From the NCBI GenBank assembly GCA_947179485.1, contig OX359246.1, positions 25,854,001 to 25,918,000 of the forward strand: DNA of 64,000 nt. The letters are read 5' to 3'. The DNA is from Allacma fusca (Eukaryota; Arthropoda; Collembola; Symphypleona; Sminthuridae). The notes under the pieces were generated by a model. It made no database searches. It was given only the letters and a program-made list of their open reading frames with translations, and was not told the DNA's origin. The position numbers and the translations under genes were made by a program. Each line of letters opens with the position of its first letter. The first letter of the stretch is position 1. Below are positions 1 to 64,000 of the stretch, piece by piece.

Positions 1-1548
1 ATATAAATTATCCATCATAAAATTCATTCCAATGCTTTTTGCATTTATGCGTGACAAAATTAGTTAACTTAATTATAGCACAATTATATTCCCTAATATA
101 TGGGTGATATACATAGCTGTAGAACCCTTGAATTAGAAATGGCCCTTTCATGTGCTTAGAAAATTTCAAAGGAATTTGTACCCACTAGGAGAGTTTTATA
201 ATTTTCAAAAACATTTAGTAATGAAACCATGTGCGCCCTTAATTCAAATATGATTTTTATATCTAATTCAAGCACACGTACTGTGCTAACTTGCTGGAAG
301 GTTAAAGAAAATAAATTAATTCCAGTCCGCAGTTTACTTCACTAAATTCCAAATATTTGCTCATCTCATCTTTGAGCCCCCCCCCTATCCCCACAATCAG
401 AGATATCCAAATGAAATGGCCTTCCGAAGGTCCAACTTAAAAAATCCGTGCACTGCACTGATTTGGACAAACTTCGTTTGCGTATGCAGGAAAGTGAAAC
501 TTGTATTAAAAGACTTGTGGTAACGTAAGGAAATAATTAGATCTGATAAAAAATAGTGCTGCATGCAGTTGATATATTTTATGAATGCTTCGTGAATTAT
601 TCCAGTGCTTTACATTTCAAACTTTATTTTTAACAGATTAGGATATGCAGAAATTCAATTATTGTTGGAGAGAACGTCGCAACAAAAACTATGTACTTCT
701 TTAGCTTCTACCATATTTGCAATCAACTATACTGTTCACATATTGTATAATACCCACAGGAAGTTTCAAGTAAAATAGTTGATTGGTTTTTGAGATATTC
801 GTCATTTCATTTTTTTCCGTAATATAGGCTCGGGCACCCAGGTGTCCTGATTTGATGAACCTTGTATACTATATACTGCTTTTTACTGGATATGGGGCGA
901 CACGACTTTAAAATTATTTACTAAACACTCATTCTACCCCAGACATAATTTCAATCATGAACATACTCAACTATACCCTTACAACGTAATTTATTATTAT
1001 TTGTTTTAAGCGTCTCCATTTCAAAATGGAAGTTTTGTAAATTTTACGATACGTACCAACTGTAATAAATACATACATGGATGCTCCTGGACTTACTCGA
1101 GAATATTACTTTTTTATAAACTTTTTTTAAATTATAAAAATTAAAGTTATACCTAAAAGATGAAAATATTTAATCGTCAACAAGAAATTTCTTACTACTA
1201 AGTACTACGTTCAAAAAAAATAACGAGGAGATAAAAGATTTCAATTCAGTTATCACATTCGCTATTCGGATGTTTGAGAATGAAGAAGTCATTGAGATTG
1301 AAGGAATCATCTGAGGAAATATACATAAGTTGTAAAAGTATGTAAATGGCCCAAATTGGATAATATTTCAATGCAGTGCAGGTTTTTATCGGCTCAATTT
1401 TATATGAAACCAAAATTCAACTAAATATATCTTGTAATTACCTATATGTATGTAATAATTAAATTTAATGAAATACGTACGATTACATCAAATATGTTCG
1501 TAGTTTTTTCAAACACAGTCTAAAATTCCAGACATTAATGTAATCGTG
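1..1548. other. AT-rich intergenic DNA, no gene seen
   Basis: No open frame with coding character is visible on either strand. The stretch is AT-rich with short homopolymers (a C-run near 379) and ends at the stop codon of the first acyltransferase gene. It probably holds that gene's 3' untranslated region. No transposon boundaries could be found. Confidence 0.6.
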
Positions 1549-4447
1549 TCAGTTTACCCAACTAATCTCATTATATTTTTTCACCTCATCCTTAACTCCC
1601 TCCACGATATCATCTAAGAAACGTGGGAGTTTCTTAACAACACGGTCTTGGGCCACCATAGCTAAAGTCAACTCTCCATCGTACGTATAACTCACGAAAG
1701 TAACAGCCTCCTGTAAAATGATGGGACTGTAAGCATACATCGAAGTAACTCTGTCGCCCCCAAATATCGTGAATGCTTTCTCAGGTCCAACAACATTGGA
1801 AAATCGAGTTGTCTGAGTAAGTATCCCAGAAATTTCAAGTAGTCTTGTAATCGGGGAAATAACAGCACCAACCAATACATATGCAAGTTTGAAGAAACTC
1901 ATTCCCAGATAACCAGTTATCCTCCTCACGTTCTGATTAATCACACGCAGTCGCTCTTCCCGAGGATAAATGTTCAAGGGCAGGTCGAACCATAACATAG
2001 CCATTTCGTTCTCAAGTTCCAAAGTCTGGTAGGGATAGAAGCCTTCGACTGTGCTTGCTAATACTGTCGTTGGTTTCACATTTTTCGAAGGGCTGAGTGC
2101 TCGGTCAATTGCAGGAGTGACGCAGGCGTATAGTAATGATACTAAACGAATGGGCTGCTCCCTGCTCCCTTTCTTTTGAATAGTCTTGAGCGTGTTCAGG
2201 TCAAGGGTCAGAGTACGACAGTGCATCCCCCCGCGCAGTTTGGCCAAAACATTCTAAAATATTTAAGTTTAGACTTTACAAATAGACACATTGCATTGGA
2301 CTGTAATCTCCTCTTCTAATTCGACTTCGAGGGAGTGGATAGTGAAACTCAGTGAGAGTGATGGTAATAATCAAATATTCGCGCCCTCTAGACCCATCGA
2401 CGAGCATAGCACTGCACAGCTAGCTATTGCATGTAACTATTTACTGCCATCCCAAATTACATTTGCCGGCAGCGCTTGTAAATTTATAATAGTTAATATA
2501 ACAGCGCTAAACAGTATTGTGGACATGTACATATTAGTGCCCCGCATGGGTACAAAAATGTTGTACCTGGACCTGTACCTGAATCATGGCTACATTGATT
2601 TTTGAACCTATACCCGTACCTGTACCTGAATACCTGGGTTCAATTTTCCTGAACCTGTACCTGTACTCAAACTAAATCAGGAGTACATGTACCTGTAAAG
2701 TACCTGTACTCAAAAAGTACCCAAAAAAGTACGTGTACCCAAAAAGTACCCAAACAAATACGTGTACCCAAAAAGTACCAGTACCCGGGTATATTTTAAA
2801 AGTACCTGAACCTACCCGGGTATTTTCCATTGTAATAATTTAAAGGATTACCAAATATATTACACCAAATAAAAAATTAAAACATCTGCGACCAAGACAT
2901 TTTGACTTAATAAATTTATTTATCATATTAGATTTATTTTTATTATTTATTCTTCGAAAGCCTGACTAAGTACTGGAATTATCAGTAGCTATAAATGATT
3001 ACATAAAGGTTGAAAAGGACAATAAAAACATTTCCTACCGTAGCTCCACTCTTTTATGTATAAGCGTTTATGCGTCAGAAGATCTGGGCCATAGGTGAAG
3101 GCTCGCTCAATCTTCGATCTCTGTTCTTTAGCAGTTCCAGGAACTGCTAAAAAATCTCTGGAGATTCCAGCTAATGCTGGGTAACTAGCCACGTGTTTCT
3201 ATACGGTGGAATTAGTTTTCCTGACTGAGCTTATACGTATAAATTTTAATGTAAAATGTTTCAAGGTCAAAAATTCGGAGGAGTTTTTAAAGCTCAACAA
3301 CACCTTTACAGGCGTTACTTGGAAATTATTATTGACTGTGAAGTACCTGAAAGTTCAGGTATTTTACATTCAGGTTCAGGTATTTACCCAGTGCGTACCC
3401 GTACCTGATGGGTTTATGTATACCTAAAAGACTGGTTTTTGAACCTGTACCCATACCTGAACCTGAACCTGAATTTTCAGGTATCTAACGGCTGAACATG
3501 AACCTGCACCCAAATTGGATGGGTACAAGAAGTATGTACCTGATACGTACCTGTACCTGAACCTGTAACCAAATACCCGGGTAAAACCTGTACCCATGAG
3601 GGGCACTAGTACATATAATAAAACCATAAATATTAATCATAGCTTTAACCTTTTTGATACGAGTCTGACCGAAGTTTTGACCGAAAATTCTAGCAAACCC
3701 CACGGATCCAAAAGTACACAAGACCAGAGGCTCGATATAGTTCCAAATTCTGCGGAAAGGGGTCTCCTCTTTCCTGTCCCACTCCAAGGGATCGATCTTT
3801 ATCGGGAAAGGACTGTCCGCGAGAGCGTACCTGATGAGCTGTGTGAAAATAGTGCCATCGGCGTAAGTGTGGTGCACACTCCAGACAAGCGTATACTCCT
3901 TGATATCTTCCTGGAACAAAATATGCAATTCCCACTGAGGTTGATGATCCCTATAGACAGTGTCCAGTAACTTTTCACACCTCTCTTGAACTGCGATATC
4001 CAGATCCTGAGACACATTTTCCAACACCACGTGATTCTCTGCCCGGAATACGTGATCAAGCTTCCAACAGTAGACCCAAAACTTCGGGACAACCACGTTG
4101 CAAAGTTTCTCAAAAGGCCGGTACGGATTCTGAGATTCCCCACCTGAAACAGTCTTGGTTTCGTATTTCACTACTTGGTACAGCTTCTCAACGATTTTAT
4201 CCAAATTCGGATCCCCTTTACATTTGAGAACGTACAGCGCATTCACGGATTCCTTGGCTTTCTCCGCCATAACCGCAGACACTCCAGCTTTAATAATTTG
4301 GTACTTGCTCTTGTAAAAATTTATTAAAATTAAATGAACTATCGAGCGGTGAATAATGGAAATTAGAAAAGCTAGTATGGTAAATATGTGGGCGAGGAAA
4401 CCCAAAATAAAATAAAATAATTGACTGAGGATTTCTTCAGGAGGCAT
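1549..4447 (-). CDS. WSD/DGAT-like O-acyltransferase, copy 1 (intact, two exons)
   Basis: Wax ester synthase/diacylglycerol acyltransferase-type enzymes transfer an acyl group from acyl-CoA to an alcohol or diacylglycerol. Exon 1 is 4447-3650 (266 codons): two hydrophobic segments at residues about 8-30 and 35-47, then HHTYADG at 192-198, matching the family's HHxxxDG catalytic motif. Exon 2 is 2253-1549 and carries SNVVGP (about residue 418), the conserved C-terminal motif of WSD proteins, ending in TGA. Donor (AAG/GTTAAA) and acceptor (TTTTAG/AAT) join in phase 0 to give 500 aa, exactly the length of the copy at 12157-13815. The start is the ATG shared in position with the paralogues. The intron (2254-3649) is enlarged by a hAT element. 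This is the only copy seen that keeps the Gly of HHxxxDG; the others have Ala. Family assignment is by motif; substrate and location (probably ER or lipid droplet) are inferred. Confidence 0.85.
2535..3608. mobile_element. Non-autonomous hAT-type DNA transposon in an intron
   Basis: Terminal inverted repeats beginning TAGTGCCCC and reading on to CATGGGTACA (one mismatch) lie at 2535 and, inverted, at 3608. They are flanked by a perfect 8-bp target duplication GTACATAT (2527-2534 and 3609-3616). An 8-bp duplication with TAG-type ends is the hAT signature. Both subterminal regions (2540-2830 and 3335-3600) are packed with degenerate ACCTGT/ACCTGA hexamers. A transposase relic lies inside. The element is in the intron of acyltransferase copy 1. 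Confidence 0.9.
2989..3192 (-). pseudogene. hAT transposase C-terminal dimerisation relic
   Basis: A 67-aa open frame contains YPALAGISRDFLAVPGT followed by ERAF and a DLLTHKR segment. This is the order found in the C-terminal dimerisation domain of hAT transposases (YP-LA-xx-A-x-xLAVPGTS...ERAFS...D-x-x-xxR). No other transposase domain is recognisable, so it is a fragment carried by the host element at 2535-3608. It independently supports the hAT assignment. Confidence 0.75.
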
Positions 4448-5880
4448 TTTGCTGATGCCTGTTTCCAGTGCAAGTTACAAAGTAGTAGTTTATAGTAAGT
4501 ATTAGAACAGTGGAGGGAGTTTTTAACGTGCTCTTTGTATGTATGTATGTACAGTTATGTTGAAGTTTCGTGTGTGGTTGTAAAGCCAGACTGTAGAACG
4601 GATACGTACAAATTCATGATTTATGTTTACTTCAAGGAAACAATATACAATGCATTTAAAACACTGAAAGTAAGTTATCGAATTAATTAATGAGCTAATG
4701 AGGCAGAATGAGAATTGTTGTTGGTTGCATTCACGCATTGTCAAAGCTGTACGAAAGTGCAAAGGCATGCAACCCGTTGATTTCTATTTTTGACTTTCCG
4801 AGTTTATTTCCATTTTCAGGAAATATTGTTATTGAAACCTCATGACACAACAGCTTTTGGTTATTTCATGAAAGATTGTTGTAACACATATACAGGGAAT
4901 TTCCTATACTGGGATTCCCCAGGGGATGGAAAAATACCTGCCAATGTGTGGAGATGTGACAATATTTTACTTCTATATAATAATGTGAGTGCAATCCAAG
5001 CGAAAATTTAGCCATGCCGATTAAAGTCATTACGACATACATTATAAGCGTATCTGTAATACTTGTGGACAACTACAGTCGACTCTTGCTGTAGCGTCAA
5101 TTATAAATCATCCCAGAATTGACGTTATAAGGGAACTAAATTTTAGGGGAACATCAAATAAATAATGATTTCAAAATACATTGTTCGAATTTAGGTCAAG
5201 CCTAGTTGAGTTCATACTATTATTTTTATTCATGATTGAGATCTCATGACCTAAAAATGTGCAGCTTAATTGAAACAACGAAAAACATTTAGTGTTATTT
5301 CAACCCCTTAATTCAATTATTCCTAAACTTTGGTTGACGCTTCTAATTTATGAGGCTGCACTTTGGATTTAGGTAGATGACACATACATCATTCATACGG
5401 TTATCCAAGAAATTTCTTACAATTACCGACTCTTTCTAATTTAGACTTTTACATGAATTTCCAATTATTGCGCGCTCTATTAGTAATTATGGGTAATTCT
5501 CATATTTCTGAACGTATCTAAATCATCAACATATCTGGATAGGTGATTGAAAGACCCATGAAATATATCAAGGAATGTTTCAGTGTAATGTTTTAACTAC
5601 ATTTTTTATAAAACATTAACCTAATTTTTGTGACGATTGTGGCCAAAACTTTTTCCGTAGTTCAATGAGTTAATTTTGGAAATGTTGAAAAGCCTTCCTT
5701 AAAAGACATCAACCGTGGGAAGTCTTTTAAAACGCCCGAAGGCTACTCCAACCCACTGTTCATTTGCGCAACATTTTTAGTAAATTTTAAGACGCCTTCC
5801 CTCAATCTTGGCGAAAATAAATCCGCCTACCTTCCATATTCCATCAATCAAGCCTTCCTTGAAGGCGTGACATGTCTGTC
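4448..5880. other. Upstream/intergenic region of acyltransferase copy 1
   Basis: No gene seen. The stretch at about 4471-4760, with short runs of the tetramer ATGT, is duplicated at about 8215-8460. It therefore belongs to the segment that was copied together with the acyltransferase unit and probably includes copy 1's promoter. Confidence 0.5.
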
Positions 5881-6035
5881 CACAATATTATCTAAAAATT
5901 GTGGTAATTTCTAAACAATCTGGTCTGGAACTATATTATGGCTTTAGTATTATCTCCGTCATCCGTATAACCCTCAAAAGTAACAGCATGCTTTTCGGTT
6001 CCATTTAAAAACGAAGAGCTGTAAACGCACAATGC
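5881..6035 (-). pseudogene. Decayed relic of an acyltransferase C-terminal exon
   Basis: The plus strand here aligns by eye with 1600-1745 of copy 1 (the part encoding the last 50 or so residues). It shows the same order of words (ATTATCTAAAAA..., TCTGGTCTGG..., CCGTATAACC..., AAAGTAACAGC) with many substitutions and small indels. No reading frame survives. It marks another ancient copy between the first two larger units. Confidence 0.6.
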
Positions 6036-7412
6036 GTAGTAAGTGTAATACATGGATGATTCTTGTCAGATTCAACTCTCCAGTAATAATTGATTGTGTT
6101 ACTGTTCCTCGTACTTATTTTACTATAGTAGTTATTTTAGATTTTAATTATTTTTAGGTAGTTAATTAATATTAAATAATTGTTATACCTAAAATTAGTA
6201 GCCGTTCCAGATATGTACATGTAGAAAAAGTTAGGTCACCCTTTTTTGATGTTATAATTAATTTTGCGTATTTGCTTGAGTAAAATAGCAGAGTGTATGA
6301 AATAAATTGTTTCCCTACTATTATATGATTTAGCCGAAATATGACAGACTCCAATAAATCCAAGTAACATAAAGTTTTAAGGATAGAATTCAGTGCAGTA
6401 CCTCATTCGATCCTTCGTGGTAACACGGAATCAAATTTTGATTACAATTTTCGGGTTTTAAAAATTTTGACCGCGAAATTGTGAAATACCCATCAGTTTT
6501 GACCGGTCTATTATTGTGGATCACCTCCGTGATTTTAGGACATACTTATCATAGAACCAAATGCAATATCTCGTTCAAACCGCCTTAGAAACACCGGATT
6601 TTCAAAATTTATACAGGAAAGTTTTGAAAAAAATTAAAGTTTGATCTGTTTTTTGGCAGCTTATTTTTTTTGACATAGAAGGAATAATCTGAGACCTGGC
6701 TTTCTGTCAGGACTAATCATCTTATGATGGAGTTGTAAAAAATATCCACTGGGATTCAAAACTCCGAAAAACCGATTTTGATGCCTCGAAGTACTTCCAA
6801 AATGCTGGAATAACTTTAGTCTCGCAAGACACATCTCGGTCAATATTAGCTCATTGAAACGTTCTTTAATTCCTCTACAAGTGACAGTCATGTTGGCAAA
6901 AATTTCGAAATTCTACACAAATGTTTGGCGGGATATTCAAATTCATTAATTTTTTAACCGACATTTCATCATTACGCCCAGAAGGAATCATCTAAGACTT
7001 TGCCTTCCCACTCATAAAAAAATCTCTTTGAGAGAAGTTTTTGGATGAATATAAAAATCCGTGTCTACTGGTATTCAAAATTTCGAAAAAACTGATTTTT
7101 TGTTGACTTGAAATTCTCGAAAAATCTGAAAAACTTTTGAATGAAATGCTGTAACTTGACCAGTGTTGCCTTATTTAAAAGCTAATTATATACTTACAAC
7201 CTAAAATAATGTCTACCAAAATTTCAAAATCCTAGTCGAAAATTTGGCGGGATTTTCAAAATCAGCAAATTTTCAACTTTCATTTAAAAGCATTTTTTTG
7301 CCAAGAAGGAATGATGTTAAACTTGGCCCTTCCGCCTCAGAACAAATTGTTTTCCTGTGCAAGCGTCTTTTTTATCCACACCCAGATTAAATGACGAAAG
7401 TAATTATTCCTG
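6036..7412. repeat. Intergenic DNA with about 300-325-bp degenerate direct repeats
   Basis: The word AGAAGGAAT recurs at 6677, 6980 and 7304. Around it are repeated blocks (TTTGGCGGGATWTTCAAA, AAAATTTCRAAAT, ACTCCGAAAAACCGATTTT-like strings) in the same order. The period is about 303 then 324 bp. No coding frame is present. Divergence between copies is high. Confidence 0.5.
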
Positions 7413-8115
7413 TCAGTCTGCCCTACTAATCTGAACATAGTTGTTCAACTCATCCTTAATTCCCTCCACGATATCATCTAAGAACAGTGGGAGTTTCTTA
7501 ACAACACGGTCTGGGGCTACCATAGCTAAAGTCAACTCTTCATCGAACGTATAACCCACGAAAGTAACAGCCTCCTCTAAACTGATGCAACTGTGAACAT
7601 ACATCGAAGTAACTCTATCGCCGCCAAATATCGTGAATGCTTTCTCAGGTCCAACAATATTCGAAATATACGTTGCCTGTGTGATTGTCCCATACGTTTC
7701 AAGTAGTATTGTAATCGGGGAAATAAAAGCGCCAGTCAATACATATGCAAGTTTGAAGATGCTCATCCCCAGATGATCAGTTACCCTCCTAACGTTCTGA
7801 TTAATCACACGCAGTCGCTCTTCCCGAGGATGAATCTTCAAGGGAAGGTCGAAACATATCAGAGCCATTTCGTTCTCAAGTTCCAAAGTCTGGTAGGGAT
7901 AGATGATTCGAGCGTGGTTGCTAATATTGTCGTGGGTTTCTCATTTTTCGAAGAGCTGAGTGCTCGGTCAATTGCAGGAGCGACGCAGGCGTATAGCAAT
8001 GATACTAAACGAATGGGCTGCTCTCTATTGAATTTCTTTTGAATGCTCTTGAGAGTATTCAGGTCAAGGGTCAGAGTGCGACAATGCATTCCCCGCGCAG
8101 TTCGGTCAAAGCATT
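7413..8115 (-). pseudogene. Acyltransferase copy 2: C-terminal exon only, frameshifted
   Basis: The exon matches exon 2 of copy 1, including the SNIVGP motif and the same acceptor context. Two 1-nt deletions relative to copy 1 (near 8090 and near 7905) split it into two frames (8089-7859 and 7886-7413). The matching 798-nt exon 1 is absent. Sequence equivalent to copy 1's intron (ending near 8210) runs straight into sequence equivalent to the region upstream of copy 1's ATG, so exon 1 was removed by deletion. Not expected to be functional. Confidence 0.85.
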
Positions 8116-8510
8116 CTAAAGTATTTCAGTTCGGACGTTACAAATAAATACATTGCACTGGACAGTAATTTTGTAATGGTTAATATAACAGAGATATTTT
8201 ACAGTATTGTGGACAAGTTACAAAGCACCAGTATAAAAGAATTGGATTAGTGGAGGAAGTTTTTATCGTGCTCTTTGCATGTATGTATGTATGTTGTATG
8301 CTGTAAAACGGATACATACAAGTTAAGGATTTATGTATACTTGAAGGATACAAAATAAAATGCATTTAAAATACCTAAATAAGGTTATAAAATTAATCAA
8401 TGTGTTCAAGAGGCATAATGAGAATCATTGTTGGTTGCACTCATCCATTGTGCGGGGGTTGCTAATTTATATCCCAATATCACACTATCATACATGAGTG
8501 AGCCGACAAC
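8116..8510. other. Rearranged intron/upstream sequence of copy 2
   Basis: No gene. From about 8116 to 8210 the sequence resembles copy 1's intron at 2262-2525. From about 8215 to 8460 it resembles copy 1's upstream region at 4471-4760. The join is the scar of the exon 1 deletion. It ends at the target duplication of the next hAT element. Confidence 0.55.
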
Positions 8511-9068
8511 TAGAGCATCTCGGGCGGTTAAAATTTACGGGTAAGCCCGCAAAAAGCCCGGCCCGCACGGGCTTCGAGCGGGTACGGGTAAAAATTATTA
8601 CGTTTGACGGGTTACGGGCGGGTACGGTCTTTTCATCGCGGTTAAAAAAGACCGTGAAAGCCCGTAAAAGCCCGTGAGAAATTCCATTAGTTGCGAATGC
8701 AGGAGCAGCAGTTGTGAATGTACATAGACTTGAATGACTTAAACGAATTTCAGACGTTTGCAATTTTAGCTTTCAAACAAACTAAGGCTTGGTGTACGAT
8801 AGAGCATCACCTCGTGGGATATTTTAGGCCCGTGCCCGTCTGTACGACTGTTACTAAATAATAAAAGCAGGTATGCAATATTTTAAAATACAGTTTTTCA
8901 GTATTTAAGATGTATGGTATTTGCGGGCGGGCAACGGGCTTTTTTTAATTTTGCGGGCCGGGCCGGGCTTTTTCGATAAACATTAATTTCGGGCCGGGCG
9001 GGTACGGGTAAAACGTTACGAGCCACGGGCGGGCACGGGCCTAAAATATTCCACGGGATGATGCTCTA
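8511..9068. mobile_element. Non-autonomous hAT element with GC-rich ends
   Basis: It begins TAGAGCATC and ends with its inverse (GATGCTCTA). It is flanked by a perfect 8-bp target duplication CCGACAAC (8503-8510 and 9069-9076). Subterminal regions are dense in GGGCGGG/CCCGC-type words, a GC island in otherwise AT-rich DNA. A second inverted copy of the right end lies inside at about 8803-8842. No transposase coding is visible. Confidence 0.88.
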
Positions 9069-9525
9069 CCGACAACCCACAATACAGTATACAAATATCG
9101 TATATCATATGTACATATATCATATATTTCAAATACTCCAGCCATAAGGAGGGACGTTATATGGAGAGTCGAATCAGTTTCAAAACGTTTACATGAACTA
9201 CGAGTTCAACACACCAATCACTATAAGGGTGCAAGCAAAATATTTATTCTTGAATCCAAAATTTACTTGAGGTTTGATATCATTCTCCAGACTCACTGCT
9301 GCCCGCCAAGTTTTAATTCTATTCTATTCTATTCTGTTAAGAACTAAGTCTTGTATATTCAAGTCCTATTATATTCTGCTAAAGGTTTGACGGGGCTATT
9401 CAAGTCTATTCCTATTCCAACAAAATTAGAAAATTCATATTCTATTCCTATTCAAATTCTATTCATCAGAAATCAAAAACCGCGCGATGAACACTAGTGG
9501 ATAAAGCGCGCTGAATACATATGTA

Positions 9526-10410
9526 CAGACCTGGCCTCAAGTTTGGTTCAACCAGCGATTCGCACTTGAACTTGACACGAACTTGATTGTTTTATCAAAT
9601 TTGAGACCCGGACATGAACTTGATTTGTTTAATGGAAGGTACGAACCGGATCAATCAAGTTCACGCAATCAAGTTAATTTTGACGAACTTGACCATGAAT
9701 TTCAATATAACCATGACCATGAACTTGACCATAACCTTGACCATGAACTTGACCATGAAAATGAATGACAAGTTATAGCATTGTTTATATGTTTGTGAAT
9801 AGAATAGCTAGATAATTACCTGAGATTGTATTTTGACTTATTTTATACAATACCATTTAGAATAATATGTAATTAATGATGAAATTAAGTGTTTGTAGCT
9901 GTATGATTTTGTAGAATCACAAAATGTGAAATGTTTGATTTTTCAACCATTTTTTCTGGCTACTTGATGGGGTTTGACTTCCAGGATCAGAATCTTTTTC
10001 GCAATGTTGAGATGTTTTTAGTTTTGCTCATTTTCCAGTTGTTTTATAAAAATTATAATAATTGTTCCAAGCAAAGATTAAAATATAAGTTAGATTAAGT
10101 AAAAATTAAACAAAGAAAAAACGCCATGGAAGCTATTGCTTGGAACTTGAAACTTGACCATGAAAAGTCAAGTTCATGTTCATGGTTTTGCAGTTATTTG
10201 ATCCGAACGTGATCATGGTATTGATGTCAAGTCTGGTTGAAGACATGACCGTGAACTTGATTCGAGCCTTAAAATCAAGTTCAAATTTCACGTTGACCCG
10301 AACTTGAGATTTCAGTGTCAAGTTCAAATTAACTTGTAACCCGAACTTGACTTGAACTTGACCTTGACATGAACATGTCAAGTTTTACTTGAACTTGAAT
10401 GACAGGTCTG
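9526..10410. mobile_element. Nested non-autonomous hAT element (ACTTGA-rich)
   Basis: Inverted ends CAGACCTG are flanked by a perfect 8-bp duplication CATATGTA (9518-9525 and 10411-10418). Both flanks of the interior carry many copies of GAACTTGA and GACCATGA words. The central 300 bp is AT-rich and unique. It sits wholly inside the element at 9294-11350, so it inserted later. Confidence 0.88.
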
Positions 10411-10629
10411 CATATGTATAACTACATTTTCTTTCTTAATTCCAATTTCCAGTTCCTGAAATTTATAACTTGCCATTGACAATGATAATAAAATAACTGA
10501 TTTAGCAAATTTACGAGCCACCTAAAAGCAGAAGAGAATTAATCGAGCGTATAAATAATAACTTGTACACAATAATTGGCACTTAACAGGCCTGAATGAA
10601 TACAATAATTTTTACCATTTGTTAGTTCT

Positions 10630-11045
10630 TTGGCGTAAGCCTGAGTTCATATTTAGTTGAAATCGGCTAGCTAGGTTTTCAGAAAACAATTCCCGAAATT
10701 TTGGGTTTCAAGTCAAATATGACAGGTATCTTCAAAACTACTGAATATATTTCAATGAAATTTTGTGTGAATATTGCTTATGTAAATAGTAATTTTTATT
10801 GCTTATGTGGTTGAAATCGACCCAATAGTTTTTTCGAAAAACAAATTCAAATTTCGAACTTCAAATCAAAAGACAGTTATCTCAAAGACTGACAAATCGA
10901 TTTCAATAAAAATTTTGTGAATATTGCGTATGTAAATCGTAATGATTAATGCTTATGCGGTTGAAATCGGCCTGATTGTTTGTTTTTAAAAAATCGGAAA
11001 TTTCGAAATAACTTAAAATTCATCCTACTTTGACGGCGGTAGCTG
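10630..11045. repeat. About 155-bp tandem units, also present inverted at 22530-22990
   Basis: Three imperfect units each contain GTTGAAATCGGCC, a stretch like AAATTTCGAACTTCAAATCAAA, then ATGACAGNTATCTCAAA, then ATTTCAATGAAATTTTGTGAATATTGC. The array ends in a GC-richer block (TTGACGGCGGT...GACGCCACCCTACGCGAAGCC). The same units and the same block occur in opposite orientation at 22530-22990. Confidence 0.65.
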
Positions 11046-11358
11046 ACGCCACCCTACGCGAAGCCTCAAATTATCGCTGCTCGATAATTTGCAACACATG
11101 CAATCCAAGGGTTTTAGTTGATTGTTTTGGTTTATGACATTCTCAGTGGCTCAGATTTGAATAAGAATTTCGCTGTTTTTACTATTCAATTCTAATCTTG
11201 GCATAAGTTGCATATTCTATTCTATTCTAGTCTGGGGGTTTCAAAAACTGAGCTATTCAATTCTATTCGATTTATTTCTGTATAAATGTCGGCAATTCTA
11301 TTCAAATTCCTATTTTCCTATTCAAGTCGGAATAGAATAGGGCAGCAGTGTCCAGACT

Positions 11359-12156
11359 ATCAAATATCTGAACATGGCCTGATGCGTTCATGGCTTTCAA
11401 ATGATTTATTTCACTATGACCCAATTTCGAATTTGACTTGAAATACTTACAGTACACTTGTGCGCATCTCTGCTTTAGCGGATGATGCTCATATTTAGTA
11501 TCTATTTCCTGCAGATTAAAAAATATTTCATGGTATAATAACAACAGGTCAAAAAGTTGATGGCGTCTGGATGAATTCACTTACATTTGGTGTATATTCT
11601 TGTTCCAGTTAATGACATATTTTATCTAATAATTTGCATTCGCTGAATTAAATCCGATTTCCAGTTTCATGCATTGATTTGTAATATAATTATTACAACA
11701 TCAAATTACAACGACACATCACGTAATGAAATCTCTTTACGTAAACTATAAACACTAATAAAGTACTTTGTGTGGGTTGTCGTAACCAGACATGTGTAAC
11801 CTCGTGTAGGTTTCCCATAATTGGCGTCCCGTGATGAGGACAAATGTCCCCTCAGGCTATTTCCGAAATACTGTGTTTAAGGCAAAACCAATGACGCAAA
11901 CGTGTTTAATACAATACCAGGTGCCTAAATATATTGTTTGGGCTCATTCGGATAATACGAAGTTCGACTAAATTCTATCGAATTAATAATATGGCAACAC
12001 CAAGTGAATGTGAGCTATACATATTCATGAACGACTTTTTAAAAATGCATGTAGTAACTAATATAATACAAAGTACCTACATATGTACATTCACATAATT
12101 ACATTTTCGTATCCTATGTGCTCACAGATTAAATTGCAGAAACCAATATCACCCTG
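11359..12156. other. Intergenic region downstream of acyltransferase copy 3
   Basis: No gene seen. About 11,716-11,764 recurs near 30,546-30,593, and 11,790-12,150 recurs near 19,380-19,905. These duplicates travel with neighbouring acyltransferase units and show that whole segments, not only coding exons, were copied. Confidence 0.5.
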
Positions 12157-13815
12157 TCAGTTTGCCCAACTAATCTCATCATACTTCTTCACCTCTTCCT
12201 TAAACCCCTCCACGATATTATCTAAGAATCGTGGCAGCTTCTTAACCACCCGGTCTGAGGCTACCATAGATAAAGTAAACCCTCCATCATACGTATAACC
12301 CACAAAAGTAACGGCCTCCTCTAAACCGATGGGACTGTAGACATACATCGAATTAACTCTATCGCCGCCAAATACCGCGAAAGTTTTGTCAGGTCCTACA
12401 ATATTCGAAATATAAGTCGTTTGAGAAAGTGATCCAGCATCTTCAAGTAGTCTTGCAATCGGGGAAATAATTGAACCCACTAGGACAGGTCCAAGTTTGA
12501 AGATGCTCATCCCCAGATGACCAGTTATCCTCCTAACCTTCCGATCGATAACGCGCAGTCGCTCTTGCATAGGCTCAATGTTCAAGGGTAGGTCGAACCA
12601 TAATGTAGTCACTTCGGTATCCAGCTCCAAAGTCAGGTAGGGATAGTTGCCTTCGACTGTGCTTGCTAATACTGTCGTTGGTTTCTTATTTCTCGAATTA
12701 CTGAGTGCTCGGTCAATGGCAGGAGCGACGCAGGCGTACAGTAAAGATACTAAACGAATGGGCTGATCGCTGCTGACTTTCTTTTGAATGGTCTTGAGCG
12801 TATTAAGATCAAGGGTCAAAACACGGCAGTGGTTTCTCCCGCGCACTTCGTTCAAAGCGTTCTAAAATATTTCATTTTGAAAGTTAGATTCTGTTCAATT
12901 GCTAAAATAAATATATAGCATCGTTTCCTTAAAGCGAACATCTAAAGTCTTAAATTTAATATATTGCAACTAAGCAAAAACTATTGACGCACATAATTCA
13001 ACTGTTTAAATAATAACCTCTTTGATAGGAATCTGGCCCAAAATTTGACCGAAAACACTAGCAAAAATCGGGGATCCCAACGTGCACAATATCAATGGCT
13101 CGATATAGTTCCAAATTCTGCCCAAAGGGGTCTCTTTTTTCATGTTCCATTCCAAGGGTTCGATCTTTATCGGGAAGGGGCTGTCCGCCAGAGCGTACCG
13201 GATGAGCTGCGTAAAAATGGTTGCATCTGCGTAAGTGTGGTGCACACTCCAAACAAGCGCGTACTCCTTGGTATCTTCCCGGAACAAAATATGCAATTCC
13301 CACTGAGGCTGATGATCCCTATAAACAGCGTCCAACAACTTCTCACACTTGTCTTGAACAGCGCTTTCTAGATCCTGAGACACCTCCTCCAACACTACGT
13401 GGTTCTCTGCCCGAAACAAATGATCAAGTTTCCAGCAAAACACCCAAAACTTTGGAACAATCACATAACTGAGTTTCTCAAAGGGCCGGTAAGAATTCTG
13501 CGATTCCCCACCTGAAACTTTTTTCGTCTCGTATTTCACAACCTGGTAAAGTTTCTCAACGATTTTATTGAAATCTGGACCCCCTTGACATTTGAGAACG
13601 TACAGCACATTCACTGATCCCTTGGTTTTCCCCGCTATGACAGAAGCGTTTCCAGCCTTAATAAGTTGATATTTGCTCTTGTAGAAATTTATTAAAATTA
13701 AATAAACTAATGAACGGTGAATTAAGGAAATTAGAAAAATTAGTATGGTAAATATGTGGGCGAGGAAACCCAAAATAAAATAAAATAAATGTCTGAGGAT
13801 TTCTCCAGGAGTCAT
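12157..13815 (-). CDS. WSD/DGAT-like O-acyltransferase, copy 3 (intact, two exons)
   Basis: Exon 1 is 13815-13018 (798 nt, 266 codons). It has an N-terminal hydrophobic anchor (residues about 8-47) and HHTYADA at 192-198, where the family's catalytic HHxxxDG ends in Ala rather than Gly. Exon 2 is 12861-12157 with SNIVGP and a TGA stop. The intron (12862-13017) is 156 nt with GT...TTTTAG borders and joins in phase 0, giving 500 aa. No internal stop or frameshift is seen. Whether Ala for Gly changes activity is unknown; the His-His-Asp core is kept. This is the most compact complete unit in the array and the best guide to the others. Confidence 0.88.
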
Positions 13816-14324
13816 CTTTTTGCTGCCTGTTTTCAGGGTGACTGTTGTGAGAAGGTCAAAGGTCTTGAAAAGTAATGTCTTCCTAATGGAATTTCTGGAG
13901 AACTGATTTCAGGTATAGAAGATTTGTGTATTTTTTCGGGCAAATATTTGTATTCATATAATAATATTAATATCTAATAAGTTATTGACGTAGTTAAGGG
14001 CTTACAGCGAAGACCTAATGATAGAGAGAGTGTGTGAGAGGTGCATTGGTCTTGAGGTCTTTATGAGTTCTATTCTTACATTTACAAAGGTGTATGAAAT
14101 TTCCAAAGGGATAATACAAGAGTGCATAAGTGGCTCAATGCGTCTACTCTTGTTCACCTTGATGTGTAATTAAATTTTTCTTATTTTATGAGTGAAAAAA
14201 AATCCAATATTTCCTCATACAATCTGTCTTTGGTTTCCCAAGTTTATTTCCTTTCTTAGCTTACATTTTAAGCTGAACCTGACTAGACACATATTACACT
14301 GTTTATTAGTACTCTTATTTAAAC
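13816..14324. other. Upstream region of copy 3
   Basis: No gene. About 13,830-14,300 (starting with AATTTCTGGAGAACTGATTTCA-like words) recurs near 20,585-21,010 upstream of the deleted pseudogene. It is thus part of the duplicated unit and likely contains copy 3's promoter; no clear core promoter motif was identified. Confidence 0.5.
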
Positions 14325-14475
14325 GAAATTTAATATAATTAAATGTACGATAGAGCGGTCAATTTTGGAATGGAGCAATGCTGGTAGGGAAATTATTTGA
14401 TTGAGGACACTACAACATAAAAACTCTGCAAGAATTTCTTGAAAATTTCATTTCATTGGAAGTCATTTTACTGCT
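14325..14475 (-). pseudogene. Relic of the 5' part of an acyltransferase exon 1
   Basis: The plus strand resembles the segment encoding the N-terminal membrane anchor of the intact copies. It runs from a GAAATTTAATATAATTAAATG-like stretch, through GGTAGGGAAATTATTTG, to a GGAAGTCATTTTACTGC stretch where the paralogues have their start codon. There are many substitutions and indels and no open frame. A similar relic lies at 21,010-21,175. Confidence 0.5.
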
Positions 14476-15470
14476 TGCTTTGTCTCAGAGACTTTTGTAA
14501 TTACATATCTATACTGCTTCCAAAAGCTGATTACAAGGTCAGTGGACAGTGGGAAGAATAGAAGTGGATAAGTTTTTACATTCTATGTATTTGTTACAAT
14601 GCGTTTTGCATTCTTGTTCTGGCTGCACGTGTGCTCGTTAATTAAGTCAAGAGAAGTGACTATAAATACAGATTTTGTACGTACAACAGAGTGTATCTAT
14701 TCCATGGCAGCTATAATAAGTTTTGTTGTTTCACCTGCATATAAGTGATGATATCAGAGCACTCTCCACCAGCTGTGTCAATAATAAAGGCTGAAAATTG
14801 CTACAACCTCTGTGGTCTGAAATATATGTACATATACATATGTATCTGTAGGTATGCATCCTGTTTTACATTTGACTTGTGACTCTGTAAAATTGTATGT
14901 AGATTTTGTAGCTAGATAAGTTGAAAAGTTTAGACAGACACCGGCCATAATAGAGTGAAGCTGGAGCAAGTGTAACTGAACCTGTACATATCCGGATCAT
15001 TTTTTGAAGATTGCTAGAATTTAAAGTAACTTATAGTAATCGCAATAATTTTCTATAAGAATGAAATAACTAAAGAATGTGAAATTGTGAAAACAATCGA
15101 ATTTGTTAGACATTTCTCGACTCTATGACTTCAAAGATTGACCCAGGTCAATTAAGTAAATTTTTGGAAAACTGAAACTAAATTCGTAACAAATCTTGTA
15201 GATAAATACCCGGGTACTACTTCTGTACCAGTGAGGTGCACTAGTTAGAGTTCATCAGTAGTCTATAATAATTATTTTATATCTCTACATTAACCGTCCC
15301 ATTGGCAATTTCAGAATTTAAAAGAAATCCCTAAACATTTTAATTTTTTTTATTACTTCAAGATGATTTTAAATTGTAGAAGGCATTTTTCAAGACCCAC
15401 GATATCAAAGAGAAACACATGAATTTAAATAGACAATTCTTGATTTTTGAAATCCATTAATCATAGTCGT
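14476..15470. other. Intergenic DNA, partly duplicated elsewhere
   Basis: No gene seen. About 14,640-14,815 is related to 32,625-32,765 beside the small Gypsy element. 15,206-15,243 (AATACCCGGGTACT...GGTGCACTAG) resembles the right end of the hAT family at 2535-3608 and may be a fragment of it. About 15,345-15,410 recurs near 23,055-23,110. Confidence 0.45.
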
Positions 15471-16095
15471 TAATTATCAATTCTTTAAAAATTAATTATA
15501 ATAAATTGTAGTCGTTAATTAAACAATTTCCAAGGCTAGTCTTTAAATTGTAATCGTCAATGAAGATTATTTTCAAAATATTCGTTAATGGTAATTATCA
15601 TTGCAGATTATTTTTAAAGTACAATGAATTTCCTTTATAGGTAATTATATATTTCCTATTAGGCAGCATTCCCTTTATATTCGCATGTTTCAATTTTCCC
15701 TTGGATTACATTAACATTCTACAGTAGTAAGGTATAGTGGCACCCCCTAATATTGGTAGGTTGTTTGTCATCCTTAGCGAACCACTATATAGGAAATTGA
15801 CTGTAATAGTTATTTTTAATCATCATTGAAGATTCTTTTCAAAATAATCGGTAATTATTGCAATTGTCAGTTTAGAAAACTTCCAAAGCAATCATTATTT
15901 ATTTGTAATCTTCGATTGTAAAACGTTTTTAAAAATAATCATTAGTTGAAATCAGTGGCATGAATTATTAAAGGTAATCATTGATCGTTATTATTAGTTG
16001 ATAGTTTTAAGCTAATTAATTTTTAATCGTGATTATTAGTTAACAGTTATAAGGCAATTAATTGTTAATCGTGATTATTAGTTAATAGTTATAAG
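15471..16095. repeat. AT-rich degenerate tandem repeats
   Basis: Words such as TAATCGTGATTATTAGTTAA, CAATTAATTGTTAATCG and TAGTCGTTAATTA recur throughout. The clearest units are three copies of about 52 bp between 15,985 and 16,095. No open frame and no transposon ends are apparent. Confidence 0.6.
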
Positions 16096-16588
16096 CAGGG
16101 CTGGAGTATCTATTCGAAAAATACGGATACGATTCTTATTAAGATTAACCCTAACGGATTCCAATCCCAATTCAAATGTATTTGTTGCAAAAAATTAAAA
16201 TTCCAATCCAATTTATTCGAATATTTTCTATGAATTACAAAATAATTAAAATACTTTATTTATAAAATATTAATACCTAGAGTTACTAGAGTCCCATCGT
16301 AACATTTAAACCCGAAAGTATCTAAATTCGGCAATTATGAATGAAAAGAAGCCAGTGAGTACGCCAGACCATTTTATAAAGGCATTATTGCTTTACGATG
16401 TAGTAATGACGTCATAAATAATACTAATGTGCTTTTCATAATGTACCTTCCTATCGATTTTCGTAGTACAAGCCCACTTATTGTGCTAGCCTAATTAAAT
16501 GTTAGCAGACCCGAATTAATTTCACCCTGTAATTTACTCCTTACTAAATTCTAAATATTTGTCTATCATAAATCCACTCCAAAACAAA
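16096..16588. other. Downstream region of acyltransferase copy 4
   Basis: No gene. It begins with CAGGGCTGGAGTATC, which could be one end of a decayed hAT element, but no partner end was found. From about 16,300 it is related to 26,590-26,790, the equivalent downstream region of copy 5. Confidence 0.4.
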
Positions 16589-18259
16589 CTAATCTAATTT
16601 CATTCGGCTGTTTATTCCAATAAATTTGAAATAATTTTTTATCTCATCTTTAACCCCCTCAACAATATTATCTAAAAATCCTGGTAGTTTCTTAACGACC
16701 CGGTCTGGTGCCGTTATAGCTATAGTAATTTTTCCATCATACGTATAAATCTCAAAAGTAACAGCCTCTTGTAAAACAGCAGGACTGTAAATATACATGG
16801 AAATAACTCTATCACCACCAAATATCGTAAAAGCCTTCTCCGGTCCAACAACATTGGAAATATAAGTGGTCTGATTAAATGTTCCAAGCTCTTCAAGCAC
16901 TCTTGCAATTGGTGAAATAACTCCACCCACCATCCCAGTTCCAAAACTCATCAAACTCGTTCCCAGATGTCCGATTATCTTTCTAACGTTCCGATCAATG
17001 ACGTGAAGACGCTCTTGCAAGGGCTGAATGTTCAAGGGCAGATCGAGGCATAAAAAATTCATGCAATTATCAAGTTCCAAAGACTGGTATGTGTAGATTC
17101 CTTCGATTGTGCTTGCTAAGACTGTCGTTGGTCTCTCATTTTTTGAAAAACTGAGTGCTCGGTCAATGGCAGGAGCAACTCAGGCGAATAGTAAAGATAC
17201 TAAACGAATGGGCTGGTCGCCGCTGACTTTCTTTTGAATGGTCTTGAGCGTATTCAGGTCAAGGGTCACAACACGACAATGCTTTCGTCCACATTTTTCG
17301 GTCAATGCGTTCTAAATATTTTGATTATGTTAAATTGCTTTCTTTTGCATCAAACAACCCTAAATTACAATCTGTACTAAAATAATAAAATTGATCAAGC
17401 TAGAAATATTCTGTTGCTAATGTCGTAAATTAATAAAAGTAAACAAAAATCACAGTTACACCTCTTTCACAGAAGTCTGACCCAAGGATTGAGCGAAAAT
17501 ACAAGCATAGCTCAGTGACCCAAAAGTGCACAACACCAATGGCTCGACATATTTCCAAATTCTGCCCCACGGGGTTTCCTCTTTCCTTTTCCATTCCAAG
17601 GGCTCAAACTTTATCGGGAAAGGGCTGTCCGCCAACGTGTACCTGATGGGCTGCGTAAAAATGTTGGCATCTGCATAAGTGTGGTGCACAATCCAGACAA
17701 GCGTATACTCCTTGATATCATCCTGGAACAAAACATGCAATTTCCACTGTGGCTGATGATCCCCATGGACAGTGTCCAGGATCTCTTCACACCTATTTTG
17801 AACTTCGATATCCAGATCCTGAGACACCTTCTCCAACACTACGTGGTCCTCTGCCCGGAAGGAGTGATCAAGTCTCCAGCACAAGAACCAAAATTTTCGA
17901 ACAATCACGTACCGGAGTTTCTCAAAAGGCCTATAGAAATTCTGAGATTCCCCACCTGAAACAGTCTTTGTTTCGTATTTGACTACCTGGTACAGTTTCT
18001 CAACGATTTTATCAAAATCTGGAGCCCCCTTACATTTGAGAACGTACAGCACATTCACTGATACCTTGATTCTCCCTCCTATGCCTGTACCTATTCCTGC
18101 CTTAATTAGTTGGTACTTGCTGCTGTAGAAATTTATTAAAATTAGATGAACTATTGAGCGATGAATTAGGGAAATTATAAATGCTAGTAGGATAAATATA
18201 TGGACGAGAAAACCCAAGAATAAATAAAATAAATGACGGCAAATTTCCACCAGAGTCAT
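16589..18259 (-). pseudogene. WSD/DGAT-like acyltransferase copy 4, intact apart from one in-frame TGA
   Basis: Exon 1 (18259-17462, 798 nt) is open and encodes the membrane anchor and HHTYADA. Exon 2 (17311-16589) has the acceptor, SNVVGP and a C-terminus a few residues longer than copies 1 and 3. One codon, at 17182-17180, is TGA where the intact paralogues have a Cys codon (TGC) in the LYACVAPA-type segment. No other lesion is visible, so this is either a very young pseudogene or a read-through case. A hAT element sits 11 bp upstream of the ATG. The intron is 17312-17461. Confidence 0.8.
17180..17182 (-). other. In-frame TGA replacing a conserved Cys codon
   Basis: On the coding strand the codon reads TGA between GCC and GTT. 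Copies 1 to 3 and 5 have TGC there. A single C-to-A change explains it. Confidence 0.85.
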
Positions 18260-18270
18260 TTTATTACTAC

Positions 18271-18809
18271 TAGGGGTGAGTATAACGAGACAACGAGACG
18301 AGAATCTCGTTTATCTCGCTCTTTATTCATCAACGAGACAGTACGAGACATCTCGCTTTATTTAACGAGAATATCGTTTGCAATTAAATCTTGTTGAAGC
18401 CCATATCAAACTGAAAAATTGGGTGTTTTGTTATACCATTTTGTCAATTAAGACATTTTGCAGTTCTTGGTGCTAGCTTTTATTGCGGTGGGTCTTCCTT
18501 AATTCTTTTCAAGACTTCCATGTTTTCACATTTTATGGTCCAAACCCAAAAATAATTATTTTGCGCCTTGGATTTGTTCCGATTTGTGAAATTCAATAAA
18601 TTTGTACGTTCTTTCACCAGAATTTGTGCAGGCAACAATTAAATTCCATATATGTCAGCACAAAAACCATGTTTTTGCCCTGTCTCGTTTGTCTCGTGCG
18701 TTGCTTACTCTCGCTACTCTCGTTCTCAAAATATCTCGTTCTCGTATTTTTTTCAGAAACGAGAACGAGACAAACGAGAATTTTAAAACCAACGAGATAC
18801 TCACCCCTA
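18271..18809. mobile_element. Non-autonomous hAT element just upstream of copy 4's ATG
   Basis: Inverted ends TAGGGGTGAGTAT are flanked by a perfect 8-bp duplication ATTACTAC (18263-18270 and 18810-18817). Subterminal regions are crowded with ACGAGA/TCTCGT words. Copy 5 has the uninterrupted version of this site just upstream of its own ATG (about 29,870-29,885), a paralogous empty site that confirms the boundaries. Short open frames inside look incidental. Confidence 0.92.
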
Positions 18810-19906
18810 ATTACTACCTCCTTTTGGAGTGATTGGTACAAGTTCAGTTGTCGGTTGGAATTAAAAGAGTGGCTTTGGTTTTCATCGCATTTTATGAAAA
18901 TATGCTAAAGTTATGATGGAAAACCAGTCCGGAGAAATGAATGTGAAGACAGGAACAATGTATGTATGTATATTTAAAGATCACAATATTGTTCATGTAA
19001 TAACGCAATATGATATATGTAGATATATTTAAAGATCACAATATTGTTCATGTAATAACACAATAGGATATATGTATGTATATGCGATTATGAGCCTAAA
19101 ATAATGACCTGAAGAGAGGCAGTGCCAAGAGCAACGTAGGAGCTTCAATCATTCGCTGTGAGCCCCACAGATATGTACCTTGGAAAAGGTGTTCGAATAT
19201 GATAATATGTACATACACGAGTGAGTAATAGACTGGGAGAGTCCCTCTCCTGTTGTTCACCTTGATCAGTAAATGTTTTTTGCTTTACTAAAACAATACC
19301 AAATGTTTTAAATAATTGTGTTTTTATATTCCCAAGTATATTTTTTCTTTAGCGTACGTGTTAAGTTAAACCACGCATATGTAACCTCGTGTAGGTTTCT
19401 CATAATTTACATCCCTTGATGAGGACCAAAGTGTTCCCTCCTGCTATTTCCGAAATACTGTGTATAACCCAAAACCGACGACGCAAATGTGTTCAACAAA
19501 CAACACCATAAGCCTATATAATTTGTTTTGGGTCCATTCGGGTAACAGGAAACCTGGCTTACGTTAGCATGGTTATATCACGATTACTGCCGTTTGTGTT
19601 GACCAATTAGGACCAAACAAAATGAAAATCCACTTATGGCATTTAGTCTGTTGCTGTACTGCTGGCACAAATATCCGGTGGGTATCTACTATATACATGT
19701 ATACGGTATACAAGGTTAGACTAAATTCTATCGAATTAATAATATGGCATCACCAGGGGAATGTGGGTTAAAGGTGAGATTCATGAATTTCTTTTTAAAA
19801 ATACATCGTAACTAATATAATTCAAAGCACCTAACTACATTCACATATTTACATTTTCGTATCCTACGTGTACACAGATTAAATTGCAGAAACCAATATA
19901 ACCCTG
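18810..19906. other. Upstream region of copy 4 and duplicated intergenic DNA
   Basis: No gene. 18,840-19,270 matches 29,895-30,260 upstream of copy 5. 19,380-19,905 matches 11,790-12,150. Within it, about 18,969-19,078 holds two tandem copies of a roughly 60-bp unit (TATTTAAAGATCACAATATT...) that is single at 30,036-30,090. Confidence 0.5.
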
Positions 19907-20540
19907 TCAGTATGCCCAACTAATCTCATCATACTTCTTCACCTCTTCTTTAAACCCCTCCACGATATTATCTAAGAATACTAGTTGAAGCTTCTTAACG
20001 ACCCGGTCTGAGGCTACCATAGCTAAAGTAAACCCTCCATCATACGTATAACCCACAAAAGTAACGGCCTCCTCTAAACCGTTTGGACTGCAGACATATG
20101 TACATCAAATTAACACCTCCTCCAACACTACGTGGTTCTCTGCCCTGAAGAAATGATCAAGTTTCCAGTAACAAGCCCAAAATTTTCGAACAATCACGTA
20201 ACTGAGTTTCTCAAAGAGCCGATAAGATTTCTGAGACTCACCACCTGACATTTGACATTCACAACCTGGTGAAGTTTCTCAACGATTGTATTGAAATCTG
20301 GACCCCCTTGACATTTGAGAATGTACAGCACATTCACTGGTCCCTTGGTTTTCCCCGCTATGACCGAGGCTTTTCCTGCCTTAATAAGTTAGTACTTGCA
20401 CTTGTAGAATTTCATTAGAATTAAATGAACAAATGCACGGTGAATTATGGAAATTAGAAAAATTAATATGGTAAATATGTGGGCGAGGAAGCCCATTATA
20501 AAATGTAATAAATAACAAATTATTTGGCGTCGTGTTGAGC
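19907..20540 (-). pseudogene. Acyltransferase copy with large internal deletion
   Basis: From 19907 (the stop, TGA as tca) to about 20116 the sequence matches the 3' part of exon 2 of copy 3. At about 20117 it jumps to the middle of exon 1 and continues to the N-terminal membrane segment near 20,520. The 5' half of exon 2, the intron and the 3' half of exon 1, including the HHxxxDG region, are missing. Further small indels (for example an insertion near 19,980) and loss of the start codon make it non-functional. Confidence 0.85.
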
Positions 20541-21009
20541 TGCTTTTGGGGGGACTGTTGTGAGATGGTCTTGAATATCAATGTATTCTTAATGAAATTT
20601 CTGGAGAACTGATTTCAAGTATACAAGATTTGTGTATATTTCGGGCAAACACTAGATATCATACAATAATAATTATTACTATCTAATAAGTTGTTGACGT
20701 AGCTAAGGGGTTATAGCGAAGACCTGATAGAAATGATAGAACGAGTGTGTGAAACGAGCATGTTTTTATTAGTTCTGTTATTACATTTGCAAAGGTGCAT
20801 GAAAATTCCAAAGCGATAATAGAAGATTGCATACGAGGCTCAAAGCGTCTCCTCTTGTTCACCTTGATGTGTAAATGTTTCTTATTTTATTAGTGAAGAA
20901 AATTCTAATATTTTCCCATGCATTCGATCAGCATTTGGCTTCCCAAGTTTATTTTCTTTCTTAGCTTACATTTTGAGTTGGACCTCATTAGAAACATATT
21001 GCACTATTT
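20541..21009. other. Upstream sequence duplicated from copy 3
   Basis: No gene. It matches about 13,830-14,300 upstream of copy 3 with scattered changes, extending the duplicated unit beyond the coding exons. Confidence 0.5.
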
Positions 21010-21175
21010 ATTATTACTCATTTATTTATTACAATTAAATGTGTACCGTAGAGCGGTGAATTACAGAAACTAGAAGTGCTGGTAGGGAAGCTATGTGAGT
21101 GAGGAAACCAAAAAGTAAATTCTGCGTAAAGGGGTTTTGAAAAATTTCAATGGAAATGATTTTACAGCCTGCTGT
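21010..21175 (-). pseudogene. Relic of the 5' part of an acyltransferase exon 1
   Basis: The plus strand carries decayed versions of the membrane-anchor coding segment (AGAGCGGTGAATTACAG, GCTGGTAGGGAAGC, GTGAGTGAGGAAACC) ending in ATGGAAATGATTTTACAGC near the former start codon. No open frame survives. It is paired with the similar relic at 14,325-14,475. Confidence 0.5.
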
Positions 21176-21189
21176 GTTGACAACTTCAG

Positions 21190-21548
21190 TGCTCTGAAAT
21201 TTGTACACTTATGTACACCCCGTTTCACACTAGACTTTTGTGACTCTGTAAAATATTTAGACCGGTTGAAGTTCAGTGAAATAATTTCAGCCCTACTCGT
21301 AGCTGAAGCAGGTAAAATTTTATCGACCCTGTTCCTAGCCGTCATAAAATATTTTTTACTGACTCGTACCCTTTGGTAACGGGTCACTGGTTAAACCGAA
21401 CCTGTTATAAACCGGTTAAGGTCCTGTCATTGATCTTAAACGACGTCAAGTGATGGTCAAATATCTTAGATTTATTCATTTACCATTTTGTGGCTTAATT
21501 TGATTCATTATTTTGCAGCCTGTGTCTAAATATTTTAACCTAGTGATT
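21190..21548. repeat. Segment duplicated at 38,023-38,448
   Basis: The stretch from GTACACTTATGTACACC to CCTAGTGATTATAT matches 38,023-38,448 with modest divergence and one 74-bp or so length difference. The 38,023 copy is interrupted exactly after GATTATAT by the giant element's LTR. This copy continues uninterrupted into GTTGCTTGTACATG, so it serves as an unoccupied paralogous site. Confidence 0.85.
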
Positions 21549-23250
21549 ATATGTTGCTTGTACATGTATGGAGCAACGTGAACCATTCGATTCCTCCATT
21601 TTGCAGTAAATTTTCTTCCAGATATAAAACAAAATGATTCATCCTTGTGCTCAAAAAATGGACACGTATGGAGCAACCTGTACAACACATATACTGTACA
21701 TAGGACTTTCCCGAGCATATTTATTTATGAACAGGAAACTTGACTTCTGAAATCCCTCTTCATTGATGTAAATCCTGTTCCTTGATCATTTAAATCGGCT
21801 CCAAGAGCACCCAGAGTTTATTGTATACCTATACGTAGATTTTGTTGGGTTGAAGCGAAACTCAATGTCATCCATTTGTGTGGATTTCAAGGTGTCTGCT
21901 TGTCTGTCACCACGATATGACCAACTATTTTTGAAATAAATGTCACGTTCCTCCATTCGATTCCTCCATTTTGCAGTAAATTTTCTTCCAGTTTTAAAAC
22001 AAAATGGTTCATCCTGGTGCTAAAAAAATGTGGATACAGCGTTCATGCTCAAAAACCTTTTAGATTATGCAGAAAAAATCATTTTAAATTTTTTAAAAAT
22101 AATTACAGTAGGTGCAAATTGACTTTACACAAATTTTTAATATTAAAGAAACTTGGTTTAAAAGTTAATTTAATACGTAGATTCCGATTGTGAAACTATT
22201 TTGTTTTGGACACAAACCTTTCGTATGGAAATAGACACCGTTTTAAAGGAAATTATGCTTGCATAGGTATATTAAAACCATCATACTATATCTATACATA
22301 ATTATTACACTAACAAATACATATGCTTTTAAATTACTCTGCGATGTTCCCCCAAAATGCTAAAAGAAGGTACAATCACCCCCGAAAAAATACAATTATT
22401 TTTAAACATACATGTTTAAGGATTATTTAAGTCCTTGAAAAAAAATCCAGATCTGTTCGTTTTAAAAACTTTGATTCCTTTTCTCAAACATTGCTCGGGA
22501 ATTAGTTGTTATAAAATATAAAAATCATCGCTACGCTATAATTTGAGGCTTCGCGTAGGGTGGCGTCAGCCACCGCCGTCAAAGTAGGATGAATTTTGAG
22601 CTTTTTTCAAAATTTCAGAATTGTTTTCAAAAAACCAATCGGGCCGATTTTAACCACATAAGCAGTAGCACTTCCGATTTACATAAACAATATTCACAAA
22701 AAAGTTCGTTGAAATCGATTCATTAGTTTTAGAGATAGCTGTCATTTGACTTGAAATTTCAATAATGTTTTTCAAAAAAACTATAAGGCCGATTTCAACA
22801 ACATAACCAACAGCTATTGCTATTTACATAAGCATTATTCACAAAACATTTTGTTGAAATACATTCAGCAGTTTTGAAGATAACTGTCATTTGACTTGAT
22901 GTCCAAAATTTCAATAATGTTTTTTCTCGAAAACTATCCGGCCGATTTCAACCAAATACGAACTATTTTACTAGGGGGCTGACGCCACCCTAAAAACTGA
23001 AGAAAGTGAAAATATCAAAAAATCGAAACACCTACACATTTCCATTTTTGTATTATTACAAAATGATTTTAAATTGTAGAAGACATTTTACGAGACCCAC
23101 GGTATCATAGCGAAGCGCATAAGTGGCGAGAGGGATAATCTCTACCGGCATAGAGTTGAACGCACAAGTAGCTAAAGGCATAATCTATTAATGGCATAAT
23201 GTAATAATTACAGCTAAATGCAACATCGTCTAAATGTATCAGGTATATGG
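21549..23250. other. Intergenic DNA with an inverted copy of the 155-bp repeat
   Basis: No convincing gene. About 21,590-21,660 and 21,955-22,030 share a direct repeat (CCATTCGATTCCTCCATTTT...). 22,530-22,990 is an inverted copy of the tandem array at 10,630-11,045, including its GC-richer GACGCCACCCT block. 23,055-23,110 recurs at 15,345-15,410. Confidence 0.5.
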
Positions 23251-24059
23251 TAGAGCTACTTTTGGGATCGGTATACAACCGGGAACGGGTTCGAGTTCGG
23301 GCGTCTAATTAATGTTCCCAAATACTTTGGAACCAGGTTCAGGAACATGTGGAACAGACCTGGGATTCCGGCAACGGGACCGGGTTTGGGAACAGGTTCA
23401 AGCTTGATGAAGGTATTTGCTTCAACCGGGAACATCTTCGTTCCCACACCTGTTACACGCTTCACGTTCACGGGAACTACGAGTGCATCTAGCGGAGCAA
23501 AAAAATACAAAGGAAAAAGGATGCACGCCTTCCTTCGTGAAAGTGCTGAGATAATGTTTTTACGTACGCGGTTTGAGCCGTTTCGCATATTGTCAGTTAG
23601 TATCGCATTAGTAGTGATTTCCACCTACTATATCTTGCAAGATGAAAGCTATTGCAAAACGCATGGTGTGAATTGTTCGAGCAGTCTTCTTGCAGCTTTT
23701 TTGGCAACGCAGACCAGACGCTTAGTATAATGATCATTTTTAATAGTGCCTACATCTATTGTTGCATGTTACGCATGCATAACTATTGTAAAATCAATAA
23801 AAGTGTTTCAAACAAAATTGATTTACAGTAACTGGACCCCGAAACGAGTTCAAGGGATTCGGGATTGGGAGCAAAGTCTATCTGATTTTGGGATCGGGTT
23901 GAGATCAACGATTCAGGCGTATGTATTTTATGTCTGGGGTTTCGTGCACCCGATCCCAGTATTTCGGGAACGGGTCCGAATGTGAGTCCGGAAATTTTGA
24001 TGACCCGATTTTCAGGTTCGAGAATGGGATCAAACTTTTCGTTCTCACAAGTAGCTCTA
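23251..24059. mobile_element. Non-autonomous hAT element (GGGAACGGG-rich)
   Basis: Inverted ends TAGAGCTACTT are flanked by a perfect 8-bp duplication GTATATGG (23243-23250 and 24060-24067). Subterminal sequence is full of GGGATCGG/GGGAACGGG words. Open frames of up to 127 codons inside follow the repeats and have no recognisable domain. Confidence 0.88.
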
Positions 24060-24067
24060 GTATATGG

Positions 24068-26796
24068 CAACGCATGATCGTCCAAGGACATACCTGATTT
24101 TAGGATTGTATATTAGATGTATGCGTTAAAACTTGGACATAATGTATCTATATATTAACACTGACAGAGGTAAGGTTCAGTGCAAAGCTAAACCCTGACC
24201 TTATGAACCACGCTAATCAAACTGCTTTCATCACGAGTCACCAACAGCAAGGAGCACGCCGAAAGACTTAAGTGAAGTGCAGTGGGATAAGTTGCCTCAG
24301 TGACTCTGGAGCAACCGATCAGATAGCAGCACCCACCAGATCATCCTCGCATATTTTGGGAAGAGCATGATTGTCGGGTGATACTAGGAACAGATGGGTA
24401 AAAGGATTTTGACTAGTATATTTTATTATCTTATAACAACTTCCGAATGTTGCATATGTTGTTACGTAACATAAAATTAATTACTCAAAGACTGTTGAAT
24501 GAGTATTCTTGCGCTATTATTTTTGTGCTCATCAACTTTAAAATTGAAAATAAATGGATTTACGAAACCCAGAAGTTATAATTCCTTTCAGATTTTCCAA
24601 AAGCTGTAAAAACGTTTTGCAGCCAAGCAAAGTCGATTAAACAGACACTGAAGGATGAAGTTTAAAAACTGGAAGCGTATTAAGAAAGAAAAGCCACGTT
24701 CACAATCCCTGATATTACATCCCCAAAAAATGACATTTGTTTGGACATAATAAGTCAGGGAATCACTGCAAATGACAATGATACTAAGAATCACACCGTT
24801 CCATTTCCAAATGTATTCAGCACAAGTACACGTATGTGATAGGTTTACTTCATTTTAAAAATAACGCGCATTCATTATGAAATGAAAAGCAATTTTGAAA
24901 GTACTGATTTAGTTTATATTAGTATTTAAAATTCATGCAGCCATAATTTTATAGGACTTGCACTTATAGGACGACAATCTGCTTCTAGATGAATTTATAC
25001 ACAATTGAGGAACTGGTCAAACTGCCAAACGAAACATCATTTATTCTGTAATTTGGGAAATCATCTTGTGTCAGTAGTATGCATTGAGGATCTTGTACTT
25101 CCTTTGGATGTGAACGTACCATTAAAAACTGCACATCCATTCGCTACTTTACATAACTGGTTCAAAAGCGTGGAAAACTAACAATTTCTAGTAAACGTTA
25201 TGATTATTATTTGTGTTTCTCACTACGGTCATTTTGTTTGCATTTAACAAATTTTAAATTGCAGATAAACTACTTCATGGGAATTCGTGGATTGTACTTT
25301 AAAAATTGTATTAACAGGATTATGGAACGTGTTTTGGTTCATTAATTGTATACATACGTGAATTACTCCGGTTTGAATGGTAAAGTTGCATTAATGAAGC
25401 GTGCGACAGTGCAGAATTTGTTTATTTTAATTTCTTTACAATTGAATTGATGGTTATTATTACATGCATTATAATAAAATAAACCAAAAAAATTAACATG
25501 TAATAAATTTCAAAACAGGTCCGAATTGACCCAACTTCTGTATTTCCCACGCAGGATCAAATCGACAAGAGATTTCAAAAATGGTTCGGAGGTGCCTCTG
25601 TGCGAAACGTTGGGGGGCCAAACGTTTACAATCGGCTCAAATTGCAGCAAAACTTACAAAGCAAGATACAAATGAGAAGAGCGATTCGGACTTACTCAAA
25701 ATATAAAGTTTAAAAACTGTACGTAGATACGTTTACAGGACTATGTTAATAGCTACTATATGACTAACATTCGTTTTTTCTAATTATATTTGTCATGAAA
25801 CCTCAAACGATTCTGAATCAGTTTAGAAATTTACCGATGAGTAAATATATTGAGATAAGAAATATATATTATGCGAAGTGTGAAATGGAGGTCTTTTTTG
25901 GCAAACAGAAATACATGAAAAATGCAGTTGTATATTCTTGATGGGTCAACATCTGAAAAATAAATAGTGGTCTGAATCAATTCATGGTTTTGGTTCCCAG
26001 GGAAAACAGTTGTCTAACAGGGGTAAACAATTCAACATTTCAGTGGGAGAGGAAATTTGTTTGGTGGACTTTGAAAAAAGTTGACCATTTTTTAACAGAG
26101 AATTTCAAAATTTTGAAATCTTTTAAGGAAAAAATTTGATTTCAAAATTTGATTTAGAGTATTTGCGCAGGAATTGTCAAAAATGACGACTTCTTCTAAA
26201 TATAACATATTTGTCAACAAGGATTTTCAAATTTGATGGCCTTCTCTTCAGCAGGGATATTTGAACTCAAAGTATTCAGCTAGGAAAAATCTGCCAGGTG
26301 GCGTATAAAAATCCGACACCTGAGTTGAAGATCTACTTTCACATTGGGCTGAGATGTTCGCAATGAAGAATGACAAAGCGAAAAAATTAGAGGATTAATT
26401 ATATTGTATTAAGCAGGCTCTTAGTCCACAACCCTAGCGGATAATAGAACAAGAGATACTTCGTAAATTACAAAAACATAAACAAACATACATCATAACT
26501 GACATTGCAATATTTTCATGACGTTCAGTAAAACACGTTTATGCAAAGAAAATTTCAAAATTAATTTTACTCATCTCCAGGGAATTTAGGATTTTTACAT
26601 ACGATTTAGTAATGACACCAAATGCCGCCATAATACAAATGTCCTTTTCATAATGCACCTTCATAACAATTGTCATAATGCAAGCACACTTATTGTGCTA
26701 GCCTACTTACATGTTAACCGATGCATCAGAAATTAATTTCACTCTGTAATTTACTCAACCAAATTCTAAATATTTGTTTATCGTAAATCGCTATAC
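24068..26796. other. Long intergenic region with one exon-like frame
   Basis: Apart from the exon-like frame at 25,519-25,713, no gene is recognisable. A short open stretch at about 25,037-25,181 (plus strand) reads like protein (LPLDVNVPLKTAHPF) but has no start and ends at TAA. From about 26,590 to 26,796 it matches the region downstream of copy 4. Confidence 0.45.
25519..25713 (+). other. Exon-like open frame of unknown function
   Basis: An open stretch follows an acceptor-like AAAACAG at 25,518. It runs through residues such as DPTSVFPTQDQIDKRF, GGASVRNVGG and QMRRAIRTYSKYKV to a TAA stop. The amino-acid mix looks protein-like, unlike the AT-rich noise around it. It has no ATG and so could only be a terminal exon or a relic. 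No family is recognised. Confidence 0.3.
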
Positions 26797-29700
26797 AACA
26801 AACTAATCTAACTCCATTCAGCAGTTTATTCCAATACACAATTCCGAAAAATAATCTCATCTTTAACCCCCTCAACAATATTATCTAAAAATCCTGGTAG
26901 TTTCTTAACTATCCGGTCTGGTGCCACCATAGCTATAGTAATTTCTCCATCATACGTATAAATCTCAAAAGTAACAGCCTCTTGTAAAACAGTGGACCGT
27001 AGATATACATGGAAATAACTCTATCACCACCAAATATCGTAAAAGCCTCCTCCGGTCCAACAATATTGGAAATTAAAGTCGTCTGAGTAAATGTTCCAAG
27101 ATCTTCAAACACTCTTGCAATAGGTGAAATAACTCCACCCACCATCCCAGTTCCAAAACTCATCAAACTCGTTCCCAGTTGTCCGGTTACCCTCCTAACG
27201 TTCCGATCAATCCCGCGCAGACGTTCTTGCAAGGGCTGAATGTTCAAGGGCAGATCGAACCATAAAAACGTCATGCAATTCTCAAGTTCCAAAGTCTGGT
27301 ATGGGTAGTTTCCTTCGATTATGCTTGCTAAGACTGTCGTTGGTCTCTCATTTTTTGAAAAACTGAGTGCTCGGTCAATGGCGGGAGCAACGCAGGCGAA
27401 TAGTAAAGACTAGTAAAAAGCCCTGCGTCGCAGGAGTAATTGCTTCGTGTTCAGGCACAAAACAGTGAGATTGAAGCTAAATTAGAACATTAGCACATCA
27501 CAAAGTTGTAATTATCATGGTTGAGCGCACTTGGAAACTACCCACCAAGGCCCTGCCCATGCCCCATGTTCGATCCGTAGATCGCGGCTAGGAGTTAGTC
27601 CCGCATATCGGAAGATAAAGTTATTCATCGATTTACAACTTCTTTAAATACAACGTTCGTTGTAAATTAATCATTACATAGAACATAGTACATAGAAAAA
27701 CTCGTAAAACACGTATAAGCTTCTTTGTAGAAGTATTATTTTAGTAGCTCCGTTTCTAATTCATTAGAAAAGGTTAAGCGTTTATATCTATGACTCACAT
27801 ACTTACAAACTTACAGTTAGGTAGATATTAGAAACCAATAATTCAACAATAATTGCATATATATTACAGACCCACGTTAAGAACAATTGCAAATATATTA
27901 GAGACTCAAAATAATAATGAGTGCGGAATAGTTCGTCAATAGAAACAACATAAAATTCGGGATTTTTCCAACCACGTACAAATTTTAGCGACGCATTTAC
28001 TCACAAAGATGACTATTGTGAAGTTATTTGTTGTTGGCTTCCGTCCGATTATTTTTCCGGTACCTTATTTCTGACTGAAAACTAAGCAAGAAATACACGA
28101 AGAATTTTAGCATCATAGGTTTATATAATGCTAACATTTCTATACAGTCATAATATTTAGGTTACTTGGGATAATTGGAATTCTCAATTTTGAAAATTGA
28201 GTACAGTGGAAAACAGATGTTTTTCACAAATATTACATATAATCAAAATACTTACGCTGTCCCGAATTTTTATCCGCACCCGCAAGTCTCGAGCTAGCGT
28301 TAACCAAATGTTTGTGGGTGAGCAATGCCATACCTCTGGAAAAATTGTGATCCCGAAATATTAGTAATGACAAAGGTTTCCAGAAGTCTCACTGTTAAAT
28401 TATCTTCAAGCACCCGTATAGTTATGTCATTGATTATTCAATTTACCAACTTCGCCTAGATCTGCGATTCATTGTGCAACCTGAATAGTAAAAATAAAAC
28501 CAGGTTCACCTAAATGAAAGCGTTTGAAATTCGGAAATAATAACATTTCTTTAATGACAGTTTTTACTGTCATTATTATATTAGTCACAATCAAAATTAC
28601 ACAATGCCACTGAATTAATGAAATCTTAAAATGAATATAAATAAATAAACTCACAATAACGATTAATTAAACGGATGTGCAGACATTTCAGTAATTTGGA
28701 AGCGATGGGTACACTAAATGACTACGAAGGATGCAGGATAGTGTGGTTCGACTCGATTTGATTGTAACCATTGTTTGGCATGCCACCTTTTGGGCGTTGT
28801 GTGATGTTATTGAACTATGAAAGTGCGAAACTTTAAATAAATGGACAGAAAGTGCTCTTTAAAAATAAAGGATACTAAACGAATGGGCTGATCGCTGCTG
28901 ACTTTCTTTTGAATGGTCTTGAGCGTATTCAGGTCAAGTTGCTTTCTTTTGGAACAAACAACATTGAATTACAATGTGTAGTAAAATAATAAAATAGATA
29001 AAGCTAGAAATATTCTGTTGCTATAAAACTTGACGTAAATTAATAAAAGTAAACAAAAATCACAGTTACACCTCTTTCACAGAAGTCTGACCCAAGGATT
29101 GAACGAAAATACAAGCATAGCCCAGTGACCCAAAAGTGCACAACACCAATGGCTCGACGTAGTTCCAAATTCTGTCCAAAGGGGTTTTCTCTTTCCTATT
29201 CCATTCCAAGGGCTCAAACTTTATCGGGAAAAGGCTGTCCGCCAACGTGTACCTGATGAGCTGCGTAAAAATGTTGGCATCTGCATAAGTGTGGTGCACG
29301 CACCAGACAAGCGTATACTCCTTGATATCTTCCTGGAACAAAACATGCAATTTCCACTGTGGCTGATGATCCCCATGAACAGCGTCCAGCAACTTCTCAC
29401 ACCTTCTTTGAACTTCGATATCCAGATCCTGCAACACCTTCTCCAACACTACGTGGTCCTCTGCCCGGAAGGAGTGATCAAGTCTCCAGCACAAGAACCA
29501 AAATTTTCGAACAATCACGTAACGGAGTTTCTCAAAAGGCCTATAGAAATTCTGAGATTCCCCACCTGAAACAGCCTTCGTTTCGTATTTCACTACATGG
29601 TAAATTTTTTCAACGATTTTATCAACATCTGGAGCCCCTTTACATTTAAGAACGTACAGCGCATTCACTGATATCTTGGTTCTCCCTCCTATGCCTGTAC

Positions 29701-29869
29701 CTACTCCTGCCTTAATTAGTTGGTACTTGCTGCAGTAGAAATTTATTAAAATTAGATGAAGTATTGAGCGATGAATTAGGGAAATTATAAATGCTAGTAG
29801 GATAAATATATGGACGAGGAAACCCAAGAATAAATAAAATAAATGACGGCAAATTTCCACCCGAGTCAT
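26797..29869 (-). pseudogene. WSD/DGAT-like acyltransferase copy 5, exon 2 broken
   Basis: Exon 1 (29869-29072, 798 nt) is intact with HHTYADA; an upstream in-frame ATG at 29971 would add 34 residues, but the paralogues support 29869. Exon 2 is damaged in three ways. A foreign segment (about 27,411-28,868) splits it. The first part of the exon, including the splice acceptor, is deleted at 28,937/28,938. A 1-nt deletion near 26,993 shifts the frame of the C-terminal part (SNIVGP is still readable near 27,050). A protein truncated after exon 1 is the most that could be made. Confidence 0.82.
27411..28868. mobile_element. About 1.46-kb insertion of unknown class in exon 2 of copy 5
   Basis: Exon sequence stops at TAGTAAAGA (27,410) and resumes at GGATACTAAACG (28,869), with TAAAG present on both sides. 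A TAAAG-type 5-6-bp duplication is therefore possible. The insert has no long open frame. Near its left end, GTTGAGCGCACTTGG followed about 40 nt later by GTTCGATCCG faintly resembles pol III A and B boxes, so a tRNA-derived SINE-like head is possible. No terminal inverted repeats were found. Confidence 0.5.
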
Positions 29870-30902
29870 TTTGTTACTACCTCCTTTTAGTTGCGACTGA
29901 TACAAGTTCAGTTGTCGGTTGGAATTGAAAAAGTGGATGTAGTTTTCATCGCATTTTTTGAATACTTCCATTCTGGAGTTATGAAGGAAAACCAGTCCGG
30001 AGAAATGAATGTGAAGACAGGAACAATGTATGTATATTTAAAGATCACAATATTGTTCATGTAATAACACAATAGGATATATGTATGTATATGTGATTAT
30101 GAGCCTTAAAGTAATGACCTGAAGAGAGGCAGTACGAGGAGCAACGTAGGAGTTTACAATCATTCGCTGTGAGTCCCACAGATGTGTACCTTGGAAAATT
30201 TGTTCGAATATGATAATACATACATACATACACGAGTGAGTAATAGACTGTGAGAGTTCCTTTCCTGTTGTTCACCTTGATCAGTAAATGTATTTTACTT
30301 TACTAAAACAATACCAAATCTTTTAAATAATTGTGTTTTTTTCTTCCCAAGTATATTTCTTCCTCAGCTTACGTGTTAAGTTAAACCAGAATAAAAGTTA
30401 ATTACAATAATAATAATTATTGTATGTATATAGCGTTCCATAGGAGCACGGCCATAGAGTTTGAACTGCAAATGAAACCAATGTAATGCAATATAATGTA
30501 TTTTTACGCAAAATGTTTAGTTTTATCAAAATTGTGAAAAAAAACCACACATCACGTAATGAAATCTCTTTACGTAAACTAAACACTAATAAAGATGGCA
30601 TTGATTTCGAATACACAGACGTGTACTCGCTACATGCATTGGTTGTAAAATATTCACTTTGTGACTATATAGATTTCTATAGGTTCACGGCCATAGAGTT
30701 TGAACTTGGGGTTTGGGTTGTAAAACATTTTGGAGGCCGGGTTTTGAACGGGTTCGGGCTTCACAAAATTTAAGGTGCATAAAACGGGCCGGGTTGAATA
30801 TCAAATATTTAGCCCGTTGGTGGGCTGGTCGGGCTAATAGAGTATTTGTTTGGGTTTCTTTCGGGTTCGGGCCTGAAGTCAAGCCCGAATCCCACCTCTA
30901 AT
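29870..30902. other. Upstream region of copy 5 and a truncated GC-rich repeat
   Basis: 29,895-30,260 is the copy of 18,840-19,270. A 21-bp word (CACGGCCATAGAGTTTGAAC) occurs at about 30,453 and 30,688. From about 30,700 to 30,900 GGGTTCGGGC-type words end in CCCACCTCTA, which looks like one hAT end (inverse TAGAGGTGGG). No left end or target duplication was found, so it is probably truncated. No gene. Confidence 0.45.
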
Positions 30903-31805
30903 TAAGATCGAGGGTCAAAACACAGCAGTGGTTTCTCCCGCGCACTTCGTTTAAAGCGTTCTAAAATATTTCATTTTGAAAGTTAGATTCTGTTCAATTG
31001 CTAAATTAAATATAAATTTCAACGTTTCTAAACCGAACATCTAATGTCTTAAATGTAGTATATTGCAACTAAACAAATACTCGTGACGCACATAACTCAA
31101 CTGTTTAAATAATAATCAGTTACACCTCCTTGATATGAGTCCAGCCGAAAATTTGACCGAAAACACTTGCAAAAATCGAGGAACCCAACGTGCACAGTAT
31201 CAACGGCTCGATATATATTCTGCCCAAAGGGGTTTGTTTTTTCCTGCTCTATTCCCTTGTTCTGTTCCAAGGGCTCAATCTTTATAGGGAAGGGGCTGTC
31301 CGCCAGAGCGTACCTGATGGGATGCGTGAAAATGGTTGCATCTGCGTAATAAGTGTGGTGCACACTCCAAACAAGCGCATACTCCTTGATCTCTTTCCTG
31401 AATAAAATATGCAATTCCCACTGTGGCTGATGATCCCTGTAAACAGCGTCCAACATCACACATTTGTCTTGGACAGCGCTTTATCTACGCCAGATCCTGA
31501 GACACCTCCTCCAACACTACGCGGTTCTCTGCCCTGAAGAAATGATCAAGTTTCCAGCAACACGCCCAAAATTTTGCAACAATCACGTAACTGAGTTTCT
31601 CAAAGGGTCGGTAAGAATTCTGAGACTCCCCACCTAAAACGTTTTTCGTCTCGTATTTCAAAACCTGGCGAAGTTTCTCAACGATTTTATTGAAATCTGG
31701 ACCCCCTTGACATTTGAGAATGTACAGCACATTCACTAATCCCTTGGTTTTCTCTGCTAAGACCGAGACTTTTCATGCCTTAATAAGTTGGTGCTTGCCC
31801 TTGTA
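30903..31805 (-). pseudogene. WSD/DGAT-like acyltransferase copy 6, fragmentary
   Basis: 30,903-30,961 matches the first codons of exon 2. After intron-like sequence, 31,123-31,805 matches exon 1 from its 3' end back to the segment just after the membrane anchor. The HHxxxDA motif has gained a Tyr (HHTYYADA), and stop codons and frame changes occur near 31,220-31,260 and 31,460-31,485. The remaining exon 2 and the N-terminal membrane segment are missing; the latter is replaced at 31,806 by LINE sequence. Confidence 0.8.
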
Positions 31806-32171
31806 GAATTTCATTAAAATTGTAATTGTATTATCTATTATGTATCCTTTCCTAGTAATATGGTCGTAGGCAAGAATGTCTGCTCTTCTAGTTGTACTAT
31901 TGTTGTCTATACAGTATATTTCTTCCTCAACTTTTAAGCCTGTTTCTTTTAGTTTAGAAGCTATAAGTGAGCTGTGGTGTCTATTGTTTCGAAGTAGTTC
32001 CCCCCTCGGGAATTTATCAAGAATATCTCCTAAGGTTTCAAACTCATTGCAGTTTCTGCAATGGCTATTTCCTTGGCTGTTTCCGGTGTTGGTTTTTACT
32101 GGCAAAACATTTTTAGCCACTTTAATTGCATTGGTCCATTCAGATGTTGAAAGGCTTTGCGTTTTATCCAT
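31806..32171 (-). pseudogene. R2-like LINE C-terminal fragment fused to acyltransferase relic
   Basis: An open frame (32171-31773) reads CRNCNEFETLG, then PRGELLRNNRHHSS, EEEIYCID, RRADILAYDH and GYIIDNTI. This order resembles the C-terminal zinc knuckle and restriction-like endonuclease of R2-type non-LTR retrotransposons (CxxC...ETLxHxxxxC, then R-H, then RPDI...IID). The knuckle's His and last Cys positions appear to be Asp and Phe. Its last 13 or so residues belong to the acyltransferase relic, so the frame runs across the junction. Family assignment is from memory of the motif order. Confidence 0.6.
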
Positions 32172-32783
32172 TTATAGCAGCTGTGTGCTCGGAGCAAAGC
32201 TAGGCACATATCCTACATTTATGCATAAATATACGCAGTTTTTCATGTATACACGCACATTTTCCGAATATTTGTATGCAATATATGTAGGTTGCATGTT
32301 TCCATTAAAAAAATGTATGATATACAAATGTATGGTATGAATACTGTATATACGAGTATGTATGTTTAAAAGTACCGGGAGACTTAAGGTACGTTTGCAC
32401 AGTGTATGTTCAGCGAACTCCATCTGTATTTTCTTGGCACCGTCTGTGTCTATTGGTGTGTTCGTATTCATTAGTTCCTTCTACAATGCAAACGATTTCT
32501 ATACGTTTTGAATGAAACCTACGAAACTAGAAATTAATAATTTTAAACTTAACTAATTAACTTTATACAGTTTTTATAAAGGTTCAGAAAGTTCAACGAA
32601 CACTTTTATGCTCATAAATTAGCTCGTCAAGAGAAGTACATAACTATAAATACAGATTTCGTGTGTATCTATTCCAAGAAAGCTTTACTATTTTTTATAG
32701 TTTCACGTGCATGTAAACGGTGATATAAGAGTAATCCCGACCACCCGTGTTGATACGGCTGAAAATTTGATGAAATATGTACC
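32172..32783. other. Host flank left of the small Gypsy element
   Basis: No gene. About 32,625-32,765 is related to 14,640-14,815. The last five bases (GTACC, 32,779-32,783) are the target site duplication of the element that follows. Confidence 0.5.
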
Positions 32784-33145
32784 TGTATTATTCTCGTGAG
32801 GTAGCGTGAATGGAAATGAATGATGAGAATAACGACGTTGTAGAATAGGAAAGAAGAGAGTATTTATTCCAAGAAAGTCCGAATGTGTAAAGAGGGAGAG
32901 AAGAGATAGTTAAGGTGTGTAAAGGGTGAGAGTCGGAGGAAGAGTCCTCGTGGGCATGAGAGTGTGTATTCTCAGGCCCTGCAATGGTAAGGATTGGGAG
33001 TTTAGGTTGAGACAGGATTATTCCTGTTGAGACAAGAATAGACAGGAACGGGCGAGGTAGGACGTGTGGACAAATAACACGTGCCAATGTACATACATAC
33101 TTGAGTGCTCATATAATAATGCCTTGTATATGTAATCTTCGCACA
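32784..33145 (-). repeat. 3' LTR of the small Gypsy element
   Basis: 362 bp, no difference seen against 37,661-38,022; on the element strand it begins TGTGCG and ends ATACA (TG...CA). An AATAAA signal is present on the element strand near 32,870. The 99-codon frame it contains occurs identically in the other LTR and has no domain. Confidence 0.95.
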
Positions 33146-33156
33146 TCCTCTCCTTT
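33146..33156 (-). other. Polypurine tract
   Basis: On the element strand AAAGGAGAGGA lies directly against the first base of the 3' LTR, the expected position and composition of the plus-strand primer. Confidence 0.8.
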
Positions 33157-33215
33157 AGGATTGTAAAATCTGTAAGTGTAAAGAATAGAAACAACAACAT
33201 AGCATGTGAAAATAA

Positions 33216-36200
33216 TTATGATGCTATATATTTATCCGGTTTCTTCGTGATACGTCCGGATCTGGTCTTCTGTACTGGCTCGGATCTACTTGGGCTTGGG
33301 AGAGTAGATGCCTTGGCTTGGATAGGACTCGGAGTCTTGACCTGTTTGAAAGGACTGGGAGTCGTACTATACGGGATGATCTCGGTTTTCGCCGGGCTCG
33401 GCGTTGATGGTGGTTCTTCAGGAGGTGTAACAAACTCTTGTTTCTTGACTGGAGTTGTCATGGGATATAGTTGTGAAGTGTTCCTCCTGTATGTGCCGTG
33501 GGGAGTTTGAACGTTATAGGACCTGGGTTCCTTTGTCGGGCTTTGAATTGTTCCCCAAAGTAGTTTGTCCTTGATCCAGACTTGTTGTCCAATTGACAGG
33601 TCTGGTTTTTCCACGACGCCGTGTCGCTGGTCAAAGTTCTCCTTGCTCTTCTGTTTCTTAGAAGCTTCAAAGTCTTTGACTTTCTTTGCATTCACTGCTT
33701 TGGGCTGAAGTAGCTTTTGAGTTGTGGGTAAGCTTGTCCTTAGGCGGCGTCCCATCAATAACTGAGATGGACTGTATCCGTTGTCCAGTGGAGTACTCCT
33801 GTACTCTAGTAACGCTTCTTGAAAATCTTTAGGATTTTTCTTTAGCAATTGTTTGATGGTTTTGACCATCACTTCGATGAACCCATTGCTTTGTGGGTAA
33901 TGAGGACTGGATGTAGTATGCTGGAATCCCCATTTGGTTGCAAATAAATTAAATGCCTCTTGGAACTGAGGCCCATTGTCTGATCAGACAATGTCTGGTA
34001 TGCCGTGTCTGGCAAAGATTGATTTGCAATGTTGAATAATTGCATCTGAGGTGGTACTCGATAATGGCACTACCTCCGGGTATCTTGAATAATAGTCGCA
34101 GACTATTAGGTAGTTTCTTCCTTCGTTGTGGAATAGGTCCATGCCTATTGTTGACCATGGACGGGTTGGGAACTCACTTGAAATTAGTGGCTCCATCCTC
34201 TCCTTTCGGTGAGGGATGCAAGTTGTACAATTATTAATTAACTTGCGAATATCTCTCGATATTCCTGGCCACCACACGGAAGTGCGGGCCCTGGCTCTTG
34301 CCTTGGAAATCCCCATGTGTCCTGCATGGACACGTTGTAAGAGCTCTGATTGTAAAATCTTGGGAATGATGAGGCGGTTGCCTCGCATCAGTAAATTCCC
34401 CTGGATTGTGATGTCCTCCTTATGAGTGTAAAATTTCCTCAAATTGTCCGGTAATTTCTTGAGGGGAGGCCAGTTGGATCGGCTGTATTCTGCTAATTGT
34501 TGACATATAGCGTCCTTCTGCTGAGCCTCCTTGATTTCCTCTAGTTTGGTAAGCATGGTGCTTGGTAGAGAATCAATGAATAATGAGACTGCATCATCGC
34601 AATCTGCTGTGAAATCTTGATTACCCACTGCAGGTAGTGGGTGCCGTGACAAAAAGTCGGCTGCTATCAAGTTCTTTCCTGGTGTATGATAAATGGTAAA
34701 ATCATACCTCATCATGCGAAGTCTGAATCTTTGGAGTCGAGGTGATAGCTCGTCTAAGTGTTTTGTTTTGAGAATTGCCAATAAAGGCTTATGATCCGTT
34801 TCTACTTCGAATCTTAATCCTGTGAGAAATGTTTGGAATTTGTCACATGCCCAGACTATGCCTACGCATTCCTTCTCGATTTGGGCGTAATTCTTCTCAG
34901 CGGCTGAGAGTGTGCGAGAGGCACACGCAACTAGTCTCCAATTTCCATCTGGTTGCTTCTGCTTGAGTATGGTTCCTAAGCCATACGATGAAGCATCAGT
35001 GGATACTGTAGTTGGAGAGTTAGGGTTATAGATCGCCAACACAGGGGCGGACGTAAATAGGCTTATTAACGTGGCATGTGCTTGCTTTTCTATACTTCCC
35101 CACTTGAACTCTGCATCCTTTTGTAACAATGCGTATAAGGGTTGCATTGTTGTGGACAAGTTCGGTATGAACTGTCCCACATACATAACGAATCCTACGA
35201 AACTTCTAACGTCAGAAGTGTCCTTTGGTGTAGGTAAATTCTTGATGGCTTTTAGCCTTTTAGGTTCAATGCTAATTCCGTTGGCTGATACGATATGCCC
35301 TAGGAATTTAACTTGTTTTACACCAAACTCGCATTTATCTGCGTTCAGTGTAATACCTTTTTCTTGAAGGCGGGAGAGGACTAGTCTGAGGTTCCGATCA
35401 GGTTCTTCTTGTGTGCGTCCCCACACAAGCCAGTCATCAGTATGATGTATGACAGGTAGTCCAGTTAATGCTTCTAACATTCTCTTCTGGTAGTGCTCTG
35501 GAGCACTGCTAATACCGAAGGGTAGTCTCAAGCAGCAATATCTCCCAAAAGGAGTGATAAATGTAGTTAACTTCTGACTAGCCTCAGCTAATTTGATTTG
35601 GTGAAACCCTTGTCGGTTGTCACCTTTGGAGGAAATGACCGCTCCATGTATCTTAGCTAATGTCTCGGAGACTACGGGCATCGGATGATATTCCCTAGCT
35701 ATGGATTCATTCAACGTTGTGAAATCCTTTCAGAGTCTTATATCACCATTGGGCTTCTTAACAACCACAATGGGTGAGCACCAATCAGTGGGCTCGTCTA
35801 TAGTTTTGATTACACCCTGTTTTACTAGTTTTTCTAACTCTGCCTTGAGTTTGTCTAGTAATGGCAGTGCAACTTTTCTAGGCTGGGCTATGGCATACGG
35901 CTGTGCACCTTCTTTAAGCCTAATTGTGTAGGGTTGTAACATTGTTCCTAACCCCTGAAATAATTTTGGAAATTCTGATTGTGGAACTACGCTAGTGTAG
36001 CTTCCTACTGTATCAATTGAATTAATCGTAAGCTTGATTAACTTTAAATCCAAACATTCATTTCTGCCTAGCAAAGGTTGTCTAAGACCCATGGCAACGT
36101 AAATGTCTGCCTTGGTTGTGTGGGCCTTGTAAGATAATAAAGCTTTAAACCTGCCAGTGATTTGCAGAGCTGTACCATTAGCTGCTCTAAATGCACGGTC

Positions 36201-36701
36201 CGTAGGTCTCAGATGAGGAATCGCCCTCGATAGTGAAGTTTGGAAAATGTGTTCCGGAATTATTGTAAAATCCGCACCGGTATCCAGTTTAAAAATGATG
36301 GGGACATTTCCCACCGTGACTTCAGTTGACCAGCTACGCTTGGGATGATCTTCAGCCAAGTTGGGGGTTGTACTTGACCGCCCGTTAATCCTGCTGACTT
36401 CTCCCGTAAAAACACTGTGGTCTGAGTCGTCATCCGTAATTTCCGTAACCTCCTCAGCAACTTCATGTACCTTGGGTTTGGATTTGGATTTGGATTTACA
36501 CATCTTTCCATAATGGCCTAATTTGCCGCAATTGTTGCACTTTTTCTCTTTAGCGGGGCACTCTTCTTTAGAATGTTTATTTGCTCCACCGCAGTTGTAG
36601 CATTCCCATTTGTTTGTAGTTTTGTTATTAGGTTTTCCTTTGAACCGGGAGCCTTTCTTCATGAAGACTGTCCGCGTCCGAAGTTTTCCCAGAAATAACA
36701 T
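33216..36701 (-). pseudogene. pol of the small Gypsy element with two in-frame TGA codons
   Basis: One frame runs from 36701 to 33216. It encodes two zinc knuckles (CYNCGG...C and CNNCGKLGHYGKMC), a protease with DTGAD, RT with HTDD in place of the usual YxDD, RNase H, the integrase zinc domain and core (SDNG), and a Pro-rich tail. It is broken only by TGA at 35732-35730, inside RT right after KKPNGDIRL, and TGA at 33986-33984, just before the integrase SDNG motif. At the first, related RTs usually have Cys. Translation of a full polyprotein would need read-through or a helper. Confidence 0.88.
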
Positions 36702-37236
36702 CTTGCTGTAGTTTTAGCTTTACTTGCATTTTGACATAAGTGGTTGCCTCTTCAAGAGTAAGCTTGTCCCTAGCTTGTAATTGCATGGACGCAGTTCTGT
36801 CTTGGCACCCTGTGAGTATTCTGTCACGAATTAACTCATCTTGTAAAGACTGATAATTGCAGGTGCTGGCTAACTTATGTAAAGCTGTAATGAACTCATC
36901 AACTGTTTCTCCTTCCCTCTGAACTCGGGAGTTAAACACGACTCGTTCCACTAAAACGTTCACTTTGCCTATGAAATAAGCATGGAATGCTGCACGAACC
37001 TTATCGAAGTCCTTGTTGTCAGTTTTACTCAATTGAAATGCATCACGGATGTCATCCGCATTTCCCTTCATATGATAAAGCATAGACTCTATCTTATCTT
37101 CATCGTCTGTAATTTTTGTTAATTTGACAAACCTCTGAAATCTTCGTATCCAAGACGTCCATTCCGTAGGATTATCGTATGGAAATGGGTCTGGCAAGGA
37201 TAAAGAATTTGGAGGTGTTGGCACTGGATTTGCCAT
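36628..37236 (-). CDS. gag (capsid part) of the small Gypsy element
   Basis: ATG at 37236; the protein starts MANPVPTPPNSL and contains the Ty3/Gypsy capsid fold region (WTSWIRRFQRF, MLYHMKGNADDIRDAF, EGETVDEFITALHKL). It ends about 200 residues on, before any zinc knuckle. The knuckles lie in the pol frame, one nucleotide further on (+1), with the two frames overlapping at 36,628-36,701. Because gag normally includes the knuckle, this is more likely a 1-nt indel or assembly error than programmed shifting, but the latter cannot be excluded. Confidence 0.8.
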   Translation of the reverse strand: MANPVPTPPNSLSLPDPFPYDNPTEWTSWIRRFQRFVKLTKITDDEDKIESMLYHMKGNADDIRDAFQLSKTDNKDFDKVRAAFHAYFIGKVNVLVERVVFNSRVQREGETVDEFITALHKLASTCNYQSLQDELIRDRILTGCQDRTASMQLQARDKLTLEEATTYVKMQVKLKLQQDVISGKTSDADSLHEERLPVQRKT

Positions 37237-37642
37237 TTTGAAAAGTGAAAAAAATAGGACTTGAAAGTCGTTGAACTTGAGAAAACGTTTCGAAAAGTAC
37301 AATTTACACGCACAAAGTGTAAAAGAGGCAGTTGTAAGGGTGAGAAAACTGTCCGCTTACAATGCACGAGTTCGAAAACTATATCCCGTATATATGCACT
37401 ATACGGCAAATCTGTATGTAATATACAGAGCAGGCGGACTGCTATAGTTTCCCCGCTTCTTCCCTCCGCTCACGCAGTGAGGGTGGCTGGAGTGCACACA
37501 CGAAAAGTCTAAGTATACACTGTCTTGAACGTGCCACGCGTCTCTCTCTCTCACTTGGAGATGGACTCCATCTTAAAAATTTGAGAACTATCGCACTTTT
37601 GGATGAATTCCCGTTAAAATTTCGAAAAATTGGCGTAAAATT

Positions 37643-37660
37643 CGTACACCGCTGTCACCA
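37643..37660 (-). other. Primer binding site, tRNA-Leu type
   Basis: Directly after the 5' LTR the element strand reads TGGTGACAGCGGTG. Thirteen of 14 bases match the complement of an insect-type tRNA-Leu 3' end (TGGTGGCAGCGGTG, as I recall that tRNA). Position and TGG start are as expected. Confidence 0.65.
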
Positions 37661-38022
37661 TGTATTATTCTCGTGAGGTAGCGTGAATGGAAATGAATGA
37701 TGAGAATAACGACGTTGTAGAATAGGAAAGAAGAGAGTATTTATTCCAAGAAAGTCCGAATGTGTAAAGAGGGAGAGAAGAGATAGTTAAGGTGTGTAAA
37801 GGGTGAGAGTCGGAGGAAGAGTCCTCGTGGGCATGAGAGTGTGTATTCTCAGGCCCTGCAATGGTAAGGATTGGGAGTTTAGGTTGAGACAGGATTATTC
37901 CTGTTGAGACAAGAATAGACAGGAACGGGCGAGGTAGGACGTGTGGACAAATAACACGTGCCAATGTACATACATACTTGAGTGCTCATATAATAATGCC
38001 TTGTATATGTAATCTTCGCACA
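37661..38022 (-). repeat. 5' LTR of the small Gypsy element
   Basis: Matches 32,784-33,145 at every base I compared; it starts TGTGCG on the element strand. It carries the element's promoter by position; no clear TATA box was recognised. Confidence 0.95.
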
Positions 38023-38448
38023 GTACCTATGTGTGCACCCCGTCTCACACTAGACTTTTGTGCCTCTGTAACATTTTTAGACTTGTAACCGGTTGAAATC
38101 CAATGAAATAATTTCAACCCTACCCGTAGCTCCAGCAGGTAAAGTTTTATCGACCCTGTTCCTTGCCGCCATTATTTGTTTTACTGACTCGTATCCTTTG
38201 GTAACGGGTTACTGGTTAAACCGAACCTGTTATAAACCGGGTAAGGTCCTGTCATTGATCTTAAACGAGGTCAAGTGATGGTCAAATATCTTAGATTGAA
38301 ACAAATCATTGAAGTAGATACCAGAAACTATTTAAATTTATTAATTTAGGATATTTTTCGAATTATGTAGTCCATTTACCATTTTGTGGCTAAATTTGCT
38401 TCATTATTTTGCAGCCTGTGTCTAAATATTTTCACCTAGTGATTATAT
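38023..38448. repeat. Host segment between two retroelements, duplicated from 21,190-21,548
   Basis: It begins with the GTACC target duplication of the small Gypsy element and ends GATTATAT exactly where the giant element begins. It matches 21,190-21,548 apart from an extra 74 bp or so (about 38,297-38,370). No gene. Confidence 0.85.
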
Positions 38449-38975
38449 TGTTACGTATCAATAATAAGAAAGGAATTACCTGAGTCAGAAATGCACGTAG
38501 GCAGTTAAACCTGACTCAGGACAAATCAACGGAAATGGAGCAAGAAATAAACAACAAAGAGTTAGAGTTAAGTAGGTTAAGTAGCGTAAGCACAATTAGG
38601 TATAAACAACAAATGTTAGCTGTAAGTTAGAGTTAGAGAAAGACAGAGAGTTCGAATTCAGTCTTCAACCTAACAACATCTCCAGGATTGGAACCCAGGG
38701 ATTGGCAATGGGTCCATTCCGTCCGGAATGGAACCCGCCACGGACATCAGGAATCCCACGTAGTGGATTCTCAAGGGAAGACAATTTCCAGAAATGGAAA
38801 GGATCCATTACCAAACTTAGTGTTAAATGTTAAGTGTTATAATTATAGTTTATGTCAGTTAAGGAACAATTATTAAAGGCCGAATAAAAGTGAACTACAC
38901 ACAGAAATCAAAGCAAAGCAAACCAAGCCTCATTAGTGATTAGCGCCATACCAACATCATGGACATTACGAGCAG
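38449..38975 (+). repeat. 5' LTR of the giant element (right edge approximate)
   Basis: The start TGTTACG is supported by the paralogous empty site. A TATAAAC word lies at 38,601, an initiator-like TCAGTC at 38,658-38,663 and AATAAA at 38,883-38,888. The right edge is placed just before the primer-like site at 38,983. It cannot be confirmed without the other LTR; further AATAAA words at 39,169 and 39,395 leave a longer LTR possible. Confidence 0.6.
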
Positions 38976-38982
38976 GGAATGA

Positions 38983-39000
38983 GGCGCCCGAACCCGGGAT
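38983..39000 (+). other. tRNA-Lys-like primer binding site
   Basis: GGCGCCCGAACCCGGGAT has the first 11 bases of the complement of the tRNA-Lys(UUU) 3' end, then diverges slightly. The T expected before GG is A here, so the tRNA's terminal A would be unpaired. An alternative start, TGGACATTACG at 38,960, has the TGG but matches no tRNA I know. Confidence 0.45.
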
Positions 39001-39176
39001 ACATCAAGTCCCTCTCTTTCTCAGCCGGGGAAGGGAGGGCAGATGTAACATGGTGTTTCTGTCAGGACTTCAGGTCACGGTAAGGGCCTGGAGTATCCAA
39101 AGGTCGGGGACCTGCGGATGACCCTGGATCACAGGAAAGTCGCTTTGTAGCAAGCATTTCCGTTGATTAATAAACT

Positions 39177-39254
39177 CTCTCGATGGAAGTATGGGCTCAA
39201 CTACCGGGCTATACATTGTATAGTACTATAACCGAGCACCCGAAACTTCGAGAG
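39177..39254 (+). other. Coaxial leader hairpin
   Basis: An outer stem CTCTCGA (39,177-39,183) pairs with TCGAGAG (39,248-39,254). An inner hairpin CTATAC/GTATAG with loop ATT (39,209-39,223) has the same centre. The arms between are partly complementary (GGGCTC with GAGC..CCC). A shared centre suggests one long RNA stem-loop of 78 nt. Confidence 0.55.
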
Positions 39255-39735
39255 AAAGTCAGATAAAAACAGCCAAAAAGTTCATCTCTCAAGAAAAATC
39301 GGACATCATCATCACGCGCGGATCCGGACAAGAAATTACAAGAATCCTAGTGCAGCACTATAATAGAAACTTTCGAAATGGCCATAGATTGTTTAATAAA
39401 AAGTGACTAGTGAGTTAGGCCCTTGCCTCACAAGGAAATTTTCGGGGCAAGGTGAGTACCTAATAAGGTGAGTAACATTTTTCTTTACTTGAATATCATG
39501 AGTTAGGGGCTAAGCATAACTTTTGTAAGTAGTTACGAGGAGCATATGATTTTTGGAGTAATTAACCAGAGATTATGAGCAAATCATAGGTTTAAATTAG
39601 AAAATGGTGCATATATTTGCATGTATTTCTGGCTTTCAGATTCACATAGTAGGTGTAAGTACTTACATTTTCAAAACAAAAATTTACTCCTTCCAATAGT
39701 ATAAATCTATCTCTATCTTTTTAGAAGTCTAGAAG

Positions 39736-41035
39736 GGCCGACGGAAATTGAGCACTAGACATAGGGAGCTTAGAAGGGCCGGATTGAGCACTAGGCATGT
39801 AGTATCAGTATTGTAAAGGGTACTATTTGGGACTGGAGGGCCGACGGAATTGAGCACAGCAAATAGTAGTCTTTCTCTTCGTAAGTTTAAGCCAGATTTT
39901 CAAAGGGCCGGATTGAGCGTGAAAATTTCTATAAAATCTTTACTCAAAATTCACTTTCAAATTATTTAGGGCTCTGTCAGGAGGACAGGGCTCAGAAATA
40001 AGAATTCGGAAATTTTTCAAAAACAATTTGAATTCATTTTTTTAAGTATTAATGACTCTCAAAATTTACTTTCAAGTTCAGGTTATGAACGCAATATGAT
40101 TTATCGTGTATTTTTAATTTTTTAGTATTCAAAAATAAATACTTTCTCATTTCACTCTAAAAACAGTTTCGTCTTCTAGGAATAAGTTAGCATTTGAAAG
40201 GCCGAGGATACGAGCGCAAATGTTCTTTAGAATTTCTTTTGACCTCCAAATTAACTAATTAAGGAGTCTAGGCTAAGCGGCAAATAATTAAAACGCTTTC
40301 ACTCCAAATTGCTTTCAATTATCTGAAGTGTAGGATTTACACGGATAAAAATAGGGATCTATCTTACATTTTTCTCACATTTTCATACTCCAATATTTCA
40401 CCTTCGTAGAATTAAGTTAGCATTTGAAAGGCCGAGGCTATGAGCGCAAATGTTCTTTAAACACTCTTTTGATCTCCAAATCATTTAGTTAGGAAACCTT
40501 ACGCTAGTAAGGTAAATAATCAAAACTTTTTCTCTCCAAATTACTTTATTTATCTGAGGTGTAAAGTTTACACGGATAAAAATATGAATCTATCATAAAC
40601 TTTTTCACATTTTCTTCCCTACTATTTTTTTCTTTTCTACCCGGAGGGCCGGATTGAGCACGGGGTAATTAGACAATCAATTTACCATGGTTTTGGTAAA
40701 TATTAGGAACTTAAAATTTTAATCTGAAGGGCCGGATTGAGCGCAGATATCAGATTTCAGTTAGTCATTTTGCAAATTTTACCTAAATAGCTCAGGTAGA
40801 GAGCGCAGGTACATCAGACCATCAAAAAGCATAGTTTTAAGGACCCCAAATTTTTCGGAAAGGCCGAGGATCTAATTGAGCGCCGAGGGAATTCGCAATT
40901 AGTTAAGTTTGACAAAATTTAGTCTCAAAGGCCGAAGTATAGTGAGCGGGGACACATTGGCATTAGGATAGAAACATACGTTTAAGAAAATCATAGTTTA
41001 ATTTAGCATAGGGATTGAAGGGCCGAGGCGTGAGC
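39736..41035 (+). repeat. Eleven dispersed GGCCG...GAGC motifs
   Basis: The pattern purine-rich tract, GGCCG, 4-12 nt, then GAGC followed mostly by RC has GGCCG at 39736, 39777, 39839, 39906, 40200, 40430, 40647, 40730, 40862, 40930 and 41021. Copies often read AGGGCCGGATTGAGC or AAAGGCCGAGG...GAGCGCA. Spacing is irregular and the sequence between copies is unrelated, apart from the 230-bp duplication carrying copies 5 and 6. Weaker variants continue to about 41,230. Confidence 0.85.
40150..40610 (+). repeat. Diverged 230-bp tandem duplication in the leader
   Basis: CATTTGAAAGGCCGAGG at 40,191 and 40,421 marks two units with a 230-nt period. The units also share CTCCAAATTACTTTMATTATCTG-like and TTTACACGGATAAAAATA stretches. 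Divergence is substantial, so the duplication is older than the insertion. Confidence 0.8.
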
Positions 41036-42407
41036 GCAATCATTGTTGTGTATAGGATGTAATTTCATACGTAGAATCCGAGAGGCTAGAGAGGCAAAGA
41101 AGTTCATAAGGTTAACTTGAATTGAGTCATCTCAAGCACGGAGGTGGTCGGGGAGGCCGACAAAAGCACCGATAAGCCTGTCACCTACTAGAGGTAATCG
41201 GAGAGGCTATGATTGAAGTACCGACATAGGCATGTGTAATGTATTGTACCCGAGCTGGACGGGGTTAGGTAACAGGTAGAGCTAACACCAGCAAGGAGGT
41301 TCACGGGGAGTGAATAGGATGACAGAGGACATTCCAACCACGGAATACCGCTTTAAAATCTTAGGCATAGGTTCCGGCTATGGATATGCATAAGGGAATT
41401 TCTTTATTTTCAACTCTTTTAGATGATTCATGGATGTTGATTTCATCATAAGGTTAGCTGATCTCGAAGGAATGTTTAGAATAGAGAGATTCAGCATAAG
41501 AAACCACAGACTCATGGGATTTGAGGACTGGTTATAGGGATAGGCATTCAGATATTTCCGGTGGCTTCGAAAATATTTGTCTACGACAGATACAAGCCTT
41601 GCTGATGGTAGGATCAGTTCAAGGAAGTTCTTAGGTACGAATTAGGACACGAAACTTATTTCCCCAGTTGCGAAATAATTAGTAGTGAGGAATACAGTCC
41701 TGGATAATTTGGGAGATTATTATAGGAGTATTTAGGGAAATTTAGGCAACACCCGGCCGAGTGTGAGCAGTGTTGACAGACAATAAGGCTGATATTTTAG
41801 GGAATAATTTTACGAATAAGTTTAAAAAGGAGATATAACAGGTAGTCTAGAAGGAGGTAGAGTTAAGGGTAATTTAAGGAGGTTTAGATGGTAAGAGAGT
41901 TAAGGTTTAGGGAAGTTTAAGTTTTTTAGGAGGAGTAAGTCTTAAAGGAGTTTAGGTAATAAGGAAAGTTAGGTTTAAAGAAGGATTTAAGTTTAAAAAG
42001 GCTTCGTGATAACAGGTAAATAGGTAGTAGAAGCTAGCAGTTAAAAGAGATAGAATTACAACAGGTTTCACAGGTTAGGGTCAGGTTTAATTTAGGAAGT
42101 ACAGGTTGACTTCAAGCTTAGGTTAAATCACGAAAATTAAGTTTTAAGACAGATCAGGCTTTCAATCTTCAAGTATTTATTTACAGTCTTCTTCTAAATT
42201 CAGCGCGTCAGTAGGATATAAGCATAAAGGCAATAAGTACCCAACGAAATTTTAGACACGGTTTAAGTTATAATTTGGATTAAGTTTTAAGGAAGGTTTT
42301 CAGGAATTCATTGGCACGCACTCTCAAACAAACCCAGCAATTCATAAATCAACTCAAACGGCTAGCATTTTCTCATACCACCCGAGAAAGTTAGAACGTT
42401 TTCAGGT

Positions 42408-45400
42408 ATGGATTCCAAGAGAAAACAACAACCATCTCAACGGAAGTCAACACCCGCACCTTCAACAACATCTCGAAGGACTACGCGATCAACTGGACCA
42501 GTGCCAGACAATGAAGAGAGTCTTGAAGTTGCTATGGCCAAAGCCAAATTGGAAAGAAAAATGGCAAAAGCTAAGGCAAAGGCAGCACGGGAGTCAGGGG
42601 ACTCCACCACCAGCAGTACATCATCCGTCTCGGAGAAATCGGTTTACAGAACCCCCGCAACATCTGCACATAGTCCAAGAGACTCGCAGGCGATGGGATA
42701 CCGAGAAAGTCCAGACAATAAGGATGAGGATGACGTGTTCTTGGACTCGGTAACAAGTCCCCACAGTGGTTCTGCCGTAAGTCCAAAAGGAACACCAACG
42801 CAACAAAAGGGTCCTCTCAGTAGACCCTCTCCAAACCAATCCACAGGACCATCGAGTACTAGAACTAGACTCGTCTTCGAGGATTCAATGGAAAATACGG
42901 GTACAGTCATCAGATCCACAATCGGAGAATCCGAGCAGGCATCGGGTACCCATAGTGGACCCACGATAAGCGGAACCCCGAGTGGAAGGAAAACCCACGT
43001 ATCACCCACGCAACTAGAATTACGCGACCAACCGCCTGTACCACCGGTAGATCCGGAAGGACAAGGCGAGGTCATAGGCGAATTCATGCGAAATGCAGCG
43101 GGACAGCCCATCTACGTGAGTAAGGATGCAAACCCAGTCATTAAAGAAATGTTGGCACAGTTCAATGAACCGGAGTCAAGACCAACAAGTAGTGCAGCCA
43201 CCTCATCTTTCGAAATCATCACGGATCCAGAGAGCAGTCACACGAGTTTTGAGAAGATTGAGCAACAGGCTTCTACATCAGCAGATGGACAGGACATTAC
43301 ATCACCCAACAATGCCGATGTCAATGGAACAATAAGACCTGTTGACCAAGAGGAAATTGCTCAACCAACGATTGCACAACCCCAACCGGATGCAGATAAA
43401 GAAGATAAAGAGGTATTGAACAACAACACTACTGGACAAATAGCTCCACACGTAGATCATCAGCAAGTAGCAACAACAAGTGCAGGTTCACAACAAGGGA
43501 ACCAAACCAAAGGTAGTACGGAGAGTGAGCGTGACCACACAACAGCGCAACCAAAAGTGCAACAATTACCTTCGAAAATCACACCAGCATTTTCTAACAG
43601 AAGCGACACAGTACGGCAAAGAACATTCAGCCAGGTGTCTGAAGCTTCAGTACAGGAAGATCTGATAACAGAACAGATACCACAGATCGTGCCAGTAAGT
43701 AACGAAGTAAATCTAGTGCAGACAAATCTCACACAACTGAGAATTCACACAGGTGTAGAGATACCTGAAGGGTGCTTCGAGGAGCTAACGCGATCGGAGG
43801 GACTTCAGAGGAATCTAAACGAAAATTTTCTCATAGTGACAGAATTGGAAGGACACTGGATAGAGGTTTACCACAGGTTAGCACACCACACCTACACAGG
43901 TACGGTCCAATGGACACATTTCTTTATTAGAATAGCAGAGATCATTCATAGGCGAAATTACAATCGATTGCCAACTTGGGACGAAACAGAAGAGTTGAGG
44001 AGAAGAGCACTCACTCATAGTAGAAACGTCAGGGAGAACATCATCATCCCAACCGAATTAATTAGAAATCTGCTAGAGAGACACGTACTTTCATTTGGTA
44101 GCAGAACAAGGCATCAAGGAGGCCAAATTTTCTTTAACGATCAACCTAGGTACACTACGGTAACTTATGCTAGAAGACATACAAGCATACAAGGTCATAG
44201 ACGACGTACTCGAGCTTATTCCAGTAGCGAAGAAAGGTCAGGCTCAGATCAGGACACGAATAACAACGAGACGGGCGAACGAAGAGTCGTAGACCCTAAT
44301 GGTACTGACATTTTAAGCAGGCATTTGAGGTACGATTCACGACACCCACCATTTTCACGAAATCCGATAACGGGTTTATTAGAACCAGCGTCAAGAGCAA
44401 CAGTAAGACCGACAGACATTTATGACCGACCAGAATTCGAGCACGACGCAGTTTATCAAGGACTACGACGAACAGATCTCATAGACCCCATACTACCCCA
44501 CGAAGAGGTACGCACGCCTCAAAGACCAAAGTTTGCTAGGAACTACATCGACCTTAATAGTCAACCAATAACCCAACCCCTCACAGGACCAACAGGTAAA
44601 CCCATCTCATTATCCAGAAAAATACGCAAAGGGCCACCGCGAACGTCAAGAAACAATCAAACAACCACTTCCAGTTCAACCAGAGAACCCAGCACAGCCG
44701 ACATAGCTGTTGCAGAAGAAATAAGGAAGAAATTTAGCGAAGGAAGACCCACTATAACGCAATTAAACAAGGTCAAAAGCCTTAGTCTAACATCACCTCG
44801 AGCAAATAGTGGGACAGATAGTGACGACCAGGTAAATCCGACAACAAGGACCCCTTCGTTCGGAAAGACACCTAGGCGAACCTACAGAATTCCCACAAGC
44901 CAGAGCAACGACTTTAACTCAAGTCTCACAAGCAGGAGACCAGTTCACAACCAACCAACAACTTCAAGCAATTCAGGTGAACAGGCACGACCGACGTCAA
45001 GTGAGCTGCCGCACAACAACTTAACCAGACCATCAAGAGACACCTGTAGCAGACCAAGTAATAGCAAGACCAACTCGACAACACCCAAGACGCACACAGG
45101 AGTCAAGACAAGTACACCAACGACAATTCGGGACCCCACGACCAAAACCGGAGCAACCCCGAGGTCAGGTAATTCTTGTCGCAACACCCCAGGGACAGCT
45201 GAACAAAGATTCACGCAGTACCCTGACGTAACACAAGACATAACTCTACAGGAAAATCCGGTACAGCTCACACCTGTCACTCAAGAACACCAAAGAGCAA
45301 CAGAAACTACACCCAGGAACCAACCAACTCAACCAAACTTACGGTTTAGGAATCAAACCATCAGAGACGAATTGGAAACTCCTACAGAAGAGACCCCATC

Positions 45401-48400
45401 TACTCATTTAGGCACGGTAGCCCGACCTACTCCAAGACCAAGTGAAGCTACAAGCAGATTATACGTTAACACAGAATTCAACGACGACGACGACGTCGAC
45501 TTCGTATCACAACGGGTATATCAGTCACCCGGAGGAAGAATTTACACTCACCCACCAGTCCATGCTTTACACGCATCAGCGTTGACAATCAATACAGTAG
45601 ATCTGAGAGGATTCGTACGGGCCGGACAGATCATCCGAGAACAGCGACCATCAGAAACAGTGGTGAGAACCATCAGAAACATCGACGGTACCTACTACCA
45701 GGCATTTAACAACCGAGAAAGATTTACAGTATACCAATCCCCAGGAGGGACACTGTACAACAGCTTACCTTTAGGTCGAGCAGGCATTTTTCGCCACATT
45801 CTGAGGGGACGTGACCTGGTAACCAGGACATCTAACAACGATAGGACCCTCATAGAAGGAGGAGAGCTGGTAACAGTCATAAACACCAGCCAACCTGAAA
45901 ATACGTCAAGTAGCAACAGGTCGTACACCCAAGGGGAAACACTAAGGTCACCCGTGGTACCGCCAGCGACAGCAACGCAACCTGCAACAACTATTGCGAC
46001 ACCACCCAGGCCCAGGGAAAGATCAGTAAATAGATCAATCAACCTCTCAACAACTACTACGACAACAGCAACCACCACGCGACCAACACCAACAGTAGTA
46101 AGGCCAACAACGACATCTCAAACCACGTCGACAGGTCAAGCAGGACCAAGTTGGGTTGACGACCCACGGTACAGCGTAAACACCTGGATTGGACCAAGTG
46201 GTAGAATTTACCTCGACGAGAACGACGCAACAGAAAGAAATCTCGTTCGCAGTCAGGCAACCGTACGCCAGGTAACACATTTGTGCCGAGTCAACGACAG
46301 GCGCAGAGCGAGAGAAGCAGCACATGAAGCAACTTGGACAGGTCAGGTGAGACGATTAATTTATTTCAATAGGGAAGACGACCTTATCCAACGAAATTTC
46401 ATACCAGCAATTGATGCTAACTTCGAAGCTGTAGCAGCTACAAGAACAGAATACGAAGAAATCATCTCGAGTGACGACCCACCAATAGCATTCCGACGAT
46501 TAATAATTAGAAGGTCAGAAGACCCAGACCAAGTTACCAGCTACATTGCTAGGAACTACAGACTTTACCATCGACACATCAACTTACCCAACGGAATACA
46601 CCGTCAAAGAATACCCGTAGCATTTTTTACAGGGTTAATAGATGAACACGACCATCAAGAGGCTCTGACCAGGTTGCTATACAATCCAGAAATAGAAGTT
46701 CTAGCCGAAACCTCTAGCGAAGAGGAGGAAGAGCAGGTACAAGAAAGGGAAAGCTCACGACCAACTCCACAAAGGGAAAACGAGAATCACAGGAGCAACA
46801 ACTCCGAAGTACACGAAGACGACTTCAGAATCGCGATAGATATCGAAGACTACGTCATACAAGCAGTTCCCGGCGAATTTGCTTTACAAATATCCGCCGA
46901 AGAACTTCAAGAAGCAACACAAAGAGCAGCCGAAAGGGCAGTAAATCCCGAAGGAGAAATTCAACTGGTAGATGAAGGCGGAATAGTACATTTCTTCCCA
47001 AGATTACAACTACAGGATCTTAATCCAGAATACCAGATAGTAATTACCAAGGATCGAAATAACAGAAAAAGACCACCTTTACGTGCACGTCGCCAGATAG
47101 GTAACAATAACCCACGACCACCAGGCCCAGGACCAAGTGGAGCAGGTCAAGGTAACCCACGTGCACCACGAAATAGCAACAACGGAAGTAACCCACGAGC
47201 ACCTCAACAAGGAGAAAATCCAGAACAGAGAGGAGTCAGAGGAGGTCGCCACATAGGAGGTAGAAGGAGAGCGAGAGACGAGCCTGGAGATTCAGGAGGC
47301 GACTCATCATCCAGCTCCAGCAGCGACGACTCAGACCAGAACAACCGCAACAACCGCGAAAATTTTTACGACCAACGACACGGACAACTAGTCCGCCGAA
47401 ACAATCTAGTCAACCAGTTGAACATCAACATCATCAACCCTTACATACCACCAAATCAACACAGGGTCATACACATCGAAGAGATACCAGTTGAACGACC
47501 ACCTGTAAGAAGGTATTTAGACGACGAGATGTCAACATTCATGTTTCCCAAGGTAGAGTTCAACCCGGGCGAAGATGACCCCGAAACAGCATTCGCAACA
47601 GCAGAACTCCAGACCAACAGATTTGGAGGAGACACGATAGAGACACGCATGCAATACGTCCAACTGATTTTCAGTCCAACGGTACGAGATTGGATCAGAA
47701 ATTGGATAGCAGAGCGAAGATTAGTGGAGCTCAGACCATGGGCAAATGTCAATTGGAATGACTTCAAGGAAGAATTTTTGCTAAGATACGCAATCACGGA
47801 CCCTATGATCCGTACTCTCATGGAAAGGCGTAAGATGCTACAGGATGAAGACCCATGTGCGTACATAGATGCAAAGCTAGCATTGATTAACAGAATTGAC
47901 AGACACCTTCCAGAGGCAGAAAAGATCCGTCTAATCCGAGCAGGATTAACACCCGAATACGTGGTGGCATGCCGAGGTTGGGAAGCAGACAACGTACCCG
48001 ACTTCATCTATAGCATCAAGAAATACCACGAGGATCGCAAGACAGATGGAGCAGAATCCATAGAGACAAGATTTGCAAAAGTTCAACAAATGTTGGAACA
48101 ATTAACCACAGGTATGAAGGCAGTACCAATGGAGACAGAGATAATCAAAGTAGCAGCCATACGGGAACAGCCGGAGTTCAAGAGACCAGAGCCACGCAAC
48201 AATGACCAACGCGGACGAAATTCAGGTCAAGGAAATTACAACAACTCCCGCAACAACAGCCCAGGCTACGAGAACAACAACAACTATGGAAATCGGAGTC
48301 GTAATGACAACAGGGATTACCGATACCAATCACCAAATAGGGACCGAGGAAATTTCAACAATAACAGACAGCGATCATCTACACCAGACAGATCATACAA

Positions 48401-49151
48401 TAACCAGGATAGAGGAAGACCTCAGTACAGGAACGACGGATACTACCAAGGAGGTCAAAACTATCCCCCGAGGAACCAAAACTTCAACTCAGGTAGAAGC
48501 CCAAACAGAGGTTTCAATAACAACAACTTTAACAACCAGGGCAACACCCCGTGGAACGGACAAATGATGGATCCAAACTACAACCAAACCTACAATGGGT
48601 TTAGTAACCAAGGATTTTACCCAAACCAAGGCTTTACACAACCACAAGGCTTCATTCCAAATCAAGGATACCAGCAAAATCCAAATTTTGGACCACCACA
48701 AGGTTTTGGACCACCTCAAGGGTTCATACCACCTCAACAATTTGCACCACAACAGAGTTACGGATCAACACCAATGACCACCTACAACAGCCAAGCTCCA
48801 AAAGCAATCCAGAACAATCAAGGAAACTTCCAACAGCCAAATTACCAACAGAGCTATCGACAGGGAAGTCAACAACAATACCAGGGCAACAACAATGGCA
48901 ATAGAAGCCGGAGCAACTCAAGAGACCGAAACCATCAGAGTGTCGACAGAGCAAGCACATGGGATGGACACCCTGAATACCCAGAGCAGGCACAACCCGT
49001 ACCAGGCCAACTAGCATTGGAACCAGCACAAGGGGAGCCAGTATGCTTTGGATGCGGAAACCCAGGGCACATGAAAAGAAATTGCCCGAACAGACGCTCC
49101 CAAAGCCCATATCCGTCGGAAAACTCCCGGAGGGGGACGCACCCCCAATAA
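42408..49151 (+). CDS. Giant element ORF1: gag with about 1,700-aa N-terminal extension
   Basis: 2,247 aa from the ATG two bases after an acceptor-like CAG. Residues 1-430 are low-complexity Ser/Thr/Pro/Gln. About 435-570 look globular (a GHWIEVYHRLAHH stretch). Three modules share the pattern Y/W-x-x-P-G/S-G-R/T-I/L-Y at about 1036, 1108 and 1260. A Ty3/Gypsy capsid-type region follows at about 1700-1905 (TVRDWIRNWIAER, WNDFKEEFLLRYA, AEKIRLIRAGLTPEYV), then an Asn/Gln/Arg/Gly-rich, prion-like stretch with QGF-x-P repeats. A CX2CX4HX4C zinc knuckle (CFGCGNPGHMKRNC) lies at 2213-2226. Ordinary gags are about 300-600 aa. It likely forms the particle and binds RNA; the extension's role is unknown. 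It overlaps ORF2 by 109 nt. Confidence 0.9.
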   Translation: MDSKRKQQPSQRKSTPAPSTTSRRTTRSTGPVPDNEESLEVAMAKAKLERKMAKAKAKAARESGDSTTSSTSSVSEKSVYRTPATSAHSPRDSQAMGYRESPDNKDEDDVFLDSVTSPHSGSAVSPKGTPTQQKGPLSRPSPNQSTGPSSTRTRLVFEDSMENTGTVIRSTIGESEQASGTHSGPTISGTPSGRKTHVSPTQLELRDQPPVPPVDPEGQGEVIGEFMRNAAGQPIYVSKDANPVIKEMLAQFNEPESRPTSSAATSSFEIITDPESSHTSFEKIEQQASTSADGQDITSPNNADVNGTIRPVDQEEIAQPTIAQPQPDADKEDKEVLNNNTTGQIAPHVDHQQVATTSAGSQQGNQTKGSTESERDHTTAQPKVQQLPSKITPAFSNRSDTVRQRTFSQVSEASVQEDLITEQIPQIVPVSNEVNLVQTNLTQLRIHTGVEIPEGCFEELTRSEGLQRNLNENFLIVTELEGHWIEVYHRLAHHTYTGTVQWTHFFIRIAEIIHRRNYNRLPTWDETEELRRRALTHSRNVRENIIIPTELIRNLLERHVLSFGSRTRHQGGQIFFNDQPRYTTVTYARRHTSIQGHRRRTRAYSSSEERSGSDQDTNNNETGERRVVDPNGTDILSRHLRYDSRHPPFSRNPITGLLEPASRATVRPTDIYDRPEFEHDAVYQGLRRTDLIDPILPHEEVRTPQRPKFARNYIDLNSQPITQPLTGPTGKPISLSRKIRKGPPRTSRNNQTTTSSSTREPSTADIAVAEEIRKKFSEGRPTITQLNKVKSLSLTSPRANSGTDSDDQVNPTTRTPSFGKTPRRTYRIPTSQSNDFNSSLTSRRPVHNQPTTSSNSGEQARPTSSELPHNNLTRPSRDTCSRPSNSKTNSTTPKTHTGVKTSTPTTIRDPTTKTGATPRSGNSCRNTPGTAEQRFTQYPDVTQDITLQENPVQLTPVTQEHQRATETTPRNQPTQPNLRFRNQTIRDELETPTEETPSTHLGTVARPTPRPSEATSRLYVNTEFNDDDDVDFVSQRVYQSPGGRIYTHPPVHALHASALTINTVDLRGFVRAGQIIREQRPSETVVRTIRNIDGTYYQAFNNRERFTVYQSPGGTLYNSLPLGRAGIFRHILRGRDLVTRTSNNDRTLIEGGELVTVINTSQPENTSSSNRSYTQGETLRSPVVPPATATQPATTIATPPRPRERSVNRSINLSTTTTTTATTTRPTPTVVRPTTTSQTTSTGQAGPSWVDDPRYSVNTWIGPSGRIYLDENDATERNLVRSQATVRQVTHLCRVNDRRRAREAAHEATWTGQVRRLIYFNREDDLIQRNFIPAIDANFEAVAATRTEYEEIISSDDPPIAFRRLIIRRSEDPDQVTSYIARNYRLYHRHINLPNGIHRQRIPVAFFTGLIDEHDHQEALTRLLYNPEIEVLAETSSEEEEEQVQERESSRPTPQRENENHRSNNSEVHEDDFRIAIDIEDYVIQAVPGEFALQISAEELQEATQRAAERAVNPEGEIQLVDEGGIVHFFPRLQLQDLNPEYQIVITKDRNNRKRPPLRARRQIGNNNPRPPGPGPSGAGQGNPRAPRNSNNGSNPRAPQQGENPEQRGVRGGRHIGGRRRARDEPGDSGGDSSSSSSSDDSDQNNRNNRENFYDQRHGQLVRRNNLVNQLNINIINPYIPPNQHRVIHIEEIPVERPPVRRYLDDEMSTFMFPKVEFNPGEDDPETAFATAELQTNRFGGDTIETRMQYVQLIFSPTVRDWIRNWIAERRLVELRPWANVNWNDFKEEFLLRYAITDPMIRTLMERRKMLQDEDPCAYIDAKLALINRIDRHLPEAEKIRLIRAGLTPEYVVACRGWEADNVPDFIYSIKKYHEDRKTDGAESIETRFAKVQQMLEQLTTGMKAVPMETEIIKVAAIREQPEFKRPEPRNNDQRGRNSGQGNYNNSRNNSPGYENNNNYGNRSRNDNRDYRYQSPNRDRGNFNNNRQRSSTPDRSYNNQDRGRPQYRNDGYYQGGQNYPPRNQNFNSGRSPNRGFNNNNFNNQGNTPWNGQMMDPNYNQTYNGFSNQGFYPNQGFTQPQGFIPNQGYQQNPNFGPPQGFGPPQGFIPPQQFAPQQSYGSTPMTTYNSQAPKAIQNNQGNFQQPNYQQSYRQGSQQQYQGNNNGNRSRSNSRDRNHQSVDRASTWDGHPEYPEQAQPVPGQLALEPAQGEPVCFGCGNPGHMKRNCPNRRSQSPYPSENSRRGTHPQ

Positions 49152-52100
49152 TCGGAGACATTCAAGAAAGAATAAATGCAATGATAACGAGACAAGCAGG
49201 GATGGAGACGGAGGAAGAAGGCGAGTTAGAGATAGTAGACATTAACCCATGTCGTATAGCAAAAGGTAATAAGTCAACACTACAAGTACAAATCTGCAGT
49301 ATGGTAATACCAACATTACTAGATTCAGGAGCCACCAGGTCATGCATCCAACGAAACTTACTGCCAGACTGCGCGGAAATCAAAGAAGTGCCAAGCACAT
49401 TAAGAGTTTCAGTTGCTAATACAGAATTGGTTAAACCCATTTGTTTAACAAGATTCACTATGATGATTGAAGGCGTTCAACTCCTATTCAAAGGTCTAGT
49501 TATGGAAGCACTGGAGCCAAAAATGATTATTGGAGAAGACCTGATGACGAAATACGGAATAACACTAGATTTCAAAAATTTAGAAATTCGGAGTGACAGA
49601 TTCCGGACAGTGCCAATGGGCAGAGACACTCACCTCTACATAGGGGAAAGAAAGGCTGACACGGAAGTAGTCAGATCTGTTTTTGCATTCAATGTAGCAA
49701 AACGACCAGCGAAATCTATATGCAGGACTAAGGAAACAGTCACAATCCCAGCATACGGACACTTCAAGATACCGATCTACGTGTCAAAAAGGATTACACG
49801 GGATTTTTATTTACAACCATCAGAGAAATTATATAGCAGCAAGCGAATTTTAGTCGCAGCAGGAGTAGTACCAAGGGAGGAACCCTTTGCGTACGTATTT
49901 AATCCGGCACCATGTCCTCAAACAATGTACGAAAAGACAGCTATAGGTCATGCGGAAGAAAGTTTTGACCTCATCAAGATTAAGCGTAACCAGCTCCGTG
50001 ATGCCAGCAAAAGGCTCACACAGGAACAGCTGGACTGCTTTGACATCTTTATAGGACTAGAAGAGATAGCACGAAGCAGGTATCGAGCACTTCTAACACG
50101 ATACCCGGAATGCTTCGCATTCAGCAAGGCTGACTTAAAAGAGCCAGCATGGGTCGATCCCATCAGAATCCATACAGGTAACAATCCACCTGTGCAAGCA
50201 AAACCCTTCCCATGCTCTCCAGTAGAGCGACAAAAAGTAAGGGAGGAGGTTCAGAAGATGTTGGACGCGGACATCATAAAGGAAGTCAACGGACCCTACA
50301 GTAGTCCATTATTTTTAATCAAGAAGAAGGACGGAACCTTCAGATCAGTCGTAGATTATAGAGCATTAAACAAGACAATTGAAGATCAAGTTTACCCTCT
50401 AGCAAGAATTGATGACATATTGATGCAATTTGGAAAATCTGCAATGTTTGACACCCTTGATATGGAGTCAGGATTTTTCCAGCTATTAATTCACGAGGAT
50501 GACCAAGTCATCACCTCATTCATCACACAGGATGGACTCTATGCATTCAAAAGACTACCAATGGGAGTAAAAATTGCACCATCAGCATTCCAGAAAGCAG
50601 CAGACCAGATGCTAGGCTCACTCAAGTTTAGAGGAGCAATGGTTTATCTGGATGACGTAATTTCATATGGAATAAATTTATTTGACAAATTGGCATCTCT
50701 AGAAGAGCTTTTCCTGAGGGCCAGCAATAAAAATTTCAAGTTCAAACCCACAAAATGTAAATTTGGATTTGATGAAGTTATCGTATTGGGATTCAAGGTA
50801 TCCAGAGGAGGTACAAGCCCAGACCCAGCCAAGGTAGAGGCAATACGACATGTAACAGTACCAAAGTCAGAAACAGAGGCAAGAAGATTCTTCGGAATTT
50901 GCAGTTTCTACAGGAAGTACATTAAAGATTTTGCCAAGATTGCAAATCCCATCTCACAGTCGTGGTTGGGAAGCAAAGGAAAATCCGAAGGTCAAAAGAG
51001 AATCAGATGTTTTCAATGGAGCTCAGACGCGACCGTAGCATTTAATGTATTGAAGAGCAAGTTAATGACTCATCCAGTACTAAAACACTTTAATCCCGAA
51101 TTAGATTGTATACTTCACACAGATGCTTCAATCGCAGGATTCGGATGCTGTGTATTACAGGATGAGGACGGTGAACACCCAATAGCATACGCTTCAAGAA
51201 CACTAATAGCGTCAGAAAAGAACTATTCTGTTACAGAATTGGAGTTAGGAGCAGTAGTATTCGCCGTGCGAAAATTCAGACAATATCTTTATTTAAGAAA
51301 GTTTCAAATTCGCAGCGATCATCTCGCATTATGTTACCTCAAAGCACAAAAAGATCCAAACCACAGGATAAGCAAATTTGTGAACAAATTACAAGAATTT
51401 GACTTCACCATCACATACAAAAAAGGATCATTACATCTAGATGCGGACTTCTTATCAAGGGCACCATTACCTTACACGAAGGAAGATCTCGCAGATGTAG
51501 ATGACCACGTAATTGATTTTGAACCAGATCCCATACGAGATCATAAAATGATTACAAAAGAAATTGCAGAAATCCCAAAACCACTTCAGGAAATGACTGA
51601 ATTACACGAAGGTACAGCCAGCATGAAAACATGGGAGGAAGAGGAAGATGAAAGATTCTGGACGGACGAGAGTAGCCAATCCCCAGAAGAAGAGACGGAT
51701 GAGGAAGAGAAGCCTCGCTACAACAATCCTTGGTCGGGAAGGCTCAAAGGACAGCCTCGGAGAATAACAAAACCACGATCCGAATTTTTGGTACATAACC
51801 CCGAATTGGAAGAAAAGGATTGGGAAAGCCATGCTTCACGCGTGGAAGACCGAGTAAGCCAAATTACACTCGGCACGTCCACGCGCAAAGAATGGAAACT
51901 ATCCGTCGACGAAATAATCACAATTCATCGATTCCGGCCAGACGACCCTGAGGAAAGGGAAGACTGCTGGAAATTCACAAATGAATACATCTACGAGGAA
52001 AACCTCAGAAAAATTGCAGAAATTGAATTACATAATGCAGGCATTGATAAACTAGATTTAGAAGAAATTTCAAACCCATCACAGGCAACTAATACCAAAA

Positions 52101-55100
52101 AGGATGAAGCAGAAAACATAGAAGTTATAACTGAGAAAGGAGATGGGACAAAACAGTCTCACGCTCCACCCACAATTACAATTCCAACGTCATCACAATG
52201 CGCTGGGGAGGAAAACATGGACCAAATGACATCAGAACCCCTGGAGAAAATAAACTTTGACGACCATAAGAGGACAAAATCAACAACAATGGAAGGACCA
52301 GTTGAGGCTACACAAGCAAGGCAACTGACCACCACCAGTGTCATGAATCCGGACTCGGATGAACAGATGATAAAGAAACCGACAATTATGGAAGGACCAG
52401 TTGATGCTACTCAAGCCAGGCAACAGACCCTTACCATAGTAGTAGGCTCCAAGTCAGACCAAATTCCAGAAAATAAAATACAGGACGAGACAATAATGGA
52501 AATAGCAAACGAGGGAAGCAAGAGGGTTGCTGTCAACAAAAACACAACAGTAAACCACCCAGCTACCCGGTATGCCATCCCCGAGGAAATTCCGGAGAAC
52601 AGCCCAAAGAAGAATGAGGGACACGCCCAGAAGGAACCGATCCGGTCAACACTGGAAGGAAAAGACAGTGCGACGGAATCCATTCCGTCCGGAAATGACC
52701 CCACGACCAAAGATGACCAATTCAGATTCGAGGAGACATGGACGAATTCCAGGCCAGTCAGCAAACTCGAGCAGGACATCAAAGTGGAAAGAATTTTTCA
52801 ATTATCAACATCGACTGCACTATCTACGGAAGAAATCGCTTCGGTAGGTAGAACAGAAGATGTACATAATCCGAAAACAAATACTGATGATCAAGTTGAA
52901 GCCAGGAAGATTTCGGAAGACATCAAGACCTGGATGAAGATGATCCAACAAAGGTCCGCACTTTGGTACTCGGAAGAAAAACAAATACCTGCAAGTACAC
53001 AAAGGTACGCACCCATACAGAATCCAGAGGAAGAATTATCTCTACTAGCCAATTCAGGCCGAGAATTACGACAAGAAATCCGGGAAGGTGAAATTAAATT
53101 CACAAACGGAAGAATATGGAAATGTCAGCAGCTGAAGGTGCCCGGCAATGTAGCAGGTAAAGATACGCTACACACACCGAACGACTTTCACGCTGACCAT
53201 CCGACAAGAAGTGAAGATGAAGAGAGCAAAGGCACAGCCAAGGCTCCAGTCATAAAGTCACTTGTAGTGGCATATGCACTACAGGGGTGTGAAGTGACAG
53301 AGGAGAATCAGTCTACACACACGCCTGTGTGTAGGACATTGGAAGAAGAAAAACAAGTAACGCTATTGAATGAACACAATCTCAAGGAGATGCAAAAGGA
53401 TGACCCCGACTGCCTTCTCATTTTGGAAAAGATAAAACAGCTTCATAAACTTAATTGGAGGGAGCAAGAAAAGTACCGCAAGTATATATTAGACGAGGAA
53501 GGCATCCTGATAGTAATACATAAGGAGGGACGGAAATTATACGTGCCCAGGGTACTGAGAAATTTTTTACTATCCAAAGCCCATGACGGCATTTTATGTG
53601 GAGGTCATCTAGGATTTCAGAAAACCTTACACAGACTCAACAAGTCATATTTTTGGAAGAAGATGAATGTCTCAATTGCTAAATATGTAATGTCATGTGA
53701 GAGCTGTCAAGCAGCAAAATCCATGAGAATGAAACCAGCAGGACTTTTACACCCTATAAGGATAGAAAATGTAGGAGATGCACTATGCATTGATCTCATA
53801 GGGCCCATACAGATCAGTGTAAAAGGCAACAAATACATAATCATTGCCCAGGACTACGTGTCAAAATATGTGATAGCCGAAGCTATTCCAGATAAAACTG
53901 CGGAACGAATCGCAGAGTTTTTGCTGCATAAGGTAGTTCTCAAGTATGGACTGTTTAAAAACTTGCTGAGCGACGGAGGATCCGAATTCAGAGCGGAAAT
54001 AACTCAAGCATTACTTAAGCAATTAGGCATGACCCATTCCACTTCGACAGCATTAAGACATAATAGTGTAGGACAGATTGAAAGGATGGTACAAACTATA
54101 AGCACTATGCTGAGTCATTACACACAAGAAGACCAAGCTTTATGGTGTACTTGTTTACCGTTTTTAATAAATGCTTACAATTGCAGTCACCATGACGTGA
54201 CCAAAGAAACTCCTTATTTTATGATGTTTAGGCGACAACCCGTATATGATTTCAACTTACAGCTTTGTTTAAACAGTATCGACACTAATTTCATGAGTGC
54301 TGAGGAAGCAAAAATTAGACTGGACAAAGCTTTGGAAAAGATAAGGGAAAGACAGGAATATAGTAAGGAGTGGTACGACCGCAAGAGAAGGTTAGTAAAA
54401 TTTAAAATCGGAGAGACAGTCAGAGTATTCACGCCAACAAGAATAGTCGGAAAGAGTGAACGTTTCTTACACCCATACAAGGGACCTTTTGTTATCATTG
54501 AAGTTTTAGCCAAGGATAATTATATCATCCAGGACTTAAGGAACTCAAAGAAAAGACAAAAGGTTCACGTAGAAAGGTTGAAAAAGTGCCTCCAGCGAGG
54601 AGACATTGAGGACGAATTTAGCTACGACTTAGACTCAGATGTAATTGAATTAGTCACCAAAAGAAATTGGAACAAAGTGCCAGAATTTTCAAGCAGTAAG
54701 CCACGGTCAATTCTGAGAAATTCGACCACAGTAGACAGCAGTGAGAAGTCAAGCAAAAAGGTGACTTTTAAAGTGCCACCGCCCAGCACAACAGCAGGAA
54801 CTGGAGATTTTTCATCCGAAAGATACTCACACAGTTCAAATATTCCACCCCGGAGAGGAAGACAAGCCAGAGAGTTTTCAACCGAAAGCTACTCAGATTC
54901 GCAAATCACCCCGATCCCAGAGAAGAAAAGGCCCAGAGGATTTTCACAGCCGGAAAGTCTCTCAAAAGGTCAGGAAAACTCGCAAGGTTCGGAAGCAAGC
55001 AACAGTAACCAACGACATAGAGAGTTCTCAGCCGAGAGCTACTCAAAGTCAAAGGGTACCATACCAGTGGACGACGCTAGACCCGGAGGATTCAGAGGAG

Positions 55101-56881
55101 GAGAACATCCACCAAAGGGTGGACAACTGCCCACGACAACAAAGAACCTGCAGGACGGAAATACTCCAGCAGAAAATTACACGGAATCACGGGAATTTTC
55201 AGCCGAAAGTTACCCATATTACACACGCTCCAAAACACATGAATATAGAAAAACTTCAAGAGGAAGTGAACAAATTACAACTGGAGAACGTGAAGACATT
55301 ACTGAAGATTCGCAAGTACGAGGCCCACAAACAAAATATAGAGGAGCAGATTGCAGTATTGAACTCACAGATGCAAGAAGAGATCCTGAAGTACAGAAAT
55401 TTTTGCCTAGGATTAGGGAAACCAGTACGCAAGGAGTAAGTAAGCAGTTTAATGACTCTCAGTCGCAAAAAGCTGATTCAAATCATAGAAATTTTGCAAA
55501 TCCAATTGATTCAAGCCAAGGAGAACGAAATTTGCCTCAGGCAACGAATCCTTCATCAAATAGAAGAACAGGAGAAAATTATACAACAACTCTCCAGGAC
55601 GGAGGTGAAATACGAGACAAACCTCAAGGAAATCCACAAGGTGAGAGACTCAATAAAAGAAATTACGGAACGACTGGACAGGTCACAGGAAGAATTCCAA
55701 TAAGTGACGAAGAAACTCAGCTCATATCTGATGACAGAGACGACCCCGAGAACACAAGCACTAGAAGGACAGTCAACAATCAAAGAATTGGGAGAAATAA
55801 TATCGGGACAACTGAAGGAGCATCAAACTACCCGCTGGAAGTACTTCAACGCCAAGAAGAGGATCCACCAACTCGAAGGCGAAGTGAGAGAACTAAGAAA
55901 GAAAGTGACCAACCAGCACAACGATCTAACAACAGCAATAGACCTCATCAAACAACTCCAAGAGGAACACATACGACTCAAAAAGACCCTGAAACAGGTG
56001 AAAACACTCATACCAGAACACTTAAAGAGTTGATCAGCCCGATCCCAGCACCACCCCATGTGGAGATCAAGCCCCATCACTATAGAAGCAAACATCAACG
56101 GAGCAAAGAATCTGAACCGGGGATTACTGACTCAACTCCGACGACTGGAAAAGGAATTGGAAGAAAGGAAACAAGTCATCGAAACGCTGAGGAATATACT
56201 GAGGGAATTACAGAGCAGAGGTTACCGAAAGGAATAACAACAACAAATGAGCAAGAGACAGTGGACCAGCCCACCAAAGTGGAACCCGACAGCGAGCCCA
56301 CCCAGTCAAGAACAACAAAACGAATTACTAATCGTGAACGATCGGACCCGACGCTTGAGGGAAAGATTGGGACAGGTCAACCAATCCATCGAAGCGTCAC
56401 GGGAAGAGGAACAAAGATTAAGGAAGGCAATCCAGGAAGCCAGAGACGAGTTGACCAGGCAAGAGTCAGCCAAAGAAGAAAAGAAGTAGATAAATCTACA
56501 GAAGAGGACGGTCATTACCAACTCCCGGTGATCGACCAAAACTTTAAAGGCAACGTAGAAAACACTACGGAAGCCGAAAACACACCTGTAGAATCATCTA
56601 CAGAAGAGGACGAAGATTTGAATGTGCCCCAAGAGGACATTCCCAGCAGGCCTACAGGAAATCGCAAAAATACACAAAAGGACGCTGTATTACTCAGTAG
56701 AACTAACCAACCGGAGGCTGAAGTTGGAGAAGGAGCTGAAACAAGTTCAAGAAGAAATCCAGAGGTTACGGGAGGAAAGTCGGAAATTTACGGAGGAGGC
56801 AACAAGGAAGAAGCGTGTCAGCAAGCCCGACGATACCCCACCCGGACCAGGAGGAAGACAAGAAGAACAGGGTCAATCTAA
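49043..56881 (+). CDS. Giant element ORF2: pol (protease, RT, RNase H, integrase) with extra regions
   Basis: 2,612 aa counted from the first ATG, in the -1 frame relative to ORF1. Protease DSGA is at 94-97; RT at about 370-560 with YLDD at 535-538; RNase H from Asp 694 (HTDAS) to about 815. A tether of about 620 aa follows, with two copies of MEGPV-D/E-ATQARQ (about 1085-1130). Integrase has HHCC (His 1514 and 1522, Cys 1552 and 1555), a core with Asp 1584, Asp 1644 and Glu 1680 (35 residues between the last two), and a GPF module near 1813. After about 1890 comes a low-complexity tail with five REFSAESYS-like repeats (54,804-55,215). The last 1.65 kb also encodes coiled-coil ORFs in another frame. 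All catalytic residues are present. Confidence 0.93.
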   Translation: MLWMRKPRAHEKKLPEQTLPKPISVGKLPEGDAPPIIGDIQERINAMITRQAGMETEEEGELEIVDINPCRIAKGNKSTLQVQICSMVIPTLLDSGATRSCIQRNLLPDCAEIKEVPSTLRVSVANTELVKPICLTRFTMMIEGVQLLFKGLVMEALEPKMIIGEDLMTKYGITLDFKNLEIRSDRFRTVPMGRDTHLYIGERKADTEVVRSVFAFNVAKRPAKSICRTKETVTIPAYGHFKIPIYVSKRITRDFYLQPSEKLYSSKRILVAAGVVPREEPFAYVFNPAPCPQTMYEKTAIGHAEESFDLIKIKRNQLRDASKRLTQEQLDCFDIFIGLEEIARSRYRALLTRYPECFAFSKADLKEPAWVDPIRIHTGNNPPVQAKPFPCSPVERQKVREEVQKMLDADIIKEVNGPYSSPLFLIKKKDGTFRSVVDYRALNKTIEDQVYPLARIDDILMQFGKSAMFDTLDMESGFFQLLIHEDDQVITSFITQDGLYAFKRLPMGVKIAPSAFQKAADQMLGSLKFRGAMVYLDDVISYGINLFDKLASLEELFLRASNKNFKFKPTKCKFGFDEVIVLGFKVSRGGTSPDPAKVEAIRHVTVPKSETEARRFFGICSFYRKYIKDFAKIANPISQSWLGSKGKSEGQKRIRCFQWSSDATVAFNVLKSKLMTHPVLKHFNPELDCILHTDASIAGFGCCVLQDEDGEHPIAYASRTLIASEKNYSVTELELGAVVFAVRKFRQYLYLRKFQIRSDHLALCYLKAQKDPNHRISKFVNKLQEFDFTITYKKGSLHLDADFLSRAPLPYTKEDLADVDDHVIDFEPDPIRDHKMITKEIAEIPKPLQEMTELHEGTASMKTWEEEEDERFWTDESSQSPEEETDEEEKPRYNNPWSGRLKGQPRRITKPRSEFLVHNPELEEKDWESHASRVEDRVSQITLGTSTRKEWKLSVDEIITIHRFRPDDPEEREDCWKFTNEYIYEENLRKIAEIELHNAGIDKLDLEEISNPSQATNTKKDEAENIEVITEKGDGTKQSHAPPTITIPTSSQCAGEENMDQMTSEPLEKINFDDHKRTKSTTMEGPVEATQARQLTTTSVMNPDSDEQMIKKPTIMEGPVDATQARQQTLTIVVGSKSDQIPENKIQDETIMEIANEGSKRVAVNKNTTVNHPATRYAIPEEIPENSPKKNEGHAQKEPIRSTLEGKDSATESIPSGNDPTTKDDQFRFEETWTNSRPVSKLEQDIKVERIFQLSTSTALSTEEIASVGRTEDVHNPKTNTDDQVEARKISEDIKTWMKMIQQRSALWYSEEKQIPASTQRYAPIQNPEEELSLLANSGRELRQEIREGEIKFTNGRIWKCQQLKVPGNVAGKDTLHTPNDFHADHPTRSEDEESKGTAKAPVIKSLVVAYALQGCEVTEENQSTHTPVCRTLEEEKQVTLLNEHNLKEMQKDDPDCLLILEKIKQLHKLNWREQEKYRKYILDEEGILIVIHKEGRKLYVPRVLRNFLLSKAHDGILCGGHLGFQKTLHRLNKSYFWKKMNVSIAKYVMSCESCQAAKSMRMKPAGLLHPIRIENVGDALCIDLIGPIQISVKGNKYIIIAQDYVSKYVIAEAIPDKTAERIAEFLLHKVVLKYGLFKNLLSDGGSEFRAEITQALLKQLGMTHSTSTALRHNSVGQIERMVQTISTMLSHYTQEDQALWCTCLPFLINAYNCSHHDVTKETPYFMMFRRQPVYDFNLQLCLNSIDTNFMSAEEAKIRLDKALEKIRERQEYSKEWYDRKRRLVKFKIGETVRVFTPTRIVGKSERFLHPYKGPFVIIEVLAKDNYIIQDLRNSKKRQKVHVERLKKCLQRGDIEDEFSYDLDSDVIELVTKRNWNKVPEFSSSKPRSILRNSTTVDSSEKSSKKVTFKVPPPSTTAGTGDFSSERYSHSSNIPPRRGRQAREFSTESYSDSQITPIPEKKRPRGFSQPESLSKGQENSQGSEASNSNQRHREFSAESYSKSKGTIPVDDARPGGFRGGEHPPKGGQLPTTTKNLQDGNTPAENYTESREFSAESYPYYTRSKTHEYRKTSRGSEQITTGEREDITEDSQVRGPQTKYRGADCSIELTDARRDPEVQKFLPRIRETSTQGVSKQFNDSQSQKADSNHRNFANPIDSSQGERNLPQATNPSSNRRTGENYTTTLQDGGEIRDKPQGNPQGERLNKRNYGTTGQVTGRIPISDEETQLISDDRDDPENTSTRRTVNNQRIGRNNIGTTEGASNYPLEVLQRQEEDPPTRRRSERTKKESDQPAQRSNNSNRPHQTTPRGTHTTQKDPETGENTHTRTLKELISPIPAPPHVEIKPHHYRSKHQRSKESEPGITDSTPTTGKGIGRKETSHRNAEEYTEGITEQRLPKGITTTNEQETVDQPTKVEPDSEPTQSRTTKRITNRERSDPTLEGKIGTGQPIHRSVTGRGTKIKEGNPGSQRRVDQARVSQRRKEVDKSTEEDGHYQLPVIDQNFKGNVENTTEAENTPVESSTEEDEDLNVPQEDIPSRPTGNRKNTQKDAVLLSRTNQPEAEVGEGAETSSRRNPEVTGGKSEIYGGGNKEEACQQARRYPTRTRRKTRRTGSI
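49127..49151 (+). promoter_or_regulatory. Candidate -1 frameshift zone between ORF1 and ORF2
   Basis: Before ORF1's TAA the overlap contains a run of five G (AGGGGGAC) and a run of five C (ACCCCCAA). In the ORF1 frame these are codons GGG and CCC preceded by the same base. A -1 slip on either keeps good pairing and enters the ORF2 frame. Neither is a classical X-XXY-YYZ heptamer, so the exact site is uncertain. Confidence 0.45.
55239..55439 (+). CDS. Small coiled-coil ORF A (overlaps ORF2, other frame)
   Basis: 66 aa starting MNIEKLQEEV. Leu, Val and Ile at heptad spacing (KLQEEVNKLQLENVKTLL, then EEQIAVLNSQMQEEIL) predict a coiled coil. It lies wholly inside ORF2's tail but in ORF1's frame and ends in TAA. 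ORF B's ATG follows 12 nt later. Expression is not shown; support is the heptad pattern and the matching arrangement of ORFs B-F. Confidence 0.4.
   Translation: MNIEKLQEEVNKLQLENVKTLLKIRKYEAHKQNIEEQIAVLNSQMQEEILKYRNFCLGLGKPVRKE
55452..55703 (+). CDS. Small coiled-coil ORF B
   Basis: 83 aa starting MTLSRKKLIQIIEIL, with heptads through EEQEKIIQQLSR and HKVRDSIKEITERLDR. Same frame as ORF A, ATG 12 nt after its stop, itself ending in TAA. The overlapping ORF2 reading of the same bases is Asn/Thr/Gly-rich with no predicted structure. Confidence 0.4.
   Translation: MTLSRKKLIQIIEILQIQLIQAKENEICLRQRILHQIEEQEKIIQQLSRTEVKYETNLKEIHKVRDSIKEITERLDRSQEEFQ
55731..56033 (+). CDS. Small coiled-coil ORF C
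   Basis: 100 aa starting MTETTPRTQALEG. It contains the most regular heptads of the series (KRIHQLEGEVRELRKKV, then LIKQLQEEHIRLKKTLKQV). ATG is 27 nt after ORF B's stop, same frame, ending in TGA. Overlaps ORF2. Confidence 0.42.
   Translation: MTETTPRTQALEGQSTIKELGEIISGQLKEHQTTRWKYFNAKKRIHQLEGEVRELRKKVTNQHNDLTTAIDLIKQLQEEHIRLKKTLKQVKTLIPEHLKS
56058..56237 (+). CDS. Small coiled-coil ORF D
   Basis: 59 aa starting MWRSSPITIEANING. Heptads run through LTQLRRLEKELEERKQVI and TLRNILRELQSRG to a TAA stop. ATG is 24 nt after ORF C's stop, same frame. Overlaps ORF2. Confidence 0.4.
   Translation: MWRSSPITIEANINGAKNLNRGLLTQLRRLEKELEERKQVIETLRNILRELQSRGYRKE
56247..56489 (+). CDS. Small coiled-coil ORF E
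   Basis: 80 aa starting MSKRQWTSPPKWN. A Pro-rich start is followed by heptads (RRLRERLGQVNQSIEASRE, then RLRKAIQEARDELTRQ). ATG is 9 nt after ORF D's stop, same frame, ending in TAG. Overlaps ORF2. Confidence 0.4.
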   Translation: MSKRQWTSPPKWNPTASPPSQEQQNELLIVNDRTRRLRERLGQVNQSIEASREEEQRLRKAIQEARDELTRQESAKEEKK

Positions 56882-56891
56882 AAGGGCATGA
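56622..56891 (+). CDS. Small coiled-coil ORF F
   Basis: 89 aa starting MCPKRTFPAGLQEIAK, with heptads in LKLEKELKQVQEEIQRLREE and a charged tail. It lies 132 nt after ORF E, and that gap has several stops in this frame. It ends in TGA at 56,889-56,891, which overlaps the ATG of the next ORF as ATGA. It extends 10 nt past ORF2's stop. Confidence 0.42.
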   Translation: MCPKRTFPAGLQEIAKIHKRTLYYSVELTNRRLKLEKELKQVQEEIQRLREESRKFTEEATRKKRVSKPDDTPPGPGGRQEEQGQSKRA

Positions 56892-57178
56892 GCAACGCTA
56901 GGATCTTAACACAGATTCCAGACTGCGTTTGCTTTGGAGCGGATGAAGTTGAATTAAGAGTTGGCGAACAAGTCAATCTCATCAGCTATCTACACTACCA
57001 AGGAAGAAGAAGGTTACGACTCATAGGTACCTACACGATAGTTGCCCAAGATCTAAACCACCCAAAAATTTTATATCTTCAAAAGAATGACCGACAACAG
57101 GTCACAACGTTCGTCAGGGTCTCGAACCAACGAGTCCCGCCGACGAGAAGACGACCGACCAGAGGTAGACCGCGATGA
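56888..57178 (+). CDS. Small ORF G (96 aa) after ORF2
   Basis: 96 aa starting MSNARILTQIPDCVCFG, in ORF2's own frame, two codons after ORF2's TAA. Its ATG overlaps ORF F's TGA (ATGA). The first 70 residues look like a small beta-rich domain (VELRVGEQVNLISYL, RLRLIGTYTIV, KILYLQKND). The tail is Arg/Pro-rich. ORF3's ATG lies within it in another frame. It could be made by reinitiation after ORF F or ORF2, or as a read-through tail of ORF2. No family recognised. Confidence 0.55.
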   Translation: MSNARILTQIPDCVCFGADEVELRVGEQVNLISYLHYQGRRRLRLIGTYTIVAQDLNHPKILYLQKNDRQQVTTFVRVSNQRVPPTRRRPTRGRPR

Positions 57179-60100
57179 CAAGGATAGGACCCGATATTGG
57201 GCACAATACGTGACCCAAACAGATATCGAGCCACCCCAGGCGAAGATTCTACCGAATGCAGATACAGGAAGATTGGAAGCAGTACACCGCCTTGACGGAA
57301 GAATTCCCAATCGCATCATCATAAAAGGACGAGATGAGAAAGGAACCATCATTCATTCAATATTGTTGGGAGCTCTCAAAAACGGCAGAGAGTTGTCAAT
57401 CAATTTCGGGACTTACAAGAGAGAACCTCACTACTGTGGTTCCATACACTTCCCGGAAGACCAGAAAGATATTGAAGATGGAGTAAAGGCACCAGAGGAA
57501 CTAGTCTACCTATTTAAAGGACAGGACTTTAACCCCACACCAATCCGGAGGAAACCTCCAAATTGTAGACTACGGAACCGACAGCCAGGAGATCCATGGT
57601 TAATACAACCGTACAAGACGGAAAAAGAGGTAGGAAACAACCTAATACCAGACGGAGACTACCCAAGGGACCCATGGGCTTACAAAGATAGTCTACAAAA
57701 AGAAAGGGGTAGTACAACAAAGTACTCTGAAAGAAGAAGATTCACGGATAATCAGGATTTCAGGACAACAAGAGTACACATCTCCAAAGTAAGCGAATGG
57801 CCAACTCCACAAGAGGAACGGGAACGAATGGCCCGGGAGGAAACGGCCAGACGAATAGACAGAAATTACGGACCAGCCAACCAAGACGAACCGGAAGAAA
57901 GGAGAAGAGATACGCCAAGGAATGCAGCCAACCTAGCATTCAACCCGCCAATTGGAAGAGGACGAGGGAAAGCAAGGGAGACCCGAGAGGAAGCCAGACC
58001 AGGAGGATCAAGAGGAAGCTCCAGAGACGGGTACAGCTCCAGGGACTCTAGAACACGGAAACGGGAACCTGACTCTTCATCCGAAATCCGGAAACGAAGG
58101 GAAAGCGATAGGTCACGTAACCGACAGGACAGTCCACCAAATGCACGGATACGAAGGGACAGGACTCCAACGCAACCACAACCCCCGAGGGAGGTCAGAA
58201 ACAAAACAGAGAGAGAGTCACAGTTGGTCACACCAATAGCCTTACCAGTACGAACGTACACGGAGGCGGTCAAGACACCAACACCAACAATACTCACCAG
58301 AGTCGACCCAACACCACGACAACCAGCCGTCATTATCGTACGAGCCGAGACGCCTACGACACCGCCGGAGCCCATCCCACCACCAGTGCATGTAACACTC
58401 TGGAGCGACGAGATGGAGGAGGAAACGGTAGAGCCACCTCGAGGACCAGAGACAGACGAATCATCCTCAGAATCGGAAGAAGAAGACGAAGAGGAGGAAA
58501 TGACGATACCACAATGCGCTAAACAAGGATGCGAAAGGCCCCGACACGTAATTACAACAATTAGAGGCCCACAGGTGCAGGAGGAATGTGAACACCATCA
58601 CAAAAAGCGCCTGAAGAAACAAAAGAAAGTTAAGAAAGAAATACGAAAAACGGTGGCGGAACTGTTTGGACCGACACAGATGGTCAGCCCAATTCCGTCA
58701 GGATGGCCACGAAACCTCGTATGTATCCAAGAGGACTCAACACGAGCAGGCCGACACGAAGAACTGATCAGGAAAATAAAGGACCAGGAACAACTAATCC
58801 ATCACCTAGGCTTATGTAAGATGGACACTTCAGCCATGCAAGTGCAAAAAGATAAGTTAACAAAAGAACTAATGGAACACCGTCAGAAATGGCTCGACTG
58901 GAGAAAGACAGTAAATTTTCTACAAGTCTGCAGGGAATCTCAGATTGACCCAGCTACGAAAGGATTTCCGATCACAACGAGAGGTTGGAGACCTAGTCCT
59001 GCCACGTCAACAGCAACTTCCGGAGAGCTGGAGCGAGTGATTGCTCAGGAAAATTCTTCAGTCCAAGAGAATGCCAAGACAGCAGTATCAGCACAGGATA
59101 TGCCACCATCACCAGGACAAACTGTCGAGATTGCAACTTCAGATGCATTTATACCAGGACGATACCAACCAAATCTCAGTGACACAGAAGACTCCAACGA
59201 GACCGGAGGAGACGACGAGCAGAACATTAGCTCAATTTCAGTGCATTCAGCCAACACGGACGTAGCAGATAGTCACCAACTTTCTCTGGCAGACTTCGCA
59301 AACTCACCTCAGTACGAGACCATTATCATAGACGGGGACGACGAGGAACACACCCAAGCCAACGCATCCATCCAGACCCCACCTCACACGCCAGAGATGG
59401 CAGCTCAGGCCGGCGGAGGAGGAGGAGGACGCGGAGGACCCATTCCAAGGATCGGTAACAATGTGTTCTCAACACTTCTCATTTTGGGGTTAATAACATC
59501 TGCAATAGGTCACCAACATGGAAAAAAGCAGTTGAAAGACACGGAAATGCAGATGGAACCTAACCCATACCCATGGTCACCACAACGCCCGTGGTGGGCC
59601 AAAATAGACGAAATGAGTCCGGTCAATGCAGAAGGCCACGACTACACCCATCCCAGCTTCACGAACGCGGAAGACGAGGACGAGATAGGACACTACGACC
59701 CATACGATTTACCAGACTTCCCACCAGCATGCAACGCAGCACCCCGTTACCAGGCCTTTGGCTCTGACACTGCACGAAGACTATGGAAGAATAGCGTCGT
59801 GAAGGGTGTAGCAGGCGTTGTAGGAATCTGTGCAACAGGAATCGCAGTGATGGGGGTCTATGTATCATCATTTATGAAAGCCATCAGGTCAACTGGAATC
59901 CCACCTCAGACGGTCAAAATTCCACAAGATTGGGTACTCATCGAAGCACAACTTCAGGACCAAAGACCAATCTGGATGATAATGCCCGTCAACGCCAGTG
60001 AGGAGAAAGAGATGGAGGAATTCCTACGTGACCCGGGCAAGGCAGCGACAGCGTTACCAGGAGTAATTACTCCACGGAACGCACATTACCTGAACGAGAC

Positions 60101-63100
60101 TTCACCAGCAAAGCTCTGGAACCAGGCAGTGAAAGAAGAGATGGCCACGAAAGAAAAGAGGGAACGACGGCACGCCCCAGAACCAACGTCAGAGGAGGAG
60201 GACCGACGACAGGTGGAACGGGACCGTCTGAAGCTACCCCAAGTTATCTGGATCATGTCAAACGCCATCAATAGAACACACCACCTAGCTCAACAGGCTT
60301 TGAAAGGAATCGCCATAGGATTCTTAACGAAATATGTGCCACTACCCCTAGATTGGAAAATCGAATTTTTCGATAAATATGAAGGTGAAATACAAAACGT
60401 AATAGGTGAGGTAGTACAGGAGGCACTGACACACGAACCAACGGCTAGAAGGACCAGAAGAAGCATTGTCACAGGCGACCATCTAAAACAGGTGCAACGA
60501 CAAATGCAGACGGACCCACACACCTTAACACAAGGAGAAGACTACGGCCATCCGATACGAGATGTTGCTATAGGTGAAGTAATCTACTTCATGCTCGCAA
60601 CCACCTTAACGGACGCAAATTGGACCATCACCCTTCTCATTCCACACGTCTATAATGGCGTAGAGCACATCGAGGACGATGAGCTTCACCAATGGGAGGT
60701 AGAGACACAACCCAGTGGGCTCCATGACCACCCGCTATTCCTGAAGGAGGAGGCAAAACAGGCCCAAATACGGAAGAAAAGGACAGCTTTCGTAGGACCA
60801 ACTAACGCATGGACACCAATGGCCTACAGTCGAGAGTTCCTGAAGAAACAACTCCAACAAATGTTGACGCAAGTAGAGGAAGAAGAGACAACTTCATCAT
60901 CTTCAGGCCGACCTACAGGAATCCTACAACAACTGGTAAAATTTTTTATTAGAATAATATTGTACATTGCCACCACCTTCGGAATGGACACCGGAAAGGA
61001 TAAGCACCCAATCCTAAAAGAAGCCACACCACAACCAACAGAGGAACCGGCTTCAATCTCAGAAGAGGAATGGATACTACCAACTTCGGAGATATCCATT
61101 ACCTCCAATGATGAAACACCACAACCAGACAGGTCAGGTAGACCAGACATCGTCGATAGTACACCACTGGACCAACTCTCAAGTATGGTGGCAGGATTGT
61201 CATCAAATAATGCAGCAGCTATAGGACTTCCTATGAGCGAAGAATGCATCTCATGTCAAGCAGCGCCCATCTTCCAGGCTCTACTCCAGGACTCCGGATC
61301 ATGGAGCTGCAGAAGGTGCAGCCACAACAACACAGCACAAGCAACTACAGCCACCCCAACGCTTCAAGGCGCAACAGCAAGAGTCTGTAGTCTATGCCGA
61401 GACGGAGTCGGATCCATGGCGCTAAGAGACAGCAACAGGAATTGGAGATGCGTGGAATGTGACAGCATTTTGAAAGAATGGGGAACGGCAGAAGAGCAGC
61501 CACCACAGGCCGAAAATACGACCGAATCGGATTCACCAAGCTCACCGGAGCCTGAAATTTTTTCACATTTGTGTAATGGAATCAGGACAACAACCACGAC
61601 GAAAATACCTTGTGAAAGTTGGACATGCGGGACCTGCCATCTCACCACCCATTCACGCAAGAAAGAGAAAACAGACAAGGAAGCCGAGGAAAGGTACGAG
61701 AGACTGAAAGGACTTCCAGTACAGTACGTCCGACGAACAAGACCCGAATTAGACCGAATATTCGGACGCAGCACATTACCCACCTGCTCATTTACCATGG
61801 CAGGGAGATTACAACAAGTACGACAGCAAAAACCAGCCACAAAAGATAAGGAGAGACCGGGACAGAAAATCAGGTCAAGAAGCGTCTCCACCGAGACACA
61901 AATACCATCCCGATTGGATGAAGAAAACCCTCCGGAGGCAAGTAGATCGCCCTCCGTAAATATCAATAACCTCAACAGCCGAGACACCTTAACCTCACCA
62001 GGTGAAAATGCCAGGAAAAGGAGGAGAGGTCGCCAACGAAGGCGAAGACACGGAGATGACCATGAAAACCAGGAGGAACCGGAAGTAGATGAACTACGGG
62101 AACCGGACGGACCACCTGGATACCAGAACGATCCTAACGTGCGATTTATTGACTTGTCTAGCGCGCTTTTTCACATTGACAACCATGGCTGGATGGTCGG
62201 TACAGGATGGGAAAGAAATCAACCTGAGACAGTCATCTTCACACACCCAGACCACGCACGAAGATTTCAAGACTTGGACGTGGTACAACGATACATAAAG
62301 GACCTGAAAGAACGAATCCAAAATCCACTGGATCATACACCAGACAATTCACTGGACGACACGTTAGATGACATCTCATTGGATGAGCGAAGGCAACGTC
62401 ACCAACCACGTCAGGACCTTAACCAACTACAATGGAACATCCCACTGACAGGAAGGAATCGAGAAGTGTTCCGCAGATGTGGAAAATGTCGGAGACAATT
62501 CCCCGAAGACCCGGAAAAATTTCCAGCATGTGACCGAGAAAGGAGATACGATCCGACCCCAGAACAACATTTAGTTAGTTGGGTCAATAGAATGTATCGG
62601 GAAACCTTCATAGGAAGACTGCATGCACACCCTTTAAACAGACAACCCCCTCAAATTAACTTGGAACAACTCCAAAAGGCGTTGAACACAATTCAAAAGC
62701 CACCCGTCAACATCAGAGAGTCAAATCAAGAATACTACGAGCAACAGGAAGGTATTGACTTCAACGACAGACGGGAAGTCATCCGGGAACGACGAGCTCT
62801 GTTATACGAGGCAATGGACAGACCAACGGACTTTCGCCGCCTAGACGCAAGGGAAAGGGACATCCTACTACTATACGGACAAACTCGGAGGAACATCCCA
62901 ATGGAAAATACCCGCCTGGAGACGATGGCAGGGAATCTCAGCATCTCCCCCGGGGCAATGATTCCTAGGCTTTGGACAATCTTGTTCAACGGTCAGCAAG
63001 GAAGTCACCGAGGAGCGACCATCCCACCTAGACTGGAATGCAGAGAACACCAAGGAACGCTTCACGGACTAACGGGAAATGAAATACGAAGTCTACTCAC

Positions 63101-64000
63101 ACGCATGTGGTACGACATAGGATCACAGCCAACATGGTTGGAGCAACAGACGTGGATGGAGAGCTTCCTGGTAAAAGGTGAAGCAATCGCCCCACGAGGA
63201 GAGAAAGCCTTGGAGATGTTGGCAGACATACCTCCGCACTTACTCAGCTTCACGGAATTCGCAAGCATGGCAGAGAGGATGATAACCCTATACCAACAGG
63301 AGGCAGCGATAGAGGAATGGCAAGGCTTACAATCATACAATCAGAGCACCGGAACCCGACCAAATCAAATTTCAGAAATATTACAGGAAATAGGGCAATG
63401 GGAGGATTGGATGTTCGCAATGACAAGCGCAGCTGAAGGAGAGAAACCAACAAAACTTCATGCACAAAGAAAGGCGGGAGGAGTCATCACATTTCGACAG
63501 CCCCGAGGAGCGGGAAGGTTTCTCTACCTAGACGAACTCGTGACAGTCAGAATTTGGGAGAAAGAACAATTTCACCGGATACGGGAAAGAATTAGCGAAC
63601 GACCAGCGGGACCCCATTATCAACCCTACACCATGAGGGAACAAGACGAACGAAGACCTGGAGTGACTTCAATACATCTAGTAAATCAGGCCATAGAAAG
63701 ATTTCAAACACCATTCTGGCAGTCATTAGTTGTGGAAGCCAGGTTAGTAGAAAGAGAGTTAGAAAACCTAGTCCACACGCTGGGAGAGCGCACGGACGTC
63801 GAGATCATCTTCAGAGATCCCGGACAGGATGTCATAAACACGGCTCCTAGAGGAGACCCAGTTTACACGACAAGACAAATGCCGTACCTTTCCATCTCAA
63901 TACCAACGGAAAGGGAACAACTCATACGAGAGCTGCGGAGGACACGGTACAACGCGGAACGAGATCTACTTCTAACAAGGACTCACCCATTCGTAGTACT
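57087..64000 (+). CDS. Giant element ORF3: novel polyprotein, open at window end
   Basis: From ATG 57087 I read every codon to the window edge without a stop: 2,304 codons, 3' end missing. Visible regions: an N-terminal domain (to about 250) and an Arg/Ser-rich stretch (about 300-350). Next come an acidic run and a Cys/His cluster (Cys 477, 482, 501, His 503-505), then a coiled-coil-like segment (about 555-620). Hydrophobic segments lie at about 792-812 and 907-929. NxS/T sites are at 969, 1003, 1062 and 1178, with furin-like RERR (about 1025-1028) and RTRR (1122-1125). Another hydrophobic segment is at about 1283-1300. Three CX2C-X17-CX2C-type ribbons lie at 1387-1517, and a long globular-looking part runs from about 1690 to the end. 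Overlaps ORF G by 92 nt. An envelope-like role for the middle is inference; no family is recognised. Confidence 0.88.
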   Translation, partial: MTDNRSQRSSGSRTNESRRREDDRPEVDRDDKDRTRYWAQYVTQTDIEPPQAKILPNADTGRLEAVHRLDGRIPNRIIIKGRDEKGTIIHSILLGALKNGRELSINFGTYKREPHYCGSIHFPEDQKDIEDGVKAPEELVYLFKGQDFNPTPIRRKPPNCRLRNRQPGDPWLIQPYKTEKEVGNNLIPDGDYPRDPWAYKDSLQKERGSTTKYSERRRFTDNQDFRTTRVHISKVSEWPTPQEERERMAREETARRIDRNYGPANQDEPEERRRDTPRNAANLAFNPPIGRGRGKARETREEARPGGSRGSSRDGYSSRDSRTRKREPDSSSEIRKRRESDRSRNRQDSPPNARIRRDRTPTQPQPPREVRNKTERESQLVTPIALPVRTYTEAVKTPTPTILTRVDPTPRQPAVIIVRAETPTTPPEPIPPPVHVTLWSDEMEEETVEPPRGPETDESSSESEEEDEEEEMTIPQCAKQGCERPRHVITTIRGPQVQEECEHHHKKRLKKQKKVKKEIRKTVAELFGPTQMVSPIPSGWPRNLVCIQEDSTRAGRHEELIRKIKDQEQLIHHLGLCKMDTSAMQVQKDKLTKELMEHRQKWLDWRKTVNFLQVCRESQIDPATKGFPITTRGWRPSPATSTATSGELERVIAQENSSVQENAKTAVSAQDMPPSPGQTVEIATSDAFIPGRYQPNLSDTEDSNETGGDDEQNISSISVHSANTDVADSHQLSLADFANSPQYETIIIDGDDEEHTQANASIQTPPHTPEMAAQAGGGGGGRGGPIPRIGNNVFSTLLILGLITSAIGHQHGKKQLKDTEMQMEPNPYPWSPQRPWWAKIDEMSPVNAEGHDYTHPSFTNAEDEDEIGHYDPYDLPDFPPACNAAPRYQAFGSDTARRLWKNSVVKGVAGVVGICATGIAVMGVYVSSFMKAIRSTGIPPQTVKIPQDWVLIEAQLQDQRPIWMIMPVNASEEKEMEEFLRDPGKAATALPGVITPRNAHYLNETSPAKLWNQAVKEEMATKEKRERRHAPEPTSEEEDRRQVERDRLKLPQVIWIMSNAINRTHHLAQQALKGIAIGFLTKYVPLPLDWKIEFFDKYEGEIQNVIGEVVQEALTHEPTARRTRRSIVTGDHLKQVQRQMQTDPHTLTQGEDYGHPIRDVAIGEVIYFMLATTLTDANWTITLLIPHVYNGVEHIEDDELHQWEVETQPSGLHDHPLFLKEEAKQAQIRKKRTAFVGPTNAWTPMAYSREFLKKQLQQMLTQVEEEETTSSSSGRPTGILQQLVKFFIRIILYIATTFGMDTGKDKHPILKEATPQPTEEPASISEEEWILPTSEISITSNDETPQPDRSGRPDIVDSTPLDQLSSMVAGLSSNNAAAIGLPMSEECISCQAAPIFQALLQDSGSWSCRRCSHNNTAQATTATPTLQGATARVCSLCRDGVGSMALRDSNRNWRCVECDSILKEWGTAEEQPPQAENTTESDSPSSPEPEIFSHLCNGIRTTTTTKIPCESWTCGTCHLTTHSRKKEKTDKEAEERYERLKGLPVQYVRRTRPELDRIFGRSTLPTCSFTMAGRLQQVRQQKPATKDKERPGQKIRSRSVSTETQIPSRLDEENPPEASRSPSVNINNLNSRDTLTSPGENARKRRRGRQRRRRHGDDHENQEEPEVDELREPDGPPGYQNDPNVRFIDLSSALFHIDNHGWMVGTGWERNQPETVIFTHPDHARRFQDLDVVQRYIKDLKERIQNPLDHTPDNSLDDTLDDISLDERRQRHQPRQDLNQLQWNIPLTGRNREVFRRCGKCRRQFPEDPEKFPACDRERRYDPTPEQHLVSWVNRMYRETFIGRLHAHPLNRQPPQINLEQLQKALNTIQKPPVNIRESNQEYYEQQEGIDFNDRREVIRERRALLYEAMDRPTDFRRLDARERDILLLYGQTRRNIPMENTRLETMAGNLSISPGAMIPRLWTILFNGQQGSHRGATIPPRLECREHQGTLHGLTGNEIRSLLTRMWYDIGSQPTWLEQQTWMESFLVKGEAIAPRGEKALEMLADIPPHLLSFTEFASMAERMITLYQQEAAIEEWQGLQSYNQSTGTRPNQISEILQEIGQWEDWMFAMTSAAEGEKPTKLHAQRKAGGVITFRQPRGAGRFLYLDELVTVRIWEKEQFHRIRERISERPAGPHYQPYTMREQDERRPGVTSIHLVNQAIERFQTPFWQSLVVEARLVERELENLVHTLGERTDVEIIFRDPGQDVINTAPRGDPVYTTRQMPYLSISIPTEREQLIRELRRTRYNAERDLLLTRTHPFVV
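61245..61637 (+). other. Three zinc-ribbon-like repeats in ORF3
   Basis: Pairs of CxxC separated by exactly 17 residues occur twice: Cys 1387/1390 with 1408/1411, and 1434/1437 with 1455/1458. Each second pair is preceded by Trp-x. A third copy (Cys 1496 with 1514/1517) keeps the spacing and the Trp but has Ser for the first Cys. This fits small zinc-binding ribbons in tandem. Confidence 0.65.

What the first reader, a model, noticed from the sequence alone, without database searches (positions are those of the whole stretch)
38449..64000. A giant retroelement of more than 25.5 kb with three ORFs of over 2,200 codons each
LTR, primer site, gag, full pol and a third huge ORF follow each other on one strand without a single nonsense codon in about 20 kb of coding sequence. 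Ty3/Gypsy elements are usually 5-10 kb. Only a few giant lineages are known (Ogre in plants, Burro in planarians). The combination here (2,247-aa gag, 2,612-aa pol, third ORF above 2,304 aa) is not one I recognise.
Basis: partly seen in the sequence, partly recalled or inferred. Interest (0 to 1): 0.93.

Follow-up and report, generated by a model that had tools for sequence, protein, structure and literature searches.

The report
Giant 31.8-kb retroelement in a springtail
The window holds most of one complete, recently inserted virus-like jumping element of about 31.8 kb in a springtail genome, with very large genes, two of them without relatives in the databases searched, and a row of RNA hairpins at its front end.

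Summary
Confirmed and extended. The feature is a complete LTR retroelement, C8:25,892,449-25,924,277 of the held genome (31,829 bp; internal region 30,625 bp). The 3' LTR lies 5.7 kb right of the window; both LTRs are 602 bp and identical, flanked by an ATAT duplication. Sixteen further LTR pairs (0-3 differences each) and a sister family B (RT 91%, ORF3 49-54% aa) show that it is neither a misassembly nor a single freak copy. ORF3 and ORF4 have no detected relatives but evolve under purifying selection (dN/dS about 0.17 and 0.13). The 3.4-kb leader holds 11 copies of an RNA hairpin without Rfam match, whose outer stems covary and which recurs in all 21 other leaders examined. I read the array as a packaging or export signal of the long RNA; this is inferred. 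In kind it is a giant Ty3/Gypsy element; the ORF3/ORF4 module and the hairpin array are its new parts.

The parts
38445..38448 (.). 4-bp target-site duplication ATAT (partner at L009:6278-6281)
   Evidence: ATAT duplicated in 15 of 17 LTR pairs
38449..39050 (+). 5' LTR, 602 bp, TGTTAC...GTAACA
   Evidence: 100% identical to L009:5676-6277; 40 LTR matches scored of 93 candidates, 17 pairs by my pairing
39051..39068 (+). presumptive primer binding site TGGTGTTTCTGTCAGGAC, tRNA not identified
   Evidence: position directly after the LTR; family B has TGATGTTTCTGCCAGGCC there
39449..39473 (+). two consensus splice-donor-like sites AAG|GTGAGT (first intron base 39452 and 39468)
   Evidence: site weights recalled; at least one in 18 of 18 other A leaders, both in 17 of 18; weaker AAG|GTAATA at the like place in B. 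Splicing not shown
39726..41045 (+). array of 11 RNA hairpins: 39726-39763, 39767-39799, 39829-39865, 39896-39928, 40190-40224, 40420-40454, 40637-40669, 40720-40752, 40852-40891, 40920-40957, 41011-41045
42403..42411 (+). conserved CAG|GTATGG holding the gag ATG: could be a splice acceptor by position, but scores as a donor
   Evidence: donor score 9.3 in A and B, acceptor score under the listing threshold of 3; present in 16 of 18 other A leaders
42408..49151 (+). ORF1, gag, 2,247 aa: ~1,600-aa low-complexity N-terminal extension, gag/capsid-like domain about 47691-47951, CCHC zinc knuckle 49041-49091
   Evidence: A versus B dN/dS 0.20
49118..49146 (+). possible -1 frameshift signal: GGAAAAC (B: GGGAAAC) then, 7 nt on, GGGGG-ACGCA-CCCCC, just before the gag stop
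   Evidence: inferred. Folding energy of the 49-nt stretch is not better than shuffles (z -0.87 in A, -0.62 in B)
49043..56881 (+). ORF2, pol, 2,612 aa: PR 49271-49567, RT 50318-50800, RNase H 51017-51400, IN H2C2 53543-53722, IN core 53777-54052, p58_C 54482-54586; ~700-aa insert between RNase H and IN; ~760-aa C-terminal extension
57087..64000 (+). ORF3, 2,331 aa, stop at L009:80-82; no relative found; hydrophobic segments about 59451-59507, 59808-59864, 60915-60971; sequons NAS, NET, NWT and furin-like RERR, RTRR conserved in A and B

Best explanation
This is a complete, recently inserted member of a giant Ty3/Gypsy retroelement family (A) in the springtail Allacma fusca, which also holds a close sister family (B). 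SHOWN: the plan LTR - 3.4-kb leader - gag - pol - ORF3 - ORF4 - 4.3-kb 3' region - LTR; the ATAT duplication; many copies; constraint on ORF3 and ORF4; a covarying hairpin array found only in leaders and only in sense in the sequence searched. INFERRED, in falling order of confidence: (1) the LTR makes one ~31-kb RNA; (2) integrase prefers ATAT; (3) pol is made by -1 frameshifting at the end of gag; (4) the leader RNA folds into 11 hairpins, which a Gag/nucleocapsid or another element protein binds in several copies to pack or export the very long genome; (5) ORF3 and ORF4 enter the secretory path (signal-like and membrane segments, sequons, furin-like sites) and serve as an envelope-like or membrane-assembly module; (6) a donor ~400 nt into the leader is spliced to sites further on, so that mRNAs lose the hairpins and the 32 upstream ATGs while genomic RNA keeps them.
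For: LTR pair and duplication. 40 LTR matches, 17 pairs, 12 of 17 with starts 30.9-31.6 kb apart; the 16 fetched pairs show 0-3 differences per ~600 bp, and ATAT is duplicated in 15 of 17 with the window's own. RT query: 104 scored of 2,124 candidates, 21 A-like and 83 B-like. ORF3 query: 104 scored of 222, 26 A-like (82-100% aa, some partial) and 78 B-like (49-54%); 55 of the 78 keep an open frame of 2,201 or more residues (my count of that table). The B copy examined has the same gene order. A versus B: pN well below pS in gag, the first 420 codons of pol, ORF3 and ORF4. Hairpins: covariation 0.540 against 0.172 shuffled, 0 of 500 reach it; all 6 outer pairs have a change on both sides; RNAalifold, given no structure, finds the same fold but for the outermost pair. 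Model R1 hits only leaders, in sense only: 20 of 20 hits in 114 kb and 227 of 227 in 153 kb. Donor-like site in 18 of 18 other A leaders. Slippery GGGAAAC within the 43-nt gag-pol overlap of B.
Against: No RNA or protein data were available: splicing, frameshifting, packaging, export and membrane targeting are all inferred. The site at the gag start, CAG|GTATGG, scores as a donor (9.3), and stayed under my acceptor threshold of 3; if it is a donor, spliced ORF3/ORF4 RNAs would keep the hairpins, and step 6 falls. No acceptor passed the threshold before ORF3 or ORF4 of A; the homologous leader donor is weak in B, whose only strong one (L010:1685) lies elsewhere. Single hairpins are weak: of three folded, one took the consensus fold and beat most shuffles (13 of 200 as good), one took it in part, one folded otherwise. 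In one search the count of pairs with double change (6 against 4.5) is reached by 61 of 500 shuffles, and two of five measures do not exceed the shuffles. A has GGAAAAC, not a canonical slippery heptamer. AlphaFold2 models of two ORF3 parts were useless (mean pLDDT 28.5 and 35.4). ORF4 shows no cysteine and no sequon in its presumed ectodomain (read), unlike a usual envelope. dS is near saturation between A and B.
Confidence: 0.77

Rival explanations
1. The extra length is ballast: an ordinary Ty3/Gypsy element grown by low-complexity linkers and captured sequence, with ORF3 and ORF4 doing nothing essential.
For: Gag N-terminus and pol tail look low-complexity; in the last ~600 residues of pol pN is close to pS (windows of 0.43-0.49 against 0.44-0.61).
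Against: ORF3 stays open in many copies; ORF3 and ORF4 show pN well under pS; blocks such as TVKIPQDWVLIE and the sites NAS, NET, RERR, RTRR are invariant in the 3 A and 4 B copies aligned.
Confidence: 0.1
2. It is an endogenous retrovirus in the narrow sense: ORF3 (its middle) and/or ORF4 form a true envelope, and the element spreads between animals.
For: Signal-like start and C-terminal anchor of ORF4; conserved hydrophobic segments, sequons and furin-like sites in ORF3; ATAT preference, which as I recall is shared with Drosophila 297 and 17.6.
Against: No relative to any known envelope by Pfam, PDB, PHROGs or the protein search; no usable fold; ORF3 not found in IMG/VR or GTDB contigs, though these hold few animal elements.
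Confidence: 0.4
3. The hairpin array is not a packaging or export signal but serves translation (entry site or shunt past the upstream ATGs) or works as DNA, like the insulator repeats in the leader of Drosophila gypsy (recalled).
For: 32 upstream ATGs in A and 40 in B before gag need an answer, and the splice acceptor that would remove them scores poorly; multicopy leader repeats are known as protein sites in gypsy (recalled).
Against: A DNA site would not need stems that covary while their letters change freely, nor a G.U pair kept in 26 of 28 distinct hits; all 227 hits have one orientation. Nothing here speaks directly against translation.
Confidence: 0.3
4. Assembly artefact or chance joining of ORF1/2 with ORF3.
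For: One other copy is cut in two by 200-N gaps on C9.
Against: No N in the window; identical LTRs with duplication; 16 more LTR pairs; a B copy with the same order; 80-fold HiFi assembly (PMC10427803, passages).
Confidence: 0.01

Closest known systems
Burro (GYPSM1) of planarians
   Same: Ty3/Gypsy-type LTR element of over 30 kb with great extra coding length in an invertebrate (review PMC6431247, passages)
   Different: Burro: one 4,873-aa ORF1 polyprotein with env-like region between gag and pol, BIR, BCL2, MATH and ankyrin motifs, internal region up to 25 kb (same passages). Here: separate gag, pol, ORF3, ORF4; no such Pfam domain; internal region 30.6 kb with 0.6-kb LTRs
Ogre of plants
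   Same: Giant Ty3/Gypsy element with extra ORFs of unknown function
   Different: Ogre size comes mostly from 1.9-6.5-kb LTRs around an 11-13-kb internal region (PMC6431247, passages)
Cer1 of C. elegans and its CERV protein
   Same: LTR retrotransposon whose spliced RNA encodes an extra protein needed to export unspliced genomic RNA (PMC10309623, abstract; one passage)
   Different: 'stem-loop', 'response element' and 'packaging signal' have 0 occurrences in that text; no sequence comparison made
Cordylochernes scorpioides 'K02A2.6-like' proteins
   Same: Best database relatives of pol (31-44% aa over parts)
   Different: In the five proteins looked at in detail, two of them Cordylochernes, the matches lie in protease, RT, RNase H and IN; none of the proteins retrieved matches ORF3, and gag is matched at the zinc knuckle with marginal capsid stretches
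Drosophila errantiviruses and relatives (gypsy, 297, 17.6)
   Same: Gag-pol-extra ORF plan, 4-bp duplication with AT-rich preference, leader repeats in gypsy (all recalled)
   Different: No F-type envelope detected; three to four times larger (their size recalled)

Membership tests
Ty3/Gypsy (Metaviridae) LTR retroelement | PR-RT-RNase H-IN order in pol | tested here: met
Ty3/Gypsy (Metaviridae) LTR retroelement | two LTRs and a short target-site duplication | tested here: met
Ty3/Gypsy (Metaviridae) LTR retroelement | RT closest to Ty3/Gypsy | tested here: met
   Best PDB match Ty3 Gag-Pol, 1.8e-99. In the RT tree A and B are sisters (100/100) on a long branch; the clade within Ty3/Gypsy is not resolved (87/47)
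Ty3/Gypsy (Metaviridae) LTR retroelement | gag with capsid domain and zinc knuckle | tested here: met
   zf-CCHC 22.3 bits on the last 647 residues, above cut-off 20.8 (20.7 on the whole protein, just below); Retrotrans_gag E 0.0011, below its cut-off
Ty3/Gypsy (Metaviridae) LTR retroelement | tRNA primer site | tested here: inconclusive
   sequence after the LTR not matched to a tRNA; no tRNA gene in the window to compare
Burro | single gag-env-pol polyprotein with BIR/BCL2/MATH motifs | tested here: not met
   separate ORFs, no such Pfam match
Ogre | LTRs of 1.9-6.5 kb, plant host | tested here: not met
Retrovirus / errantivirus with envelope | envelope glycoprotein with fusion machinery | tested here: inconclusive
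   membrane and processing features but no homology and no usable fold
Retrovirus / errantivirus with envelope | infectious particles | not testable with these tools
   needs wet work

The most novel reading that the evidence does not exclude
A separate lineage of giant animal retroelements solved the problem of packing and exporting a ~31-kb genome with a tandem array of about ten protein-binding RNA hairpins in its leader, and carries a two-gene secretory module (ORF3 and ORF4) unrelated to any known envelope.
Probability: 0.3. Interest if true: 0.88.

Novelty: new variant of a known kind. Interest (0 to 1): 0.74.

Why it matters
RNA length, reverse transcription and packaging were traditionally thought to limit such elements to about 10 kb (PMC6431247, passage). 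This element has an internal region of 30.6 kb, above the 25 kb given there for Burro, with four long open genes and LTR pairs nearly identical, so the family has evidently multiplied at that size. The hairpin array offers a concrete, testable idea of how, and ORF3/ORF4 are proteins under selection with no detected relatives. The host eliminates the paternal genome (PMC9630974, start of abstract in a listing), an unusual setting for a mobile element.

Tried and rejected

Led nowhere: AlphaFold2 on two ORF3 parts, so no fold search was made; ORF3 relatives in proteins, IMG/VR, GTDB contigs, PDB (two eIF3J sequences at E 0.42, ignored), PHROGs (one match at E 0.031, ignored). Pfam 'Protocadherin' on ORF4 (E 0.00057, below its cut-off) covers residues 145-201, the membrane helix and its surroundings, and I count it as chance. 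The primer tRNA was not found. Family B LTR pairs, the copy number of ORF4, and a genome-wide count of the hairpin core were not obtained. Rows dropped: leader motifs at 41155 and 41755 (A) and L011 9506 and 9985 (B) were left out of alignment A2; R1 finds only the last (E 0.012). Only 150 of the 227 hits went into alignment A5. The splice-site weights are recalled, not fitted.
Full report
WHERE IT IS. The window is G000:C8:25854001-25918000 of a held genome of 392,743,791 bases. Contig lengths 81.89, 75.61, 66.08 and 58.81 Mb equal chromosomes 1-4 of Allacma fusca qeAllFusc8.1 (81.9, 75.61, 66.08, 58.81 Mb; span 392.8 Mb; 80-fold HiFi; PMC10427803, abstract and passages). The tool names no host, so this identification is by size, but I regard it as safe. 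The window is then on chromosome 2.

THE ELEMENT IS COMPLETE. The next 10 kb to the right (L009) hold the rest: ORF3 ends at L009:80-82, an ORF4 of 235 aa lies at L009:657-1364, and the 3' LTR at L009:5676-6277 is 602 of 602 identical to window 38449-39050. ATAT stands on both outer sides. The element is thus 31,829 bp long, with a 30,625-bp internal region. A purine stretch AGAAGAGGAA stands directly before the 3' LTR in A and before the B LTR examined.

COPIES. A 512-base LTR query gave 40 matches scored of 93 candidates. By my pairing these are 17 same-strand pairs and 6 singles; start-to-start spacing has a median of 31,183 bp, 12 of 17 lie within 30.9-31.6 kb, the others at 20.2, 25.7, 26.0, 29.7 and 34.2 kb. 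I fetched the LTR ends of the 16 other pairs: 0-3 differences each, K at most 0.005, gaps of 3 bases in two; ATAT is duplicated in 14 of 16, 15 of 17 with the window's copy; the two others show no duplication by this script, and one of them has an LTR match that stops 3 bases short. Between copies the LTRs differ from the window's by up to 9%, so several sublineages moved recently. The RT part finds 104 scored of 2,124 candidates: 21 A-like (96-100% aa) and 83 of a second family B (91-92%). ORF3 finds 104 scored of 222: 26 A-like and 78 B-like. All counts are lower bounds by the tool's own statement. At C1:24.79-24.83 Mb two B elements stand in tandem and share an LTR; unit 28,192 bp, LTR 573 bp, and ATAT follows the last LTR.

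GENES. Gag: capsid-like domain (below its Pfam cut-off) and zinc knuckle at the very end, after ~1,600 residues of S/T/Q/N/P/R-rich sequence. Pol: protease, RT, RNase H, a ~700-residue insert, integrase, then a ~760-residue tail. The best solved relative is Ty3 Gag-Pol; the best database relatives are pseudoscorpion proteins at 31-44% over parts. In an RT tree of 41 rows A and B are sisters (100/100) on a branch of 1.3 changes per site; their place beside two unnamed proteins is weak (87/47), and the tree holds only sequences found here, not the named Ty3/Gypsy clades. ORF3: nothing in Pfam at 1e-3 (four weak matches far below cut-off), nothing in PDB (two sequences at E 0.42), no match among 6,189 candidates of 5.8 billion proteins. 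Its middle part has two hydrophobic stretches at like places in A and B; the third differs in place. Three sequons (NAS, NET, NWT) and furin-like RERR and RTRR are invariant in the 7 copies aligned (3 A, 4 B); a third site RKKR varies. ORF4 has a signal-like start, a hydrophobic A/G-rich stretch, and a membrane helix near its end. AlphaFold2 gave mean pLDDT 28.5 and 35.4 for two ORF3 parts; I draw nothing from these models.

SELECTION. Nei-Gojobori on A (window and L009) against one B copy, piece by piece: gag dN/dS 0.20; first 420 codons of pol 0.10; pol from residue 821 on (insert, integrase, tail) 0.29; ORF3 first part 0.17; ORF3 second part pN 0.286, pS 0.786 (dS saturated); ORF4 0.13. Against the reading: dS is high (1.4-2.9 where finite), so the ratios are rough, and the last ~600 residues of pol show no clear constraint.

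HAIRPIN ARRAY. The leader (39051-42407) holds 13 GGCCG on the sense strand and 1 on the other. Eleven stand in a hairpin: a free-sequence outer stem of 5-6 pairs, an internal loop, then GCCG/UGAGC with a bulged A and a G.U pair. Alignment A2 (11 of A, 6 of B; four motif copies left out) gives 91.2% paired cells (shuffled 72.8), covariation 0.540 (shuffled 0.172; 0 of 500), and all six outer pairs with a change on both sides, a count that 61 of 500 shuffles also reach; slid controls stay at or below 0.113. RNAalifold finds the same fold, less the outermost pair, without being told. Model R1 finds 20 matches at E up to 10 in 114 kb, both strands: the 17 used to build it and 3 new ones, all in leaders and in sense. 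In 18 more A leaders and 2 more B leaders each has 6 or more matches; with the window and the first B leader 227 matches at E up to 0.01 over 23 sources, all in leaders and in sense. On the best 150 of these, 28 distinct: 94.3% paired, covariation 0.544 against 0.182; this alignment was fitted to the structure, and two of its five measures do not exceed the shuffles. At five places where A and B hairpins lie at homologous sites (blastn) I read from A2 three double changes that keep the pair (C-G to A-U, G-C to C-G, U-A to C-G), one one-sided change that keeps it, and two outer pairs lost. Against: single hairpins are weak when folded alone. Rfam has no match. One literature search on packaging signals and tandem stem-loops in retroelements listed 7 papers, none by title or start of abstract about such an array.

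HOW IT PROBABLY WORKS. Retroviral genomes carry packaging hairpins in the leader (recalled); an array of about ten at the front of a 31-kb RNA suggests many-fold binding by Gag or by an export protein. The export precedent among LTR elements is CERV of Cer1 (PMC10309623, abstract). Two AAG|GTGAGT donors stand ~400 nt into the leader (at least one in 18 of 18 other A leaders), before the hairpins, so splicing could leave the array in genomic RNA only. The weak point is the acceptor: CAG|GTATGG at the gag start is conserved (16 of 18; also in B) but scores as a donor, 9.3, and under 3 as an acceptor. If it is a donor, the ORF3/ORF4 RNAs would keep the array and the 32 upstream ATGs would need another answer. 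For pol, B has GGGAAAC in frame in the 43-nt gag-pol overlap and A GGAAAAC at the same place, both followed at 7 nt by GGGGGACGCACCCCC; whole-stretch energies are not exceptional.

WHAT IS KNOWN. A review of giant elements gives Burro an internal region of up to 25 kb and over 30 kb in total, Ogre 11-13 kb internal (PMC6431247, passages). The primary Burro paper is not held. Searches for giant LTR elements and for springtail elements (listings, plus passages of two papers) showed no account of this one, and the words 'repeat' and 'transpos' do not occur in the genome note. Most subscription papers are not in the library, so I do not claim a size record.

VERDICT. A true, complete and recently active giant Ty3/Gypsy element. 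The frame is known; the size, the ORF3/ORF4 module and the hairpin array are the new parts.

Noticed in passing
G000:C9:28867330 and C9:47037668 (L059:6231, L061:3669): One further A copy (LTR and 5' part 99%, 3' part 97.5% to the window's) is cut exactly between element bases 18042 and 18043 by 200-N gaps; its halves lie 18 Mb apart in opposite orientation. Probably a scaffolding break or a wrongly placed or inverted contig on C9 (48.06 Mb, probably X2).
   Followed up: partly
window ~33200-37300, - strand: A second, normal-sized Ty3/Gypsy element with interrupted frames (gag, protease, RT, RNase H, integrase zinc finger); in the RT tree it falls with a Plutella element, not with the giant.
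   Followed up: partly
window 1549-4447, 12157-13815; L009:7890-9596: The giant stands within an array of wax-ester synthase/DGAT-like genes on the minus strand: three C-terminal domains above cut-off.
   Followed up: no
window 21477-21552 and 38373-38448: The 76 bases left of the insertion, ending exactly at the ATAT, are 96% alike another place in the window, so the giant entered a copy of another repeat.
   Followed up: no
window ~55050-56881: The last ~600 residues of pol show pN close to pS between A and B: fast-evolving or weakly constrained.
   Followed up: no
G000:C1:24.79-24.83 Mb (L010-L013): Two family-B giants in tandem sharing one LTR; the 9,175 bases of their 3' parts that I could compare are identical.
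   Followed up: no
window 22610-22899 and 40183-40614: Two-copy tandem repeats of 145 and 230 bp; the second lies in the giant's leader and duplicates one hairpin.
   Followed up: partly
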